This document shows, in pieces, positions 1 to 64,000 of a stretch of 64,000 bases of DNA. Source of the stretch: Streptomyces venezuelae (GTDB lineage Bacteria; Actinomycetota; Actinomycetes; Streptomycetales; Streptomycetaceae). Both the position numbers and the translations under genes were made by a program. A model generated the notes under the pieces. It made no database searches and was not told the DNA's origin. It saw only the letters and a list, made by a program, of their open reading frames with translations. Within the stretch, counting starts at the first letter, position 1, and each line of letters starts with the position of its first letter. The stretch covers positions 496,001 through 560,000 of the forward strand of contig NZ_CP029193.1 in the NCBI RefSeq assembly GCF_008642355.1. Reading direction: 5' to 3'.

Positions 1-1
1 G

Positions 2-2383
2 CCCGAGCCCGAGCAGGTGCTGCGCCAGTTCCTCGACGCCGTGGCCGACACGCTCCCCCGCTCCCCCGCCGCACCCCTGGCCGCGGGCGGACCCGTGTAC
101 GCCGCGCCGGAACCCCAGTACGTGCCGGAGCAGCGCGCCTGGGCGCTGGACGTCGCCGCCGGGCACGACGCCGGGGTACGGATTTCGCTGCGCCTGGAGA
201 TTCCGGGTCTCGCCACGGTGGCCGACGACGGTACCCGGCTGCCCTTCCGTGCCGTGCTGCAGCTGCACAGTGTCAGCGACCCCTCGCTCGTCGCGGACGC
301 CGCGGAGGTGTGGGCGGGATCCGGCGCCTCGGGCCAGGCCTTCGGCCCGCGTGCCCGCATGGACGCCCTGCTCGCGCTGCGTCGCGCCACGCGCGCGTGG
401 CCGCCGCTCGCCCCGCTCCTGTCGGCCTCCGTCCCCGACGCGATCGAGCTGGCCGACGAGGACGTCACCGCGCTCCTGGGCGACGGCGCCCGCCTGTTGG
501 CCGGCGCGGGCGTCGACGTGCACTGGCCCAGGGAGCTGGCGCGCAATCTCACCGCACACGCCGTCATCGGCCCGGCCGAGGACGAGAGTGACCGGAAGGG
601 CCCTCACAAGCTTTCCTCGGACACACCGTCCTTCCTCTCTGCCGACACGCTCCTCGCCTTCAACTGGCGTTTCGCGCTGGGGGACCAGCAGCTCACACGG
701 GCAGAACTGGATCACCTCGCGGAATCGAACCGTCCGGTGGTCCGCCTCCGGGATCAGTGGGTGCTGGTCGATCCGGCCGAGGTCCGGCGCGCCCGCGAGC
801 AGCAGGATCACAAGGTCACCCCCATTGACGCGCTCGGTGCCGCACTGACTGGCACGGCCGAGGTCGGGGGCCTGCGCATCGATGTCGAGCCGACCGGGTG
901 GCTCGCCACTCTGCGGGAGCGGCTCGCCGACCCGGAAGGAATGGAGCCTGTCGGCCAACCCGCGGCCCTTGCCGCCGAGTTGCGCGACTACCAGCTGCGC
1001 GGCCTGAACTGGCTGGCCCGCATGACATCACTCGGGCTGGGTGCCTGTCTCGCCGACGACATGGGCCTCGGCAAGACGATCACGCTGATCTCCTTGCATC
1101 TGCACCGTCAGACGCAGGAGGAGTCCGCCGGACCCACCCTGGTGGTCTGTCCCACGTCACTGATGGGCAACTGGCAGCGCGAGGTGGAGAAGTTCGCGCC
1201 GGGCACGCGCGTACGCCGTTTCCACGGTTCCCAGCGCAACCTCGACGATCTGGCGGACGGCGAGTTCGTCCTCACGACCTACGGGACGATGCGGCTCGAC
1301 GCGGAGAGACTGGGTCGGGCCTCCTGGGGCATGGTCGTCGCCGACGAGGCCCAGCATGTGAAGAACCCCTATTCGGCCACGGCGAAGCAGCTGCGCACCA
1401 TCGGGACACGCGCGCGCGTGGCGCTCACCGGTACACCCGTGGAGAACAACCTCTCCGAACTGTGGGCGATCCTCGACTGGACGACCCCCGGCCTGCTCGG
1501 CCGGCTGGGGGCCTTTCGTACGCGGTACGCCCAGGCCGTCGAGGGCGGCTCGGATCCTGCTGCCGCCGAGCGGCTCGGACAGCTCGTGCGACCGTTTCTG
1601 CTGCGCCGCCGCAAGTCGGATCCGGGGATCGCTCCCGAACTGCCGCCCAAGACGGAGACCGACCGTGCCGTCTCGCTCACCGCGGAGCAAGCGGGCCTCT
1701 ACGAAGCGGTGGTGCGGGAGACGCTCGCTGACATCTCCGGTGCCGACGGGTTCGCGCGCAGGGGTCTGATCGTCAAGCTCCTGACGGGGCTCAAGCAGAT
1801 CTGCAATCACCCCGCGCAGTATCTCAAGGAAGACGAGCCCCGTATCCCGGGTCGCTCCGGAAAGCTGGAGCTGCTCGACGAGTTGCTCGACACGATCCTC
1901 GCGGAGGAGGCGAGCGTGCTCGTCTTCACGCAGTACGTCCAGATGGCGCGGTTGATCGAACAGCATCTCTCGGCGCGTGGTGTCCCCTCTCAGTTCTTGC
2001 ACGGGGGTACTCCTGTAGCGCATCGGGAGGCGATGGTGCAGCGCTTCCAGGACGGTGAAGTGCCGGTCTTCCTGCTGTCATTGAAGGCGGCCGGAACGGG
2101 CCTGAACCTGACCCGTGCCGAGCACGTCGTGCACTACGACCGCTGGTGGAACCCCGCGGTGGAGGCGCAGGCCACCGACCGCGCGTACCGCATCGGGCAG
2201 ACGCAGCCGGTGCAGGTGCACCGGCTGATCGCGGAGGGGACGATCGAGGACCGCATCGCCGACATGCTGCTGCGCAAGCGGGAGTTGGCGGACGCTGTCC
2301 TGGGATCCGGCGAGGCGGCTCTCACCGAGCTGACCGATGCCGAGCTTTCGGAACTTGTGGAGCTGCGAGGGGGCACGCGATGA
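2..2383 (+). CDS. SNF2-family DEAD/DEAH helicase (5' partial)
   Basis: C-terminal part of a SWI2/SNF2-type DNA-dependent ATPase; the frame is open to the left edge, so the start lies outside the window. Counting from the GTG at base 17, the Walker A segment DDMGLGKT lies near residues 347-354 and the Walker B DEAQ near 442. The C-terminal helicase lobe contains LSLKAAGTGLNLTRA and the arginine-finger region DRAYRIGQ typical of this superfamily. It overlaps the next gene by ATGA, so the two are co-translated; a helicase followed by a SWIM protein is a recurrent actinobacterial pair. It probably remodels nucleoprotein or acts in DNA repair; the substrate is unknown. Confidence 0.93.
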   Translation, partial: PEPEQVLRQFLDAVADTLPRSPAAPLAAGGPVYAAPEPQYVPEQRAWALDVAAGHDAGVRISLRLEIPGLATVADDGTRLPFRAVLQLHSVSDPSLVADAAEVWAGSGASGQAFGPRARMDALLALRRATRAWPPLAPLLSASVPDAIELADEDVTALLGDGARLLAGAGVDVHWPRELARNLTAHAVIGPAEDESDRKGPHKLSSDTPSFLSADTLLAFNWRFALGDQQLTRAELDHLAESNRPVVRLRDQWVLVDPAEVRRAREQQDHKVTPIDALGAALTGTAEVGGLRIDVEPTGWLATLRERLADPEGMEPVGQPAALAAELRDYQLRGLNWLARMTSLGLGACLADDMGLGKTITLISLHLHRQTQEESAGPTLVVCPTSLMGNWQREVEKFAPGTRVRRFHGSQRNLDDLADGEFVLTTYGTMRLDAERLGRASWGMVVADEAQHVKNPYSATAKQLRTIGTRARVALTGTPVENNLSELWAILDWTTPGLLGRLGAFRTRYAQAVEGGSDPAAAERLGQLVRPFLLRRRKSDPGIAPELPPKTETDRAVSLTAEQAGLYEAVVRETLADISGADGFARRGLIVKLLTGLKQICNHPAQYLKEDEPRIPGRSGKLELLDELLDTILAEEASVLVFTQYVQMARLIEQHLSARGVPSQFLHGGTPVAHREAMVQRFQDGEVPVFLLSLKAAGTGLNLTRAEHVVHYDRWWNPAVEAQATDRAYRIGQTQPVQVHRLIAEGTIEDRIADMLLRKRELADAVLGSGEAALTELTDAELSELVELRGGTR

Positions 2384-3699
2384 GTGACATCCATGATGAG
2401 ACGTACGACGACGCGGACGGCACACGCGCGGGCACGCAGTCGGAGGAGCGCACCTTCGCGGCGCTGCCGCCCGCGCACGGGCGGGGGTTCGCGCAGAGTT
2501 GGTGGGGTCAGGCCTGGTTGAAGGCCCTTGAGGACACCGCCCTGGATCTCCAGCAGCTGAAGGCCGGCCGCCGTCTCGCGCGCGCGGGCGCGGTGGGGGC
2601 CGTCTCCGTGCGTCCCGGTCGCATCACGGCTGTGGTCAAGGACCGGGACGGTACGCCGCACCGTTCCGATGTCCTGTTGCAGGAGCTGGGCCCAGAAGCC
2701 TGGGACCGCTTTCTGGAGATGGCCATCGAGAGGGCGGGCCACATCGCCGCGCTCCTGGACCGCGACATGCCGCCGCACTTGGTGGAGGATTCAGCGGCCG
2801 CGGGCGTCGAACTCCTGCCGGGCATCGGCGATCTCGAGCCCGAGTGCGACTGCGACGCGTGGGACCACTGCGGGCATACGGCTGCCCTCTGCTACCAAGT
2901 GGCACGTCTACTCGACGAGGACCCGTTCGTGCTGCTGCTGATGCGGGGACGCGGGGAGCGGATGCTCCTCGAAGAACTGCAGGCGCGCAGCGCCTCGACG
3001 GCCGAAGTCCGGGAGGCCCACGAGGGTGTCCAGGAGGGCGGTCCAGAGGGCGTGGACGCCGCTGAGGCGTACGCGGACGGCGCCATCCTCCCGCCGCTGC
3101 CTGCCCTGCCTCCGCTGCCCGCGGAGCCGGGTGTGCCGCCGTCGCTCGACACGGAGGCGGAACCGGCTGCGGGACTCGACGTCGCCGCGGTCGAGTTCCT
3201 GGCCGCACAGGCCGCCGTCGAAGCACACCGGCTCCTCGCCGACGCGCTCGCACCCGGTCACGAACGCCAGCCCATAGAGGCCGCCTTGTCGACCGCCGAG
3301 GACGCCGTCCGACTGGCGGCGGCGCTGCCCGGGAACGCGGTGGAAACACGGCTCGCGACGGCGTCCGAGCGCGGACGGGACGGTCTCGACCTTGCTGTCC
3401 GGGCCTGGAGGTACGGAGGTCGGGCCGCCCTCCATATCCTCGAAGAGACGTGGACGCCCGAAGACGAAGCGCTGGCACGCGCGCGTGCCGCACTGGACGC
3501 CGCCTGGGAAGAGGACGAAAGGCCCCGGCTTCGCGTCACGCACAACCGCTGGACCGTGGTCGGTACCGATGTGCAGCTGCGCCACGGCCGCGACGGCCGC
3601 TGGTGGCCCTACCGCAAGGAAAGCGGCCGTTGGGCTCCTGCGGGGCCCGCGACCCAGGACCCGGCGACGGCGCTGGCCGTCGCCGAAGGAAGCGAGTGA
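2380..3699 (+). CDS. SWIM zinc-finger domain protein
   Basis: A 439-residue protein starting at the ATG that overlaps the helicase stop (ATGA). The SWIM motif C-x-C-x5-C-x-H is visible as C156, C158, C164 and H166 and should bind one zinc ion. The first 60 residues (FAQSWWGQAWLKALED) are the conserved N-terminal block seen in SWIM proteins next to SNF2 helicases. The region after residue 200 is rich in Ala, Glu and Pro with low-complexity stretches. It probably works with the upstream helicase on DNA, inferred from coupling and family. An in-frame opening extends further upstream into the helicase gene but has no ribosome site and is rejected as start. Confidence 0.9.
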   Translation: MSDIHDETYDDADGTRAGTQSEERTFAALPPAHGRGFAQSWWGQAWLKALEDTALDLQQLKAGRRLARAGAVGAVSVRPGRITAVVKDRDGTPHRSDVLLQELGPEAWDRFLEMAIERAGHIAALLDRDMPPHLVEDSAAAGVELLPGIGDLEPECDCDAWDHCGHTAALCYQVARLLDEDPFVLLLMRGRGERMLLEELQARSASTAEVREAHEGVQEGGPEGVDAAEAYADGAILPPLPALPPLPAEPGVPPSLDTEAEPAAGLDVAAVEFLAAQAAVEAHRLLADALAPGHERQPIEAALSTAEDAVRLAAALPGNAVETRLATASERGRDGLDLAVRAWRYGGRAALHILEETWTPEDEALARARAALDAAWEEDERPRLRVTHNRWTVVGTDVQLRHGRDGRWWPYRKESGRWAPAGPATQDPATALAVAEGSE

Positions 3700-3841
3700 C
3701 GCGCCCTGTGCGGACACGGCGCGCTCTCCTCTAGGAGGCGCCGTCGGCACGTCCCTCTGTGTTCACCCAAGGGCCCCCTCGGGTTCGTGATGGCGGCGAA
3801 GTCTGACCGCTGTCACAAACCCTGTGCCTCAGGAGGCCCTG

Positions 3842-5191
3842 ATGTCCCCGCACGCCGCCCGTAAGGGCCGTGTCCGTCGTTCCATAGCCATCGGTCTGCC
3901 GCTCGCCGTGGTCGCCGCCCTGACGGTGGCAGGCACCGCGACGGGCCGACCGGGCGGCGGGCAGGGCGGGGCGCGCGTGACCACTGCCGCGACTCTCGGC
4001 GACATTCCGCTCGGCACCTTCAGCAACACGTTGCTGCCGGGCACCGTCAAGGACGACCGTGGTGTCGACCTCGGCGGCATCGGCAGCGATCTGTACCCGG
4101 CGGGCCGCAAGGGCGAGTTCTGGGCGGTGACCGACCGGGGGCCCAACGGCCAGATCAAGGTCGACGGCAAGAAGCGCCGCACCTTCCCGGTCCCCGGTTT
4201 CGACCCTGCGATCGTGAAGATCCGGGTCCGTGGGGACCGGACGAAGGTCGTCTCCGCGCTCCCGCTGACGACCTCCTCCGGGAAGCCCGTCACCGGATTG
4301 CCCAACCAGGAAGGGCGCGACGAGGCGCCGTACTCGTACGACGCGAAGAATCCCGTGTCGTACGACCCGAACGGCTTGGACACCGAAGGGCTCGTGCGTG
4401 CCCCGGACGGCACCTTCTGGCTGGTCGACGAGTACGGGCCGTCCCTGGTCCACGTCTCCGCGCGCGGGAAGGTCATCAAGCGGTACGTCCCGCGCGGGCT
4501 GAAGCTGCGTGGCGCCGATTACCCCGTGTCCGAGACGCTGCCAGGCGTCCTTCTGCACCGCGAGACGAACCGAGGATTCGAAGGGCTCGCCCAACTCCCC
4601 GGCGGGGATCTGGTGATGGCCGTGCAGAGTCCGCTCTCCCTGCCGGACGAGGATGCGGGCGAGGGCTCGCGCACTGCACGGTTGTTGCGCTTCTCACCGC
4701 GGAAGCAGGCCGTCACCGCCGAGTACGCCTACCGATTCGATCCCGTGGGCCTCGTCGATCCCGGTGAGAACGACACGTCGGAACTGAAGATCTCCTCCGT
4801 CGTCGCCACAGGACGCGACAAGCTCCTCGTCCAGGAGCGCACCGACAAAGCCGCACGCCTCCATGCCGTCACGCTGGGTCGGGGCGCGAACATCCTGGGC
4901 GGCAAGTGGGACAGGAGCACGACGCGGCCCGCCTTGGAGCAGCTCGACGAACCCGCCTCCTTCGGCGTGCCTGTCCTCGAAAAGCGCCTGGTGGTCGATC
5001 TGAACACGGTCGACGGCGTGCCCGGCAAGATCGAAGGCATCGCCCGGGTCGACAGTCGCACGCTGGCCCTCATCAACGACAACGACTTCGGAATGAGCGA
5101 CGGCCCGGAGGCGTTCGACAAGGACGGCCGGCTGGTGGACAGCGGCACGGAGACGACGGTGACATACGTACGGCTCCCCCGGCGGTACTGA
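3842..5191 (+). CDS. Secreted phytase-like/esterase-like protein
   Basis: A 449-residue exported protein. The ATG at 3842 is chosen over the GTG at 3824 because AGGAGG at 3831-3836 sits five bases upstream of it. A Sec-type signal peptide follows the basic start (VRRSIAIGLPLAVVAALTVAG). The mature part has the esterase-like-activity-of-phytase beta-propeller features: LGGIGSDLYP near the start, DTEGLVRAPDGTFWLVDEYGPS in the middle, and NRGFEGLAQLPGG later. Related proteins are annotated as phytase-like phosphoesterases, but the true substrate is not known. It is monocistronic and converges on the next gene with only five bases between the stops. Confidence 0.85.
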   Translation: MSPHAARKGRVRRSIAIGLPLAVVAALTVAGTATGRPGGGQGGARVTTAATLGDIPLGTFSNTLLPGTVKDDRGVDLGGIGSDLYPAGRKGEFWAVTDRGPNGQIKVDGKKRRTFPVPGFDPAIVKIRVRGDRTKVVSALPLTTSSGKPVTGLPNQEGRDEAPYSYDAKNPVSYDPNGLDTEGLVRAPDGTFWLVDEYGPSLVHVSARGKVIKRYVPRGLKLRGADYPVSETLPGVLLHRETNRGFEGLAQLPGGDLVMAVQSPLSLPDEDAGEGSRTARLLRFSPRKQAVTAEYAYRFDPVGLVDPGENDTSELKISSVVATGRDKLLVQERTDKAARLHAVTLGRGANILGGKWDRSTTRPALEQLDEPASFGVPVLEKRLVVDLNTVDGVPGKIEGIARVDSRTLALINDNDFGMSDGPEAFDKDGRLVDSGTETTVTYVRLPRRY

Positions 5192-5196
5192 CTTGG

Positions 5197-6012
5197 TCAG
5201 GACAGCGGTTTGGTGAGCTTGTGCCTGCCCGGGCCGCTGTCCCCCGCCAGACTGCACGCGACGTTGTCGATGCCCACCTTGTAGCCCGTGGCATCCGGGT
5301 ACTGCACGAGCGTCCCGCGCACTGTCCCGGACGGCTGGCCGCGCGCCTTGCGCTCCAGGGGCCCTTCGCAGAGGGCGGCCGCCGCCTTCTTCAGAGCTGC
5401 GTCCGTCGTGTAGGCACCCCTCAGCTCGGCGAACTTGACGACTTCGGCATCGTGCGGTTCGTTGCACGACCTCTTCGCGGCCTGTCCGGGCCGACTGCTG
5501 TCGACGTCGAAACAGTCGCCCTTCTTGAGGAGGTAGTACGGGACCTGGTCATCCGCGGGCGAGGGTACGGCCGGGTCGAGGTCGCTCGGGAAATCGGTCG
5601 GCAGGGTCGGGAAAGTGGTGGGCAGGGTCGGGAAGTCGGTCGGCAGCGAAGGGACGCCGCTGGGCAGGCCTGTGGGCAGCTCGCTCGGAATGCGGGACGG
5701 GATGCTCAAGGAGGGCGTGGGTTCGCGCGTTGTACTGCTGTCGGACTCGGCGGGTTCCTTCTCGCCGTCGCCGTCGTCGTTCATGACCAGCAGAACCACC
5801 ACGGCGACAGCTCCAAGAGCCAGGATGATCGCAAGCAGGGCGAAAAGGCCGTTGCGCCGCCCCGGCGGTCCTCCTTGAGGTGGCGGTGGCCAGCCCCCGG
5901 CCCCCGGGGGCGGCCCGTACCCGCCTCCCGGCGGCGGGCCGAACCCACCCCCTCCGGGCGGAGGAGCACTGGGCGGCGGAGGCGGCTGCGGCGGTACGGG
6001 CGGCATGGCCAT
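5197..6012 (-). CDS. Proline-rich membrane protein with septum-formation-type C-terminal domain
   Basis: A 271-residue protein starting at the ATG at 6012 (MAMPPVPPQ); a second ATG lies six bases upstream. The N-terminus is a Pro/Gly-rich cytoplasmic tail of about 55 residues. A single transmembrane segment follows (LFALLAIILALGAVAVVVLLV), then a Ser/Pro/Thr linker with repeated LPTDFPTLPT units. The extracytoplasmic C-terminal domain carries GDCFDVDS, then C-x2-PHDAEVV and a late Cys, the pattern of the actinobacterial septum-formation/DUF4190-associated domain. Its role is unproven; it is probably a cell-envelope protein. The repeat-rich linker DNA (5590-5700) may vary in length between strains. 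Confidence 0.78.
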   Translation of the reverse strand: MAMPPVPPQPPPPPSAPPPGGGGFGPPPGGGYGPPPGAGGWPPPPQGGPPGRRNGLFALLAIILALGAVAVVVLLVMNDDGDGEKEPAESDSSTTREPTPSLSIPSRIPSELPTGLPSGVPSLPTDFPTLPTTFPTLPTDFPSDLDPAVPSPADDQVPYYLLKKGDCFDVDSSRPGQAAKRSCNEPHDAEVVKFAELRGAYTTDAALKKAAAALCEGPLERKARGQPSGTVRGTLVQYPDATGYKVGIDNVACSLAGDSGPGRHKLTKPLS

Positions 6013-6085
6013 ACCCACCAGAGTCGCCTCGTACCGGTCATATGGCGAGACCCCTGCGCGAGTTGCCCGAGCGCGGGCCGGCGGA

Positions 6086-7252
6086 TCAGCTCCGGGCAGC
6101 CAACAGGTGGTCCATGGCCAGCTGGTCGAGCCGCTCGAAGGCCATGCCGCGCGCTGCGGCCTCCTCGACGTCGAACGCCTCGTAGGCGCTCCTGTCGGCG
6201 AGCAGACCCGAAAGCCCGTCCTCGGCCGTGGGAACGGCCAGCTCGTCCAGGCGAGCGACACGCAGCGCCTCACGTACTTCGGGATCGGCCCGGAACGCGG
6301 CCGCGCGCTCACGCAGAATCAGGTAATTGCGCATACAGCCCGCGGCCGAGGCCCACACCCCCTCGAAGTCCTCCGTGCGCGGCGGCTTGAAGTCGAAGTG
6401 CCTGGGGCCGTCGTACCCTCCCCTCTCCAAGAGGTCCACCAGCCAGAAGGCGCTGCGCAGATCACCGGCCCCGAACCGCAGATCCTGGTCGTACTTGATG
6501 CCGGTCTGTCCGTTGAGGTCGATGTGGAAGAGCTTGCCCGACCACAGCGCCTGAGCGATGGAGTGCGGGAAGTTGAGGCCCGCCATCTGCTCGTGCCCCA
6601 CCTCCGGATTGACGCCGTAGAGTTCCGGGTGCTCCAGGCGTTCGATGAACGCAAGGGCGTGGCCGACGGTGGGCAACAGGATGTCGCCCCGCGGCTCGTT
6701 GGGCTTCGGCTCGATGGCGAAACGCAATGCGTAGCCCTGTGTGGTCACGTACTCGCCGAGCAGGTCGAAGGCCTCCTTCATGCGGTCGAGGGCGACGGTC
6801 ACGTCCTTCGCGGCGCCGGATTCCGCACCCTCCCTGCCGCCCCACGCCACATAGGTGTGGGCGCCCAGCTCCGCCGCGAGGTCGATGTTGCGCATCGTCT
6901 TCCGCAGCGCGTAACGCCGCACGTCGCGGTCGTTGGCGGTGAACCCGCCGTCCTTGAAGACGGGATGGGTGAAGAGGTTCGTGGTGGCCATCGGCACGAC
7001 GAGCCCGGTGGCGTCCAGCGCCTGCCGGAACCGCTTGACGTGTCCCTCCCGTTCCGAGTCGGAGGACCCGAAGGGGATGAGGTCGTCGTCGTGGAAGGTC
7101 ACTCCGTAGGCGCCCAGTTCGGCGAGGTGACGCACCGAATCGGCGGGATCCAGCGCGGCCCGGGTGGCGTCTCCGAACGGATCCCTGCCCTGCCAGCCGA
7201 CCGTCCACAGGCCGAAGCTGAACTTGTCCTCAGGGGTGGGCTGATAGTTCAT
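6086..7252 (-). CDS. xylA: Xylose isomerase
   Basis: A 388-residue xylose isomerase (D-xylose to D-xylulose, also D-glucose to D-fructose), a cytoplasmic TIM-barrel enzyme using Mg, Mn or Co. It is the short class I actinobacterial type. Visible landmarks are the catalytic His54 in [12 protein letters not shown], metal ligands in [11 protein letters not shown] near residue 181, VGHEQMAG near 220, and the metal-binding HIDLNGQ plus [10 protein letters not shown] region near 245-260. Length and start ([19 protein letters not shown]) match the family. It is divergent from xylB and its ROK regulator, so the 123-bp intergenic region should carry both promoters and the operator. Confidence 0.97.
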
Positions 7253-7286
7253 GTGCGGCTCCCTCGCCTATTTCGTCATGGCACTT

Positions 7287-7298
7287 TACAAATTAGTA
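7287..7298. promoter_or_regulatory. Candidate ROK/XylR operator between xylA and xylB
   Basis: TACAAATTAGTA is a 12-base imperfect palindrome (10 of 12 positions symmetric). It is an AT-rich island in otherwise GC-rich DNA, in the xylA-xylB divergent intergenic region, 35 bases upstream of xylA. AT-rich palindromes of this kind are typical of ROK/XylR operators. Assignment to the adjacent ROK regulator is inference. Confidence 0.5.
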
Positions 7299-7375
7299 TC
7301 CGAGGGCGCTGCTGGGAAGGTCGAGGAGTGAACTCCGGAGCGCACCCGGGGACAGCCGCAGAAACGGAGACCGTG

Positions 7376-8830
7376 ATGTCGTCAGCGCCCACCGCTCAGG
7401 GACCCTTTGTCGTCGGGGTGGACAGCTCCACGCAGTCCACCAAGGTCCTGGTCGTCGACGCGCCCACCGGCCGGGTGGTCGCGCGCGGGCAGGCACGGCA
7501 CCGCGTCAGCACAGGCGAACGCCGCGAAAGCGACCCACAGGAATGGTGGGACGCCCTGTGCACGGCCCTGGAACAGTGCGGGCAGGCGGCTCGCGAGGCC
7601 TCCGCCGTATCCATCGGCGGGCAGCAGCACGGACTCGTCACCCTCGGCAAGGACGGCAGCCCGGTGCGCCCGGCACTGCTCTGGAACGACGTGCGGTCGG
7701 CCCCACAGGCACGGAGCCTCGTGCAGCGCCTCGGCGGGGCCAAGGTGTGGGCCGATCGGGTGGGCAGTGTTCCCGGCCCCTCCTTCACCGTGACGAAGTG
7801 GGCCTGGCTCACCGAGCACGAGCCCGCCTCGGCCCGCGCCACCACTGCCGTTCGGCTGCCCCACGACTACCTCACGGAGCGGCTGACCGGCCTCGCCACG
7901 ACCGACCGCGGCGACGCCTCCGGAACGGGCTGGTGGGCGTCGGGGCCGGAGCGGTACGACGAGGGCATTCTCGACATGGTGGGACTCGACCCCGCACTGC
8001 TGCCCCGCGTGGCACGGCCGGGAGAGACCGTCGGTACGGTCCGGGGCGGCGGTGGACTGCCCTTCTCCAAGGGCACGCTGGTCGCCCCCGGCACCGGCGA
8101 CAACGCGGCGGCAGCACTGGGGCTCGGGTTGCGCCCCGGGACACCAGTGCTGAGCCTCGGCACGTCGGGCACGGTGTACGCCGTCTCGGAGCGCCGTCCG
8201 GCCGACCCGACGGGTACTGTGGCGGGCTTCGCCGACGCGCGTGGCGCATGGTTGCCGCTCGCCTGCACCCTGAATTGCACCCAGGCCGTCGACCGAGTCG
8301 CCGAACTGCTCCACCTGAGTCGTGAGGCGGTGGACCCGGGTGGCTCGGTCACCCTCCTGCCCTACTTGGACGGCGAGCGCACTCCGGATCTGCCCCACTC
8401 CTCGGGTGTCCTGCACGGCCTCCGGCACGACACGACGCCCGGTCAGCTCCTCCAGGCCGCGTACGACGGGGCCGTGCACTCACTGCTCGGCGCCCTCGAC
8501 CTGGTTCTGGACGCCGACGCCGACCGGTCGACCCCGCTGTTGCTCATCGGAGGCGGCGCGCGCGGCACGGCCTGGCAGCACACCGTGCAGCGCCTCTCCG
8601 GACGCCCCGTGCAGATCCCGGAAGCACAGGAACTGGTGGCACTCGGGGCCGCGGCTCAGGCGGCGGGCCTGCTGACCGAGGAGGACCCGAGCGCCATCGC
8701 GCGGCGTTGGGACACGGCTCGGGGGCCCGTGCTCGACCCCGTGGAACGCGACGAGGCGGCGCTGTCCAGGATCTCCGGGGTACTCTCCGACGCGGCGCCG
8801 CTCCTGGACAGGGCGCCCCACGGGGAATGA
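7376..8830 (+). CDS. xylB: Xylulokinase
   Basis: A 484-residue FGGY-family kinase that phosphorylates D-xylulose to xylulose 5-phosphate, feeding the pentose phosphate pathway. The ATG at 7376 has GGAG six bases upstream; a GTG one codon earlier is an alternative. Seen: the N-terminal phosphate-binding GVDSSTQSTKVLVVD, GGQQHGLV near 80, LLWNDVRS near 100, the catalytic-base region LAPGTGDNAAAALG-type motif near 240, and the C-terminal adenosine segment LIGGGARG. The next gene starts inside its stop codon (ATGA), so kinase and regulator are translationally coupled. Confidence 0.96.
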   Translation: MSSAPTAQGPFVVGVDSSTQSTKVLVVDAPTGRVVARGQARHRVSTGERRESDPQEWWDALCTALEQCGQAAREASAVSIGGQQHGLVTLGKDGSPVRPALLWNDVRSAPQARSLVQRLGGAKVWADRVGSVPGPSFTVTKWAWLTEHEPASARATTAVRLPHDYLTERLTGLATTDRGDASGTGWWASGPERYDEGILDMVGLDPALLPRVARPGETVGTVRGGGGLPFSKGTLVAPGTGDNAAAALGLGLRPGTPVLSLGTSGTVYAVSERRPADPTGTVAGFADARGAWLPLACTLNCTQAVDRVAELLHLSREAVDPGGSVTLLPYLDGERTPDLPHSSGVLHGLRHDTTPGQLLQAAYDGAVHSLLGALDLVLDADADRSTPLLLIGGGARGTAWQHTVQRLSGRPVQIPEAQELVALGAAAQAAGLLTEEDPSAIARRWDTARGPVLDPVERDEAALSRISGVLSDAAPLLDRAPHGE

Positions 8831-10233
8831 GGACTGATCGAGGCATGACCGCACCGCTGCACGACCAGCGCCGGGGATCGTCCGGTGCACGGCTGCCCGA
8901 CACGCAGCAGGGGATGCGCCGCCGCAATCTGTCCCGCGTGATGCACGCGGTGGCCTCGCACGGCCCCCTGTCCCGTGCGGCGGTGGCCTCCCGCATCGGA
9001 CTCACACGGGCCGCGGTGTCCACATTGGTGGACGAACTGATCCGGTCGGGGCTGCTGGACGAGCTGGGTCCCGAGCGGCCCGGACGGGTGGGGCGCCCGG
9101 GATCCGCTCTCGCGATCAGTGCGACGGGCCCCGTCGGCATCGGTGCCGAGGTGGGAGTCGACCATCTGGCGGTGTGCGCGGTCGATCTGCGGGGTGAGGT
9201 CCGCGCACGCGCCGAGCGACGGTCCGCCAACCGTGGCCGCTCCCCCGCACCCGTATGGAAGGATCTCTCCGCCCTGGTGCGGCGGGTGTGCGTCGAGGCG
9301 CGGCGGCAAGGGCTGACACCCGAGGGGCTCGCGGTGGCCGTGCCCGGACTGGTCGCTCGCGACAGCCGGACAGTCGTGCGCGCGCCCAACCTCGGCTGGC
9401 ACGACGTCGACCTGAGCCGACTGCTGCCCGGCGATCTGCCGCTCACGGTGGACAACGAGGCCAACTTCGGGGCGCTCGCCGAACTGTGGCTCGGCGAGGA
9501 ATCGCCCGAGGACTTCCTCCATGTGTCGGCGGAGATCGGCATCGGTGCGGCACTCGTCGTCGATGGACGGCTGTTGCGGGGGACGCGCGGGTTCGCCGGC
9601 GAGTTGGGACATGTGCCCGTCCACCCCGACGGTCCTGCCTGTCCCTGCGGAGGGCGCGGCTGTCTGGAGCAGTACGCGGGTGAGGGCGCGGTGCTGCGTG
9701 CCGCGGGGCTGGGGGCGAGGGGCGTGGACGGCTCGGGGGGCGCTGATGGTGGTGGCGGCCGGGGAGACAGTGGCCGCCGGGCCAACGGTAACGGTCGGGG
9801 CGACAGTGGCGGCCTGGGCGAGGGTGACTCAGGGAGCCCGAGCAACTTCGGTGACCTGGGTGAAGAACGGAGTGAAGTGCTTGCCGAGCGCGCCGCCGCG
9901 GGTGACGAAACGGTGCGGCGAGCCCTCAGCGACGCCGGGACGGCTCTGGGGATCGCTCTCACCGGCGCGGTGAATCTGGTGGATCCGCGGGCCATCGTGC
10001 TGGGCGGTGCGCTGTCGCGGCTCGCACCGTGGCTGCTGCCCGCGCTCGAGCGGGAGTTGTCGGAACGCACGGCGGGCCGGTCGTGTGGGGTGAGGGTGTC
10101 CCGGTTCGGTTCGGACGGGCCGCTGCTGGGGGCCGCGCACTCGGTGGCGCGGGCGGTGTTGGACGATCCGGCCGGCGTCGGCGTCGGCGAGGCGACGTCC
10201 ACCGATGGGGCTCACGCAGCTCAGCGGACATAG
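8827..10233 (+). CDS. ROK-family transcriptional regulator (XylR-like)
   Basis: A 468-residue ROK repressor, likely controlling the xylose genes. The start ATG overlaps the xylB stop; a second in-frame ATG at 8845 is possible. An N-terminal winged helix-turn-helix (GPLSRAAVASRIGLTRAAVSTLVDEL) precedes the sugar-binding ROK domain, with VDNEANFGALAELW, GFAGELGHVPV and the zinc motif C-x-C-G-x2-G-C-x-E (CPCGGRGCLEQ). Oddity: after that motif there is an insert of roughly 45-50 residues made mostly of Gly, Asp, Ser and Arg (bases about 9715-9860), absent from typical ROK proteins, after which the helix ERAAAGDETVRRALSDAG resumes the fold. Confidence 0.92.
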   Translation: MRTDRGMTAPLHDQRRGSSGARLPDTQQGMRRRNLSRVMHAVASHGPLSRAAVASRIGLTRAAVSTLVDELIRSGLLDELGPERPGRVGRPGSALAISATGPVGIGAEVGVDHLAVCAVDLRGEVRARAERRSANRGRSPAPVWKDLSALVRRVCVEARRQGLTPEGLAVAVPGLVARDSRTVVRAPNLGWHDVDLSRLLPGDLPLTVDNEANFGALAELWLGEESPEDFLHVSAEIGIGAALVVDGRLLRGTRGFAGELGHVPVHPDGPACPCGGRGCLEQYAGEGAVLRAAGLGARGVDGSGGADGGGGRGDSGRRANGNGRGDSGGLGEGDSGSPSNFGDLGEERSEVLAERAAAGDETVRRALSDAGTALGIALTGAVNLVDPRAIVLGGALSRLAPWLLPALERELSERTAGRSCGVRVSRFGSDGPLLGAAHSVARAVLDDPAGVGVGEATSTDGAHAAQRT

Positions 10234-10568
10234 AGAGTGGCCGGGCCGCCTCGGTCAACGGACGAGCCACAGAGCCGCGACCGGTTTGGCAGGCCCGGCG
10301 GTACGTCGAGCATGCGCGCGGAATCGCCCGGCGGACTGCTCCCCCGAACGAGTGGTCGAGATATCCACAATCACGCTGCTGTGCACAGATCCGACGCGGG
10401 CCCTTCCACCTCAACCAGCGGCCGCCGTAACGTAATTCACGGCGAGGCCCCACAGCGGCGACAACACGTCACGGTCGGGGCGGCTTCGCGGATCGGGACC
10501 CGAGTGAGTCGCACGGCCCACCCCGGTCGGACCGACGGCCCATCCGGCCAGAGTGGAGCGGTGCAGCG
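10234..10568. other. Gene-free interval upstream of the formamidase gene
   Basis: This 335-base stretch holds no convincing coding frame. It contains a slightly AT-richer patch around 10360-10440, including an imperfect inverted repeat (GCCGT, ten bases, ACGGC) near 10427. It is presumably the leader and promoter region of the downstream amidase gene; no clear -35/-10 pair is recognised. Confidence 0.5.
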
Positions 10569-11603
10569 ATGAATGATGCTCAGATCCTGACAGTTCGACC
10601 CGAGCCGGGCGAGTACGCCTGGACGTTCGGCGGTGCACCTCCCGTGGCGCGCATCGCCCCCGGCACGGTCCTCGACCTGTTCACGGAGGACTGCTTCGCC
10701 GGGAACGTCCGCTCGGAGAAGGACCTCGTCTCCGAGGTCTGCGAGTTTCCGTTCCTGAATCCGCAGACCGGTCCGTTTCATGTGGAAGGAGCGGAGCCGG
10801 GCGACACCGTCGCCGTGCACTTCGTGTCGATGGAACCCGCCCGCGACTGGGCGGCCTCCACCACCGTCCCCCTGTTCGGCGCCCTCACGTCCACACACTC
10901 CACCGCTTCGCTGCAGGCGCCCCTGCCCGAAGCCGTGTGGATCTGGGAGCTGGACCGGGCCCGCCGCACCGCACGGTTCAGCGCGCGGGACAGCGACTTC
11001 GCGGTCGAGCTGCCCATGGATCCCATGCACGGGACGGTCGGCGTCGCGCCCGCGAACCTCGAGGTGCGCTCGGCGCTCGTGCCGGACGCCCACGGCGGCA
11101 ACATGGACACGCCCGAGATGCGCGCCGGGGTCACCTGCTACCTGGGCGTGAATGTCGAGGGCGCCCTACTGAGCCTGGGCGACGGGCACGCGCGGCAGGG
11201 TGAGGGAGAGACCTGTGGAGTAGCCGTCGAGTGCGCCATGAACACCGTGGTGATCGTCGAGCTGCTCAAGGGGATCTCCACACCCTGGCCGCGCATCGAG
11301 TCCGACACGCACATCATCTCGACCGGGTCTGCGCGCCCGCTGGAGGACGCGTTTCGAATATCTCAACTCGACCTGGTGCAGTGGCTGGTGCGTGACTACG
11401 GGTTCAGTGAACTGGACGCGTATCAGTTCGCGACGCAGACCGTCGAATCCCCGCTCGCCAACGTCTGCGACACCAACTACACGTGTGTCGCCAAGATCCG
11501 TAAGGAGTGGCTGCCCGCGCGTGAGACGCACCGTGGGCTGCACGCGCGGTTGCGTGAGACGGCGGTCTCGCTGCCGCGAGGCACGGACCCACGGCCCGCA
11601 TAG
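10569..11603 (+). CDS. Acetamidase/formamidase family protein
   Basis: A 344-residue member of the FmdA/AmdA family, cytoplasmic hydrolases that release ammonia from formamide, acetamide or related small amides. Family landmarks: PGTVLDLFTEDCF near 35-47, FPFLNPQTGPFHVEGAEPGDTVAVH near 65-85, and the C-terminal half TCYLGVNVEGALLSLGDGHARQGEGE, matching the metal-binding D-H segment of formamidases. It starts at an ATG with a modest ribosome site (GCAGCG). It stands alone between the xylose locus and an exported amidase, so the physiological amide cannot be inferred from neighbours. Confidence 0.88.
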   Translation: MNDAQILTVRPEPGEYAWTFGGAPPVARIAPGTVLDLFTEDCFAGNVRSEKDLVSEVCEFPFLNPQTGPFHVEGAEPGDTVAVHFVSMEPARDWAASTTVPLFGALTSTHSTASLQAPLPEAVWIWELDRARRTARFSARDSDFAVELPMDPMHGTVGVAPANLEVRSALVPDAHGGNMDTPEMRAGVTCYLGVNVEGALLSLGDGHARQGEGETCGVAVECAMNTVVIVELLKGISTPWPRIESDTHIISTGSARPLEDAFRISQLDLVQWLVRDYGFSELDAYQFATQTVESPLANVCDTNYTCVAKIRKEWLPARETHRGLHARLRETAVSLPRGTDPRPA

Positions 11604-11669
11604 AGCTCAGCGCCAGTCCAGCCATCGTTCTCCCTCCTCCCCCACTCCCCACCGAGAGGCAGGCCAGTC

Positions 11670-12269
11670 ATGGATCGAGTGAGACGCTTCCCCAGTCGAC
11701 GCCGGCTGCTGCAAGGTGCCGTCGCAGCCGTCGTACCCGCCGCACTCCTGCCCGCCACCCACGCCGCCGCCCAGGCCCGCGCGGTCGACTACCCCCTGGC
11801 CGAATGGGTCCCGGCCAGCACCTCCAACTACACGGCCGCCAACCGCCCCACCACCTATCCCATCGACTACGTGGTCATTCACGTCACTCAGGAGACGTAC
11901 GCCGACACGCTCGCCATCTTCCAGAACCCGGCGAAGAAGGTCTCCGCCCACTACGTCGTGCGCTCCAGGGACGGACACATCGCCCAGTGCGTCCGTGAGC
12001 GCAACGTCGGGTGGCACGCAGGGAACTGGACCTACAACACACGAAGCATCGGGATCGAGCATGAAGGGTGGGTCGACAAACCCGAATATTTCACCCACGC
12101 CATGTACGAGCAGTCCGCCGCGCTGACCGCCGCCATCTGCTCCACGTACGACATCCCGAAGGACCGCGAACACATCATCGGCCACCATGAGGTCCCCGGT
12201 TCGGACCACACGGATCCCGGCCCGTACTGGGACTGGTCGCGCTACCTGCGTCTCGTCAACTTCGCCTGA
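11670..12269 (+). CDS. Tat-exported N-acetylmuramoyl-L-alanine amidase (Amidase_2)
   Basis: A 199-residue peptidoglycan amidase of the AmpD/PGRP zinc type, cutting the muramoyl-L-alanine bond outside the cell. The signal peptide carries a twin-arginine-like SRRRLLQG motif followed by a hydrophobic stretch and an AHAAAQA-type cleavage region. Zinc ligands by family alignment: His of YVVIHVT (about residue 69), His of IIGHHEV (about 172) and Asp of HTDPGPYWDW (about 183). The catalytic glutamate lies in SIGIEHEG. AGAGGCAGG precedes the ATG at 11670. It is monocistronic and could serve in cell-wall turnover or attack on competitors. Confidence 0.92.
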   Translation: MDRVRRFPSRRRLLQGAVAAVVPAALLPATHAAAQARAVDYPLAEWVPASTSNYTAANRPTTYPIDYVVIHVTQETYADTLAIFQNPAKKVSAHYVVRSRDGHIAQCVRERNVGWHAGNWTYNTRSIGIEHEGWVDKPEYFTHAMYEQSAALTAAICSTYDIPKDREHIIGHHEVPGSDHTDPGPYWDWSRYLRLVNFA

Positions 12270-12345
12270 GTCGACGCGCGTCCTTGTCGGCTCCCGTCTC
12301 CGGGGCGACGATGACAACACCGCATCGCCGTCCTGGGAGGCAGAG

Positions 12346-13593
12346 TTGTCCGATCCGTGGGTGGCCCTGGAGCCCGGTGTGGATCCCGCGGAGCGGGTGC
12401 GGGTCGTGCGCAGGGCCCACGAGCGGTTCACCGACGCGGGGACGATCAGCCGTCCGGTGCGTTCGGTGGTGGCCGACTCGTGGCAGAGGTCGGCGAGGGC
12501 GCGGGTGAGTCCGGAGTGCACCGGCGCGGCGGTGGAGCTGACCGACGACGACCTCGGCGCGTACCGGTCGGAGCATCCGCTGGCACGGGTGATGCCGTTG
12601 TTCCGTGAGTTGATGGGCACCTTCGCCGCGGACGGGGAACATCTGCTCGCCGTGTGCGATGCGCAGGGAAGGCTCTTGTGGGTCGAGGGTCATGCGGTGA
12701 CGCGGCGACGGGCGGGACGGATGAACTTCGTGCCGGGTGCGCGGTGGGCGGAGTCCGCCATGGGGACGAACGCGCCGGGGACAGCGGTCGCCGTGGGCCG
12801 TCCGGTGCAGGTCTTCGCCACCGAGCACTACACGCGCCGGGTGCAGCCGTGGACGTGTGCGGCGGCTCCCGTGCACGATCCCCGAACCGGTCGGCTGATC
12901 GGCGCGGTCGACATCACCGGCGGCGACGGCCTCGCACACCCGCACAGTCTCGCCTTCGTGCAGGCGGTCGCGCGGGCCGGGGAGGCGCAACTGGCGCTGC
13001 TGGCGCCGCCGAAGGTGTCGGACGAGAAGGTCGAGCTGGCAGCGCTCGGGCGGGACGAGGCGTTGTTGATCATGAGGGGCCGCAAGGTGCGGCTCAGCCG
13101 GAGGCACAGCGAGATCGTCGTGCTGCTGGCTCGGCACCCGGAGGGGTTGTCGGGGGACGAGTTGCTGTGGGCGTTGTACGAGGACGAGTCGGTGTCGCAG
13201 GTGACGTTGCGGGCCGAGATGGCGCGGCTGCGGCGGGTGCTGGGGGCGGAGTTGCTGCGGTCGCGGCCGTATCGGCTGGCGGTGCCCGTCGAGTGCGATG
13301 TCGAGGCGGTGGAACGTCGCCTGGGCGCGGGGGCGGTGGCGGCGGCCGCGGCAGCGTACGCGGGGCCGTTGCTGCCGCAGTCCCGGGCTCCCGCTCTCGT
13401 GCGGCTCCGTCGCAGGGTCGCGGACCAAGTGCGAGCGGCACTCATCGAGCGCGGTGACCCCGACCTGCTCGCGGACTGGGCACACGCTCCGTGGGGCGAG
13501 GAAGATTTCGCGGTGTGGCGGGCGCTGGCCGGGCTGCGTCCGACGGCTTCCGTGCTGGCCCGCCTGAACGAGCTGGACGCGGAACTGACGTAG
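12346..13593 (+). CDS. GAF-domain transcriptional regulator with winged-helix C-terminus
   Basis: A 415-residue regulator. The TTG start at 12346 is chosen because GGGAGG at 12335-12340 lies five bases before it; upstream in-frame triplets fall inside the preceding gene. The N-terminal 280 residues form a GAF sensor as in acetoin/aldehyde-responsive activators (FVPGARWAESAMGTNAPGTAV, then AAPVHDPRTGRLIGAVDITGG). There is no AAA sigma-54 domain. Instead the C-terminal region (RLSRRHSEIVVLLARHPEGLSGDELLW) resembles an OmpR-type winged helix. It directly precedes an aldehyde dehydrogenase and probably activates it in response to an alcohol or aldehyde; this is inference from context. Confidence 0.86.
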   Translation: MSDPWVALEPGVDPAERVRVVRRAHERFTDAGTISRPVRSVVADSWQRSARARVSPECTGAAVELTDDDLGAYRSEHPLARVMPLFRELMGTFAADGEHLLAVCDAQGRLLWVEGHAVTRRRAGRMNFVPGARWAESAMGTNAPGTAVAVGRPVQVFATEHYTRRVQPWTCAAAPVHDPRTGRLIGAVDITGGDGLAHPHSLAFVQAVARAGEAQLALLAPPKVSDEKVELAALGRDEALLIMRGRKVRLSRRHSEIVVLLARHPEGLSGDELLWALYEDESVSQVTLRAEMARLRRVLGAELLRSRPYRLAVPVECDVEAVERRLGAGAVAAAAAAYAGPLLPQSRAPALVRLRRRVADQVRAALIERGDPDLLADWAHAPWGEEDFAVWRALAGLRPTASVLARLNELDAELT

Positions 13594-13623
13594 CAGTACG
13601 TGTACGAACATGCCTGAGGGCGG

Positions 13624-13640
13624 GGCCGGCGTAGCCGGCC
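13624..13640 (+). terminator. Small hairpin after the GAF regulator
   Basis: A perfect 7-bp stem GGCCGGC/GCCGGCC with a three-base loop lies 31 bases after the regulator stop. It has no T-tract. It may be an attenuating terminator between the regulator and the aldehyde dehydrogenase; weak call. Confidence 0.35.
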
Positions 13641-13755
13641 GGACCGTCGGGCGCGTCGAGGAGTGGAACGCAACGTCGATGCAACCTCGGCGCCCCTAGC
13701 CTCCGGACGAGAGCTGCCCGACGGCGGGCGGCGTTCCCCGGGAGGCCAGCCGAAG

Positions 13756-15279
13756 ATGACCCGTTACGCAGCGCCCGGCACCGAGGGCGCGATCGTCTCC
13801 TACCAGTCGCGCTACGACCACTTCATCGGCGGCGAGTATGTGGCGCCCGCTCGTGGTCAGTACTTCGAGAACCCGAGTCCGGTGAACGGCCGGCCCTTCA
13901 CCGAGGTGGCGAGGGGTACGGCGGAGGACGTCGAGCGCGCCCTCGACGCGGCGCACGCGGCCGCGCCCGCGTGGGGACGTACCTCGGTCACCGGGCGCGC
14001 CGACGTGCTGTTGAAGATCGCCGACCGGATGGAGGCGAACCTCGAACAGCTGGCTGTGGCCGAGAGCTGGGAGAACGGCAAGCCGGTCCGCGAGACTCTG
14101 GCCGCCGACATCCCGCTCGCCATCGACCACTTCCGATACTTCGCGGGTGTCATCCGTGCGCAGGAGGGGTCGCTGAGCGAGGTCGACGAGGACACCATCG
14201 CGTACCACTTCCACGAGCCGCTCGGCGTCGTCGCGCAGATCATCCCGTGGAACTTCCCGATCCTGATGGCCACGTGGAAGCTGGCGCCCGCGCTCGCCGC
14301 GGGCAACGCCGTCGTCCTCAAGCCCGCCGAACAGACCCCTGCGTCCATTCACTACTGGATGAGTCTGGTCGCCGATCTGCTGCCGGCCGGGGTCGTCAAC
14401 ATCGTCAACGGGTTCGGCGTGGAGGCCGGCAAGCCGCTGGCGTCCAGTCCTCGTGTCGCCAAGGTCGCCTTCACCGGGGAGACCACGACGGGGCGGTTGA
14501 TCATGCAGTACGCCTCGGAGAACATCAAGCCGGTGACGTTGGAGCTGGGCGGCAAGTCGCCGAACATCTTCTTCGACGACGTGTGGGCCGCGAACGACGA
14601 CTTCCGGGACAAGGCGCTCGAGGGCTTCACGATGTTCGCGCTCAACCAGGGCGAGGTGTGCACCTGTCCGTCGAGGGCGCTGGTGCAGCGCGGCCAGTAC
14701 AGCGAGTTCCTCGAAGCGGCCGTCGCCCGTACCGAACAGATCAGGGCCGGACATCCGCTCGACACCGACACCATGATCGGCGCGCAGGCGTCCAACGACC
14801 AGCTGGAGAAGATCCTCTCCTACCTGGACATCGGGCAGCAGGAGGGCGCCAAGGTACTGACGGGCGGCCAGCGTGTGGAGTACGACGGCGAGCTGGCGGG
14901 TGGGTACTACGTGCAGCCGACGATCTTCGAGGGCGACAACCGCATGCGGATCTTCCAGGAGGAGATCTTCGGCCCGGTGGTGTCGGTCGCGTCGTTCGCC
15001 GACTTCGACGAGGCCATCGAGATCGCCAACGACACGCTGTACGGCCTGGGGGCCGGAGTGTGGACGCGTGACATCAACACGGCGTACCGGGCGGGCCGGG
15101 CGATCCAGGCGGGCCGCGTCTGGACGAACTGCTACCACGCGTATCCGGCGCATGCGGCGTTCGGCGGGTACAAGCAGTCCGGCATCGGCCGGGAGACCCA
15201 CAAGATGATGCTGGAGCACTACCAGCAGACGAAGAACATTCTCTGTTCCTACAGCCCCAGGAAACTCGGGTTCTTCTAG
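13756..15279 (+). CDS. NAD-dependent aldehyde dehydrogenase (ExaC/AcoD type)
   Basis: A 507-residue aldehyde dehydrogenase oxidising aliphatic aldehydes such as acetaldehyde to acids. Seen: cofactor region [23 protein letters not shown] near 165-187, the general-base Glu in [11 protein letters not shown] near 270, and catalytic Cys in [12 protein letters not shown] near 303 (two Cys, as in the AcoD/ExaC subgroup). The C-terminus [26 protein letters not shown] is typical. The ATG at 13756 is preceded at some distance by GGGAGG. The gene follows a GAF regulator in the same orientation, a common Streptomyces pair, suggesting induction by its substrate. Confidence 0.95.
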
Positions 15280-15319
15280 CAGCCCCAAGAACTTGGCGTT
15301 CCTCTAGAGCCTCAAGTAC

Positions 15320-15352
15320 GGGGGCGGCGCCCGTTTCGGACGCCGCCCCTTG
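15320..15352. terminator. Bidirectional hairpin terminator between the aldehyde dehydrogenase and M4 protease genes
   Basis: A perfect 9-bp stem GGGGCGGCG (15321-15329) / CGCCGCCCC (15341-15349) with an 11-base loop lies between two convergent stops. It fits termination of both genes. Confidence 0.75.
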
Positions 15353-15367
15353 CGTGACCGACTGGGG

Positions 15368-16999
15368 TTACTTGACGTTGACGCCCTTCCAGGCGGCAGC
15401 CACGCGCTTGTACTCGGTGGAGTTCGCGCCGTAGAGGTCCTTCGCGGCGCTCAGCGTGCCCTTACGGGCCGCCTTGTAGTTGGTGGTCGACGTGAAGTAT
15501 GTCGTCAGGGCCTTGTACCAGATCTTCTCGGCCTTGCCGCGGCCGATGCCGAGGACCTTGGATCCGTCGGCGGTCGGCGAGTTGTAGTTGACGCCGTTGA
15601 TCCGCTTCTTGCCGCTGCCCTCGGACAGCAGGTAGAAGAAGTGGTTGGCGATGCCCGAGGAGTAGTGGACGTCGACGTTCCCGGCGTTGGCGCTCCACTT
15701 GTCCAGGGAGCCGCCGTCCTTGGACGGCTTGTCCATGTAACGGAGCGGGGAGCCGTCGCCGTTGATGTCGATCTTCTCGCCGATGAGGTAGTCGCCGACG
15801 TCCTTGGGGTTCTTGGCCTTGAACTCCACGGCGGTGGCGAAGATGTCGGAGGTGGCCTCGTTCAGGCCGCCGGATTCACCGCTGTACTCCATGTTGCCGG
15901 TCGCCGAGGTGACGCCATGCGTCATCTCGTGGGCCGCGACGTCGATCGAGGTGAGGGGCTTCTTGTTGCCCTCGCCGTCGCCGTACGTCATGCAGAAGCA
16001 GCTGTCGTCCCAGAACGCGTTCACATAGCCGTTGCCGTAGTGGACGCGGGAGGTCGCGCCCTTGCCGTCGCCGTTGATGCCCTTACGGCCGTGGACGGAC
16101 TTGTAGTAGTCCCAGGTGAGCTGGGCACCGTAGGCGGCGTCGACGGCTGCGGTCTGCGCGTTCGAGGGCTTGCCGTTGCCCCAGACGTCGTTGGCGTCCT
16201 TGAAGAGCTTGCCGGTGCCGCTCTCCGCGTGCTTCAGGTCATAGGTGCGGTGGTTGCCGCGCGCCTTGTCGGTCAGCTCGTAGCTGCTCCCGACCTTCTT
16301 GGAGCCGACCGTGACCTTGCCGCTGTACTGGCTGTTGCCCTTGCCGTTCTCGATGGCCTGGTACTGGTACAGCTTCTTGCCGGTCGCGGCGTCCGTGATG
16401 ACGTGGAGCCTGCTGGGGGTGCCGTCCTTCTGCACGCCGGTGACGACGGTCTCGTACGCGAGGACGGGCTTGCCGGAGGCTGCCCAGATCACCTTGCGCG
16501 GCGACTGCGCGTCGGCCTCGGCGGTCTTCGCCTTCGCGGCGGTCGACTCCGCCGCCTTGGCGACGGAGGACTTGCCGAGCTTCGCGTCCGTGGAGGCGAC
16601 CTTGACGGTGGCCTCGGTCGCCTTGGTGACGCTCTTCACCTTGCCGCTCTTGGCGGTGTGCACGACGAGGTCGCCGCCGAGGACGGGCAGGCCGTCGTAG
16701 GTGCGCTCGTAGCGGGTGTGCGTGGTGCCGTCGGCGTCCTTGACGACGTCACGGACGACCAGCTTCTCCTTGGCGCCGAGGCCGATGTCGTCGGCGGTCG
16801 CCGATCTCTCGGCGTTCGCGTCCTGGAGGAGGTCCGCGCGGGCCGAAGCCGAGAGGGCGACGGGCGAGCCGGACGGCTCGGTGTCGTTGTCCGGCTGGGC
16901 GGAGGCGCCGGTGGTCAGTCCGGCGCTGAGCAGCGCTCCGGCCGCGACGGCGGTGGCGATCGCGAGCGTAGAACGCTTACGGAATATGTGAGAGGTCAC
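15368..16999 (-). CDS. Secreted M4-family neutral metalloprotease (thermolysin type)
   Basis: A 543-residue preproenzyme. A Sec signal peptide (RKRSTLAIATAVAAGALLSAG) is followed by an FTP/PepSY-like propeptide (YDGLPVLGGDLVVHT near 100). The catalytic domain has the zinc motif HEMTH in DVAAHEMTHGVTSATG near 345-350, the third ligand Glu in GGLNEATSD about 20 residues later, and the C-terminal His region VDVHYSSGIANHFFYLL. The start codon is the ATG at 16999 (MTSHIFRKR). It is monocistronic with its own 300-bp upstream region. It digests extracellular protein and is likely expressed in late growth, a family expectation. Confidence 0.95.
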   Translation of the reverse strand: MTSHIFRKRSTLAIATAVAAGALLSAGLTTGASAQPDNDTEPSGSPVALSASARADLLQDANAERSATADDIGLGAKEKLVVRDVVKDADGTTHTRYERTYDGLPVLGGDLVVHTAKSGKVKSVTKATEATVKVASTDAKLGKSSVAKAAESTAAKAKTAEADAQSPRKVIWAASGKPVLAYETVVTGVQKDGTPSRLHVITDAATGKKLYQYQAIENGKGNSQYSGKVTVGSKKVGSSYELTDKARGNHRTYDLKHAESGTGKLFKDANDVWGNGKPSNAQTAAVDAAYGAQLTWDYYKSVHGRKGINGDGKGATSRVHYGNGYVNAFWDDSCFCMTYGDGEGNKKPLTSIDVAAHEMTHGVTSATGNMEYSGESGGLNEATSDIFATAVEFKAKNPKDVGDYLIGEKIDINGDGSPLRYMDKPSKDGGSLDKWSANAGNVDVHYSSGIANHFFYLLSEGSGKKRINGVNYNSPTADGSKVLGIGRGKAEKIWYKALTTYFTSTTNYKAARKGTLSAAKDLYGANSTEYKRVAAAWKGVNVK

Positions 17000-17302
17000 G
17001 CGAGCTCCATCTGTGGGGGCCCGGGAGGCATGGAGGGCCGCCCGGAGCAGAAAAAGACGCGATGCGGGCGTGCAGCTTGGTGCTGTACGTGCAGCGTGTT
17101 GCCCGGGAGCGTGTCATTTCAACCAGGTACATGTCAGCATTTTGACTGGATGTTGGCCGGAAATGATCCGTTGAACGATGGTCGACGTACGTAATGCGAA
17201 CAGTTCATGAATGCGCCGGGCGCGGGTGCGCCTCGGACGTCCGCGGCGGGCAGTCGGAGCCGGGCTTCGGCTCCGTGGGCCTCATGAGGTAAGAAGACAA
17301 GC
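17000..17302. other. Divergent promoter region between M4 protease and thpR
   Basis: This 303-base interval holds no gene. Bases about 17120-17210 are distinctly AT-richer than the surroundings and probably contain the protease promoter; no repeat or operator is recognised with confidence. Confidence 0.5.
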
Positions 17303-17926
17303 GTGACCCAACCGCCCCGGACCGCCACCCAGCACGCCTTCATCGCGCTCGCTCCGCCCGACGACGCGAAGAACGAGCTGGCGCGTGCGCTGGAACCGGC
17401 CTACGCCGCCCATCCGGACCTGCGCTGGAACCGTATCGAGGACTGGCACATCACCCTGGCCTTCCTCGGTGAGCTGCCGGTGCGGGTCGTCCAGCGGCTT
17501 CGCTCGCCCCTCGCCGATCTGGCGGCCGCTCGCCACTCTCTCGAACTGTCGCTGGTCGGTGGCGGGCACTTCGACGAGCGAGTGCTGTGGAGCGGCGTCG
17601 AGGGCGAGCTCGAAGGACTGCATGAGCTGGCCGAGGCGGTACGTGCACGGGTCAGGGGCTGTGACGTCGTCTTCCCCGAACGTTCGCTGCGCCCCCACCT
17701 CACGCTGGCCCGAGCCCGCCGCTACGACACCACGTCCGTAGCGGCCGCGGCCGCCTGGCTCGACGGCTTCACCGGACGCCGTTGGCAGACCGATCGCCTC
17801 CACCTGGTCGGCAGCACGGTGCGCGGCCACCCGGGGCCACGGCGCTACGCGGACATCGACGCATGGACCCTGCTCAATCAGGGTCCTTGTGCCGAGGCAG
17901 AACCGTGTCGAGGGTTTCGCGGATGA
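17303..17926 (+). CDS. thpR: RNA 2',3'-cyclic phosphodiesterase (2H family)
   Basis: A 207-residue LigT/ThpR-type 2H phosphoesterase that opens 2',3'-cyclic phosphate ends of RNA. The two signature H-x-T/S-x motifs are present: HITLAFLGEL near residue 51 and HLTLARAR near 133. The fold start QHAFIALAPPDDAKNELA is typical. GTG start at 17303. The last 53 bases overlap the 3' end of the opposite-strand Crp-like gene, so the final 15-18 residues (PCAEAEPCRGFRG) may be a non-conserved extension. Confidence 0.9.
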   Translation: MTQPPRTATQHAFIALAPPDDAKNELARALEPAYAAHPDLRWNRIEDWHITLAFLGELPVRVVQRLRSPLADLAAARHSLELSLVGGGHFDERVLWSGVEGELEGLHELAEAVRARVRGCDVVFPERSLRPHLTLARARRYDTTSVAAAAAWLDGFTGRRWQTDRLHLVGSTVRGHPGPRRYADIDAWTLLNQGPCAEAEPCRGFRG

Positions 17927-18212
17927 CCTGGTAGCAGCTGCCGGCGTGGGCCTGCAGGCAGACGCGGTCCAGGATGGTGATCGTGCCGCGGCCGTACTGG
18001 ATGCAGCCTTCCGCGGCCAGCGCGCCCGCGACCTCGCTCACCGAGGACCTGCGCACGGCGAGCATCTGGGCGAGGAACTTCTGGGTGAGGTCGAAGCGTT
18101 CGCTGTGCATGCGGTCCGCGGTCATCAACACTCGGCGCGCGCAGCGCTGGTGGGTGCGGTGGCTGCGGATGCAGGCCGCGTCGCGTGCCAGCTGTGTGAG
18201 CATCGACTGCAT
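17874..18212 (-). pseudogene. Truncated Crp/Fnr-type regulator (HTH domain only)
   Basis: A 112-residue fragment that aligns with the C-terminal half of Streptomyces Crp/Fnr regulators: QRCARRVLMTADRM, FDLTQKFLAQMLAVRRSSVSEVAGAL (helix-turn-helix) and YGRGTITILDR. The cyclic-nucleotide-binding beta-barrel expected in front is missing. Upstream sequence stays open for some codons but shows no cNMP-domain similarity and soon enters the opposite-strand DUF5133 gene. It could be a decayed gene or a genuine DNA-binding-only protein. It overlaps thpR by 53 bases at the 3' ends. Confidence 0.6.
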
Positions 18213-18274
18213 GAACGCGCGTTTTCGGGGAAGCCGTAGGCCACTGACTAGCGCCTGGAGAGGAGCCTGTGGTC

Positions 18275-18532
18275 GTGCTGAAGCCGGAACCGCGCCACGT
18301 GAGGAGCTTGCTGACCCGCTACGCGAACGCGCGCATCGCCCTCGCGGAGAAGCCCGTGCCCGCCTGGCAGCGGGAGCTGGCGGACGTGACCCACGCGCTG
18401 TGCGCGGTGACCGGGACCCGCTCCATCACCAGCGCGATCGCGGCCGCCGACGAGATACTGGCGGCGGCCGGCCGGTCCCGGGCGCCCCGTCGCGCCTCTC
18501 TGGCACCGACGGACCCCTCCCTCACCGCCTGA
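18275..18532 (+). CDS. DUF5133 small protein
   Basis: An 85-residue protein of the Streptomyces-restricted DUF5133 family. The GTG at 18275 (reading MLKPEPRHVRSLLTRYANARI) matches the usual family N-terminus and lies nine bases after AGGAG (18261-18265); a GTG two codons upstream (18269) is the alternative. The conserved DVTHALCAVTGTRSITSAIAAADEIL block is present. These proteins often sit near stress-response genes, as here beside hemerythrin and catalase genes. Molecular function is unknown. Confidence 0.8.
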   Translation: MLKPEPRHVRSLLTRYANARIALAEKPVPAWQRELADVTHALCAVTGTRSITSAIAAADEILAAAGRSRAPRRASLAPTDPSLTA

Positions 18533-18555
18533 GCAGCGTCGGCGCCGAGGTCCTG

Positions 18556-19149
18556 TCAGCCGTCCTCGTTCATCGCCTTGCGGACGGCGTCCTTGGTGCG
18601 GTCCATCAGGGCGGCTACGGGGCCGAGAGCCAGGTTGGCCGCGCCGGACTCCACGCCCGGGTGGGGGCGGGTGGGGGCCATGGCCTCGGCGGCCTTCACG
18701 GCCTTGGCCATGGCGGCCAGGTTGGTGACGTCGGTGCTGCGGCGGATGTGGGAGAACTCGTAGCGTTCCTCCGCGCGCGCGTGTTCCTGCACGTCTTTGC
18801 GCAGCTTCAGCAGCTGCGGCATGAACTTGGGGTCGTCGGTGTCGATGTCGTCCAGGGCGGCCAGCGTCTCCTTGGCCGCCCGCTCCTCCGCCAGGCGGTC
18901 CTCGACCACCTGCTCGCCACCGGTCAGCGCCCGCCGCGAGAAGGGGTGCACGACCTCTTCCTCCGCCGTCTCGTGCACGGCGAGCAGCCGCACCAGGTGG
19001 CGGAAGGCCGCCCGGCGCTCCGCACCGCTCGACGCCTCGACCTCGTCGAAGAGATTGCGGATGTCACCGTGCCGACGCATGAGCAGCGACACGACGTCGG
19101 TGTCCTGGGACCGGTCGTCGCCGGCCTGTGGGGTCCGGGGAGTGGACAT
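18556..19149 (-). CDS. Hemerythrin-domain protein
   Basis: A 197-residue cytoplasmic four-helix protein with a non-heme di-iron hemerythrin-like pattern: LLMRRHGDIRNLFDEVE near 23-38, LAVHETAEEEVVHPF near 57-71, and EHARAEERYEFSHIR near 121-135, supplying the His and Glu/Asp ligands. Likely senses or stores O2, NO or redox signals. The start overlaps nothing; eight bases separate its start from the stop of the upstream ferritin-like gene, so the two form one minus-strand unit. The catalase gene lies divergently beyond that unit, giving a stress-related neighbourhood. Confidence 0.85.
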   Translation of the reverse strand: MSTPRTPQAGDDRSQDTDVVSLLMRRHGDIRNLFDEVEASSGAERRAAFRHLVRLLAVHETAEEEVVHPFSRRALTGGEQVVEDRLAEERAAKETLAALDDIDTDDPKFMPQLLKLRKDVQEHARAEERYEFSHIRRSTDVTNLAAMAKAVKAAEAMAPTRPHPGVESGAANLALGPVAALMDRTKDAVRKAMNEDG

Positions 19150-19156
19150 GGCCGCC

Positions 19157-20356
19157 TCACTTCTCGCGCTGGGTGGGGTCGGGGTGGTCGCCCTCGGTCT
19201 GCAGGCGGTACTCGCGGCCGAACATGGCGTCGTGTTCCACCATCACCCGGTCGCTCGGGGGTGCCTCGCCGCCGTGGATCTGCTCCTGCATCTTCTCGAA
19301 CCGCTCGTGGGCCTCGCGCACGTAGCCCGCGCCGAGTGTGGTCAGGTCCATCTGGGTGTCGAGCAGCTCCCGCACGTAGCCCTTGTTCGGCTCGAAGGTG
19401 AGCACATCGGGCAGCTCGGGCGCCAGCACCGAGGCGGGGTCGCGGCCGTCGTGCTTGCGCATCAGGTCGCAGGCGACGTGCAGATGCTCCAGCTCCATGT
19501 TCAGGTGCAGCTCCCAGATGGCCTTCACCCGCGGGTCGCTCTCCTGCTCCATGAAGGAGTGGTACAGGTAGCACTCGTTGTACTCGTGGTTGACCAACTG
19601 CTCCCACCACGTCTCCCCCGGGTCGACGAGTGACTCGTAGTGGGTGACGTGCTCCTCCTCGATGAGTCCGATCTCCTGGTACAGCTGCCGGGCGATGGGC
19701 TCCATGTAGGTGGGGCCGGTGTTCATGTAGAAGTTCATCGTCTGCTGCTCCGCCGACATGATCGTCAACGCGTGCAGCTTCGACAGCGGATTCGTCTCGT
19801 CCTTGGCGTACGGATCGCGCACGTTGTCGACCGGGTCACGGTGGTGGAACCGGGTGGGCCGGCCGGGCATGACCTCGGTCAGGCCGTCGACGATCGACTC
19901 CGCCTTGCGGTGCTCGATCATCTCGTACAGGTTCGCGTACCGGTACAGGTGGTCGAAGTCCTCGAGCACCCCGAACTGATACGCCTGCTTCAGGTACGGG
20001 TCCGGCTCCATCCGGGCCACCCAGGCGGTCAGGTCCACCGCGACCTGTTCGTAGGCGATCGTCGTCTCCAGCACCGACGACACCCCCGGCAGCAGCCAGT
20101 TCACGGCCTTCTGCTGCTGCGCCTCGATGTAGCGGGTCCGGGCCAGCAGCCGCTTCACCTCCGGGTCGACCGTGTTCCGCGCCAGCTGGTGGCTGAACAT
20201 GATCGCTTCGACCTCGATGCCGTTCATCGCGATGATGCGGCAGCGGGTGTACGGGTCGCAGTGGTCCGGGTCGATGGGGGCGACGTCGAGCTCCCGCCAA
20301 CTGCGCAGCTGGCGGTCCAGCGGGATGCCCCGCTGTTCGAGCGGATTGAAAGTCAT
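19157..20356 (-). CDS. Ferritin-like helical-bundle protein of unknown function
   Basis: A 399-residue protein with many His/Glu-containing helices (EVEAIMFSHQLARN, NHEYNECYLYHSF, LHLNMELEHLHVACDLM), compatible with a di-metal ferritin-like fold. ATG at 20356 chosen because AAGGAGG sits about eight bases upstream; the longer open frame to 20521 has no ribosome site. It is followed by the hemerythrin gene and is divergent from a catalase, so a role in metal or peroxide stress is likely by context. No enzyme activity can be assigned. A GGGTAC box lies 44 bases upstream. Confidence 0.72.
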   Translation of the reverse strand: MTFNPLEQRGIPLDRQLRSWRELDVAPIDPDHCDPYTRCRIIAMNGIEVEAIMFSHQLARNTVDPEVKRLLARTRYIEAQQQKAVNWLLPGVSSVLETTIAYEQVAVDLTAWVARMEPDPYLKQAYQFGVLEDFDHLYRYANLYEMIEHRKAESIVDGLTEVMPGRPTRFHHRDPVDNVRDPYAKDETNPLSKLHALTIMSAEQQTMNFYMNTGPTYMEPIARQLYQEIGLIEEEHVTHYESLVDPGETWWEQLVNHEYNECYLYHSFMEQESDPRVKAIWELHLNMELEHLHVACDLMRKHDGRDPASVLAPELPDVLTFEPNKGYVRELLDTQMDLTTLGAGYVREAHERFEKMQEQIHGGEAPPSDRVMVEHDAMFGREYRLQTEGDHPDPTQREK

Positions 20357-20399
20357 CGGGATGCCTCCTTGGAACAGGGTCGGCGTGTGAGGCCGCCGA

Positions 20400-20405
20400 G
20401 TACCC
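20400..20405 (-). promoter_or_regulatory. Candidate sigma-B-type -10 box for the ferritin-like/hemerythrin unit
   Basis: On the minus strand GGGTAC is present, matching the -10 of Streptomyces sigma-B-type stress promoters. It lies 44 bases before the start codon. A convincing -35 is not seen. Confidence 0.35.
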
Positions 20406-20572
20406 CGCCTTCGGGGGTGGGCACAGGCCCGCTCACACATCTGTGGGCCATCGGCTGCTTCCGGCCACCGCTGCGTGCCGGGTGCCGGACGGTGAACCGA
20501 AGCGGCCTCCACCCGCGCCACCTACGCTTCTGCGCATTTGGCAGCACTGATCGGTGCGGAACGGTCAAATGC

Positions 20573-20579
20573 GGGTACT
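20573..20579 (+). promoter_or_regulatory. Candidate sigma-B-type -10 box for the catalase gene
   Basis: GGGTACT on the plus strand, 69 bases before the catalase ATG, matches the Streptomyces sigma-B-type -10. The -35 match is poor, so the call rests mainly on the -10 and on the divergent copy upstream of the neighbouring stress unit. Confidence 0.4.
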
Positions 20580-20648
20580 CCGCTTCGACAGTGGCGTCCT
20601 GGCTTCTCAGGCGTCCCGTACGCAACACATCGCAGCAGAGGAGATGAC

Positions 20649-22919
<2,271 letters not shown>

Positions 22920-22950
22920 CCGCACCGTACGGCCCCGTGCGCCCCGTGCG

Positions 22951-22980
22951 CCCCGGCAGGGAGGCTCCTCCCGGCCGGGG
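22951..22980. terminator. Hairpin terminator between catalase and SRPBCC genes
   Basis: An interrupted GC-rich stem (CCCCGGCAGGGAGG paired with CCTCCCGGCCGGGG, tiny loop) sits between the two convergent stops, 31 bases after the catalase stop. Confidence 0.65.
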
Positions 22981-22982
22981 CG

Positions 22983-23435
22983 TCACCGGGTCTGCCCGCC
23001 GTCGTTCTCGGCGTGGCGTGCCAGTCCCTCCGCCATGCCCTGCATGAACTTCTGCAGATAGCGCGGCAGGAACAGGCCTTTCAGTCCGCTCGTCTCGTAC
23101 TCGCCGTGCCAGTGGATGACCGTGCCCGAACCGGCCGTCGGCGTCAGCTCGATGCGGGCGCGGTAGTTGCGCATCGGCGTGTTGAACGCGTCTTCGTAGC
23201 CCAGCAGGCTCGGCTCGACCTTCTCCGTCAGCCGTTCCCCGGTCACGACGCGTCCCGTACGGAACGCCCGGACGGCGCCGATGCCGTCGTCGCCGTCCGG
23301 GTCGAGCCCTTCCGACCGTGCCGTGTCCAGGCTGTCCACCTTCGACCACAGGGGCCAGCTCGCCGCGTCGACGAGCAGCTTCCATACGGTTTCCGGGGAT
23401 GCGCTGGTGGTCACGGTGACGTCGTATCTGTGCAT
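22983..23435 (-). CDS. SRPBCC (polyketide cyclase/START-like) family protein
   Basis: A 150-residue helix-grip protein with a hydrophobic ligand cavity. The N-terminus YDVTVTTSASPETVWKLLVDAASWPLW is the typical SRPBCC opening, and the C-terminal helix FLPRYLQKFMQGMAEGLARHAEN closes the fold. Ligand and role are unknown; many such genes are stand-alone in Streptomyces. ATG at 23435. It is convergent with the catalase gene and lies downstream of, and in the same orientation as, the chitinase, though the 63-base gap suggests separate transcription. Confidence 0.82.
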   Translation of the reverse strand: MHRYDVTVTTSASPETVWKLLVDAASWPLWSKVDSLDTARSEGLDPDGDDGIGAVRAFRTGRVVTGERLTEKVEPSLLGYEDAFNTPMRNYRARIELTPTAGSGTVIHWHGEYETSGLKGLFLPRYLQKFMQGMAEGLARHAENDGGQTR

Positions 23436-23498
23436 GGGTGCGAGTCTCGCCGGTCACCGCGTGGCCCGGCACGGAATCTTGCAGAACGGCAAAAAGGG

Positions 23499-25883
23499 CT
23501 ACCTCAGACCGCGGTCCAAGGCGTTGAACAGGGTGTTGTTCGAGGTGTCACCCGACATTTCCCAGATCATTCCGCCGAGCAGGCCCTTGGACTTGATGTA
23601 CTGGGTCTTCTTCTCGATGGACCAGGGATCGTCGAAGGACCACCACTGGCCGTTCGCCCCCGTGTAGCCGTACGTGGAGATGGACTGCTCGTCGTGGTGG
23701 ACGGTCAGGTTCGGGAAGCTCGCGACGAGGTTGTCGTAGCCGCGCGTGCCCGCCTCCTCCTGGAACTGGCCGGGCGCGGCGCCGTTGGCGCTCTGCCATT
23801 CGCCGTGTACGCCGCCGTCCGCGACCTGTTGCCAGCCGCGCCCGTAGAAGGGGAAGCCGATGGTCAGCTTGCGTGGCTTGATGCCCTGGTCGGTGTACGC
23901 CTTCACGGCGTCGTCGATGCTGAAGTCGTTGGCGTACGGACTCTGCGCGTCCTTGTACAGGTTGGCCTGGTGGCCGGTGCGGTGAGGTTCCCAGGAGTTG
24001 TCGCTGCCCGCGCCGTGGAAGTCGTAGCCCTGGACGTTGCCGAAGTCCAGGTACTTGAAGACCTCCTTGAGCTCCCAGCCCTCGTTGATCTTCTTGGGGT
24101 CGGCCGGGGTGAAGGCGGTGAGCAGCCGGTGGCTGCCGCCGAGCGCGTCGAGCTGCTGCCGGAACTCGGCGATCAGGGCGGTGTTGTTGGCCTTGTCGTC
24201 CGGGCTCCAGTGGTTGCCGGGGTGGCCGTCGGGCGATCCGGGCCACTCCCAGTCCAGGTCGAAGCCGTCGAAGATGCCCGCGGCGACGCCGTCACCGCCC
24301 GCTCCGTTGTACGCGGGCAGGTTGCCCTTGATGTACATGTCGATGCAGGACTTGACGAACTTCTTCCGTGATTCGTCCGTCCTGGCGACGTCGGAGAAGT
24401 ACTTGGAGTAGGTCCAGCCGCCGAGCGAGACCACGACCTTCAGGTTGGGGTGCTTGGCCTTGAGCTTCTTCAGCTGGTTGAAGTTGCCGCGCAGCTTGCC
24501 CCAGCCGTCGTCGGCGACGCCGTCCACGGACTGCCCCGCGGGGAAGGCGCGGCCGTAGTCGGCCTCGGCGTCCCCGGCTCCGTCTCCCTGATTGGGGTCC
24601 TGGGGGTTCGGCGTGGTGCCCTTGGTGACGCCGTTGAGGCAGGTGAGGTTCTTGGGGTCGATGTTGGCGAAGGCGTAGTTGATGACGTCGAGTTTGGCGG
24701 CGGCACCGGACGTCTCCAGGTCGCGCACGAAGTACTGCCGGCCGTAGATGCCCCACTGCACGAAGTAGCCGACCTTCGCGTACCCGCCCTCGCCGACGGC
24801 CTCCTTGGTGGTGACGGACAGGGTGTTGCTCGCGGGCGACGCGTTGTCCGCGGGGTCCCGCGCCTTGACGGTGAAGGAGTACTCCGTGGCGGGCGTCAGG
24901 CCGGTGACCGTGCTGGTGCGGGTGTCGGCGGGGAGGCTCTCCACGAGGGTCGTGCCGCGGTAGACGTCGTACGCGGCGACGCGCTGGTTGTCGGTGGCCG
25001 CCTCCCAGGCGAGCTTCACGGTGCTCGAAGTGACATCGCCGGAGCGGAGGTTGCGGGGCGCGGTGGGCGGCACGGTGTCGGTCGCCGGGTCCACGGTGGT
25101 CGCGCTGACAGGGGCGCTCGCCTCACCGGTGTTGCCGCGCGAGTCCTTGGCGCGGACGCTGAACTGGTAGGCGGTCGCGGGTTCGAGGCCGCTCACCGTG
25201 GCCTGGGTGGTGGCGCTGGCCGCGACGACGGTGGTGCCGCGCAGCACCTCGTACGAGGCGACGGGGAAGTCGCCTTGCGCGGCCGCCGTCCACTTCAGGC
25301 TGACCGTGCGGGCGGTGGTGTCGGCGACGCTCAGCCCGGTGGGCGCCTTCGGCGGCACGGCCGCGGTGCCGTCGCACTTGTCGCCGTTGATGAGGCAGCC
25401 GGTGGGCGGCTTGAGCTGGCCGCTGCCGCGGAAGGTGTAGCTGTACGGCTCGGTGTCGCGGCCGGCGGGGACCCGGGCGTTGTAGTAGGCGGGCGTCACG
25501 ACGACGTGCTTGCCCTTGATCTCGGCGGTGCCGTGGGTGTGACCGCTGATGGTGACGCCGTCGGGCAGGTCGAATTCGAGGGACCAGGTGGTGACCGCGG
25601 TGTCGCCGCTGTTCTTCACGACGAACTTGCCGGTCCAGGAGGTGCCGCTGCCCTCGCTCACGAAGGTGGCGGTGAGTTTGGCGGCCGCGACGGCGGGGGC
25701 CGCGAGGGCGGTGAGTCCGGCAAGCGCCAGGGCGAAGACGGCGAGGACGGCGATGAGGCGCCGGGGGGCGGAGACGGCCGACCGGCCCTCATGGGACCGG
25801 ACGGCGGCTCCGGGCAAGGAGGTGCGTAGGGGTCTGCGTAAGGATCGGCGTAGGGATCCGCTTGAGGATCGGCGTGAGGACAC
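23499..25883 (-). CDS. Secreted GH18 chitinase with CBM-like and two FN3 domains
   Basis: A 794-residue exported endochitinase. GTG start at 25883; the long basic n-region (repeated LRRSLRRPLRTSL) precedes a hydrophobic signal core (LIAVLAVFALALAGLTALAAPAVA). Order after the signal: a carbohydrate-binding domain of cellulose-binding type (KLTATFVSEGSGTSWTGKF to about 175), two fibronectin-III modules (about 180-265 and 275-360), then a GH18 barrel. The catalytic D-x-x-D-x-D-x-E motif is complete in FDGFDLDWEW near residue 540. Chitin hydrolysis feeds GlcNAc to the cell. A dre-like sequence lies 38 bases upstream, suggesting DasR control. Confidence 0.95.
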   Translation of the reverse strand: MSSRRSSSGSLRRSLRRPLRTSLPGAAVRSHEGRSAVSAPRRLIAVLAVFALALAGLTALAAPAVAAAKLTATFVSEGSGTSWTGKFVVKNSGDTAVTTWSLEFDLPDGVTISGHTHGTAEIKGKHVVVTPAYYNARVPAGRDTEPYSYTFRGSGQLKPPTGCLINGDKCDGTAAVPPKAPTGLSVADTTARTVSLKWTAAAQGDFPVASYEVLRGTTVVAASATTQATVSGLEPATAYQFSVRAKDSRGNTGEASAPVSATTVDPATDTVPPTAPRNLRSGDVTSSTVKLAWEAATDNQRVAAYDVYRGTTLVESLPADTRTSTVTGLTPATEYSFTVKARDPADNASPASNTLSVTTKEAVGEGGYAKVGYFVQWGIYGRQYFVRDLETSGAAAKLDVINYAFANIDPKNLTCLNGVTKGTTPNPQDPNQGDGAGDAEADYGRAFPAGQSVDGVADDGWGKLRGNFNQLKKLKAKHPNLKVVVSLGGWTYSKYFSDVARTDESRKKFVKSCIDMYIKGNLPAYNGAGGDGVAAGIFDGFDLDWEWPGSPDGHPGNHWSPDDKANNTALIAEFRQQLDALGGSHRLLTAFTPADPKKINEGWELKEVFKYLDFGNVQGYDFHGAGSDNSWEPHRTGHQANLYKDAQSPYANDFSIDDAVKAYTDQGIKPRKLTIGFPFYGRGWQQVADGGVHGEWQSANGAAPGQFQEEAGTRGYDNLVASFPNLTVHHDEQSISTYGYTGANGQWWSFDDPWSIEKKTQYIKSKGLLGGMIWEMSGDTSNNTLFNALDRGLR

Positions 25884-25920
25884 GGCTCTCCTTGGGGAGG
25901 TGAGGACGCGCTTCCTGTGC

Positions 25921-25930
25921 GGTACAGACC
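25921..25930 (-). promoter_or_regulatory. Candidate DasR-responsive element (dre) upstream of chitinase
   Basis: On the chitinase strand GGTCTGTACC matches 8 of 10 bases of the dre core GGTCTAGACC and is a near-palindrome. It lies 38-47 bases before the chitinase start. DasR control of chitinases is established in Streptomyces; this particular site is inferred. Confidence 0.45.
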
Positions 25931-26123
25931 TTTCAGAGAACCACTGCCCGTGAGCATGTCAACGCGGGCGAGCGGGCACGCGGCCGTACCAATGCGCTGT
26001 GCGGGGTTCCTGCTCACGCCCTCGCGTCCGGAAAGGACACCCAGAAAGGACTGGACCAATACGGCGACATTTTGCTCGCCCTTGACTTGGCCGAGTCGGC
26101 GTCAGTGATCGTTTTGCTACGGT

Positions 26124-26178
26124 GACATTGCCGCCTCGTACAGCAACATTGCGACCTCTCCGGCGATATTGCGACCTC
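26124..26178 (+). repeat. Three helically phased direct repeats upstream of the peptide ABC operon
   Basis: Three copies of a 14-base unit close to RAYATTGCGACCTC start at 26124, 26145 and 26165, i.e. 20-21 bases apart (two DNA turns). The first copy differs in two positions (GCC for GCG...A). A weaker fourth resemblance, GACATTTTGCTCGCC, is at 26066. This looks like a multi-site activator or repressor operator. Confidence 0.55.
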
Positions 26179-26340
26179 ATGGCGAAACCGGCGAAAACCT
26201 GGTGTGGCCACTCAGTACGAACCAAGCTCACATTCGCCCCGTACGCTCCGTAGAAAGCACCACCGCCACATGTACCCCACCTGTTCGTCCGGCGCCGTGA
26301 CGGCGCGTCCCACACACATGGTGAGGGGGCGGTCCGCACC

Positions 26341-27321
26341 GTGCGATACGTGATGCGCAAAGCGGGTGGCTGGCTCCTGATGATCGCGGTCGCGACCAAC
26401 GCGACGTACCTCCTGGCCAGTTGCTTCCTCGACCCGCGTTCGAACTACAAGGAGCTGCGGCCCGCCCGCAGCGAGGCACAGATCTCCCACGCCCTCGCCC
26501 CGTACAACCTGGACCCCGGTGTGCCGTTGGTGCAGCGATGGTGGAACTGGCTCACCTCCGTCACCCTCCACTTCGACTGGGGCCGGTCGCCCACCGGCGT
26601 CTCCGTCAACGGTGAGGTGGGCCACCGCGCGCTGGTCAGCGCCGAGTTGGTCGTCATGGCGACCGTGCTGTCCGTCGTGATCGGTGTCGCGCTCGCCGTC
26701 TACACCGCCACGCGCCAGTACGGGCCGGCCGACCGCGTCTCGCAGGCCATATCCATCGCCCTGTTCAACGTCCCGACGCCCGTCGCGGCGCTCGCCGTGG
26801 TCTTCGTCGCCATCTGGCTCAACCAGCACGCCGGATTGCACTTCCTGTACGTCGCCGGGGAGAACTCCCCCGACGTGGAGGGGCTGCTCCCGACGCTCGG
26901 TGACCGTCTCCTCCACCTGATCCTGCCGACGCTCACGCTGACGCTCATGGGGTACGTGGGTTATCACCTGACACAGCGGTCCCTGCTGCTCGACACGATC
27001 AACGCGGACTTCGTGCGCACGGCCCAGGCCACCGGCCTGACGCGGAGCCAGGCCGTGCGCAGGCACGCACTGCGCGCCGCGCTGATCCCGACGGCGACCT
27101 CCGTTGCGTTCAGCGTGCCCGCCGTCTTCACCGGGGCCGTCATCACCGAGTCGATCTTCGGCTGGAACGGCATGGGCCGCTACTTCAGCCAGACCATCAG
27201 CCAGAACGACGTGCACGGTGCGGTCGCGACGGCCGCGTTCGCCGCGGTGCTCACCGCGGTCGGCGCGATCCTCGCGGACATCGCCACGGTCCTCCTCGAC
27301 CCGAGGGTACGGGTGAACTGA
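26341..27321 (+). CDS. Oligopeptide/dipeptide ABC transporter permease (DppB type)
   Basis: A 326-residue inner-membrane permease with about six transmembrane segments: one at the N-terminus (GGWLLMIAVATNATYLLA), a cluster from residue 100 to 230, and the last pair beyond 250. The cytoplasmic EAA-like loop TAQATGLTRSQAVRRHALRAALIP contacts the ATPase. GTG start at 26341. It is the first gene of a four-gene operon (permease, permease, fused ATPase, binding protein), with only one base to the next start. Imports peptides or similar solutes; the substrate is not evident. Confidence 0.93.
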   Translation: MRYVMRKAGGWLLMIAVATNATYLLASCFLDPRSNYKELRPARSEAQISHALAPYNLDPGVPLVQRWWNWLTSVTLHFDWGRSPTGVSVNGEVGHRALVSAELVVMATVLSVVIGVALAVYTATRQYGPADRVSQAISIALFNVPTPVAALAVVFVAIWLNQHAGLHFLYVAGENSPDVEGLLPTLGDRLLHLILPTLTLTLMGYVGYHLTQRSLLLDTINADFVRTAQATGLTRSQAVRRHALRAALIPTATSVAFSVPAVFTGAVITESIFGWNGMGRYFSQTISQNDVHGAVATAAFAAVLTAVGAILADIATVLLDPRVRVN

Positions 27322-27322
27322 C

Positions 27323-28228
27323 ATGACGACCGTGACCAATACCGTCGCCGCGCGGCCGCGCTCAGAGCTCGGCCGCGGCCGACTCCACCTGCGCCGCTTC
27401 CTGCGCAACCGCCTCGCCGTCGCCGGGGTGGTGATCTTCACACTGCTCGTGCTGTTCAGCCTCTTGGGCGGCCTGTTCACGTCCTGCACCCACACCGACG
27501 CCGACTTCACCGCCCTCACCCGACCGCCGAGCGACGTGCACTGGTTCGGCACCAACCAGGGCGGCAACGACATCTACGCCAGCGCGGTGCACGGGCTGCG
27601 GAGGTCACTGGTGATCGCCGTGAGCGTGTCCGTCCTCACGATCGCCGTCGCCGCGGTCGTCGGCGCGGGGGCCGCGTACTTCGGCGGCCGGGTGGAGAGA
27701 CTGACGCTCGCCGTCATCCACTTCCTGCTGATCGTCCCCTCGTTCCTCATCCTCGCCCTGGTCTCCAACCGTCTCGCCGGTGACTGGCGTGCCCTCATCC
27801 TCGTACTGACCCTGTTCGGGTGGATGTCCACGGCCCGGGTCATCTGGGCCGTGTCCACGTCGCTGCGCGAGCGGGACTACGTGACGGCGGCGGAGTTCAT
27901 GGGTGTACGTCCCCCGCGCATCATCCTGCGCCACATCATCCCCAACCTCGGCTCCCTGCTCATCGTCAACCTGACGCTCGGCGTCGTGACGACCGTGCTC
28001 AGCGAGACCGCGCTCTCGTTCCTCGGGTTCGGCGTCCAGACCCCGGACGTCTCCCTCGGCACGATGCTCGCCGACGGGGCGACCACCATCACCAGCGCAC
28101 CCTGGCTCTTCGCCTTCCCGGCAGGCCTCGTCGTCCTGCTCACCGTGTCGATGACCTTCATCGGCGACGGACTGCGCGACGCCCTCGACCCCACCTCTGT
28201 GACCGGCGCGGCGGGAGGCCGACGATGA
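27323..28228 (+). CDS. Oligopeptide/dipeptide ABC transporter permease (DppC type)
   Basis: A 301-residue second permease, partner of the preceding protein. It has the N-terminal cytoplasmic lead plus membrane segment (LAVAGVVIFTLLVLFSLLGGLF) typical of DppC/OppC, the HWFGTNQGGNDIYASAVHGLRRSL motif near 75, and the EAA loop AAEFMGVRPPRIILRHIIPN near 190. The ATG lies one base after the previous stop, and the stop overlaps the ATPase start by ATGA. Both permeases would form the heterodimeric channel. Confidence 0.94.
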   Translation: MTTVTNTVAARPRSELGRGRLHLRRFLRNRLAVAGVVIFTLLVLFSLLGGLFTSCTHTDADFTALTRPPSDVHWFGTNQGGNDIYASAVHGLRRSLVIAVSVSVLTIAVAAVVGAGAAYFGGRVERLTLAVIHFLLIVPSFLILALVSNRLAGDWRALILVLTLFGWMSTARVIWAVSTSLRERDYVTAAEFMGVRPPRIILRHIIPNLGSLLIVNLTLGVVTTVLSETALSFLGFGVQTPDVSLGTMLADGATTITSAPWLFAFPAGLVVLLTVSMTFIGDGLRDALDPTSVTGAAGGRR

Positions 28229-30330
28229 CACTCACCACGACACTGCACGACGACCCCTCTCCCGTCGGCGTCGCCGCCCCCGTGCTGTCCGTACGGGATC
28301 TGCGGATCTCCTTCCCCTCCGAGGCCGGGCCCGTCGAAGCGGTGCGCGGCGTCAGCTTCGACCTGCTGCCGGGACGCACTCTCGGCATCGTCGGCGAGTC
28401 CGGCTCGGGCAAGTCGGCCACCGCGATGGGCATCATGGGGCTGCTGCCGCCCACCGCCGACGTGCGCGGCCGGGTGCGGCTCGGCGACCAGGAGCTGACC
28501 GGCCTCGACGACCGGGCGCTTTCCCGGATACGCGGCAACTCCATCGGCATGGTCTTCCAGGACCCGCTGTCCGCGCTCACCCCCATTTTCTCCGTGGGCC
28601 GCCTGCTGTCGGACGCACTGCGGGTCCACCAGAACCTGTCGGCGAAGGCGGCCCGGGAGCAGGCCGTCGAACTGCTCGACCTCGTCGGCATCCCCGACGC
28701 GCGGAGCCGGGCCGCGTCCTTCCCGCACCAGTTCTCCGGCGGCATGCGTCAGCGCGTGGTCATCGCCATGGCGATCGCCAACCGGCCGCGGGTACTGGTG
28801 GCCGACGAGCCCACGACCGCGCTCGACGTCACCGTGCAGGCGCAGATCCTCGACGTACTCCGCCTCGCGCAGCAGGAGACCGGTGCCGGGCTCGTCCTGA
28901 TCACCCACGACCTGGGCGTGGTGGCGGGCCACGCGGACGACGTCGCCGTCATGTACGCGGGGCGCTTCGTGGAGAAGGCGGACGTGCACGAGCTGTTCCG
29001 GCGGCCCACGATGCCGTACACCGCACGGCTCCTGGCAGCGGTGCCGACGGTGGACGGCGGGGTCCGGCGTCCCCTCGTCCCGATCGGCGGCGAGCCACCC
29101 GCACTGTCGGGCCTGCCCGACGGCTGCCCCTTCGCGAGCCGGTGCGCCGTCGCGCTCGACGCGTGCCGCGCCGAGGAACCCGGGCTGCGCCGTGTCACGG
29201 GGCACGGGGACGTGGCGTGCCTGCGGGCGGCCGAGATCGCGGACGGCACGCTGGATCCGGCCCGGGGCGTCGTGCCTTCCGGCGGGGAGGCGGACCCGGG
29301 GCGTGTCGCGGGCGGCGATGTGGTGCTGCGCGTCGAGGACCTGGTCAAGACCTTCCCCGTCACCAAGGGCGCGTTCCTCAAGCGCAGGGTCGGCACGCTG
29401 CACGCGGTCAACGGGGTCGGTTTCGAGCTGCGGGCCGGAGAGACGCTCGGTCTCGTGGGCGAATCGGGCAGCGGCAAGACGACGACGCTCATGGAGATCT
29501 TGCGGCTGAGACGGCCGGAAGGCGGGCGCATCGAGGTCGGGGGGATCGAGGTCGGAGCGGCGGGCGCGGGTGTCGCTGCCGGGTCCGGCGGGCGCGGACG
29601 TACCTTGCGGCACGACGTGCAGATCGTCATGCAGGACCCGATGGGCGCCCTGGACCCGCGCCTCACCGTCCACCAACTGCTCGCCGAACCTCTGCGGGCC
29701 GTGGGAAGCGACCGCGACGCCGTCCGTTCCCGCGTCCACGAACTGCTGTCACTCGTCGGTCTCGGCCCCGCGGTGAGCGACCGTTTCCCGGCCGCGCTCT
29801 CCGGCGGCCAGCGCCAGCGCATCGGCATCGCCCGCGCACTGGCCACGGACCCGAAACTGCTCGCCCTCGACGAGCCGCTCTCCGCCTTGGACGTATCGGT
29901 ACAGGCCGGGGTGATCAACCTGCTCGGCCGGCTCAAGCGTGAGCTGGGCCTCGCCTACCTCATGGTCGCCCACGATCTCGCCGTGGTCCGCTACATCTGC
30001 GACCGCATCGCGGTGATGTACCTGGGGCACATCGTCGAGTCCGGTGACACGGAGACCCTCTTCTCCGACCCGAAGCACCCGTACACACGGGCGCTCCTGT
30101 CGGCGATCCCCATACCCGACCCGGAGCGCGAGCGCACCCGTGAACGGATCGTCCTGGACGGCGAGCAGCCCAGCGCCGCGGACCTGCCGCGCGGCTGCGT
30201 GTTCGTCGACCGCTGCCCTCTGTACCGGACCGCCGACGACGAGGTCCGGGAGCGCTGCCGCACGGAGCGCCCCGCGAGCAGGCCGGTGCCGGGGCAGCGG
30301 ACGCACGCATACGCCTGCCACGCCGCGTAA
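28225..30330 (+). CDS. Fused oligopeptide ABC ATPase (DppD-DppF in one chain)
   Basis: A 701-residue protein joining two complete ABC ATPases that are usually separate. NBD1: Walker [10 protein letters not shown] near 60, signature FSGGMRQR near 170, Walker [13 protein letters not shown] near 195, and the Cys-rich oligopeptide C-terminal domain ([21 protein letters not shown]). NBD2: Walker [10 protein letters not shown] near 410, signature LSGGQRQR near 522, Walker [13 protein letters not shown], and again [14 protein letters not shown] Gly/Ala-rich loop ([16 protein letters not shown]) follows Walker A of NBD2. ATG overlaps the permease stop. It supplies ATP hydrolysis for import. Confidence 0.95.
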
Positions 30331-30406
30331 CCCCCCTAGCCACCCCATCCCTCACCCCATCCCTCATGTCATCTCCCGCCTCACTTCAACGCAAGGACGC
30401 TCAGCC

Positions 30407-32086
30407 ATGCGCGCAAGACTGGCCCTGCCCGTCGCCCTGATAGCCGCCATCTCCGTCACCGCCACCGCGTGCGAGTCCTCGTCCGGCGACGGCGCCGGGA
30501 CGGAGGCCGGGAGCACTCCGGCCGCCGCTTCGGGAGCCGCCGACTACCACCCGACGCCGTACGACAAGCTCAAGGACGGCGGCACCTACACGACGGCGGG
30601 AACGTTCGACGACCAGGGCAACCCGTTCCACGTCAACGGCACTCTGCAGGCGACCCGGGTGTGGGCCTGGTACAACGCGAACGCGATCACCTTCTCCCCG
30701 ACCGGTGAAGTGCGGTACAACCCGGACTACTTCAGCGACGTGAAGGTGTCCGTCGAGGGCGGCGACCAGAAGGTCGTCCTGACCATCAACGAGAAGGCCG
30801 TCTTCAACGACGGAACACCGATCGACTGGACCGCGATCAAGGCGACCTGGAAGGCCAACAACGGTTCCGACGAGGACTACGCGGCCTCGACCACCGACCA
30901 GTACAGGCAGATCACCGGCGTCGGGCGCGGCAAGAACGACAAGCAGGCCGTCATCACCTTCAAGGGCGTCAACGCCTCCTGGCCGAGCCTGTTCACCACG
31001 TTCCTGCACCCGAAGGCGGCGAAGGTCGACAACTTCAACAAGGCGTACGTCAAGAAGGCGCACCCCGAGTGGGGCGCGGGCCCGTACACGGTCGGCAAGT
31101 GGGACACCCACTCGGGCAACATCACCTTCGTGCGCAACCCGAAGTGGTGGGGCAGGAAGGGCAGGCTCGTCAAGCGCGTCTACGTGAACCTGGAGCAGAC
31201 CGCGCAGGTCAACGCGTTCAAGAATGGTCAGCTCGACAGCGTCACCGCGGTCGACGCCGAGAGCCTGAAGCAGCTGAAGGGGCTCAAGGGCACGGAGATC
31301 CGGAGCGGCGGCAGCCCGTTCGTGTACTCGCTCTACTTCAATGCGAAGTCCGCCGTCCTCGGGGACAAGGCGGTGCGGAAGGCGATCCAGGAGAGCGTCG
31401 ACCGCAGCCAGCTCGCGAAGATCCAGTTCCAGGGCCTCGACTACGGGGAGCCGCTGCCCGGCTCGGCCTTGCTCTACAGCTTCCAGAAAGGGTACGCGGA
31501 CAACGTCTCGGCCGTCCTGAAGTACGGGCCCGACCGGGCGAAGAAGGAGCTGGACGCGGCGGGTTGGAAGCCCGGGAGCGACGGGATCCGCGCGAAGGAC
31601 GGCAAGCAGCTCGAGGTCGGCTACACGATGGTGGGCGACGAGCCGCTGGACAAGGCCACCGCCGGCGCGCTCGCCGCGATGCTGAAGCCTGTCGGCGTAC
31701 GCCTCTCCGTCAAGAAGGCCGACCCCGCGGACTGGGCCGGCATCGTCAACGAGCGGAAGTTCGACCTGATCATCTCGGGCAACCGCTCCATGGACCCCTT
31801 CGGGGCCCGCTACCTCTGCGAGACGTACTGCTCGGACAGTGACTCCGGCCTCACGGGTGCCGGGTCCCCCGAGCTGGACAAGGAGATCCGCGCGACGAGC
31901 GACATCGCCGACCCGGACAAGCAGACGGCAGCGGCGAACAAGGTCGAACGCAAGGCCCTCCAGGACTACGCCCGGCTCCCGCTCTACAGCGGCCCGTCGA
32001 CGTACAGCGTCAAGAAGGGCCTGGCGAACGTGGGCGCGACCATCTTCTACAACCCGCTGCCGGAGACGGTGGGCTGGGAGAAGTAG
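30407..32086 (+). CDS. ABC transporter substrate-binding lipoprotein (SBP_bac_5)
   Basis: A 559-residue extracellular solute-binding protein of the oligopeptide/nickel class. ATG at 30407 with AAGGAC upstream. The N-terminus is a lipoprotein signal with the lipobox-like TATAC at residues 19-23, followed by a Ser/Gly/Thr-rich tether. Cluster-5 binding-protein features include FNDGTPIDWTAIKATW near 130 and NPKWWGRKGRLVKRV near 245. It is last in the operon after a 76-base gap, a usual place for a more strongly expressed binding protein. Its stop is one base from the convergent sigma-factor gene. Confidence 0.93.
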   Translation: MRARLALPVALIAAISVTATACESSSGDGAGTEAGSTPAAASGAADYHPTPYDKLKDGGTYTTAGTFDDQGNPFHVNGTLQATRVWAWYNANAITFSPTGEVRYNPDYFSDVKVSVEGGDQKVVLTINEKAVFNDGTPIDWTAIKATWKANNGSDEDYAASTTDQYRQITGVGRGKNDKQAVITFKGVNASWPSLFTTFLHPKAAKVDNFNKAYVKKAHPEWGAGPYTVGKWDTHSGNITFVRNPKWWGRKGRLVKRVYVNLEQTAQVNAFKNGQLDSVTAVDAESLKQLKGLKGTEIRSGGSPFVYSLYFNAKSAVLGDKAVRKAIQESVDRSQLAKIQFQGLDYGEPLPGSALLYSFQKGYADNVSAVLKYGPDRAKKELDAAGWKPGSDGIRAKDGKQLEVGYTMVGDEPLDKATAGALAAMLKPVGVRLSVKKADPADWAGIVNERKFDLIISGNRSMDPFGARYLCETYCSDSDSGLTGAGSPELDKEIRATSDIADPDKQTAAANKVERKALQDYARLPLYSGPSTYSVKKGLANVGATIFYNPLPETVGWEK

Positions 32087-32087
32087 G

Positions 32088-32969
32088 TCACGACGGATCC
32101 GGCAGGTTCAACAGGGCGAGCCTTGCCGGGTCCGCCACGATCCTGATGGCCGTGATCCGGCCGTCCGTCACCGTGAACGCCAGCAGGGAGAGCGGGGTGC
32201 CGTCCTCACGCCAGGAGACGATCCCGGGGAGGCCGTTGACGCGTACCGCGCGGCCTTGTGCCGCCGCGGAGGCGGACAGTCGCGCGCCCGTCGCGACCTT
32301 CGTGGCACCGAGGGCGACGACCGTGCCGGACGGCGTGTCGACGGTCAGTTTCACGTCGGGGTCGAGGACACGCAGCAGGTCCTCGAAGTCGCCGTGGCGA
32401 GTCGCCGCCAGGAAGGCCTGGACCACTTCCCGCTGTTCGCGCCCGGTCCCCGTCGGCCGCTCGGCGCCCCGCACCTTCCTGCGTGCGCGGCTTGCCAGCA
32501 TCTTCGTGGCCGCCGTGGACTTGCCCAGGATGCGGCCGATCTCGTCGAACGGCACCGCGAACAAGTCGTGCAGCACGAACGCCAGTCGCTCGTTCGGCCC
32601 GAGCGAGCCCAGGACGACGAGCAGGGCGAGGCCGACCGAGTCGGCGAGCACCGCGTCGTCCTCCGGGACGGGTCCGTCGTCGACCGTCACGACGAGCTCG
32701 GGCAGCAGGCCGTCGTCGTACAGCGCCTCCGGGCGGGCCTGACGCGAGCGCAGGACGTCGAGGCTGATCCGTCCGACCACCGTGGTCAGCCAGGCCGCGA
32801 TGTTGTGGATGCCCTCCGCGTCCTGACGCGAGAGCCGCAACCAGGCTTCTTGGACCACGTCTTCGGCGTCGGCGTGCGAGCCGAGCATGCGGTGGGCGAT
32901 CGCGCGCAACCGGTCTCGCTGAGCTTCGAACGCCTCGGCCGCGGTGGCCGCCGTGCTGGTGTCGGACAT
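32088..32969 (-). CDS. ECF41-type RNA polymerase sigma factor with C-terminal NTF2/SnoaL-like domain
   Basis: A 293-residue sigma factor. Region 2 (QRDRLRAIAHRMLGSHADAEDVVQEAWLRL) and region 4 (LGPNERLAFVLHDLFAVPFDEIGRILGKS) are clear. The extra 115-residue C-terminal domain has the NTF2-like fold that replaces an anti-sigma factor in the ECF41 group. The group's conserved linker and end motifs appear in variant form (LLPELV and DGRITAIRIVADPARL). It is divergent from an AhpD-like gene, the typical ECF41 target, with a matching promoter between them. ATG at 32969. Confidence 0.92.
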   Translation of the reverse strand: MSDTSTAATAAEAFEAQRDRLRAIAHRMLGSHADAEDVVQEAWLRLSRQDAEGIHNIAAWLTTVVGRISLDVLRSRQARPEALYDDGLLPELVVTVDDGPVPEDDAVLADSVGLALLVVLGSLGPNERLAFVLHDLFAVPFDEIGRILGKSTAATKMLASRARRKVRGAERPTGTGREQREVVQAFLAATRHGDFEDLLRVLDPDVKLTVDTPSGTVVALGATKVATGARLSASAAAQGRAVRVNGLPGIVSWREDGTPLSLLAFTVTDGRITAIRIVADPARLALLNLPDPS

Positions 32970-32971
32970 GG

Positions 32972-32998
32972 TGTTACCTTCCTCGGGACTGCTCCGTC
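32972..32998 (+). promoter_or_regulatory. Candidate ECF41-dependent promoter for the AhpD-like gene
   Basis: TGTTACC (32972-32978), sixteen bases, then CGTC (32995-32998) closely follows the known ECF41 promoter TGTCACA-N16-CGTC. The -10 lies in an inverted repeat CCGTCAT-GGGG-ATGACGG (32994-33011), so a CGTC is present on both strands. It is 54 bases before the AhpD-like start. Confidence 0.6.
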
Positions 32999-33051
32999 AT
33001 GGGGATGACGGGCCCGGAGGGGCTCAGGTAACCGATGAAGGAGCAGCACCG

Positions 33052-33501
33052 ATGGAAGCACGTATGAAGGCCGCGGCGAACCCCGACGTCACCACGGCGA
33101 TCCAGCACCTCTACAAGGCGATTCACTCCGGGGGCGTCGACCATCGCCTGCTGGGACTCCTCCACCTGCGCGTCAGCCAGATCAACGGCTGCAGTCCGTG
33201 CGTCCACGCCTCAGTGGTGGCGGCACGGAAGGCGGGCGAGAGTGACGATCGGCTGCACAACGTGGTCGCCTGGCGCGAGACGCCGTTCTACTCCGAGGAG
33301 GAACGGGCCGCCCTCGCCCTGGCCGAGGCCGCCACCCGGATCCAGGACGGCGCGCCGGGCGTGACCGACGAGATCTGGGACGGCGCCGCCGAGCACTTCG
33401 ACGAGAAGCAACTGGGCGCGATCCTCCTGGAGGTGTCGCTGACCAACTTCTTCAACCGGAGCAACCGCGCGGTGCGGGAACAGGCCGGCAAGACCTGGTG
33501 A
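33052..33501 (+). CDS. Carboxymuconolactone decarboxylase/AhpD-like protein
   Basis: A 149-residue all-helical protein of the AhpD-like alkylhydroperoxidase group. The redox pair sits in NGCSPCVHASVVAARKAGE (C-x2-C then His) near residue 44. ATG at 33052 is preceded by AAGGAG (33038-33043), eight bases upstream. Such proteins reduce peroxides or act as redox partners. It is divergent from the ECF41 sigma gene and probably its main regulated target. A strong terminator follows directly. Confidence 0.9.
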   Translation: MEARMKAAANPDVTTAIQHLYKAIHSGGVDHRLLGLLHLRVSQINGCSPCVHASVVAARKAGESDDRLHNVVAWRETPFYSEEERAALALAEAATRIQDGAPGVTDEIWDGAAEHFDEKQLGAILLEVSLTNFFNRSNRAVREQAGKTW

Positions 33502-33505
33502 GTTG

Positions 33506-33567
33506 AACGGCGGGCAGCGCCGGTGGTGGTGGAGGCTCTCCATCACCACCGGCGCTGCGCCGTTTTT
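33506..33567 (+). terminator. Strong intrinsic terminator after the AhpD-like gene
   Basis: A perfect 15-bp stem (33514-33528 with 33544-33558) capped by a 15-base loop that can form a further small hairpin, flanked by AACGGC/GCCGTT pairing and a TTTTT run at 33563-33567. It starts four bases after the stop codon. Confidence 0.88.
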
Positions 33568-33574
33568 GTACGTT

Positions 33575-33616
33575 CACGCCGATGCCGATGCCGACGCCTA
33601 CGCCCACGCCTACGCG
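33575..33616. repeat. Hexanucleotide tandem repeat (NACGCC/GATGCC) at the 3' end of the TetR gene
   Basis: Seven near-identical six-base units (CACGCC, GATGCC, GATGCC, GACGCC, TACGCC, CACGCC, TACGCG) run from the intergenic space into the last two codons of the TetR gene. No function is evident; it may vary in copy number. Confidence 0.6.
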
Positions 33617-34326
33617 GCCCGGTACGCCCGCAGGAACGTCCGTACTCCCTCGACCACCAGCGGCCTGACCCTCGTGTCCTCCGTGGCGTTCGCGGACCCG
33701 AGCCGGTCCAGGGCGACGCCGAAGGTCAGCGCGATGAACTGGTCCGCCGCGAGGCGGGGGTCGGGGACGTGCAGCAGTCCCGCCCCGGCGAGCGCGGCGA
33801 ACCGCTCGGCGAGCGCCTCGTCGGGGGTGTCGGCCATGGAGTTGTAGCCGCGGTGCGGCAGATGGCCGGACTCCGCGCGGACGAGGCGCTGCAGCGTCGC
33901 GTACTCCGCCGAGCCGAGCATGTCGGTCGAGATCCGCATCGAGAACGTGACCAGCGCGTCCTCGAGGTCGGCGGGCCCGGTGAGGCCGTCGATGTCGGTC
34001 AGGGTCCCGTCGAGGGTGCGGCGGATCGTCGTGATCATTGATTCGCCGATCGCGTCGACGACGGCCTGGAGCAGCGTCTGCTTGTCACCGAAGTAGTCGT
34101 AGACCGTCCGCTTGGACACCTCGGCACGTGCGGCGACCGCGTCGACGCTGGAGCGGTCGAAGCCGTCCGCGAGGAACAGGTCCCGGGCCGCCGCGAGGAT
34201 CGCTGCCCGCTTCTGGGCGGACCCCGCGCGCAGCGTCTTCGTGGTCGGCGTCTTCGTCGTGGGCGTCTTCGTCGTGGGCGACTTTGTCGTGGGCGTCTTT
34301 GTTGTAGGCGTCTTCGTGGTCGGCAT
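33610..34326 (-). CDS. TetR-family regulator with a repeated Thr-Lys-Pro N-terminal tail
   Basis: A 238-residue repressor starting at the ATG at 34326. Residues 2-31 are six near-copies of a five-residue Thr/Lys/Pro unit, produced by a 15-base tandem DNA repeat. The TetR helix-turn-helix follows (AAILAAARDLFLADGFDRSSVDAVAARAEVSKRTVYDYF), then an AefR-type ligand domain. It is divergent from an MFS exporter and a flavin monooxygenase, with a palindromic operator between the starts, so it most likely represses them and itself. The in-frame opening further upstream runs through the operator and is not coding. Confidence 0.92.
   Translation of the reverse strand: MPTTKTPTTKTPTTKSPTTKTPTTKTPTTKTLRAGSAQKRAAILAAARDLFLADGFDRSSVDAVAARAEVSKRTVYDYFGDKQTLLQAVVDAIGESMITTIRRTLDGTLTDIDGLTGPADLEDALVTFSMRISTDMLGSAEYATLQRLVRAESGHLPHRGYNSMADTPDEALAERFAALAGAGLLHVPDPRLAADQFIALTFGVALDRLGSANATEDTRVRPLVVEGVRTFLRAYRAA
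34235..34324 (-). repeat. 15-bp tandem repeat encoding the TetR N-terminal tail
   Basis: Six contiguous 15-base units with few substitutions (plus-strand form GTCTTCGTCGTGGGC and variants). Because the unit is a multiple of three, copy-number change would alter tail length without a frameshift. Confidence 0.9.
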
Positions 34327-34349
34327 GAGCCCATCGTAGCCACCTTCCG

Positions 34350-34376
34350 AACTACACTGCACGGTGTAGTGCAGTT
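34350..34376. promoter_or_regulatory. Palindromic TetR operator between the repressor and MFS genes
   Basis: The 27-base sequence 34350-34376 begins AACTACACTGCAC and ends GTAGTGCAGTT. It contains two nested inverted repeats: CTACAC/GTGTAG and ACTGCAC/GTGCAGT. It lies 24 bases from the TetR start and 60 from the MFS start, ideal for autoregulation and control of the exporter. Confidence 0.75.
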
Positions 34377-34435
34377 CTGGCCCCGGCTCAGTGGATGCCG
34401 CTCTCGATGCCCCCGAACGGACTGAAAGGACCTTC

Positions 34436-35839
34436 ATGAGCGCAACGACAACGCTCGCTCCCCCGGCCCGCATCGGAAAAGCCGCCGTCGGCGCCCTCGG
34501 CCTGCTGGCCGTCGCCACCGGCGCCCTGGAGTCGGTGGTGACACCGACGCTCCCCCTCCTGCAACGCGATCTCGGCATGAGCCCCGCCGAAGGGGCGTTA
34601 CTCAGCATCGTGCTGCTCGTCACCGGCGCGCTCGTCACGCCGGTCGCGGGCAGGTTCGGCGATCGTCACGGTGGAAAACGGGTCCTCATACGGCTGATGG
34701 CGGTGGTCTCCACCGGCGGGCTCGTCTCCTCCCTCGCGCCGAACCTGCCGGTGCTGCTGCTCGGTCAGGTGCTGCAGGGAGCGATGGTGGGCGCGCTGCC
34801 GCTGTCGTTCATCCTGGTGCGCGAACACCTCCCCGCCGGGGCGTCGAAGGTGGCCATCGGGGTGGTCAGCGGGTTGTTCGTGGCGGGCGGGATGGCGGGC
34901 ACGCTGTCGGCCGGGCCCGTGGCGGAAGGGCTGTCCCGGCACTGGATGTTCGCGCTGCCGACGATCGCGGTCGCCGTCGCCACGGTGCTGGTGAACACGT
35001 TGATGCCGGAGGACGCGCCGCGCCGGCCGGACGGCTCGCGGGTCGACTGGCCGGGCTTGATCCTGCTCAGCGGAACCCTGGTCACGCTCATGCTCGTGCT
35101 GGTGCTCGCGCCCGACGCCGGCGCACAGCCCCTCGCCCTGGGCGCGCTCGTCCTGGTACTCGCCGGCCTCGGGACGGCGTGGGTCCGGGTGGAGCGTCAC
35201 GCCGCCTCGCCGATGGTCGATCCGCGCATGCTGGCGCGGCCGGCGGTCTGGAAGTCGTGCGTGCTGACGTTCGTGATCTGTGCGGGCACTTCAGTACCGG
35301 TCTATCTGCTGCCCCAGTTGTTCGCGGTCTCCGCCGACGAGTACGGCTTCGGGGCGAGCGCCACCGAGATCGGTCTCTACCTGCTGCCGGGCGCCGTGGC
35401 CGCGTCACTGGCCGGGCCGATCAGCGGGATGGGGGCGCGGCGACACGGTTCGCGTGCCGTGGCCACCCTCGGGATCGCCCTCATGGTCGCCGCCTTGGCC
35501 GGCCTCGCGGCCGTGCACGGCGAGATCTGGCACCTCGTCCTCGGCAAGGTGCTCGTCGCGTTCGCCAACGGCCTGTGCGTCACGGCGATGGTGACGAGGA
35601 CCGCCACCTCCGTCGACCGAGAGGAAACCGGCATCGCCACCAGTCTCGTCCTGGTGACCCGTGTGCTCGGCTTCGCCGTGGGTGTGCAGGTCAGCGGCGC
35701 GATTCTCACCGCGGGCACCCCCGCGGGGGCGGACGACCCGGCCGAGTCCGCGTTCGTCGTCGGTTTCGTCCTGGCCGCCGTCGTCACCGCGCTGTCCCTG
35801 CTCGTCACCCGCACCCTGACCAAGGGAGTCGAGGAATGA
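34436..35839 (+). CDS. MFS drug/solute exporter
   Basis: A 467-residue proton-coupled major facilitator with about 12 or more membrane helices. ATG at 34436 chosen because AAAGGA (34425-34430) is five bases upstream; an in-frame ATG at 34391 lacks a site. The motif-A region GRFGDRHGGKRVLI lies near residue 75, followed by VLLLGQVLQGAMVGALPLSF. Codon 55 is the rare TTA (34598-34600), so translation should need the bldA tRNA. The stop overlaps the next start (ATGA), coupling exporter and monooxygenase. Likely exports a toxic or modified compound sensed by the TetR protein. Confidence 0.92.
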   Translation: MSATTTLAPPARIGKAAVGALGLLAVATGALESVVTPTLPLLQRDLGMSPAEGALLSIVLLVTGALVTPVAGRFGDRHGGKRVLIRLMAVVSTGGLVSSLAPNLPVLLLGQVLQGAMVGALPLSFILVREHLPAGASKVAIGVVSGLFVAGGMAGTLSAGPVAEGLSRHWMFALPTIAVAVATVLVNTLMPEDAPRRPDGSRVDWPGLILLSGTLVTLMLVLVLAPDAGAQPLALGALVLVLAGLGTAWVRVERHAASPMVDPRMLARPAVWKSCVLTFVICAGTSVPVYLLPQLFAVSADEYGFGASATEIGLYLLPGAVAASLAGPISGMGARRHGSRAVATLGIALMVAALAGLAAVHGEIWHLVLGKVLVAFANGLCVTAMVTRTATSVDREETGIATSLVLVTRVLGFAVGVQVSGAILTAGTPAGADDPAESAFVVGFVLAAVVTALSLLVTRTLTKGVEE

Positions 35840-37026
35840 CCTCCACCCGGACTTCTACCAGCCGGACCCACTCCCCGGCCCACTCCCGCCCCCGCGTGCT
35901 GATCTCCGGGGCCAGCATCGCGGGACCCGCCCTCGCGTTCTGGCTGATCCGCCGCGGATACGCGGTCACCGTGGTCGAGAAGGCGAGCACCCTGCGCGGC
36001 GGCGGCTACCCCATCGACATCCGCGGCACCGCGGTTGAGGTCGTCCGCAGGATGGGCCTCCTGCCCGAACTGCGGGACGCCCACATCGACTTGCGTCGGC
36101 TGACCTTCCTCGACGCCGACGGCACCGAGGTGGCGTCGGTCGACCCGCACCGCCTCACCGGCGGTGTCGGCGGACAGGATCTGGAGGTGCGGCGCGGGGA
36201 TCTCACCGAGGCCCTGTACAGAGCGGTACGTGACGACGTGGAGTTCCTGTTCGACGACCGCGTCGACACGCTCGACCAGTCGGACCACGGGGTCGACGTC
36301 ACGTTCCGCGGGGGCGCCGGCCGTACGTTCGACATGGTGTTCGGCGCGGACGGCGTGCACTCACGCACCCGTGAGTTCCTGTTCGGACCCGAGGAACAGT
36401 TCCACCGCTACCTCGGCCACTGCTTCGCCGGGTTCACCCTGCGCAACGCCTTCGGGCTCCGCGACGAGGTCATGATGTGGAACACCCCGGGCCGAGCCGC
36501 GGCGCTCTACGCCGCCGGGGGCGACGGTCACGTGCACGCCTTCCTCAACTTCGCGCACCCCGAGCCGCCGTTCCGCGCCTTCCGGGACCCACGGGCCCAA
36601 CGCGAGCTGGTGGCCCGCGTGTTCGCCGACGCGGGGTGGGAGGTTCCCGGCATGCTCGCGGCCCTGCGCGACGCGGACGACCTGTTCTTCGACGTGGTCA
36701 GCCAGATCCGCATGTCCCGTTGGTCCAGTGGCCGGGTCGCGCTGGTCGGCGATGCCGCGTACGCGCCGTCGTTCCTGACCGGACAGGGGTCGAGCCTCGC
36801 GCTCGTCGGCGCGTACAGGCTCGCCCAAGCTCTGGCAGGCAGGGACCACGCCGCCGCTTTCGCCGCGTACGAGCACGGCACGCGCCCGTTCGTGACGGCC
36901 CATCAGGACAAGGTCGGCGACGGTGACGCCATGCTCTTCCCGACCACCGCCCCGGCCCTGGAGCGGCGCAACGCGATGCTGCGGAGACTCAGCACGACGC
37001 CTCATCCGGGCCTGCGCAGCGGGTAG
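35836..37026 (+). CDS. FAD-dependent monooxygenase (PHBH/TetX-like)
   Basis: A 396-residue aromatic-hydroxylase-type flavoprotein. The Rossmann GxGxxG variant appears as ISGASIAGPALAFWLIRRGYAVTVVEK near residues 23-50; the NADPH/FAD DG motif is VFGADGVHSRTRE near 170; the second FAD motif GRVALVGDAAYAPSFLTGQGSSLA lies near 300. ATG overlaps the MFS stop. A flavin monooxygenase beside an exporter under a TetR regulator suggests inactivation plus efflux of one compound; substrate unknown. It precedes, but is probably separate from, the biosynthetic cluster. Confidence 0.93.
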   Translation: MTSTRTSTSRTHSPAHSRPRVLISGASIAGPALAFWLIRRGYAVTVVEKASTLRGGGYPIDIRGTAVEVVRRMGLLPELRDAHIDLRRLTFLDADGTEVASVDPHRLTGGVGGQDLEVRRGDLTEALYRAVRDDVEFLFDDRVDTLDQSDHGVDVTFRGGAGRTFDMVFGADGVHSRTREFLFGPEEQFHRYLGHCFAGFTLRNAFGLRDEVMMWNTPGRAAALYAAGGDGHVHAFLNFAHPEPPFRAFRDPRAQRELVARVFADAGWEVPGMLAALRDADDLFFDVVSQIRMSRWSSGRVALVGDAAYAPSFLTGQGSSLALVGAYRLAQALAGRDHAAAFAAYEHGTRPFVTAHQDKVGDGDAMLFPTTAPALERRNAMLRRLSTTPHPGLRSG

Positions 37027-37234
37027 ATGAAGCTCGTCGCCCTCCGCGCAATAGTGCCCGGGCACGATGGCGAGGTTTTATAGAAGCCGGGCGACGCAAC
37101 CCGACATGATGCCCACGGTGCCGAAAGGCATAGCCAGGTGGGCATACCCGTACTTCCCGTGGAATACCGATGCGGATTTCCATAGACTCGTTACCCGACC
37201 CTCACGGAAATACCGACTCCTGGGCAGGTGTACC

Positions 37235-37612
37235 TTGCTGGTTCGCTCGGTTGAAGATGTCGTCGGAAGCGAATACGACGTGGACTGGGGCAACGGAACG
37301 AGCCGAAGGCTGCTCGTTCAGGCCGATGAATTGGGTTTCAGCCTGACCGAGACGTACGTACAGCCCGGCAGCGAGTCGTACCTCCGGTACGACAACCACC
37401 AAGAGGTCTGCTACTGCGTGTCCGGCGCCGGCTCCGTGGAGACGGCGGACGGCCTGTTCGACATCAAGCCGGGAATGCTGTACGCCCCGGGCATGGGCGA
37501 GCCGCACATACTCCGCTCGGAACACGGCATGACGCTGATGTGCGTCTTCTCTCCGGCCCTGCAAGGGCCGGAGAAGCATCTGCTCACTCCCGGTGTGCAT
37601 TCGAGCTACTAG
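37235..37612 (+). CDS. Ectoine-synthase-like cupin (predicted glutamine cyclase to 5-aminodihydropyrrole carboxylate)
   Basis: A 125-residue EctC-like cupin. The TTG at 37235 (reading MLVRSVEDVVGSEYDVDWGNG) is chosen because true EctC proteins begin exactly there (about 130 residues); the open frame extends to 37067, but that part has non-coding base composition. Conserved EctC blocks: GNGTSRRLLVQADELGFSLTET, YDNHQEVCYCVSGAGSVE and the C-terminal CVFSPALQGPE. No ectA or ectB is nearby. EctC is known to cyclise glutamine to a five-ring cyclic amidine, so in a pyrrolamide cluster it plausibly makes the head group. It heads a two-gene unit with the ATP-grasp gene. Confidence 0.85.
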   Translation: MLVRSVEDVVGSEYDVDWGNGTSRRLLVQADELGFSLTETYVQPGSESYLRYDNHQEVCYCVSGAGSVETADGLFDIKPGMLYAPGMGEPHILRSEHGMTLMCVFSPALQGPEKHLLTPGVHSSY

Positions 37613-37650
37613 GGGCCGTTGAGAGCCGCTGGGAAAGAAGGCAGGAAAGC

Positions 37651-38994
37651 ATGCCCGACACCATTGATCTGGTGGTCCCGAACGTCGTCGAGTTCAACCT
37701 GAAACGCGAACTGCTGGATTTCGACCCGGGTGTGGAAAACGACCTCGTCGAGCACGGCACGGGATACACCGATCAGTGTGTGTTCTGGAGTGCCGGGGAC
37801 CGCGTGCTCGTGCTGCCCGCCGGCTACTCCCAGGAGTGGCTGACGCACGTCCACGCCGGTCTCGGCAGTTCCGTGCCTGACGTCATATCCCCGTTGCCGC
37901 GCACCGGCCGTCTGATCCGCGACCTGCTCGACGACGACCGGGCGCTGGCCGCCCTCGCCGCCGCGACCGACGGGGTGCGGGAGGTGCGGCTCCTGTCCTT
38001 CGGCGCGTCGCCGGACCTGTACTCCCTCGCCTCCGTGCTCCGCAGTCAGGGGCGGGAGGTGCGCCTGGACGTGGCGGGACCGGAGCACTACTGGTCGTAC
38101 GAGTACCTGGAATCCAAGCTGTGCTGTGTCGACCTCGCCTCGCACATCCCCGGATTCCGCGTGCCGCGCGGCATCTCCGTCACCAGCTGGGAACAGCTCA
38201 AGGGCGCGGTCACCACGATCGTGGGCAACGGCGGTCGCGCCGTGGTCAAGAGCATGTACGGAGTGGGGGGTTACGGCTCCGCCGTCGCGCGGGGCGATGC
38301 CGACGGCACCGTACGGCGCTTCTGGCAGACCCTGCGCCGCGAGCCGTTCTTCGGCACGTTCCCGCTCACCGTGCAGGACTACATCGCGCACGGCACCGAC
38401 TGCCCCGCCGTGGACGTCCTCGTCGACGAGGGCGCGGTGCCGCGCATGGAGTACAGCATGCTCGGCGTCGACGGACTGCGGTACCGCAGCCTCGCACTCG
38501 GGCCCGGAGTCCTCGACCCGGACCTCGAGGAACGGCTCGCCGCGCTCGGCACCGCCGTCCACACGTTCGCGCAATCCCTCGGCTACCGGGGCTGGATGAC
38601 GGTCGACTGCCTCCGCGGCCTCGATGACGCGCTCTACGTCACCGAGATCAACGCCCGGCGCTCCGGCGCCATGCACGCCGTCGCCCTCGCGGAACGGTGG
38701 GCCGACGAGGTGCCGGTCGCGTACGTCAACGACGCGCTGCCCTTGCGACTGTCGGGCCCGGTGTCCTACGAGGAGCACATCCGGCCCGTCTTCGACGAAC
38801 TGTGGGCGCGCGGCGTCCGTGCCTACCCGTCGACCGTCCGCGCCCTCACGGGACACCGGCCCTCGCTGGGCATCGTCGTGTGCGCCAGGAGCGCGGCGGA
38901 CGGCGAACGCATCGCCACGGAGGCACACCGGGCCGTCAACGCCGCGGTCACCGCGGCCGGTGCCGGTCAGAAGAGGGCGGCCGCAGTGGGGTGA
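37651..38994 (+). CDS. ATP-grasp ligase (predicted head-group amide ligase)
   Basis: A 447-residue ATP-grasp enzyme with a pre-ATP-grasp N-terminal domain (VLPAGYSQEWLTHVHAGLG near 50-70). ATP-grasp signals: KSMYGVGGYGSAVARG near 205-220, the adenine lid region FPLTVQDYIAHGTDCPAVDVLVDEG near 240-265, and the metal-binding DALYVTEINARRSGAMH near 325-340. ATG at 37651 has CAGGAAAG upstream; it follows the cupin by 38 bases. An ATP-grasp ligase is reported to take part in anthelvencin assembly, joining the cyclic-amidine acid to carrier-bound aminopyrrole. The same role is inferred here. Confidence 0.85.
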   Translation: MPDTIDLVVPNVVEFNLKRELLDFDPGVENDLVEHGTGYTDQCVFWSAGDRVLVLPAGYSQEWLTHVHAGLGSSVPDVISPLPRTGRLIRDLLDDDRALAALAAATDGVREVRLLSFGASPDLYSLASVLRSQGREVRLDVAGPEHYWSYEYLESKLCCVDLASHIPGFRVPRGISVTSWEQLKGAVTTIVGNGGRAVVKSMYGVGGYGSAVARGDADGTVRRFWQTLRREPFFGTFPLTVQDYIAHGTDCPAVDVLVDEGAVPRMEYSMLGVDGLRYRSLALGPGVLDPDLEERLAALGTAVHTFAQSLGYRGWMTVDCLRGLDDALYVTEINARRSGAMHAVALAERWADEVPVAYVNDALPLRLSGPVSYEEHIRPVFDELWARGVRAYPSTVRALTGHRPSLGIVVCARSAADGERIATEAHRAVNAAVTAAGAGQKRAAAVG

Positions 38995-39010
38995 CCTTCT
39001 GCCGCCAGCA

Positions 39011-39062
39011 CGGGAAAGGGCGTCGGGCCGGGGCGGTTGCCCCGGCCCGACGCCCTTTCCCG
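39011..39062. terminator. Perfect 24-bp bidirectional terminator hairpin
   Basis: Bases 39011-39034 and 39039-39062 are perfect reverse complements with a GGTT loop. The hairpin sits 16 bases after the ATP-grasp stop and 16 bases beyond the carrier-protein stop of the opposing operon. It would end both converging transcripts. Confidence 0.92.
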
Positions 39063-39078
39063 GCTCACATGCCGCTGC

Positions 39079-39420
39079 TCACACGTGCGTGGAGTTCGCC
39101 GCACTCGGCGTGCCGCAGCCCTTCTCCGCGAGGAACTCCGCCTGTGTCATCGGCGTCGCGTTCTCGAAGAGGCGGTTGAGGAGTTCGCCCTCCCACTCCA
39201 CCGCTTCCACCTCGTCGACCCCGTACTCCGCCAGGATCCTCCCGATGGCCTGCAGCGCGAGGAGCGAATAGCCGCCCATCTCGAAGAAGTCGCTGTGGTG
39301 GACGTCGACGGAGTCGGGGCTCACCTCCAGGACCTGCGCCCAGATCCTGCGCACCACTTCCGCCGCCGCTTCCGCGTCGCCCGACGTGGACGGGGACTGA
39401 GCGGCCAGGTTGTCCGTCAC
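39079..39420 (-). CDS. Stand-alone peptidyl carrier protein
   Basis: A 113-residue free carrier protein. The phosphopantetheine site is Ser52 in DFFEMGGYSLLALQ, within a normal four-helix carrier fold (VVRRIWAQVLEVSPDSVDV before it). GTG at 39420 chosen because GGAGG lies five bases upstream. It is the last gene of the long minus-strand run, separated from the dehydrogenase gene by about 90 bases with its own ribosome site, so it may be made in excess. In pyrrolamide clusters one such protein carries the aminopyrrole thioester for all extension steps. Confidence 0.9.
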   Translation of the reverse strand: MTDNLAAQSPSTSGDAEAAAEVVRRIWAQVLEVSPDSVDVHHSDFFEMGGYSLLALQAIGRILAEYGVDEVEAVEWEGELLNRLFENATPMTQAEFLAEKGCGTPSAANSTHV

Positions 39421-39509
39421 TGTTCCTCCAGGTGTCTTGATGTGCGGCCATGTGCGGCTGATGTGTGGTTGGTCCGCGGTGGACGTGGGCGTCCGGGACG
39501 GTGGCGCCG

Positions 39510-40556
39510 TCATGGGATCAGCACCACCTTGCTGGCTTCGCCCGCGTCGAAGAGCCGGAAGCCCTCGGCGGCCTCCGACAGCGGCATCCGGTGCGAGATG
39601 AGGTACGTCGGGTCGACGCGGCCACCGCGCACCAGGTTCATCAGGGGCTCGAAGTCGCCGACGGGGTCGCCGACCGCGAAGCGCAGCGTGACCTCCTTGG
39701 CGAACGCGAGCCGGGTCGGCATGGGCATGGCGTCGGAGGCGTGGGCGCCCACGGCGCAGACCGTCCCGCGCGGGCGCACGACGTTCAGCGCGGTCAGCAG
39801 CGACGCGTCGGTGCCCACGGCCTCCAGGACGGCGTCCGCGCCACGTCCCTCGGTCAGGTCGGCGACCTGCCGTGCCACGTCGGGCGCCGCCGGCACCGGG
39901 TACGCGCCCCGTTCGGCGGCCAGTTTCCGCCGGCTCTCCAGCGGGTCGACGGCGAGCACCCTGGCGGCACCGAGCAGCCAGGCGACCTCCAGGGCCAGCA
40001 GGCCCACGGGCCCGCAGCCGACCACCGCCACCGTGTCCCCGGGACGCACCCCGGCGCCCACGGCGCACGCGTACCCGGTGGCGAGGACGTCGCCGACGAA
40101 CAGCGCCCGCTCGTCGCCGACGTCGTCGGGGATCGGGAACAGCACGGTGTCGGCGAACGGCACCCGCACGAACTCGGCGTGCCCGCCCGCGTAGGCCCGC
40201 GTGCCCACCACGGTCGCATAGCCGAACAGGCCCACCCGGTCGCACTGGTAGTGCCAGCCGTGGCGGCAGGACCGGCAGTGCCCGCACGCGATGATGTCCG
40301 AGGCGACGACCCGGTCACCGGCGCGGAGGCCGCGTACCTCGGGGCCGGTCTCCTCGACCACGCCGGTGAACTCGTGGCCCGTGACCGTTCCCGCCGGGAA
40401 GCCGTCGATCTCGCCGCGGTACGGGTGGAGGTCGGTGCCGCAGATCGCGCTGCGCACGACCCGGACGACGGCGTCCCGGGGCTCCTCGACACGGGGCATG
40501 GCGACGTCGTCCGCGACCTCCGCGCGGCGTGTGCCGTGCCATCGCAGCGCTCTCAT
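39510..40556 (-). CDS. Zinc-dependent alcohol dehydrogenase (pyrrole-pathway dehydrogenase)
   Basis: A 348-residue medium-chain dehydrogenase. Catalytic zinc ligands: Cys in SAICGTDLH near 39 and His-Glu in TGHEFTGVVEE near 61. Structural zinc: four Cys in CGHCRSCRHGWHYQC near 90-104. NAD(P) Rossmann motif: VVGCGPVGLLALEVA near 170. ATG at 40556 overlaps the condensation-gene stop. Pyrrolamide clusters carry one such enzyme, thought to act on a sugar-derived intermediate of acetamidopyrrole carboxylate; the exact step here is inferred. Confidence 0.9.
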   Translation of the reverse strand: MRALRWHGTRRAEVADDVAMPRVEEPRDAVVRVVRSAICGTDLHPYRGEIDGFPAGTVTGHEFTGVVEETGPEVRGLRAGDRVVASDIIACGHCRSCRHGWHYQCDRVGLFGYATVVGTRAYAGGHAEFVRVPFADTVLFPIPDDVGDERALFVGDVLATGYACAVGAGVRPGDTVAVVGCGPVGLLALEVAWLLGAARVLAVDPLESRRKLAAERGAYPVPAAPDVARQVADLTEGRGADAVLEAVGTDASLLTALNVVRPRGTVCAVGAHASDAMPMPTRLAFAKEVTLRFAVGDPVGDFEPLMNLVRGGRVDPTYLISHRMPLSEAAEGFRLFDAGEASKVVLIP

Positions 40557-41887
40557 GCGTCCTCCAGTTCACGGCAGCCTGCGTCGAGCTCCTCGTGCAG
40601 GTCGTCGAGGAGGCGTGCGGCGGCCTTGTCGTCGTACTGGGCCGGGTCGTATGCCAGCAGGACGCGCAGTGCGCCCGCCTCCTCGAAGAAGCCGAGGTCC
40701 AAGGGGTGCGCCGAGAAGGGGTCGTGGTTGATGGGCGTCGTGTCGAGGCCTTCGAGGGCGGGCGGCACCTCCGGTGCGGTCTGGAAGGTGACGCAGGCGC
40801 CGATCACCGGCCGGAAGCCGGGCCGCCACAGCCCGAGGACCTGCACGAGCCGCTCGAACGGCATGTCACGGTGGGTGTAGGCGCCGATCAGGTTCCGGCG
40901 GACCCGGTGCAGCAGGTCGCGGAAGTCCGCGTCCGCGGCCACGTGGGTCCGTACCGGCAGCAGGTTCACGAAGAGGCCGACGGCCTTCTCGAACTCGGCG
41001 CTGCTGCGGAATCCGCCGCGCGTGCCCACGAGGATGTCGTCGGTGTCGACATGGCGACGCAGCATGCGCTTGGAGGCGGCGAGCAGCAGCATGAAGAGGG
41101 AGACGTGCTCACGCCGTGCGGTCGCTTGCAGCCGGTCGTACAGGGGCTGGGGAACGGCCGTCCACTGGGTGCGCGAGGGTTCTTCGGCCTCCGGAGGCGC
41201 CGAGGGAGGCCCCGAGGGGGATGCCGGAGGAGATGCCAGGGTGAGCGGAGGCAAGGGGGACGCGGTCGCCAGCACCTCCTTCCAGTAGGCGAGTTGTTTC
41301 GCACCGGCCGGACCGTCGAGCCACTCATGCTGCCGTCGCGCGAAGTCCCCGTACTGGGCGGGCACCGGCGGGAGGGGCGAGGGGCGCCCGTGCAGGTGTG
41401 CGGTGTAGAGCTGCTCCAGTTCCCGGAGGATCACCACCCACCACGACCAGGCGTCGGAGACCAGGTGGTGCGAGGAGACGCGGAGGATGTGCTCGCGCGG
41501 CCCGAGGCCGAGCAGCGCCGCCCGCACCACGGGCCCGCGGACCAGGTCGAAGGGGCGCCGCAGGTCCTCCGCCAGGAACCGTGCCGCCGCCGCCTCGCGT
41601 TCCGCCTCGGGGAGCGCGGTGAGATCCGTCAGGGGCAGCGGCACCTCGACCCGTGGGACCACGCGCTGGACGGGGAGGCCGGCCACGACGGGGAAGCAGG
41701 TGCGCAGCGCCTCGTGCCGGTCGACGACGTCCTCGATGGCCGCCCGCAGGGCCGCCGCGTCGAGGTCGCCGACGAGACGGAAGGTCACGGCGACGGTGTG
41801 GCGGGCGTGTCCGGCGCGGCGCTCCAGGAACCACATGCCCTGCTGGGCGTACGAGAGCGGGGCGTCGCCGCGCGGGGCGGTACTCAT
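40553..41887 (-). CDS. Stand-alone NRPS condensation protein (first copy)
   Basis: A 444-residue free condensation domain forming an amide bond between carrier-bound and free or bound units. The core motif is H140-H141-L-V-S-D145-A146, i.e. HHxxxD with the usual Gly replaced by Ala. Other C-domain marks: APLSYAQQGMWFLER at the start, RHEALRTCF near 58, and VGLFVNLLPVR near 300. A Pro/Ser/Glu-rich loop (about 205-230) is an unusual insertion. ATG at 41887 overlaps the methyltransferase stop; a GTG four codons earlier is less likely. It is coupled to the dehydrogenase downstream. Confidence 0.9.
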   Translation of the reverse strand: MSTAPRGDAPLSYAQQGMWFLERRAGHARHTVAVTFRLVGDLDAAALRAAIEDVVDRHEALRTCFPVVAGLPVQRVVPRVEVPLPLTDLTALPEAEREAAAARFLAEDLRRPFDLVRGPVVRAALLGLGPREHILRVSSHHLVSDAWSWWVVILRELEQLYTAHLHGRPSPLPPVPAQYGDFARRQHEWLDGPAGAKQLAYWKEVLATASPLPPLTLASPPASPSGPPSAPPEAEEPSRTQWTAVPQPLYDRLQATARREHVSLFMLLLAASKRMLRRHVDTDDILVGTRGGFRSSAEFEKAVGLFVNLLPVRTHVAADADFRDLLHRVRRNLIGAYTHRDMPFERLVQVLGLWRPGFRPVIGACVTFQTAPEVPPALEGLDTTPINHDPFSAHPLDLGFFEEAGALRVLLAYDPAQYDDKAAARLLDDLHEELDAGCRELEDA

Positions 41888-42690
41888 TTGACGCCCCACG
41901 TGAACAGCCAGCGCCGGGGCACCCCGCTCAGTTCCAGTTCCTCGAAGGTGGTGCGCAGGCCCCGGATCAGCGCGTCGGAGCCGAGGGCGAGGTCACTGAT
42001 GCCGGTGGCCCCCTCGATGAACACCGAGTACGCGCAGAGCGCCTCCCAGTCTGCGAGCGTCCACGTGTACTCGGCCTCCTCGGACTTGGTCTGGGAGAAC
42101 CCCGCGTCGGCGAAGAGGTCTTCGTGCTGTCGCGGTGTGAGCGTCTGCATCGCCACGGGCCGCTCGCGCACGAGGACGAGGTCCGTGCCGCGGTCCCGCA
42201 GGACGGCGCGGGTGGCGCGCAGCCAGTGGGTGTAGAAGGGCCGGGTCCCGGGGAGCACGGCCCCCTCGTAGAAGAGGGTGTTCAGGGCGCAGCGTCCGCC
42301 CGGGGCGAGGAGGCGGTGACACCCGGCGAGCACCGCGCCGCGCTCGTCGGCCGGGATCTGGTGCATGACGTTGCTCAGGACGGCGACGTCCACCGGTCCG
42401 GTCAGGGACTCGACGTCCTGGGCGCGCCCTTGCACGAAGCGCACCTTGGGGTCGGTCAACCGGGCTCGCGCGATGGTGAGTTCGTGTTCCGACGGGTCGA
42501 TGCCGATGATGGAGCCGACGTGCGCGGAGCGTTCCAGGAGGAGTTCGGTGGCGAGGCCCGAGCCGCATCCGACGTCGGCGACGACGCCGCCCTCCGGGGC
42601 TTCGCAGATGTCGACCAGACGCTGGGTGACGTCGCCGTACAGGGGGCGGCGCGACATCGCGTCGAACTCGTATCCGTGGACGAAGGTCAT
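41884..42690 (-). CDS. Class I SAM-dependent methyltransferase
   Basis: A 268-residue methyltransferase. Motif I VVADVGCGSGLATELL lies near residues 35-50, the acidic residue after beta-2 is in IIGIDPSEHEL, and motif IV VDVAVLSNVMHQIP is near 100. The C-terminal half (YTWTLADWEALCAYSVFIEGATG) probably forms the substrate lid. In pyrrolamide clusters a methyltransferase of this kind N-methylates pyrrole rings, and that role is proposed here. It starts 11 bases after the amidohydrolase stop, and its stop overlaps the condensation start. Confidence 0.87.
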   Translation of the reverse strand: MTFVHGYEFDAMSRRPLYGDVTQRLVDICEAPEGGVVADVGCGSGLATELLLERSAHVGSIIGIDPSEHELTIARARLTDPKVRFVQGRAQDVESLTGPVDVAVLSNVMHQIPADERGAVLAGCHRLLAPGGRCALNTLFYEGAVLPGTRPFYTHWLRATRAVLRDRGTDLVLVRERPVAMQTLTPRQHEDLFADAGFSQTKSEEAEYTWTLADWEALCAYSVFIEGATGISDLALGSDALIRGLRTTFEELELSGVPRRWLFTWGVK

Positions 42691-42701
42691 GACACCTCAA
42701 G

Positions 42702-43604
42702 TCATCGGTGGGGTGGGGGGACCGGAGCAGCGTGCGGTGCGGTGGGGGCGAGCAGCCGCGCCGCCGTGCCGCCCATGAGGTCCTCGTACTCACGCGGTGA
42801 GAGCGGGTCGCTGCCGTCGGGCCACGGCCCGGGGTCGCGGGCCAGTTCCGCCGTGCGGGCCACGGACCCGGTCATGGACGCGAAGGGGAAGTCGGTGCCC
42901 CACAGGAGCCGGTCGAGGACGCCGCGGTCGCGGGCGTGGGCCAGGGCCCTGGCCACGACGGCGGGCGGCTGGTAGGAGCCGAAGATGGACAGGTCCGCGT
43001 AGAGGTCCGGGTGTCGGGCGAGCAGTTCGACGCAGGGGCCGGTCCAAGGGGTGCCGAGGTGGGCCAGGATCACCTTCAGGCCGGGGAAGTCCTTGGCCAC
43101 CTGTTCGACGAGGAGCGGGGAGAAGAAGCGGGGGGCCGCGTTGCGGGAGGGCGTGTAGCCGGTGTGGATCAGGACGGGGATGTCCAGTTCCGCGGCGGTC
43201 TCGTAGACGTCGTACCACCGGCGGTCGGCGGGTGACATGCGCAGGTAGCAGGGGGCTGTCTTCAGTCCGCGCAGGCCCAGATCGGTGACGGCCTCGCGCA
43301 GGCGCTCCGCCGCGCCGGGGGTGCCCGCGTCCACGGAGGCGAAGCCCGTCAGGCGGTCGGGGTGGCGGGCGCACAGGTCGGCGACGAACTCGTTCGGCAC
43401 CGAGAACCCCTCGACGCGCCGCACGTCGAAGGCGAGCAGGAAGACGCGGTCGACGCCCGCGGCGTCCATCTCGGCGAGCAGCTTGGCCTCGGGCGCGGTG
43501 AGGTCCTCGGGCGCCAGGTCGGTGGTGGCCGTCATCTGTTCGGCGAAGCGGGCCGTGTAGTGGCGGTAGTACTCCCCCGCGTGCACGTGGGCGTCGATGA
43601 TCAC
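42702..43604 (-). CDS. Amidohydrolase-2 family TIM-barrel hydrolase (predicted pyrrole deacylase)
   Basis: A 300-residue metal-dependent hydrolase. Metal ligands by motif: H-x-H in IIDAHVHAGEYY (residues 5 and 7), His in IPVLIHTGYTPS near 140, His in VILAHLGTPWTG near 173, and catalytic Asp in LLWGTDFPF near 235. GTG at 43604 overlaps the glycoside-hydrolase stop (GTGA). In congocidine and distamycin pathways an amidohydrolase removes the N-acetyl or formyl group from the pyrrole amine before the next condensation; this is the likely equivalent. Confidence 0.86.
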   Translation of the reverse strand: MIIDAHVHAGEYYRHYTARFAEQMTATTDLAPEDLTAPEAKLLAEMDAAGVDRVFLLAFDVRRVEGFSVPNEFVADLCARHPDRLTGFASVDAGTPGAAERLREAVTDLGLRGLKTAPCYLRMSPADRRWYDVYETAAELDIPVLIHTGYTPSRNAAPRFFSPLLVEQVAKDFPGLKVILAHLGTPWTGPCVELLARHPDLYADLSIFGSYQPPAVVARALAHARDRGVLDRLLWGTDFPFASMTGSVARTAELARDPGPWPDGSDPLSPREYEDLMGGTAARLLAPTAPHAAPVPPPHR

Positions 43605-45487
43605 GGCTGCCGCCCCTCGGGCCGCTGCGGCTCGTCGCCGTGCCAGAACAGCAGGCGTACGTCCTTGGGTTCGAGGTGGAGCGGCTTCTCGCTCTCCGTG
43701 GTGCCGTCCGCCGTGTGGCGCCGCAGGACCGTGTCCACCGGTTCGGGGGCGTGGTTGATGACAACGCCGCAGCGTTCGTCGCCGCGTCCGAGGACCGTGG
43801 TCTCCACCGACGGGTCCTCCGCGGTGAGCGGCGCGCGGACGCCCGCTTGCTCGGCGACCGCTTCGTACAGCCGGTGCCAGTCGGTTTCGTCCAGGCGGTA
43901 GGGGGCGTTGAGCTGCGCCTCCAGGGGGGCGTTGAGGTAGTAGACGCTGCCTTCGCCGAGGCGGTGGCGGGTCAGGGCGGGTGAACCGTCGGCGAACGCG
44001 GCCAGTGTCTCGGCGCCCGCCGTGTCGATCACCGGGATCGGGCCCGTGTCCCAGCGCAGCGGGAAGCGCGTGCCCGCCCAGGTGAACTCGGCGTGGGTGT
44101 CGTCGGCGCGTGTGAAGTCCCGTACGCGGATGCCGAAGAGGTCCTCGTCGCCGGCGGCGTCGAGGAGGCTGCCGGTGGAGTACAGCAGCACTCCCCCGGC
44201 GCTGACGTACCGGGCCAGGCGGCGGCGGTCCGGCAGCGACAGCGTACGCGCGGAGGGGCAGATCACCAGCGCGTGCCGCTCCAGCTCCGGGTCGCGTCCA
44301 GTGAACTCATAGGGCAGATGGGCCTGTTGAAGGAGGAGGTGGGCGTAGAAGGCGGCGGGTGCGTCGCTGCCCGAGGGCGTCAGGTATCCGGCTTCCTCCT
44401 GCTCCTCGGCCTCGGGGACGAACACGCCCACCGGGGCGGGCAGTGGCCTGAACCCGGCGAGTTCCCCGGTCACGCGCCGGATGAACTCCCGGTACTCGGC
44501 GAGGACGGGCTTCTCGCCGCCGTCCGCGTCCAGGAGGCCGACGCGCCGCTCGTTGGGCCGCAGCGCGTAGGGCTTGCGCTCGGTGGTGAAGTCCTGCCAG
44601 CACCAGACGGCGGTGCCGACGGCACCCGCCGCGAACGCGGAGTGGGAGGCGGCCCGCAGGTACCGCGCGGCGGTGGTCCCGTCGCAGCCGTAGCTGCCCA
44701 GCTCGTCGACGTAGACCGGCCGGTGGGCGCTGCCCCGCCGCACCAGGTAGGGCACGAAGGCGGTGGCCTTGCGGGCCGCGACGGACTCGACGTGGAACGG
44801 CGTCCACACCGGGAAGCCGTGCAGCCCCACCATGTCGAGGCTGTCGGCGTGCTCGGGGCGGAAGGCGTGGCCGCCGAGGACCGCGGAGGGCTCGTTGGCC
44901 TGGAGGACCAGGGCGTCCGGGTCGGCGTCGCGGATCGACGAGGCGAGCATTCCCCACCACGCGCGCACCTCGTCGGGCCCGAGGGAGGCGGACGACCTGG
45001 AGTCGACGTGGATCACCTCGTCGCCCAGGTCGTACGCGAGGACGTTCGGCTCGTCCCGGAGCTCGGCGGCGATGTGGTGGACGAAGGCGCGTTGCCGCTC
45101 GCGCAGGTCCGGGTCGCGCCACAGGTCGCGGCCGTCGCGCCACGGCAGGTCGAACCGCTGGCCGTTCATCCAGATCGTCAGGAGGGAGGGCAGGCACAGC
45201 AGGCCGTGCCGCCGCGCCGTCCGGACGAGCTCCCGCAGCCGGTCCGTCGCCGTGGAGTCGTAGACGCCTTCCTTGGGTTCGAAGTCGGCCCAGAAGACGA
45301 AGAACCGCACGGTGTTCAGGCCCTCCGCCGCCATCCGCCGGAAGTCGTCGTCGATGCGGTCGCCGTCCCACTCCCGCCAGTACTCGCACCCGGTCGGCGA
45401 GGGGTGATAGTTGACGCCGACACTGACGTACGGGTGCCCGTCCCGGTACAGGGCGCCGTCGGCGAACGTGACGCGCCCGCCGCTCAC
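43601..45487 (-). CDS. Glycoside hydrolase, clan-A (GH5/GH42-like) cytoplasmic enzyme
   Basis: A 628-residue enzyme with no signal peptide. An N-terminal TIM barrel (VSVGVNYHPSPTGCEYWREW, LNTVRFFVFWADFEP) carries a putative acid/base Glu in YDLGDEVIH near 165 and nucleophile in YVDELGSYG near 265. A beta-galactosidase-type trimerisation/flavodoxin-like domain follows (HALVICPSARTLSLPDRRRLARYV). GTG at 45487 overlaps the aminotransferase stop. Intracellular location and operon position suggest it releases a sugar from a biosynthetic intermediate made by the adjacent glycosyltransferase, as proposed for acetamidopyrrole biosynthesis. Confidence 0.83.
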   Translation of the reverse strand: MSGGRVTFADGALYRDGHPYVSVGVNYHPSPTGCEYWREWDGDRIDDDFRRMAAEGLNTVRFFVFWADFEPKEGVYDSTATDRLRELVRTARRHGLLCLPSLLTIWMNGQRFDLPWRDGRDLWRDPDLRERQRAFVHHIAAELRDEPNVLAYDLGDEVIHVDSRSSASLGPDEVRAWWGMLASSIRDADPDALVLQANEPSAVLGGHAFRPEHADSLDMVGLHGFPVWTPFHVESVAARKATAFVPYLVRRGSAHRPVYVDELGSYGCDGTTAARYLRAASHSAFAAGAVGTAVWCWQDFTTERKPYALRPNERRVGLLDADGGEKPVLAEYREFIRRVTGELAGFRPLPAPVGVFVPEAEEQEEAGYLTPSGSDAPAAFYAHLLLQQAHLPYEFTGRDPELERHALVICPSARTLSLPDRRRLARYVSAGGVLLYSTGSLLDAAGDEDLFGIRVRDFTRADDTHAEFTWAGTRFPLRWDTGPIPVIDTAGAETLAAFADGSPALTRHRLGEGSVYYLNAPLEAQLNAPYRLDETDWHRLYEAVAEQAGVRAPLTAEDPSVETTVLGRGDERCGVVINHAPEPVDTVLRRHTADGTTESEKPLHLEPKDVRLLFWHGDEPQRPEGRQP

Positions 45488-46635
45488 GGTGTCTCCGGCC
45501 ACGCGTCGCTCACCGCCTCGACGACCTGCCGCACCTCGTCCTTGCCGATGCCGGGGTGGAGGGGCAGGGAGAGCTGACGCGCCATCACGTCCTCGGTGAC
45601 GGGGAGCCGGCACGGCCCTCCCCTGCCGCGCCGCTGGTAGGCGGAGAACAGGTGCGTGGGCGGATAGTGGACACCGCTCTGGATCCGGGCGGCACGCAGT
45701 TTGTCCTGCAGCGCGTCGCGGTCGGTGCCCGCGGGCAGCACCACCGCGAACAGGTGGTGGGCGCTCTCCTCCACCGGCCGGTCCGCGTACGGCACCGTGA
45801 TGCCGGGCAGCGGGGCCAGCTGCTCGCGGTACATCTGGACCGCTTCCTGCCGACGGACCTGGCCCGCGGGGAGGGCTTCGAGCTGTACGCGGCCGAGGGC
45901 GCAGCCGATCTCCGTGGGCCGGTAGTTGAGGCCGAGGGTGTCGACGTCGTACAGGGAGGAGCCACCGTGGTGGCGCTGCTGGGCGCTGACGGTCAGGGCG
46001 TGCGAGCGCAGCCGTCGGATGCGGTCGGCGACGGCGGGGTCGCGGGCGACGACCATGCCGCCCTCCCCCATGGCCAGGTTCTTCGTGGCGAAGAAGCTGA
46101 AGCAGCCGATGTCGCCGACCGTGCCGAGCATGCCGTGGGGCGAGTCGGTGACGGGGGCGTGGGCGCAGTCCTCGACGAGGGCGACGCCGTGGGTGCGGGC
46201 CAGGCGGGCGAGAGCCGTCAGGTCGGCGGGGTGGCCGCCGTAGTGCATGGCGACGATCGCCCGGGTGCGCGGAGTGACGCGGCGGGCGGCGTCCTCGGGG
46301 TCGATGGACAGGTCGTGCGCGCCCTTGACGTCGGCGAAGACGGGGGTGGCGCCGGACAGGGCGACGGTCGCGGCGGCCGACACGAAGTTCAGCGAGGGCA
46401 GGACGACCTCGTCGCCCGGACCGAGGTCCAGGCTCAGGAAGGCCAGGTGCAAGGCGGCGGTGCCGCTGCTGACGGCGACGGCGGACCCGACGCCGAGCGC
46501 GGCGGCGTACTTGGCCTCGAAGTCCTCGGTGACGGGCCCGTTCGAGAGCCAGCCGGAGCGCAGGACCTGGGTGACCGCGTCGATCTCGGCCTGTCCGATG
46601 TGCGGGCGGTACAGCGCGATGTCGAACGCCGTCAT
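45484..46635 (-). CDS. DegT/DnrJ/EryC1/StrS sugar aminotransferase
   Basis: A 383-residue PLP enzyme that aminates keto-sugars. The Schiff-base lysine is in FSFFATKNLAMGEGGM near 186-200; cofactor contacts include VSSGTAALHLAF near 56, DCAHAP near 158 and LNYRPTEIGCALG near 240. The substrate is presumably a nucleotide-linked or free keto-hexuronate derived from GlcNAc on the way to the pyrrole unit. ATG overlaps the nucleotidyltransferase stop, and its own stop overlaps the glycoside hydrolase start. Confidence 0.9.
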   Translation of the reverse strand: MTAFDIALYRPHIGQAEIDAVTQVLRSGWLSNGPVTEDFEAKYAAALGVGSAVAVSSGTAALHLAFLSLDLGPGDEVVLPSLNFVSAAATVALSGATPVFADVKGAHDLSIDPEDAARRVTPRTRAIVAMHYGGHPADLTALARLARTHGVALVEDCAHAPVTDSPHGMLGTVGDIGCFSFFATKNLAMGEGGMVVARDPAVADRIRRLRSHALTVSAQQRHHGGSSLYDVDTLGLNYRPTEIGCALGRVQLEALPAGQVRRQEAVQMYREQLAPLPGITVPYADRPVEESAHHLFAVVLPAGTDRDALQDKLRAARIQSGVHYPPTHLFSAYQRRGRGGPCRLPVTEDVMARQLSLPLHPGIGKDEVRQVVEAVSDAWPETP

Positions 46636-47396
46636 CCGGATCCCACCTCCTGGAACGCTCCGGTGCCCGCGCCGAGGACGGCCGCCGCGCCGCGGCCCAG
46701 GTAGCGGGCGCGGTCGTTGCGGAAGGCCGCGGCGGCCCGGTTCAGCTGCTCGGGCGTGCCGATGTCGTGCCAGTCCCCTTCGATGACATGGCCCTCGACG
46801 CGTTCGCCCTCGGTGCGGGCGCGGTCGAGGAGGGCGGGCATGTCGTCCCGGACGCGGGGTGTGAGCAGCCGCAGCAGGGACGGTTCGAGTACGTAGATGC
46901 CGGCGTTGACCAGGAAGCTGAGCCGGGGCTTCTCACGGAAGTCGGTCACCTCGCGGTCGTCGTCGAGTTCGACCACGCCGTGCGCGATGTCGATGTACTG
47001 GCGGCTGAGCGCGACGGTCGCGGCGGCCTGCGACTTCTTGTGGCGTGCGATCAGCTCGGCGAAGTCGAGGTCGGTGAGCAGGTCCGCGTTCATCACGAGC
47101 GTGGAGTCCTCGAAGGGCGGCAGCAGCGCGAGCGGGCCCGCCGTGCCCAGCGGCTCCTCCTCCAGGAAGAAGTCCAGTTCGAGGCCGGCCCATTGGTTCC
47201 CGGTGAAGCTCGCCTCGATCATGTGGGCCCGGTGGCCGAGCGAGAGCGACACGTGGGTGAAACCGGCACCGCGCAGCTGCGCCAGGATGATGTGCAGGAT
47301 CGGTGTGCCGTCGATGGGTACGAGGGGTTTGGGGATGGTCAGGGTGTGCGGCCGTAACCTCCGGCCCACGCCACCGGCCAGTACCACTGCTCTCAT
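46632..47396 (-). CDS. Sugar-1-phosphate nucleotidyltransferase
   Basis: A 254-residue enzyme that activates a sugar phosphate to an NDP-sugar. The signature GGVGRRLRPHTLTIPKPLVPI is at residues 8-28, and the metal Asp is in STLVMNADLLTD near 100. The start ATG at 47396 overlaps the glycosyltransferase stop; the longer open frame upstream is the wrong frame for that gene. Leu14, inside the signature, is encoded by TTA (plus-strand TAA at 47355-47357), a bldA-dependent codon in the middle of the biosynthetic operon. Confidence 0.9.
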   Translation of the reverse strand: MRAVVLAGGVGRRLRPHTLTIPKPLVPIDGTPILHIILAQLRGAGFTHVSLSLGHRAHMIEASFTGNQWAGLELDFFLEEEPLGTAGPLALLPPFEDSTLVMNADLLTDLDFAELIARHKKSQAAATVALSRQYIDIAHGVVELDDDREVTDFREKPRLSFLVNAGIYVLEPSLLRLLTPRVRDDMPALLDRARTEGERVEGHVIEGDWHDIGTPEQLNRAAAAFRNDRARYLGRGAAAVLGAGTGAFQEVGSG

Positions 47397-48475
47397 CGGG
47401 CTTTCTCCGTTTGCTTCCGGGCGGCGGTCAGCGTGCGGTAGACGGTGTGGACCCGGTCGGCGACCGCGTCCCAGCCGAGTTCGCGGCGCACCTTGTCGTG
47501 GCCGTGTTCTCCCATGGCGCGTCGTTCGTCCGGGTCGGCGAGGAGCCGGTTGACGGCGTCGGCGACCGTCCGGGGGGTGGGGCGGACGAGCAGGCCGTCC
47601 CGGCCGTGGGCGACGATCTCCGCGCTGCCGAGGAAGGTGGACGCGACGACGGGCTTGCCGCAGGCCCAGGCCTCGACGTACACGAGCGGGAACAGGTCGA
47701 CGGTGGAGGGCACGCACAGCAGTTCGCAGGCGGCGAGGGCACTGTGCTTGACGTCCTCGTCGACCATGCCGAGCTCGATGACGCGCGGGCCCGCGTACCG
47801 GGCGAAGTGCTCGGCGCAGTCGTCGTCCCAGCGCGGGCCGAGGAACACGAACGACGTGTCGGGGTGGTCGCGCCAGATGTGTTCGGTGGCCTCCAGGAGC
47901 GTGACGTAGCCCTTGGAGCGCGTCTTGCGCCCCAGGAACAGCACCATGGGCCCTTCGATGCCGTGCGCGCGGCGGAACCCTTCGGGGTCGGGGGTGCCGG
48001 GCAGGTGCGGACCCTGGCCGATGATGTGCAGTCTGCGTCCGTCGACGCCCGCGTCGCGGAGCATGTCGCGCTCGGCCTCGGACAGGGCGAAGACGGCGTC
48101 CGCGTTCCGGCATCCGTCGAGTACCGTCTCGCGGTCCGGCCAGACGTCGGGGGCGGACGCCGGGGTGACGGCGAACGGCACGCTCCAGGCGCGGGCCAGG
48201 TCGAGTCCCGCCGCGATGTCCTGCGGGTGGAACGCGTCGATGGCGTGGACCAGATCCGCCCGGTCGGTGTCGTCGGGTGTGGCGGGCAGCGGCTGGATGC
48301 TGACGCCCGAGCCGCGCATGAACGCCGCGGTGTCCTCGTCGACCGGGTTCGAGTAGATCCCGGCCTCCCAGCCGAGGCGGCTCATCGACGCGGCGAGGTA
48401 CTGCGTCATCAGTTCGGCCCCGGCGCGCGCCGGGAAGTAGCCGCGGTGGACGTACCGTACGCGCACGCCGCTCAC
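47393..48475 (-). CDS. GT4-family glycosyltransferase
   Basis: A 360-residue GT-B glycosyltransferase. N-terminal acceptor domain begins VRYVHRGYFPARAGAELMTQYLA; donor-binding elements are VLFLGRKTRSKGYVTLLEA near 190 and the E-x7-E type motif in STVDLFPLVYVEAWACGKPVVAS near 275. The GTG at 48475 overlaps the epimerase stop. In the acetamidopyrrole route a glycosyltransferase and a glycoside hydrolase are both present, implying a transiently glycosylated intermediate; the acceptor here is unknown. Confidence 0.88.
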   Translation of the reverse strand: MSGVRVRYVHRGYFPARAGAELMTQYLAASMSRLGWEAGIYSNPVDEDTAAFMRGSGVSIQPLPATPDDTDRADLVHAIDAFHPQDIAAGLDLARAWSVPFAVTPASAPDVWPDRETVLDGCRNADAVFALSEAERDMLRDAGVDGRRLHIIGQGPHLPGTPDPEGFRRAHGIEGPMVLFLGRKTRSKGYVTLLEATEHIWRDHPDTSFVFLGPRWDDDCAEHFARYAGPRVIELGMVDEDVKHSALAACELLCVPSTVDLFPLVYVEAWACGKPVVASTFLGSAEIVAHGRDGLLVRPTPRTVADAVNRLLADPDERRAMGEHGHDKVRRELGWDAVADRVHTVYRTLTAARKQTEKAR

Positions 48476-49464
48476 GCTCCGCTTCCGTGCGCGGCGGCGG
48501 CCCGGGGGTGCCGGGCGTACCACTCGCAGGTGCGGCGCAGCCCCTCGCACAACGGTACCGCCGGGCTGTATCCGGTCAGTTCGCGCAGCCGGGCGATGTC
48601 GGGGAGGCGGCGGGCCGGGGACAGCGGGGGCGCCGGGTGGACGTCGAGGGCCGGGTGGCGGTCCAGGGCGTCGAAGACGTGCCGGGCCAGATCCCTGATG
48701 AGGACCTCCTCCTGGTCGTTGCCGACGTTGACCAGCAACGGCTCCTTGGTGGGCAGCGCGGTCAGCGCGACGATGGCGTCGACCGCGTCGTCGACGTAGC
48801 AGAACGCGCGCGTCTGATCGGCGCCGTAGATCTCGAAGGGGTCGGCGCCGCCGAGGAGCCGCTCCACGAACTGCGGGATCACGTGGTCGTACCCCATGCG
48901 CGGCCCGTAGACGTTGTGGAAGCGGACCATGCGCAGTGCGAAGCCGTGGGTGCGCGCGTACGTGCGGCACAGCAGCTCGCCGGTGATCTTGCTGAAGCCG
49001 TACGAGGAGCGGGGCACCGTCAGGTCGGGGACCATCAGCGGCACGTCCTCGTCCGTGGGGACGGACGCGACGCCGGCCTCGACGCTGCCCGCGTAGGCCT
49101 CGCTGGACGAGGCGAAGCAGAGGGTGGCGCCGGTCAGGCCCGAGAACCAGTCGAGGAGGTGGACGGTGGTGAGCAGGTTGGTGCGCAGCACCCGTCGCGG
49201 GTTGTCGTTGGACTCGGCGACGCCGACGACGGCGGCCAGGTGGTAGACCTCGGCGTAGTCGTCCCCGAGCAGTCCGTCGGGAATCGGCGTGGTCAGGTCG
49301 TGCTCGACGAGTTCGACGGAGCCGAGGAGTTCGGCGAGTTCCGCGTCGGAGCGGCCCCTGCTGAAGTCGTCGAGCAGGGTCACGTCGCAGCTGGCGGCGA
49401 GACGGCGGGCCAGGTGCAGGCCGATGAAGCCGGCTCCTCCGGTGATCAGGATCTTCTTACGCAC
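48472..49464 (-). CDS. NAD-dependent nucleotide-sugar epimerase/dehydratase
   Basis: A 330-residue extended short-chain dehydrogenase. Cofactor motif GGAGFIGLHLARRL at residues 9-22, catalytic Ser region FASSSEAYAGS near 117, and the Y-x3-K pair in SSYGFSKITGELL near 155. The segment FHNVYGPRMGYDHVIPQFVERLL resembles UDP-glucuronate decarboxylases/epimerases, fitting a uronic-acid substrate from the dehydrogenase encoded upstream. The GTG start at 49464 overlaps the dehydrogenase stop by eight bases. Confidence 0.9.
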   Translation of the reverse strand: MRKKILITGGAGFIGLHLARRLAASCDVTLLDDFSRGRSDAELAELLGSVELVEHDLTTPIPDGLLGDDYAEVYHLAAVVGVAESNDNPRRVLRTNLLTTVHLLDWFSGLTGATLCFASSSEAYAGSVEAGVASVPTDEDVPLMVPDLTVPRSSYGFSKITGELLCRTYARTHGFALRMVRFHNVYGPRMGYDHVIPQFVERLLGGADPFEIYGADQTRAFCYVDDAVDAIVALTALPTKEPLLVNVGNDQEEVLIRDLARHVFDALDRHPALDVHPAPPLSPARRLPDIARLRELTGYSPAVPLCEGLRRTCEWYARHPRAAAAHGSGA

Positions 49465-50761
49465 GGCCGAGCCTCATCGCCTTCGTCGAGGACGGGAGGA
49501 CCCGCCAGGTGTCGTAGACCAGCGCCGGTTCCGCCATGCGCGCCACCAGGTCGGCGGCGTCGACGTCTCCATAGCGCACGTGGTCGTTCAAGAGAATCGC
49601 CGCGTGGGCTCCGGTGAAGCCCTCGGTGAGGTCGACGGGCCGGACGCCGAGCGACTCGATGCGGGCCGCCGGCACCACGAAGTCGTGGCCGACGATCTCC
49701 TTGACCCGCCCCTGGAGGAACGGCAGCAGCCGTTCGTAGGGGGCTCCGCGCAGGTCGTCGGTCTCGGGGCGGCCCTTGTAGGCGAAGCCGGAGATCAGGA
49801 TCCTGGCGTCGGCCGGGTCGACGCCCTGTTCCGACAGCGCGGCCAGGACGCGTTCGCCGACCCTGCGCGGCATGGACTCGTTGAGGGTGCGGGCGGCGGT
49901 GATCACCTGCGGGACGTGGTCGTACGCCGCGACCGAGTGCGCGAGCAGGTACGGGTCCTTGGTGAGGCAACTGCCGCCCACGAAGCCCGGCTTGTGCAGG
50001 TTGGGCCGCGGATAGTCGAGGTTGGCGGAGTCGATGACCTCGCGCGCGTCCAGGCCCAGTTTCTCGGTGATGAGGGCGACCTCGTTGCCGAAGCCGTAGA
50101 TCAGGTCGGTGTGGCAGTTGCACACCAGCTTGACGAGCTCGGCGGCCTCCAGCGAGGAGACGGGCACGACCTGGTCGGAGAGCGTGCCGAAGAACTCGGC
50201 GGCCCGCTTGCCCGCCTCGTCGCTCAGACCGCCGACGATCTGCGGCAGGGAGAGGAGCTCCGCCAGCGCCTGGCCCTGGATGGTGCGCTCCGGGCAGTAC
50301 GCGATCAGCGGTTCGGGGACCCGCTCGCTCAGGATGGGCAGCACCAGGCTCCGTGACGTGCCCACCGGCACCGTGCTGCGCACGATGACGAGGGTCGTCT
50401 CGTCGATGCCGCCCGCGATGGCCTCGGTGGCGGCCCGCAGATGGCTGAGGTCGGGTGTGGTGCCGCCGGTCTCGATGGGTGTGCCGACGCAGATGATGAC
50501 GACCGGCGGCAGCTTCCGGCCGCGCACGTCGGTGGTGACACCGAAGGCACCGCTCGCGGCCGCGCCCCTGATCTCCTCCTCGACGCCGGGCTCGGCCAGT
50601 TCGAGTACGCCCCGGGCGAGTTCGGCCGCCACCTTGGGGTTGGTCTCGTAGCCGAGCACGCTTCTGCCGGTGGTCAGCAGTGCGGCGGTAAGGGTGACGC
50701 CGACGTAGCCCTGCCCGACGACGCACACGTCGTAGTCCTCGTACGGCCTGGTCGATGGCAT
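49457..50761 (-). CDS. UDP-sugar 6-dehydrogenase (UDP-Glc/GlcNAc/ManNAc type)
   Basis: A 434-residue four-electron dehydrogenase oxidising an NDP-hexose C6 to a uronic acid. NAD motif VCVVGQGYVGVTLTA at residues 12-26; catalytic Cys265 in PGFVGGSCLTKDPYLL; helix ELVKLVCNCHTDLIYGFGNE near 209-228. ATG at 50761 chosen since GGAG lies eight bases upstream; the ATG at 50767 would sit too close. Such an enzyme in pyrrolamide clusters is thought to process UDP-GlcNAc toward the pyrrole carboxylate. About 50 bases separate it from the creatininase stop. Confidence 0.9.
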   Translation of the reverse strand: MPSTRPYEDYDVCVVGQGYVGVTLTAALLTTGRSVLGYETNPKVAAELARGVLELAEPGVEEEIRGAAASGAFGVTTDVRGRKLPPVVIICVGTPIETGGTTPDLSHLRAATEAIAGGIDETTLVIVRSTVPVGTSRSLVLPILSERVPEPLIAYCPERTIQGQALAELLSLPQIVGGLSDEAGKRAAEFFGTLSDQVVPVSSLEAAELVKLVCNCHTDLIYGFGNEVALITEKLGLDAREVIDSANLDYPRPNLHKPGFVGGSCLTKDPYLLAHSVAAYDHVPQVITAARTLNESMPRRVGERVLAALSEQGVDPADARILISGFAYKGRPETDDLRGAPYERLLPFLQGRVKEIVGHDFVVPAARIESLGVRPVDLTEGFTGAHAAILLNDHVRYGDVDAADLVARMAEPALVYDTWRVLPSSTKAMRLGRA

Positions 50762-50810
50762 TGACATAGCTCCCTGGAGGTGGCGTTCATGCGGTCGCGT
50801 ACTGATGTGT

Positions 50811-51590
50811 TCAGGAGTCCCGGGGCGGCTTGCCGAGAAGGTGCACGACGCCGTCGACCAGGTGCCGGAACAGGCTCTCCCCCAGCTCCGCGGAGGCACC
50901 GACGGCGGACGACAGCACCCCTTGGTTCGAGATCGCGTCCACGTCGACGGGGTGCCGGTACACCCCCGCGGGCGGCGGCGCGTCGTGACCGGGGCGTTCC
51001 GCGCGGACGGTGTCGGGGCGGAGGTACATCATCAGGCTCGTCTCGGTCAGGCCCGCGTGCTCCGCGTGCCAGCCCGGGAAGTGCGGGATGTGCTCGTCGA
51101 GCCACTCCTCGGTGACCAGGCTCCACCAGCTGAAGGCGAGCACCTCGGTGTCCGGGAACAGGGTGGCCTGGGCGCAGTCGTCGATGGCCTCGAAGAGCAG
51201 GCCCTCGTTCTCGTAGTGCCCGTTGATGACGACGAGGCGGGCGGGTCCGAGGCGGGCGAGGGACGTCAGGCAGTCCGTGAGGTAGTCGATGAACGTGCTG
51301 CCGCCGATGTGCACGGTGCCCGGGAAGTGCAGGCCGCCGCCGCTCTGCGGCAGCGACCTCGCCGAGAACGGCTGGCCGGGCAGCAGCAGACCGCCGGCCT
51401 CCGCGACCACCTGCCGGGCCAGGGCGTCCGGGATGTCCATGTCGACGGAGAGCGGCAGGTGGGGGCCGTGCTGTTCGAGGCCGCCCACCGGCCACACGAG
51501 TGTGGCGCCGTCCATGGCCTGTCGGACCTGCGCGCTGGTCAGGTCGCCGTAGCGCGGCACGTCCGTGGCGCGTTGCCGTATCGCGTTCAC
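50811..51590 (-). CDS. Creatininase-family cyclic amidine/amide hydrolase
   Basis: A 259-residue protein unusually close to true creatinine amidohydrolase: VGGLEQHGPHLPLSVDMDIP near 36-55 (metal Glu, His and Asp), SLPQSGGGLHFPGTV near 80-94, INGHYENEG near 122-130 and WHAEHAGLTETSLMMYL near 175. Creatininase opens a cyclic N-acyl guanidine; here the likely substrate is dihydrocytosine, a cyclic acyl-amidine, giving an open ureido-amidine. GTG at 51590 is one base after the DHOD-like stop. Creatinine catabolism is unlikely because no creatinase is present. Confidence 0.86.
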   Translation of the reverse strand: MNAIRQRATDVPRYGDLTSAQVRQAMDGATLVWPVGGLEQHGPHLPLSVDMDIPDALARQVVAEAGGLLLPGQPFSARSLPQSGGGLHFPGTVHIGGSTFIDYLTDCLTSLARLGPARLVVINGHYENEGLLFEAIDDCAQATLFPDTEVLAFSWWSLVTEEWLDEHIPHFPGWHAEHAGLTETSLMMYLRPDTVRAERPGHDAPPPAGVYRHPVDVDAISNQGVLSSAVGASAELGESLFRHLVDGVVHLLGKPPRDS

Positions 51591-51591
51591 C

Positions 51592-52542
51592 TCATGCCCC
51601 CTTGATGCTCCGTCCCACCAGGTCCGCGACCGTGCCCCCGTGCGAGGCGAGCCAGTCGTCGAAGCCCTGGCGGATGGCGCGGAGCGTGGCGTGCATGTTC
51701 TTGTGCAGCACCGTGTAGACCTGCACGGCGTCGGCGCCGACGCTGAGGTACTCCGCGACGTCCACGGCGTCGTTGACGCCGCCGCTCGCCATGACGGGCA
51801 CGGTCAGGCCGTCGCGGCGCAGGCCGTAGATCTCGGCGAGCACCAGTGGTTTGATGCCGGGCCCGGAGTAGCCGAACGCGCCGCCCAGGCGCACCTCCCC
51901 GGTGTCCGCGTCGACGGCGAGGCCGGAGATGGTGTCGCTGAGGGTGAGTGCGTCCGCGCCGGAGGCCGTGGCGGCGTCGACGCGTTCCCGCACCCGCTCC
52001 CCGATGGCCAGCTTGACGCTGATCGGCACCGGGGTGCGGCTGCGCACCGCCTCCGTGTACGCGGCGACGCGCTCGGGAGTGTCCTCCAGGCCGCCGTCCT
52101 CCTCGTTCAGGCACGAGATGCCGAGTTCGAGTGCGGTGCTGCCCGCCTCGGTCACGCGCTCGGCCAGGTCGGCGAGTTCGGCCGGCGAGTCCGCGTGCAC
52201 GGATGTGATCACCGGCAGGTCGTCGTCGGCGAACCGGCGCAGCATCGCGCACCAGTCGTCCACCGAACGGCGGGAGTAGGTGGTGCTGTTGAGCATGCCG
52301 GTGGGCAGCCGGAGCAGGCGTTCGTTGCCGGGCGGTCCGGGGTTGGGGTGGATGGTCTTGGTGACCACGGCCCCCGCGCCGCCGTCGAGCAGTCGCCGGA
52401 TGTTGCGTTCCTGGTCGGTCAGCAGGCCGGAGCCCACGACGACCGGGGACTTCAGGCGCAGGCCGAGGATCTCCACCGGGGCCGCGGTGGCGGCGGCCCC
52501 GGGCGCCTCGGCTCCATTCGCTCCGTCCTCGGCTGCCGTCAC
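51592..52542 (-). CDS. Dihydroorotate/dihydropyrimidine dehydrogenase-like flavoprotein
   Basis: A 316-residue FMN TIM-barrel protein similar to class 1 DHOD and the C-terminal (PreA) part of dihydropyrimidine dehydrogenase. Seen: LKSPVVVGSGLLTDQERNI near 30-48, TKTIHPNPGPPGNERL near 62, LELGISCLNE near 145 with a Cys in the catalytic-loop position, and the FMN phosphate site MASGGVNDAVD / VGADAVQVYT near 255-280. No iron-sulphur cluster domain is attached. It is proposed to reduce cytosine to 5,6-dihydrocytosine. GTG overlaps the upstream stop. Confidence 0.86.
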   Translation of the reverse strand: MTAAEDGANGAEAPGAAATAAPVEILGLRLKSPVVVGSGLLTDQERNIRRLLDGGAGAVVTKTIHPNPGPPGNERLLRLPTGMLNSTTYSRRSVDDWCAMLRRFADDDLPVITSVHADSPAELADLAERVTEAGSTALELGISCLNEEDGGLEDTPERVAAYTEAVRSRTPVPISVKLAIGERVRERVDAATASGADALTLSDTISGLAVDADTGEVRLGGAFGYSGPGIKPLVLAEIYGLRRDGLTVPVMASGGVNDAVDVAEYLSVGADAVQVYTVLHKNMHATLRAIRQGFDDWLASHGGTVADLVGRSIKGA

Positions 52543-53084
52543 GGCGCCATCACTGCTTCCTGGCCCAGCTTTTCGAGCAGCCGGAGCAGTTCGACGGGGT
52601 TGGCCCGCGCCTCCTCCAGGTCGAAGACGGTGACGTCGGCGACGGACGGAAGCCCGCGCAGCAGGTGGCTGGCGTTGGCCGCCATCGGCATCGGGGTGAC
52701 GACGACGATGGGCTTGTCCAGGGCGGAGGCCCAGCCGAGTTCGACGTGGGTGCCGTCGGTGCGCATCAGTTCACCGGCGGCGTCCACGGGCAGCACCGGT
52801 ACGAACACGTCGCAGCGGCGCATCCAGCCGATGTCGCGGACGCTGACCTGGTCCGGCGAGAACAGGGGCGTGTCGACGCCGAACTTCTCGGCCACGTGGG
52901 CGGAGAAGACGGTGCCGTGCGCGGCGGTGACGGCTTCGATGATGTCGCCGATCGCGTGCTGCAACGGCTGGTGGAAGCCGTCGTCACGGATCGCGTGCTG
53001 GATGGGGCCGCCGACGAACACCTTGACTCCCGTCAGGTCGATGCCGTCCGTACCGTCGACGCGGACCACCGTGCTGTCACTCAT
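52539..53084 (-). CDS. Nucleoside 2-deoxyribosyltransferase-like hydrolase (predicted CMP/cytidine base-releasing enzyme)
   Basis: A 181-residue protein of the NDT fold: VKVFVGGPIQHAI near 17-29 (base pocket), MRRCDVFVPVLPVD near 85-98, and catalytic Glu in TDGTHVELGWASALDKPIVVV near 109. MilB and BlsM, which free cytosine bases from CMP in nucleoside antibiotic pathways, belong to this superfamily. In this cluster it would supply cytosine for the amidine tail. ATG at 53084 overlaps the aldehyde dehydrogenase stop; the upstream in-frame extension is inside that gene. Confidence 0.85.
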   Translation of the reverse strand: MSDSTVVRVDGTDGIDLTGVKVFVGGPIQHAIRDDGFHQPLQHAIGDIIEAVTAAHGTVFSAHVAEKFGVDTPLFSPDQVSVRDIGWMRRCDVFVPVLPVDAAGELMRTDGTHVELGWASALDKPIVVVTPMPMAANASHLLRGLPSVADVTVFDLEEARANPVELLRLLEKLGQEAVMAP

Positions 53085-54547
53085 GACGTCTCCCGATCTG
53101 CTTGGCGAGGGCGAAGGCGAAGCGCGCTGTGGTGCACCTTGAGCTGTGTGTACTCGTTCAGACCCCAGGCGCCGTACTCGACGCCGATCCCGGAGTGCCG
53201 GTGGCCGCCGAACGGCACGTCGTGCCGCAGGGCGCCGTGCGTGTTGATCCACACGGTTCCGCACTGAGGTCGCCCGGCCAGTTCCCGCGCCCGTTCCTCG
53301 TCGCCCCACAGGGAGCAGCCGAGCCCGTACGTCGAGGCGTTGACCTGTGCGAAGACCTGGTCCACGTCGTCGTACGGGATGACGGGGATCACCGGGCCGA
53401 ACTGTTCCTCCTCTTCGAGGCGGCTGCCGGGCGGCAGGTCGGTGACGACGGTGGGGGGATAGAAGTGGCCCGGTCCGTCGAGTGGCCCGCCGCCGGCCAG
53501 GACGTCGGCTCCCGCCGCCACGGCGTCGTCCACCAGGCCCGCGACGTGGTGCAGTTGGGCGCGGCTGACGAGCGGGCCGTATTCGGTGGCCGGATCGAGC
53601 CCGTCACCCACGATGGCGGTGCGCGCCTTCTCCGCCAGGGCTTCGGCGAGCCTGCGGTACGTCGCTCGGGGCGCGTAGACGCGCTTGACCGCGGCGCAGA
53701 ACTGGCCGCTGTTGGTCATGGCCGCGGCGAACAGGTCCGGTGCGACGGACAGGACGTCGGTGCCGGGCAGGACGACGGCCGGGTCGTTGCCGCCGAGTTC
53801 GAGCACGACCCGTTTCAGGTCGGCCGCGGCCTGCCGGGCGATGGCGCGGCCCGCGCCGACCGATCCGGTGAAGGACACGAGCCGGACCGCCGGGTGGACG
53901 GTCAGGCGGGCGCCGAGCTCGACGTCGCCGTCCACGACCGCGAAGGTGCCGGCGGGCAGGACGTCGCCGAGGATCCGGCCCATCATCAGGCTGGACAGCG
54001 GGGTGTCCGGGGACGGCTTGAGCACCACGGTGTTGCCGGCGAGGAGGGCGGGGGCGATCTTGCAGACGGCGAGCAGGACGGGGTAGTTCGAGGGGGCGAT
54101 CGCCGCGACCACGCCGTGGGGCACGCGCTCCAGGTCGATCCGGGCGTCGGTCTCGTCGACGAGCCGCTCCTGCGTGAGCCCCAGCTCCGCGGTGCGGGCG
54201 AACCAGTCGGCGGCCAGGCGGACTTCGGCCCTGGCGTGTTTCAGGGGCTTGCCCTGTTCCCTGGTGAGCAGTTCGGCCATCGGGTCCACGGCACCGAGCA
54301 GGGCGCGGTGACAGGAGTGGAGCCACTCGCGGCGTTCCGCCAGGGGGGTGGCCGCCCAGCCGGGGAAGGCGCGGGCCGCGTCGTCCAGCACGTCGTCGAG
54401 CCGTTCGGGCGTGCATCCCGGGGTTTCGGCGAACACCTTGCCGAGTGCCGGGTTCTCCACCGGGTTCGGCCCGTAGCGCACGGAGCCGGGGGCGCCCGGG
54501 GGGAGCCCGGCGCGGGGGGAGGCGAGTTGATCAACAGATGAGGACAT
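53081..54547 (-). CDS. Aldehyde dehydrogenase family protein, first gene of the long operon
   Basis: A 488-residue NAD(P)-dependent dehydrogenase. Cofactor region IAPSNYPVLLAVCKIAPALLAGN near 150-172, Glu in VVLELGGNDPAV near 248, and catalytic Cys in MTNSGQFCAAVKRV near 285. The C-terminal anchor is VPFGGHRHSGIGVEYG. Congocidine-type clusters carry an aldehyde dehydrogenase gene at a similar place; its step (oxidising a pyrrole or sugar aldehyde to carboxylate) is inferred only. ATG at 54547; a 409-base gap upstream should hold the operon promoter. Confidence 0.9.
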   Translation of the reverse strand: MSSSVDQLASPRAGLPPGAPGSVRYGPNPVENPALGKVFAETPGCTPERLDDVLDDAARAFPGWAATPLAERREWLHSCHRALLGAVDPMAELLTREQGKPLKHARAEVRLAADWFARTAELGLTQERLVDETDARIDLERVPHGVVAAIAPSNYPVLLAVCKIAPALLAGNTVVLKPSPDTPLSSLMMGRILGDVLPAGTFAVVDGDVELGARLTVHPAVRLVSFTGSVGAGRAIARQAAADLKRVVLELGGNDPAVVLPGTDVLSVAPDLFAAAMTNSGQFCAAVKRVYAPRATYRRLAEALAEKARTAIVGDGLDPATEYGPLVSRAQLHHVAGLVDDAVAAGADVLAGGGPLDGPGHFYPPTVVTDLPPGSRLEEEEQFGPVIPVIPYDDVDQVFAQVNASTYGLGCSLWGDEERARELAGRPQCGTVWINTHGALRHDVPFGGHRHSGIGVEYGAWGLNEYTQLKVHHSALRLRPRQADRETS

Positions 54548-54956
54548 GGGTTCCCGTCACGAGGGGGTCGCGTAGGGGCGGTTGTCGACTGTCGACTGCT
54601 GAGAGGCGCGGGGCCGCGGGGAGGGAGGAAGAGGGAGGGCGCGGTGCGAGCGGCGGAGCGGTGGGAGGGGGTGTGTCCCGCTGTCGGGACTCCGCGTCTC
54701 CCGTGACCTGCCGTGCTCGAACCGGGCGGCCCGTGGAACAGTCTTGCCGGGTCCCCGGTGATCGAACACCCCCACTTTGGGCTAGGGTCATCCGGCTACT
54801 CCGAAAGCCCGGTCCGATGCACATGGCCGACGCGCTGACCTGCTGGGATCATCCTGCGCACGGGGGTCGCCGGTCCGCGTCCGGGCATGCCGCGGCGCCG
54901 GCCGTCGGCAGGCGGAAGCCGGACGGTCGGCGCGCGTCGGAGCGGGCCCCTGGCCC
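54548..54956. other. Gene-free leader/promoter region of the long minus-strand operon
   Basis: No coding frame is convincing in these 409 bases. It should contain the terminator of the upstream condensation gene and the promoter of the fifteen-gene run. A small palindrome CCCA-CTT-TGGG (54771-54781), nested in ACACC...AGGGT, lies about 225 bases upstream of the operon start codon and could bind the cluster regulator. A GTCGACT sequence is repeated in tandem at 54584-54597. Confidence 0.5.
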
Positions 54957-56378
54957 TTACGACTCTGTGGCCGCGCCCCTCCCCGCGCCGCCCACCGCGG
55001 CGGCGGGACCGTGCTCTCCCCCGGCGTCCTCGACGTACTCGACGAGCAGGCGCTCGATGTCGTGGAGGAACGCGTGGACCTCGGACGGGGTGAGCGCCCG
55101 GTGGTCGGCGTTGAGGACCACGCGGATCCAGCCGGGAACCTCGTCGTCGACCACGACGAAGAAGGTCTCGCCCTCCTCGAACTCGTCCGGAGCGACGACG
55201 GTGTCGGCCATGGCGGCCCGCGGGCTCTCGCCGGACACGGCACCGTCGCCGTCGGCCGTGTCGGGCAGGGGCTGTTCCTCCCGGATGTCGTTGAAGCAGT
55301 ACGAGAGGTCCACTGGTACGCCGGGTCCGCGGGCGTCGGCGATCAGACGCGCGATGTCGTCGGGGTCGTAGAGGCCGTTCGCGTAGGCGGCGGTGCACGC
55401 GGCGAGGGCGCGGCGTGCGACGTCCTCGGCGCGGTCGCCGTCCAGGGCGATGGTCACCGGCACCTCCGTGTGGAGGTTGGCGACGGTGCCGCGCACATCG
55501 GGGTCCGACCGGTTGGCGGTGAGCAGGCGCAGGGTGCACGACGGCGATCCGGCCCGGCGTCCGAGGAGCCGGGCGACGACGGTCAGCAGCACGACGGACG
55601 TGCTCACCCGCCAGCGCCGGGCCAGGACCGGCACCGCGAGCGCCACGGCACGGGAGCTCATGCCGGCGCTGTACCGGACCGGGGCCGCGGGGCCGCCGCG
55701 GTCCGGGAACAGGGTCGCGGGCGCGCGGTCGAGCTGCCGTTGCCAGTAGGTGCGTGACCGCGCCTGCAGGGCACGGCCGCGCGGGGACTGCTCCAGCTGT
55801 GCCTGCTCGACGGGCTGCCGTGCCGGTGCGGCGGGTGGCAGGGGGCGGCCGGCCGCCCGCGCGTCGAGCAGCCGGGTCAGCTCGTCGGCGAGGAGCCGCA
55901 CCGAGGTGAGGTCCACCGAGAGGTGGGACACACAGAACGCGGCGAGCACGGGAACGCCGTCGACGACGGTCACCATGAACCGGATGAGCGGGGCCCGTGC
56001 GGGGTCGAAGGGGGTGTGCCGCATCCTTCGCTCCCAGGCCCGGCGCACACCGTCGGGGTCTTCGTGTGGGGCGAGCGTCCACACCTCGGCCTCGAACTCG
56101 GCGGCATCCACGACGTGTTGGACGAGGGAGCCATCGGCGTCCCGGTGGAAGGCCGTGCGCAGCGACTCGTGGCGTACGACCAGTTCGCCGCAGACGTCGA
56201 GCAGGTCCTGTGCGGTGCCGTGGCCGGGCAGCGCCACCCAGTAGCACACGTCGTAGAAGGAGGCGTCGGGCAGCTGCCGCTGCATCAGATTCCAGAGGTG
56301 CCGCTGGGCGCAGGTCGCCGGCGCGGTGACCGACCGTCGTCCAGCGAAGGGGATGCGGTGCCGGACGAATTCGGCCAC
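54957..56378 (-). CDS. Stand-alone NRPS condensation protein (second copy, degenerate motif)
   Basis: A 473-residue condensation-domain protein. The HHxxxDG core appears as S151-H152-L-S-V-D156-L157: the second His and the Asp remain, but the first His and Gly are replaced. RHESLRTAFHRD near 69-80 and TANRSDPDVRGTVANLHTEVPV near 320-340 support the fold. GTG at 56378 with AAAGGA eight bases upstream; the open frame to 56549 lacks a site. Two free condensation proteins are a hallmark of pyrrolamide clusters; this one may handle the amidine tail or another special coupling. Confidence 0.85.
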   Translation of the reverse strand: MAEFVRHRIPFAGRRSVTAPATCAQRHLWNLMQRQLPDASFYDVCYWVALPGHGTAQDLLDVCGELVVRHESLRTAFHRDADGSLVQHVVDAAEFEAEVWTLAPHEDPDGVRRAWERRMRHTPFDPARAPLIRFMVTVVDGVPVLAAFCVSHLSVDLTSVRLLADELTRLLDARAAGRPLPPAAPARQPVEQAQLEQSPRGRALQARSRTYWQRQLDRAPATLFPDRGGPAAPVRYSAGMSSRAVALAVPVLARRWRVSTSVVLLTVVARLLGRRAGSPSCTLRLLTANRSDPDVRGTVANLHTEVPVTIALDGDRAEDVARRALAACTAAYANGLYDPDDIARLIADARGPGVPVDLSYCFNDIREEQPLPDTADGDGAVSGESPRAAMADTVVAPDEFEEGETFFVVVDDEVPGWIRVVLNADHRALTPSEVHAFLHDIERLLVEYVEDAGGEHGPAAAVGGAGRGAATES

Positions 56379-56649
56379 GGCTCGGTCCTTTCCAGCACGA
56401 TGAGGTGGGTGGGGACGCGCCGATTCACCGTAACGCCGGGTTCGCGCGAGCGGCACCCGCGCTTTCGGGGCTGACCGTTCGGTCACCGTCCACCCGCTCG
56501 GGCTGCCCGATACGGCGCACCGAACGGGCGCCCGGTGGGGGCTTCCCACACCATTCGGGCACCACGAGTATCGGGGGCATGCGAGTTAACCGACGCGTCG
56601 CGCCGCACGGCATGCGGATTTCCGGATTTTCGGAAAGGCCGTCACACGC

Positions 56650-56687
56650 GACGTAGAGACTTACGGACGCACTCGACGCAGAGACTT
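56650..56687 (-). repeat. Direct repeat pair GACGYAGAGACTT in the condensation-gene promoter region
   Basis: Two 13-base copies, at 56650-56662 and 56675-56687, differ at one base and are 25 bases apart. They lie between the LuxR terminator and the condensation gene and may be regulator binding sites. Confidence 0.5.
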
Positions 56688-56701
56688 CCGAAAAGGAAGC
56701 G

Positions 56702-56775
56702 TCCCTGTCCGCCCGGCGGGACGAACCCCGCGGTGCCGACAGCTCCGGCAGCGTGGGGCACCGGGCGGACAGGGA
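56702..56775 (-). terminator. Long composite hairpin terminator after the LuxR gene
   Basis: A perfect 15-bp outer stem (56702-56716 with 56761-56775) encloses a 44-base loop. That loop itself folds into a 12-of-13-bp stem (CCCCGCGGTGCCG with CGGCAGCGTGGGG). It begins 12 bases beyond the LuxR stop and should insulate the condensation promoter from LuxR transcription. Confidence 0.85.
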
Positions 56776-56787
56776 TATGACGTGCCC

Positions 56788-57465
56788 TCAGGTGATGAGT
56801 CCGTTCTGTATGGCGGTGACCACCGCGGCCGTACGGTTGGGTGCGCCGAGCTTGAGGAGCAGGCTGGCGACGATGCGTTTGACGCCGTGGCTGGAGATGC
56901 CGAGGCGCCGGGCTATCTGTTTGTTGCTCAGCCCTTCGGCGAGCAGCGGCAGCACTTCGTTCTCACGGCCGGTGAGGTTGCCGACGCGCCGCCTGCGCTG
57001 CTGTTCCGGCTCCCGGACGCGCCGCAGAAGCGCCCGGGTGACCGAGGTGGGCATGGGCACCTCGCCGGCCACGATCCCTTGGAGCGCGTCCTCGACCGCG
57101 GTGGCGGTCAACTCGTTCTCGACCAGGAATCCGTCGGGTACCGAGGGACCCGCGAGTATTTCTTCGGGGACCTCGGTGGTGGTGAGCAGAAGGAGAATCT
57201 TCGGGCGGTGCCGTCGGGCGTCCACGAGCACGCCTCGATCCGGGCTGTAGTCCTTCTCGTGCAGGAACAGCACGTCCACTTGGTTGTTGCGTAAGGTTTC
57301 CTCCACCTCGCCCCAGTCGCCGCAGTGTCTGACGTCCCTGACCAGGGGCGCCGTCGACAGCGCGGCCCGCAGCCCGAGCTGCAGGAATCCGTTGCGCACG
57401 AGAGTGGTCACCACGAGCTGCTCTCCTGGGAACGGGGGGTGGCACAGCGCCTGACTCACTCGCAT
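56788..57465 (-). CDS. Atypical LuxR/NarL-type response regulator, probable cluster activator
   Basis: A 225-residue regulator. The C-terminal LuxR helix-turn-helix is complete (LTGRENEVLPLLAEGLSNKQIARRLGISSHGVKRIVASLLLKL). The N-terminal receiver-like domain lacks the normal phosphoryl-acceptor context: the beta-3 strand VDVLFLHEKD has His/Glu where Asp is expected. Start is uncertain: ATG 57465, GTG 57459 (seven bases after GGAGG) or GTG 57414 (seven after AGGAGA). Leu58 is TTA (57292-57294), making it bldA dependent. Congocidine synthesis is governed by a comparable atypical regulator. No sensor kinase is adjacent. Confidence 0.88.
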   Translation of the reverse strand: MRVSQALCHPPFPGEQLVVTTLVRNGFLQLGLRAALSTAPLVRDVRHCGDWGEVEETLRNNQVDVLFLHEKDYSPDRGVLVDARRHRPKILLLLTTTEVPEEILAGPSVPDGFLVENELTATAVEDALQGIVAGEVPMPTSVTRALLRRVREPEQQRRRRVGNLTGRENEVLPLLAEGLSNKQIARRLGISSHGVKRIVASLLLKLGAPNRTAAVVTAIQNGLIT

Positions 57466-58073
57466 TCCTCCTCACTGTCGCCACGGTTCCCGCCGTATCC
57501 GACGTGGGGAGATGACGCCGCCCCGCGCCGTCCACCGGCAGGCCGCGGCCGGCTCACCACTGCACAGACCTGCAATAGGTACGCAGTTGCGAGCGCTTTT
57601 CAGCACTGGACACTCATCACAGTACCCAGACGTTTCAAGCGACTTCAACCATTCCACTTGACGCGACCCGTTCAGGCCGAGCGGCCCGAAAAAGACCTCG
57701 GCACACCACGCGTACGGTTGATTTAATTTTCAACTCGCGGGTATTCGCGCAGCCCGGATGCGGACTTTCCTTTCGGGGTGAAAACCAGTAGCTTCCATGC
57801 CACGGCACGCCCGCCTCGCCCACCGCCACCCCACAGGCGCGCCGGGTGATCCGTTCGCGCGGCCACCTACGGCGACACTCCCATTCCGGCCGGACCGAAT
57901 TCACATTGGCGGCCGGAAAGGCCTGCGTGCCGCTCGCCCACAAATTCGCTAAGTGATGGCCGAAAACCATGCGTCGCTGTCTTTTCCGACCTCCGGACCT
58001 CCGGACGCCCGGACCTCCGGATCTCTCCGGACCCGGAGACGCTGCGGCCCTCGACCACGGACAAGGAGCGCCG
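57466..58073. other. Divergent promoter region between LuxR and ABC exporter genes
   Basis: 608 bases with no convincing gene. Bases 57580-57740 form an AT-rich island with an inverted repeat GTTGA-N8-TCAAC around 57717, likely promoter or operator. The last part (57988-58035) is a tandem octamer repeat in the exporter leader. Confidence 0.6.
57988..58035 (+). repeat. Tandem octamer GACCTCCG repeats in the ABC exporter leader
   Basis: Units at 57988, 57996, 58004 (GACGCCCG), 58012, a longer variant at 58020 and a partial at 58030. They end about 40 bases before the exporter start, so they would lie in the transcript leader. Confidence 0.65.
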
Positions 58074-59912
58074 ATGACCGCCGAGACCATGGCGGGCGCC
58101 ACGGCAGCCGACGACACCGACGACGACGCCGACCGGCGCAGCGTCCCCCGCTGGCTGCTCGCACAGATGCGGCCCTTCAGGCCGTACATCGCCCTGTTCC
58201 TGCTGGGCAGCCTCGCCTGGCAGTCGCTGACCGCGGCGATCCCGCTGGTCACCGGCCTTGCCTTCGACGCCGTCCTCGACCAGGACGACGGATCGCCCGA
58301 CTTCGGCACGTTCCACGCCATCGCCGCCGGCCTGTTCGCGCTCGTGGTCGTCCGCGCGCTGGGCGGCATCATGTCCACGTACAGCCTGGAGTCCTTCGCC
58401 AGTGGGCTCGAGCGCAACGCGCGCGCCCAGGTCTTCGCCAGCCTGCTGCGCAAGAGCCAGGGCTACTTCAACCGGCGGCGCGTCGGCGACCTGTCCGCAC
58501 GGGCCACCGGCGACGCGGAGTCGCTGAACCTGATGGTGTCACCAGGCTTCGACCTGGCCGTCGACCTCGCCCTGAACATCCTGATGCCGATCGTGTTCAT
58601 CGCCCTGGTGGACCCGCGGCTGCTGGTCTCCCCCGTCGTCTTCGTCCTGCTGTTCGCGGTGGCGCTCGCCGAACACGGGCGTCGTCTGGAGCCCGTCTCC
58701 GACACGGCACGCGAGCGCTTCGGCGACATGACTGCCCAGGCGTCGGAGAGCATCGCCGGCATCGAGGTCGTGGGGTCGACCGGCGGTGCCGACCAGGAAC
58801 GCGCCCGCTTCACCGATCTTGCCCGCGCGTACCGGGACGCCTCCGTACGCCAGATCCGCACCCAGGCACTCGCCCTGTCCCCGCTGCTGCTGACCCTCGC
58901 CACCGTCGGCGCCCTGGTGCACTCCGTCATCCTGCTGCGCGACGACTCCCTGAGCATCGGCGAACTCGTCGCCGTCCTGGGACTGATGGGCACCCTGCGC
59001 GCCCCCACCCAGCTGGCGTCCTTCAGCCTCGGGCTCATCTACCTCGGCATGGCGGGAGCGCAGCGCATCAAGGAGGTCGTCGACGACCCCGAGGGCGAGG
59101 ACGAGCGGGGCGGCCGCCACACCGGACCCGTCGTCGGCGAAGTCGCCATGGAGAACGTCACGTTCGGCTACGAACCCGGCAAGCCGGTGCTGCGCGACGT
59201 GTCCTTCCGGGTCGCCCCCGGCACCACCGTGGCCATCGTCGGCGCCACGGGAAGCGGCAAGTCCACCCTCCTGCACCTGCTGAACCGCACCTACATCCCG
59301 GACGAAGGACGCGTCCTCGTCGACGGCGTCCCCACCACGGACTGGGACATCGGGGCGCTCCGCTCGCGCACCTCCGTCATCGAGCAGGACGTGATGCTCT
59401 TCTCCCGCTCCATCGCGGAGAACCTGAGCCTCGGTTCGGACAACGGGACCGACCGCTCCCGCATGGAGGACGCGGCCCGCATCGCGCAGGCACACGACTT
59501 CATCACGGCGGCCGAGAACGGCTACGACACCGTCATCGGCGAACGCGGCGTCACCCTCTCCGGAGGCCAGCGCCAACGCCTCGCCATCGCCCGCGCGTTG
59601 ATCGCCGACCCGCGCATCCTCGCCGTGGACGACGCGACCAGTGCCGTCGACAGCGCCACCGAGTACGAGGTGCAGCGCGCCATGCGGCAGGCCTCGGACG
59701 GACGGACCACGTTCCTCGTCACCCCCAGGCTGTCCCGCATCCGGGCGGCCGACCACATCCTCGTCCTGGACGCCGGCCGGATCGTCGACCAGGGCAGCCA
59801 CGAACAGCTCCTGCGGGACTGTTCCCTGTACCGCAGGATCTTCGCGCCCTATCTGAGCACGCCGGCACCCGGTGGCCCGGACTCCGCGGGCGCCAAGGAG
59901 GAGAGCCACTGA
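58074..59912 (+). CDS. ABC exporter half, degenerate-site subunit
   Basis: A 612-residue type IV ABC exporter half: six membrane helices (residues about 35-310), then a nucleotide-binding domain with Walker A GATGSGKST near 390 and signature LSGGQRQR near 496. Two catalytic positions are altered: after Walker B the Glu is Asp (ILAVDDATSAVD near 518), and the H-loop His is Pro (FLVTPRLSR near 551). ATG at 58074 with AAGGAG five bases upstream. It forms a heterodimer with the next gene product to export the cluster product and give self-resistance. Confidence 0.93.
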   Translation: MTAETMAGATAADDTDDDADRRSVPRWLLAQMRPFRPYIALFLLGSLAWQSLTAAIPLVTGLAFDAVLDQDDGSPDFGTFHAIAAGLFALVVVRALGGIMSTYSLESFASGLERNARAQVFASLLRKSQGYFNRRRVGDLSARATGDAESLNLMVSPGFDLAVDLALNILMPIVFIALVDPRLLVSPVVFVLLFAVALAEHGRRLEPVSDTARERFGDMTAQASESIAGIEVVGSTGGADQERARFTDLARAYRDASVRQIRTQALALSPLLLTLATVGALVHSVILLRDDSLSIGELVAVLGLMGTLRAPTQLASFSLGLIYLGMAGAQRIKEVVDDPEGEDERGGRHTGPVVGEVAMENVTFGYEPGKPVLRDVSFRVAPGTTVAIVGATGSGKSTLLHLLNRTYIPDEGRVLVDGVPTTDWDIGALRSRTSVIEQDVMLFSRSIAENLSLGSDNGTDRSRMEDAARIAQAHDFITAAENGYDTVIGERGVTLSGGQRQRLAIARALIADPRILAVDDATSAVDSATEYEVQRAMRQASDGRTTFLVTPRLSRIRAADHILVLDAGRIVDQGSHEQLLRDCSLYRRIFAPYLSTPAPGGPDSAGAKEESH

Positions 59913-61822
59913 TGGCGCATCTGCTGGAGGGCATCGACCCGGACGACTACGACCGCCGTTACGGCGACCGCGAGCTGGCCCGCCGTATCGCCCCGTACTT
60001 CCGCGGCAAGGGCCGGGCCGTGGTCTTCGTGACCCTCGCCGTGATCATCGCCGCCACGGCGGGCAGCGCCGTGCCGCTGCTCCTGGCGCGGACCGTCGAC
60101 TCGGCCCTGAAGGACGACGGCGACGGCCGTCTCGCGTGGCTGGTCGCTGCCATGCTCGTCGCGGGCATCGCCGCCTGGCTGCTGAACCTCCTTCAGGAGC
60201 GCGCGGCCGGGACCATGGCCGGTGACGTCGTGCTCAAGCTGCGCGAGCGGGCGTTCGCGGCGGCCATGCGCCAGGACATGGCGTTCCACGACGCGCACCC
60301 GACCGGTGTAGTCGTCAGCCGCGTCACCAACGACACCCAGGCCTTCGCGACGCTGATCACCCTGATGCTGAGCCTGCTCGGCCAGGTACTGATGATCGTG
60401 ATCCTGCTGACCGCCCTGTTCGTCATCAACGTGCCGCTGGCCCTCGTGACGGCCTTCGTCGCAGCGGTCATCGTCGCCGTCAGCCTCGCCTTCCGGCGCG
60501 CTGCCCGCAGCGCCTCGCTGCGCCAGCAGGAGGCCCTGGCCGAGGTCAACGGATATGTGCAGGAGACGCTGCGGGGCATCGCCGTGGCGCGCAACCACAG
60601 CCACCAGCAGTCCGCGCAGACCGGCCTCGACGAGGTCAACCACCGGTGGTTCAAGGCCAGCGTCCGGCTGAACCGCCTGTTCAGCGGCATCTTCCCGCTG
60701 CTGATCTCCCTCACGGGACTCGGCACGGTCGCGGTGGTCCTGGTGGGCGGACACGGCGTCGACTCGGGCTCGGTGTCGGCGGGCGAGTGGGTGCTGTTCC
60801 TGGAGGCCCTGGCCCTGTTCTGGTCGCCGCTCACCAGCATCGCGTCCTTCTGGAGTCAGCTCCAGCAGGGTCTGGCCGCGGGCGAGCGGGTCTTCGCCCT
60901 CGTCGACCGCGAGTCGACGGTGCGCCAGCTCGACCGGGTGCCGGTACCGCGCCTGCGCGGCGAGATCACCCTGCGCGACGTCCACTTCGGCTACGACGAC
61001 GAACACCCCGTGCTCAACGGCGTGAGCCTCGACATCCCCGCGGGCCGCACCGTGGCACTGGTCGGCCACACCGGCGCCGGAAAGTCGAGCGTGGTCCGGC
61101 TGATCATGCGCGCGTACGAATTCCAGAAGGGGAGCATCGAGGTCGACGGCCTCGACGTGCGCAGCCTGGACCTGGACCAGTACCGGCGCTGCCTCGGCGT
61201 GGTGACACAGACGCCGTTCCTCTTCTCCGGGACGGTCGCCGACAACATCGCCCGCGGCCGGCCGGGCGCCGGACGCGACGAGATCGAGGCCGCGGCGCGC
61301 GCGGTGGCGGGCGGTGACTGGCTGGAGCAGCTCGCACAGGGCCTGGACACACCCACCGACGAGGGCGGCCGGAATCTGTCGACCGGCCAGCGCCAGATCG
61401 TCGCGCTCGCCCGCGTCTTCCTCCAGGACGCCCCCGTACTGATCCTCGACGAAGCCACCGCCAGCATCGACCCGCTGACGGAGGCCCAGATCCAGGAGGG
61501 CCTTGAGGCACTCGCGGCGGACCGCACGACGATCGTCGTCGCGCACCGCCTGCCCACGGTCCGCAAGGCGGACACGATCGTCGTCGTCGACGAGGGCCGC
61601 ATCATCGAGGAGGGCGATCACGCCACGCTGCTGGCCCGTGGCGGGGCGTACCGGCGCCTCTACGACCGCTACTTCCGCCACCAGCGCCCCGATGAGGACC
61701 CCGCCGAGCCCGTGGAGCCCCGGCCCGTCGCACTCACACCTTTCGCGGGTGCGGTGGCGTCGGCGAACGGACATGCGGACCAGGACGGAGAGGAGAGCGT
61801 GGTCGATGGCCACCGCGTCTGA
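59912..61822 (+). CDS. ABC exporter half, catalytic-site subunit
   Basis: A 636-residue partner exporter half. After six membrane helices the nucleotide-binding domain shows Walker A GHTGAGKSS near 386, a non-canonical signature LSTGQRQ near 489, normal Walker B plus Glu (LILDEATASID near 512) and normal H-loop (VVAHRLPT near 545). The altered signature pairs with the altered Walker B/H-loop of the first subunit, giving one degenerate and one active ATP site. The ATG shares its first base with the previous stop; the C-terminal tail beyond residue 590 is disordered. It overlaps the next gene by 17 bases. Confidence 0.93.
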   Translation: MAHLLEGIDPDDYDRRYGDRELARRIAPYFRGKGRAVVFVTLAVIIAATAGSAVPLLLARTVDSALKDDGDGRLAWLVAAMLVAGIAAWLLNLLQERAAGTMAGDVVLKLRERAFAAAMRQDMAFHDAHPTGVVVSRVTNDTQAFATLITLMLSLLGQVLMIVILLTALFVINVPLALVTAFVAAVIVAVSLAFRRAARSASLRQQEALAEVNGYVQETLRGIAVARNHSHQQSAQTGLDEVNHRWFKASVRLNRLFSGIFPLLISLTGLGTVAVVLVGGHGVDSGSVSAGEWVLFLEALALFWSPLTSIASFWSQLQQGLAAGERVFALVDRESTVRQLDRVPVPRLRGEITLRDVHFGYDDEHPVLNGVSLDIPAGRTVALVGHTGAGKSSVVRLIMRAYEFQKGSIEVDGLDVRSLDLDQYRRCLGVVTQTPFLFSGTVADNIARGRPGAGRDEIEAAARAVAGGDWLEQLAQGLDTPTDEGGRNLSTGQRQIVALARVFLQDAPVLILDEATASIDPLTEAQIQEGLEALAADRTTIVVAHRLPTVRKADTIVVVDEGRIIEEGDHATLLARGGAYRRLYDRYFRHQRPDEDPAEPVEPRPVALTPFAGAVASANGHADQDGEESVVDGHRV

Positions 61823-63347
61823 ACACCAGGCCGACGGACCCGGCCGGCCCGGCCCGACAACCCTCCGGGAACTGCTCGACAGTGCCGCCCGTGCCCGCCC
61901 CCGCGCCGTCGCCGTGCGCGGCGAGGACGCCGTCCTGACCTACGGCGAGCTGCACGAGAGGGTGCGGGCCACCGCGCGGCGCTTCGAGGCGCTCGGCGTC
62001 ACCGGGCGCGGCGCGGCGGGGCTGCTCCTGGAGAACACCCCGGACTCCGTCGTCGCGCTTCTCGCCGCGGCCCGGCTCGGGGTGCGCCTGGTCCCTCTGG
62101 AACCCGGCACCACACGTACACAACTCGGTTCCGTGCGCGAGGCGTTGGGGCCGCTGTCCGTCATGGGCCACACCGCGAGGCTCGCCGCGCTGGAGGGCGC
62201 GGAGGGTCCGGACCCGCTCGACTGCGCGTTCATCCCCATCGAGGACCCGGGCGGCGACACCCCCTCCCGGGTGCCGGAAGGCGACGCGGCCGCCATGCCC
62301 GACGCCCCCTTCCTCCACCAGTACACGTCCGGCTCGACCGGAGAGCCCAAGGTGGCCGTCCACACGCAGCGCAACCTCGTCAACGGCGGTGACATCTACG
62401 CCCGTTCCTACGGGATCACCGAGGACGACCGCATCCTGGCCGCCGTCCCGCTGCTGCACTCCTTCGGCCTGGTGGCCGGACTGGTCACCGCGCTGCGCGC
62501 CGGGGCGGAACTCGTCCTCCTCGGCCGCTTCACCCCCGCACGGCTCCTGCGCGCCCTGGAGGAGCACGCCTGCACGGTCCTGGTCGCCGCCCCCATGGCC
62601 TACGACCTGACGACGCGCGCGGCCGGCGCGAGCCCGTCCGTGCCCCGTGCCCTCCGCCTGTGCCTGTCCTCGGGGGCCGCCCTGCCGCCCGCCGTGGCGC
62701 GGCGGGCCAAGGAGCGGCTCGGTCTGGACATCCAGCAGGTGTACGGCTGCACGGAGGCCGGGGTCATCGCCGCGCGGCGCCCGGAGGACGGCTCGGCCGC
62801 GGACCTCGGTGTGGGCCGCCCCATGCCCGGCGTGCGGATCCGTGTCGTCGACGAGCGGGGCGACGAGGTGGCACGCGGCGAGGAAGGGGCGCTGCTGGTG
62901 CGCACACCCGCGATGTTCACGCACTATCTCGGGCACGCCGACGCCACGCGGGAGGCGTTCGCCGACGGCTGGTACCGGACCGGCGACGTGGCCCGCGTCG
63001 GCCCCGAGGGCCATCTGCACCTGGTCGGGCGCAAGGACTCCTTCATCAACGTGGGCGGCAAGAAGGTGAACCCCCTCGAAGTGGAGCAAGCCCTGCTGGC
63101 CCACCCCTCGGTCGTGGAGGCCGTGGTCTGGGGCGAGACGACCGACGACGGCGGCGAGCGCGTACGGGCGTCCGTGGTGGCGCGGCCTCCGCTGCCCGCG
63201 ACGGAGCTGACGTCCCACTGCCGCGCCCGGCTCCTCCCCCATCAGGTGCCCGCCGAGGTCGACTTCGTCGCCTCGCTGCCGAAGAGCTCGATGGGCAAGA
63301 TCAGACGCGCCGCGGTGCGGACCGCGGCGGCCGTCAGGCGGTCCTAG
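61806..63347 (+). CDS. Free-standing AMP-forming acyl ligase (predicted pyrrole carboxylate activating enzyme)
   Basis: A 513-residue ANL-superfamily enzyme. Motifs: A3 YTSGSTGEPK near 172, A5 QVYGCTEAG near 312, A7-A8 YRTGDVARVGPEGHLHLVGRKDSFINVGGKKVNPLEVE near 393-425, and the A10 lysine in KSSMGKIRR near 498. It looks more like an acyl-CoA/aryl acid ligase than an amino-acid adenylation domain (no amino-acid-type Asp in the usual A4 site). In pyrrolamide clusters such an enzyme activates acetamidopyrrole carboxylate and loads the free carrier protein. Co-translated with the exporter. Confidence 0.88.
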   Translation: MATASEHQADGPGRPGPTTLRELLDSAARARPRAVAVRGEDAVLTYGELHERVRATARRFEALGVTGRGAAGLLLENTPDSVVALLAAARLGVRLVPLEPGTTRTQLGSVREALGPLSVMGHTARLAALEGAEGPDPLDCAFIPIEDPGGDTPSRVPEGDAAAMPDAPFLHQYTSGSTGEPKVAVHTQRNLVNGGDIYARSYGITEDDRILAAVPLLHSFGLVAGLVTALRAGAELVLLGRFTPARLLRALEEHACTVLVAAPMAYDLTTRAAGASPSVPRALRLCLSSGAALPPAVARRAKERLGLDIQQVYGCTEAGVIAARRPEDGSAADLGVGRPMPGVRIRVVDERGDEVARGEEGALLVRTPAMFTHYLGHADATREAFADGWYRTGDVARVGPEGHLHLVGRKDSFINVGGKKVNPLEVEQALLAHPSVVEAVVWGETTDDGGERVRASVVARPPLPATELTSHCRARLLPHQVPAEVDFVASLPKSSMGKIRRAAVRTAAAVRRS

Positions 63348-63735
63348 CCTGTTCGAGTGTGGGGTGGCAGGGGATGACGGCGTCGAGGCCGATGAGCTGG
63401 ATGACGCGCAGCACGGACTCGCGGGGGGCGGCGATCCGCAGCCACCCCTGTGCGTGCTTGACGGTGTGGTACGCGGTGATGAAGACGTTGATGCCGCTTG
63501 AGTCCATGAACGTCACGTCGCTGAGGTCGACGACGGTCCGGGGCGGCGGCGCGCCGTCCTCGGGGATCAGTGCCTGACTGAACTCGTCCTTGACGGCGTG
63601 GTCGATCTCGCCGTGCAGGGCGACGATGCGGACGCCGTCGACGGCGGAGCGGACGACGGAGAGCCGACCGTGCCCGGTCTGCCTGGTCTGTGGGTTCTGC
63701 CTGCCGTGTCGGCGGGGGTTCGGGGTGTCGGCCAC
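63334..63735 (-). CDS. STAS-domain anti-sigma factor antagonist
   Basis: A 133-residue RsbV/SpoIIAA/BldG-like protein that, when unphosphorylated, frees a sigma factor by binding its anti-sigma kinase. The phosphorylatable serine is in VVDLSDVTFMDSSGINVFITAY near 79-84, preceded by RIVALHGEIDHAVKDEF. A basic 25-residue tail comes first. GTG start at 63735. It overlaps the adenylating enzyme by 14 bases tail to tail and marks the right border of the biosynthetic cluster. No anti-sigma or sigma gene is visible in the window beside it. Confidence 0.88.
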   Translation of the reverse strand: MADTPNPRRHGRQNPQTRQTGHGRLSVVRSAVDGVRIVALHGEIDHAVKDEFSQALIPEDGAPPPRTVVDLSDVTFMDSSGINVFITAYHTVKHAQGWLRIAAPRESVLRVIQLIGLDAVIPCHPTLEQARTA

Positions 63736-63827
63736 GTTCTCCTCGACGGTGCCTAGGTCGTGCCACGTTGCGGGTGTGTCGTGCCGGACCGAGTCTGCCC
63801 CAATTCCACCGGTCGACGCGGGGAATC

Positions 63828-63859
63828 GGTTGGAAGTTCCCCCATGGGTATGCGTACCC
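63828..63859. promoter_or_regulatory. Candidate stress-sigma promoter with GGGTA palindrome between STAS and aldo/keto reductase genes
   Basis: GGTTG (63828-63832), thirteen bases, GGGTAT (63846-63851) resembles a sigma-B-type promoter reading toward the reductase. The -10 is half of the palindrome GGGTATGCGTACCC (63846-63859), so a GGGTAC also faces the STAS gene. Spacing is one base short of the usual range. Confidence 0.4.
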
Positions 63860-63890
63860 GCGAAATGTCGTGCAGAAGGGAGGACCTCGT

Positions 63891-64000
63891 ATGACTGAGG
63901 AGACCGACGTATTCGCCGGGCGGCCGCTGTACGGGTGCATGGGGCTCGGCGGCACCTGGGACGACGCCCCGTACACCGCAGCGGACATCGCCCACGCCGA
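63891..64000 (+). CDS. Aldo/keto reductase family protein (3' partial)
   Basis: Only the first 36 codons are in the window. The ATG at 63891 has AGGGAGG seven bases upstream. The visible N-terminus, GRPLYGCMGLGGTWDDAPYT, matches the opening of aldo/keto reductases (conserved MGLGG turn, then the AADIAHA helix). The rest, including the catalytic Tyr and Lys, lies beyond the right edge, so function cannot be refined. Confidence 0.75.
   Translation, partial: MTEETDVFAGRPLYGCMGLGGTWDDAPYTAADIAHA

Follow-up and report, generated by a model that had tools for sequence, protein, structure and literature searches.

A pyrrolamide cluster of Streptomyces venezuelae, very probably the known anthelvencin cluster, with ectoine-synthase-like and predicted ATP-grasp genes at its left edge

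The stretch of Streptomyces venezuelae DNA analysed here (64,000 nucleotides; the window) holds a cluster in which we count 22 genes between 37235 and 63347, the aldehyde dehydrogenase (53081-54547) and alcohol dehydrogenase (39510-40556) among them. In order along the DNA, they are as follows.

37235..37612, plus strand: ectoine-synthase-like cupin, 125 aa, TTG start (PF06339, 2.9e-33)
37651..38994, plus strand: putative ATP-grasp amide ligase (predicted ATP-grasp fold)
39079..39420, minus strand: free peptidyl carrier protein (PF00550)
39510..40556, minus strand: zinc alcohol dehydrogenase of the pyrrole cassette (PF08240/PF00107)
40553..41887, minus strand: free condensation protein C1, motif HHLVSDA (PF00668, 5.1e-78)
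41884..42690, minus strand: SAM methyltransferase (PF13649)
42702..43604, minus strand: amidohydrolase (PF04909)
43601..45487, minus strand: glycoside-hydrolase-like enzyme of the pyrrole cassette (PF08532/PF01301)
45484..46635, minus strand: DegT-type sugar aminotransferase (PF01041, 3.1e-107)
46632..47396, minus strand: sugar nucleotidyltransferase, start corrected, most likely to 47396 (PF00483, 5.3e-35)
47393..48475, minus strand: glycosyltransferase-like enzyme (PF00534)
48472..49464, minus strand: NDP-sugar epimerase/dehydratase (PF01370)
49457..50761, minus strand: NDP-sugar dehydrogenase (PF03721; TIGR03026 above cutoff)
50811..51590, minus strand: creatininase-like hydrolase, aminopropionamidine tail (PF02633, 6.6e-55)
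51592..52476, minus strand: DHOD-like reductase, tail (PF01180)
52539..53084, minus strand: nucleoside deoxyribosyltransferase (NDT)-like enzyme, tail (PF05014)
53081..54547, minus strand: aldehyde dehydrogenase (PF00171, 1e-133)
54957..56378, minus strand: free condensation protein C2, degenerate motif SHLSVDL (PF00668, 8.2e-22)
56788..57465, minus strand: LuxR-type regulator (PF00196)
58074..59912, plus strand: ABC half-exporter 1 (PF00664/PF00005)
59912..61822, plus strand: ABC half-exporter 2 (PF00664/PF00005)
61806..63347, plus strand: free adenylating enzyme, start most likely ATG 61806 (PF00501, 2.1e-72)

The preliminary description, written from the raw sequence, had read 37027..63347 as a pyrrolamide cluster of the anthelvencin/kikumycin type, and that reading did locate a genuine cluster for a DNA-binding antibiotic. 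Pfam recovers every component it had named: the free carrier protein, two free condensation proteins and one free adenylating enzyme, the amidohydrolase and methyltransferase, the sugar set (nucleotide-sugar dehydrogenase, epimerase, glycosyltransferase, nucleotidyltransferase, aminotransferase and glycoside hydrolase), the NDT-, DHOD- and creatininase-like enzymes, two half-exporters for its heterodimeric ABC exporter, and the atypical LuxR regulator, which has no receiver-domain match (PF00072) at E 0.001. Its gene list missed the ectoine-synthase-like (EctC-like) and ATP-grasp genes at the left edge, although both lie inside those coordinates. Traits of pyrrolamide clusters are thereby present in the stand-alone PCP, C and A proteins (Pfam), the sugar-to-pyrrole cassette with its amidohydrolase, and the NDT/DHOD/creatininase tail set.

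The TetR, MFS and FAD-monooxygenase genes to the left (33610-37026) were left out of the cluster. They show 82-91% identity in S. atriruber, but conservation alone is no argument for membership, because the matching DNA exceeds the cluster, starting at 32088 and extending 18 kb or more past the right end of the window, and because a desaturase gene in S. atriruber separates them from the EctC-like gene. Left of 32088, the remaining 1.6 kb of the S. atriruber contig gave no match. A second pyrrolamide locus in the genome, as in S. netropsis, was also rejected. Searches of the genome itself with the amidohydrolase and C2 returned, besides the queries, just three weak partial matches (28-36%) and six weak matches (27-33%), respectively, and the glycoside-hydrolase search (E 1e-20) found a single place.

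Comparison with other genomes suggests which parts of the cluster are constant. The glycoside-hydrolase search at E 1e-20 matched 67 of 392 genomes; seven, this one included, stood at 63% identity or more, and the other 60 (about 27-32%) were discarded. Among plasmids, the same protein matched five records at just 25-27% identity. Another search over the 392 genomes gave 51 matches at E 1e-3, three of them with E below 1e-80. Seven pyrrole-cassette clusters, including that of the window, were compared; matches at 26-43% (C1, C2, PCP, adenylating enzyme, ABC, nucleotidyltransferase) were not scored as shared genes. In S. atriruber all 22 genes are collinear at 76-94% identity, and the cluster is therefore not a chance assembly. 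Sixteen of the 22 are collinear in G168, tail genes included, and 15 occur in G150, again with the tail, on a contig of 19.3 kb that is truncated on either side. At least seven pyrrole-cassette genes are found in each of G081, G150, G168, G043, G053 and G202; in six other clusters, identities reach 70-93% for the alcohol dehydrogenase, 67-90% for the amidohydrolase and 62-87% for the glycoside-hydrolase-like enzyme. The carrier protein is 90% identical in S. atriruber and 68-75% in G168 and G150, and in the window 89 bases separate its gene from that of the alcohol dehydrogenase. The methyltransferase, at 67-88% in G168, G150 and G081, has no match in G043, G053 and G202. Across the seven clusters, the pyrrole genes appear to be constant, the tail and methylation genes variable, and the head genes swapped for one another. 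Such a comparison supplies search marks for undescribed minor-groove binders.

Gene content, gene order, homology, conserved residues and one predicted fold are the observations from which we infer a route, that is, every substrate, the order of the steps, export and regulation. Sugar-nucleotide-to-pyrrole chemistry is known from the congocidine pathway, and the sugar cassette here would convert an N-acetylhexosamine nucleotide into 4-acetamidopyrrole-2-carboxylate. The free adenylating enzyme likely loads this acid onto the free carrier protein, where the amidohydrolase, by analogy to Pya25/Cgc14, likely deacetylates the 4-acetamidopyrrole and would so free the amine of the bound pyrrole. The EctC-like enzyme would make the cyclic amidine ADPC from glutamine, and the ATP-grasp ligase would join it to the carrier-bound aminopyrrole. 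C1 would then add the second pyrrole, and the methyltransferase is likely the pyrrole N-methyltransferase. The motif of C2 keeps the second His and the Asp, in a form shared with G081 and G168, and C2 likely releases the finished chain by transfer onto 3-aminopropionamidine. This tail derives from a cytosine nucleotide, here presumably through the NDT-, DHOD- and creatininase-like enzymes. The ABC pair may export the product: half-exporter 1 (90% in S. atriruber) has a Walker B ending Asp-Asp and an intact LSGGQ, and half-exporter 2 an intact Walker B with the signature LSTGQ. The LuxR protein, whose gene carries one TTA codon at codon 58, would activate the cluster genes. Each part of the product foreseen in the preliminary description (aminopropionamidine tail, aminopyrrole core, cyclic-amidine head) therefore has matching genes.

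The leftmost pair of genes bears on the head group. The EctC-like gene most likely starts at TTG 37235, since the longer frame has upstream stops in S. atriruber, the TTG is common to both, and the 125-aa form stands in the protein database. The protein is 41% identical to P. lautus EctC and resembles ectoine synthase: all three iron ligands are kept, as are 12 of the 13 residues strictly conserved in EctC. It differs from true EctC in a two-residue deletion that removes the Trp-21 region, in Leu-87 (S. alaskensis numbering) changed to Pro, and in its location in an antibiotic cluster. It thus lacks the full set of strictly conserved residues that defines a true EctC, and it exceeds the Pfam cutoff but falls under that of NCBIfam (116.9 vs 128). 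An ordinary EctC is encoded separately in the same genome, at 1766416. It also has Asn-38 changed, to His, so this change in the EctC-like protein tells little about substrate. Two papers describe glutamine conversion to ADPC as a side reaction of ectoine synthase (PMC6344544, PMC4795551). The EctC-like protein is likely a glutamine cyclase forming the ADPC head, as judged from its residues.

For the ATP-grasp protein, a structure was predicted because a search of PDB sequences gave no better than E 0.29. Its nearest folds include the ATP-grasp ligases 3wvq, BesA 8yi6 and 8ynd, at 15-18% identity, and it is a likely ligase coupling the head to 4-aminopyrrole-S-PCP. The peptide ligases among its closest folds would also suit another acceptor, in that the enzyme may use the free aminopyrrole or act last on the dipyrrole. 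We hold this unlikely, if well within reach, as the single free carrier and single adenylating enzyme would favour chemistry on the carrier. The abstract of the 2020 anthelvencin paper reportedly proposes a PCP-bound acceptor.

The same two genes weigh against a product with a guanidinoacetyl or formyl head, namely congocidine or distamycin. The 16 genes in common order with G168 speak for such a product, and the published account of the S. ambofaciens cgc and S. netropsis pya clusters (PMC4047045) describes a free PCP, two free C proteins and an amidohydrolase, as in the window, with a shared pyrrole core and aminopropionamidine tail. The same account (PMC4047045) gives Cgc18 its own PCP and C domain, whereas the window has no Cgc18-like protein and carries the EctC-like and ATP-grasp genes instead. 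An A-PCP-C protein is present in G150 and G168, but in the window the single AMP-binding protein encoded by the cluster has neither a PCP nor a C domain. The FemX-fold protein of G150 and G168, discussed below, is missing as well, and by Pfam none of the 22 genes encodes a formyltransferase domain. A congocidine or distamycin product is thus hardly conceivable. Kikumycin, or an undescribed congener in place of anthelvencins A-C, is a less remote but still very improbable product. Head, core and tail genes would not differ, and products are unreadable from these genes alone. However, kikumycin is unmethylated and anthelvencin N-methylated, and anthelvencin is favoured because a methyltransferase gene is present, collinear with those of congocidine/distamycin-like clusters (67-84% in G168 and G150). 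In addition, the strain is probably ATCC 14583, the anthelvencin producer.

We are highly confident that these are the anthelvencin biosynthesis genes of S. venezuelae ATCC 14583, the producer of that antibiotic. Aubry et al. (ACS Chem Biol, 2020) reportedly described the cluster of that strain, with stand-alone NRPS proteins and an ATP-grasp ligase, two features that it would have in common with the window. According to a review citing Lee et al. 2021, three genes of an anthelvencin cluster were deleted by CRISPR; a 2021 paper by Lee et al. in its reference list deals with S. venezuelae strains. The cluster is in print, since anthelvencin A/B/C is named as a reference cluster in a table of another paper, and ours is very probably a rediscovery. 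The assignment of type in the preliminary description holds: gene order and identity group the locus with the pyrrole-cassette clusters, and what marks the anthelvencin/kikumycin branch is the EctC-like gene together with the ATP-grasp gene, neither of which had been named.

A protein of ~377 aa that shares its fold with aminoacyl-tRNA-dependent transferases (MprF, FemX, Sbb17) is encoded next to the sugar dehydrogenase gene in all five of the compared pyrrole-cassette clusters outside the anthelvencin type. It is absent from the two anthelvencin-type clusters, which have the EctC-like and ATP-grasp genes instead. It has no Pfam or NCBIfam match, and PDB sequences give no better than E 0.14. 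Tentatively, and with more doubt than conviction, we suggest that pyrrolamide-type clusters exchange the head-group step as one unit, either the FemX-fold protein or an ectoine-synthase-derived ADPC synthase with an ATP-grasp ligase. If so, guanidinoacetyl-type heads would start as a glycyl group from tRNA; among the 15 of 450 matches listed for congocidine with tRNA or guanidinoacetate in the open-licence literature (titles and abstract beginnings), no tRNA-dependent head step appears. An ADPC-synthase subfamily with a WGNG signature would then flag products with an amidine head across Streptomyces, Nocardia and further actinomycetes. EctC-like relatives were collected at E 1e-20, and one ordinary EctC, that of this genome, was aligned with the WGNG set.

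The EctC-like gene was read next to the ATP-grasp gene in this genome and in just one other, that of S. atriruber, and in strain NPDC026206 the two proteins are each listed on a 310,132-bp contig. When 394 class-level genomes were searched at E 1e-30 with a relative of the ATP-grasp protein from Nocardia, this genome alone matched. G171 has no pyrrole-cassette match within the 40 kb read. Among plasmids, the ATP-grasp gene matched two records at 38%, and in the one that was read, the neighbouring genes resemble those of G171.

All enzymes that the preliminary description had named for the pyrrolamide cluster were detected with Pfam. Beyond that list, the Pfam matches add an aldehyde dehydrogenase and an alcohol dehydrogenase, and the left edge of the cluster carries two genes that the description did not include.

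37235-37612, plus strand: ectoine-synthase relative (EctC-like), the first of the two left-edge genes
37651-38994, plus strand: ATP-grasp gene, likely an amide ligase; a pre-ATP-grasp domain is the only Pfam match, slightly under the cutoff

A longer EctC-like frame starting at 37067 is unlikely to be the true gene, because stops interrupt the same frame in S. atriruber, because a TTG and a GGCAGG stretch upstream of it are common to both species, and because the protein database has the 125-aa form. To the left of the cluster, a TetR regulator, an MFS transporter and an FAD monooxygenase adjoin it (33610-37026). These three genes are kept in S. atriruber, with a desaturase gene located there between them and the cluster.

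The window represents bases 496001-560000 of a genome assembled in one contig of 8,018,484 bp. The producer of anthelvencins is Streptomyces venezuelae ATCC 14583, and the anthelvencin cluster was reportedly described by Aubry et al. 2020, with an ATP-grasp ligase, Ant23, among its genes. In a passage of the review PMC10949845, the deletion of three genes of an anthelvencin cluster with CRISPR is credited to Lee et al. 2021; the references of the review include a Lee et al. paper of that year about S. venezuelae strains. In addition, anthelvencin A/B/C figures as a reference cluster in a table of the genome paper PMC11599982.

Among 392 Streptomyces genomes, the ATP-grasp gene has, besides itself, one close relative, at 85% in S. 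atriruber NRRL B-24165, and a further relative at 38% in another genome, G171. For the pyrrole cassette, the set of sugar-to-pyrrole genes, the glycoside hydrolase served as query, and 7 of the 392 genomes, counting the S. venezuelae genome, hold a match at orthologue level (63% or more). Over the stretches read around the matches in each genome, to which the gene-order comparisons are confined, S. atriruber holds all 22 genes of the cluster collinear with the window at 76-94%, and the genome G168 holds 16 of the 22, collinear at 53-76%. Within the 40 kb read in G168, the EctC-like and ATP-grasp genes, the LuxR gene and the ABC pair are without a match, and the best counterpart of the free adenylating enzyme reaches just 31%. 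A further genome, G150, has 15 of the 22 genes on a 19.3-kb contig that ends within the cluster at both sides. In both G150 and G168, the genes for the alcohol dehydrogenase and the carrier protein flank one for an A-PCP-C protein; in the window, only 89 bases separate the two. The A-PCP-C protein agrees with Cgc18 as described in PMC4047045.

The remaining three genomes, G043, G053 and G202, have only the pyrrole cassette in common with the window, seven genes at 55-75%; the nucleotidyltransferase is additionally present in G053, at 64%. Several larger NRPS proteins accompany the cassette in G043 (loci L058 and L059), G053 (L062 and L063) and G202 (L064 and L065). No match to an aminopropionamidine gene was found in these three NRPS-bearing clusters; in the 40 kb read, the three tail genes (NDT-, DHOD- and creatininase-like), the methyltransferase and the aldehyde dehydrogenase are all without a match. 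Each of the three clusters encodes a UvrA-like protein of 923-935 aa, which suggests self-protection from a DNA-acting product.

The five non-anthelvencin pyrrole clusters that were compared share a protein with an MprF/FemX/Sbb17-like fold, which adjoins the sugar dehydrogenase in each and was not found in either of the two anthelvencin-type clusters. It is 377 aa long in G168 (L060:11933-13066), with orthologues in G150, G043, G053 and G202, and it has no Pfam match. Relatives at ~36-53% occur in records named for candidate phyla, Nanoarchaeota and Gammaproteobacteria. Another protein of this family, P0074, is encoded on a different S. venezuelae contig (7,525,322 bp), and therefore that strain probably carries a pyrrole cluster of the other, non-anthelvencin type.

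The two free condensation proteins differ in their motifs. C1 (40553-41887, minus strand) reads HHLVSDA. The motif of C2 (54957-56378, minus strand) reads SHLSVDL in the window, SHLAVDL in S. atriruber and SHLAADL in G168, and therefore all three forms keep the second His and the Asp but lack the first His. The C2 gene of G168 (L060:7064-8034) was matched as two pieces in different frames, reflecting either a frameshift or a sequencing error. Of the two ABC proteins, one has a Walker B ending in Asp-Asp and an intact LSGGQ, and the other has an intact Walker B and the signature LSTGQ. Judged by these motifs, the two are a complementary pair. Complementary defects of this kind are usual for heterodimers with one weak ATP site. 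The LuxR gene contains a TTA codon, and at an E threshold of 0.001 no receiver domain was matched in its protein.

The EctC-like protein belongs to a subfamily with a WGNG motif (protein records P0130-P0158), which counts Nocardia iowensis among its members, and ATP-grasp relatives are also present in Nocardia at 44-46%. A candidate product would be noformycin, an amide of ADPC known from Nocardia. The 38% ATP-grasp relative lies within a different, oxidative cluster, read in G171 (L055 and L056) and at a plasmid locus (L073). The genes of this cluster encode PhyH, TauD, haem-oxygenase-like and acyl-CoA dehydrogenase proteins, one free condensation protein and two ABC proteins, and it is carried on a 7.4-Mb contig in G171 and on the linear plasmid NZ_CP107920.1 of Streptomyces sp. 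NBC_00441.
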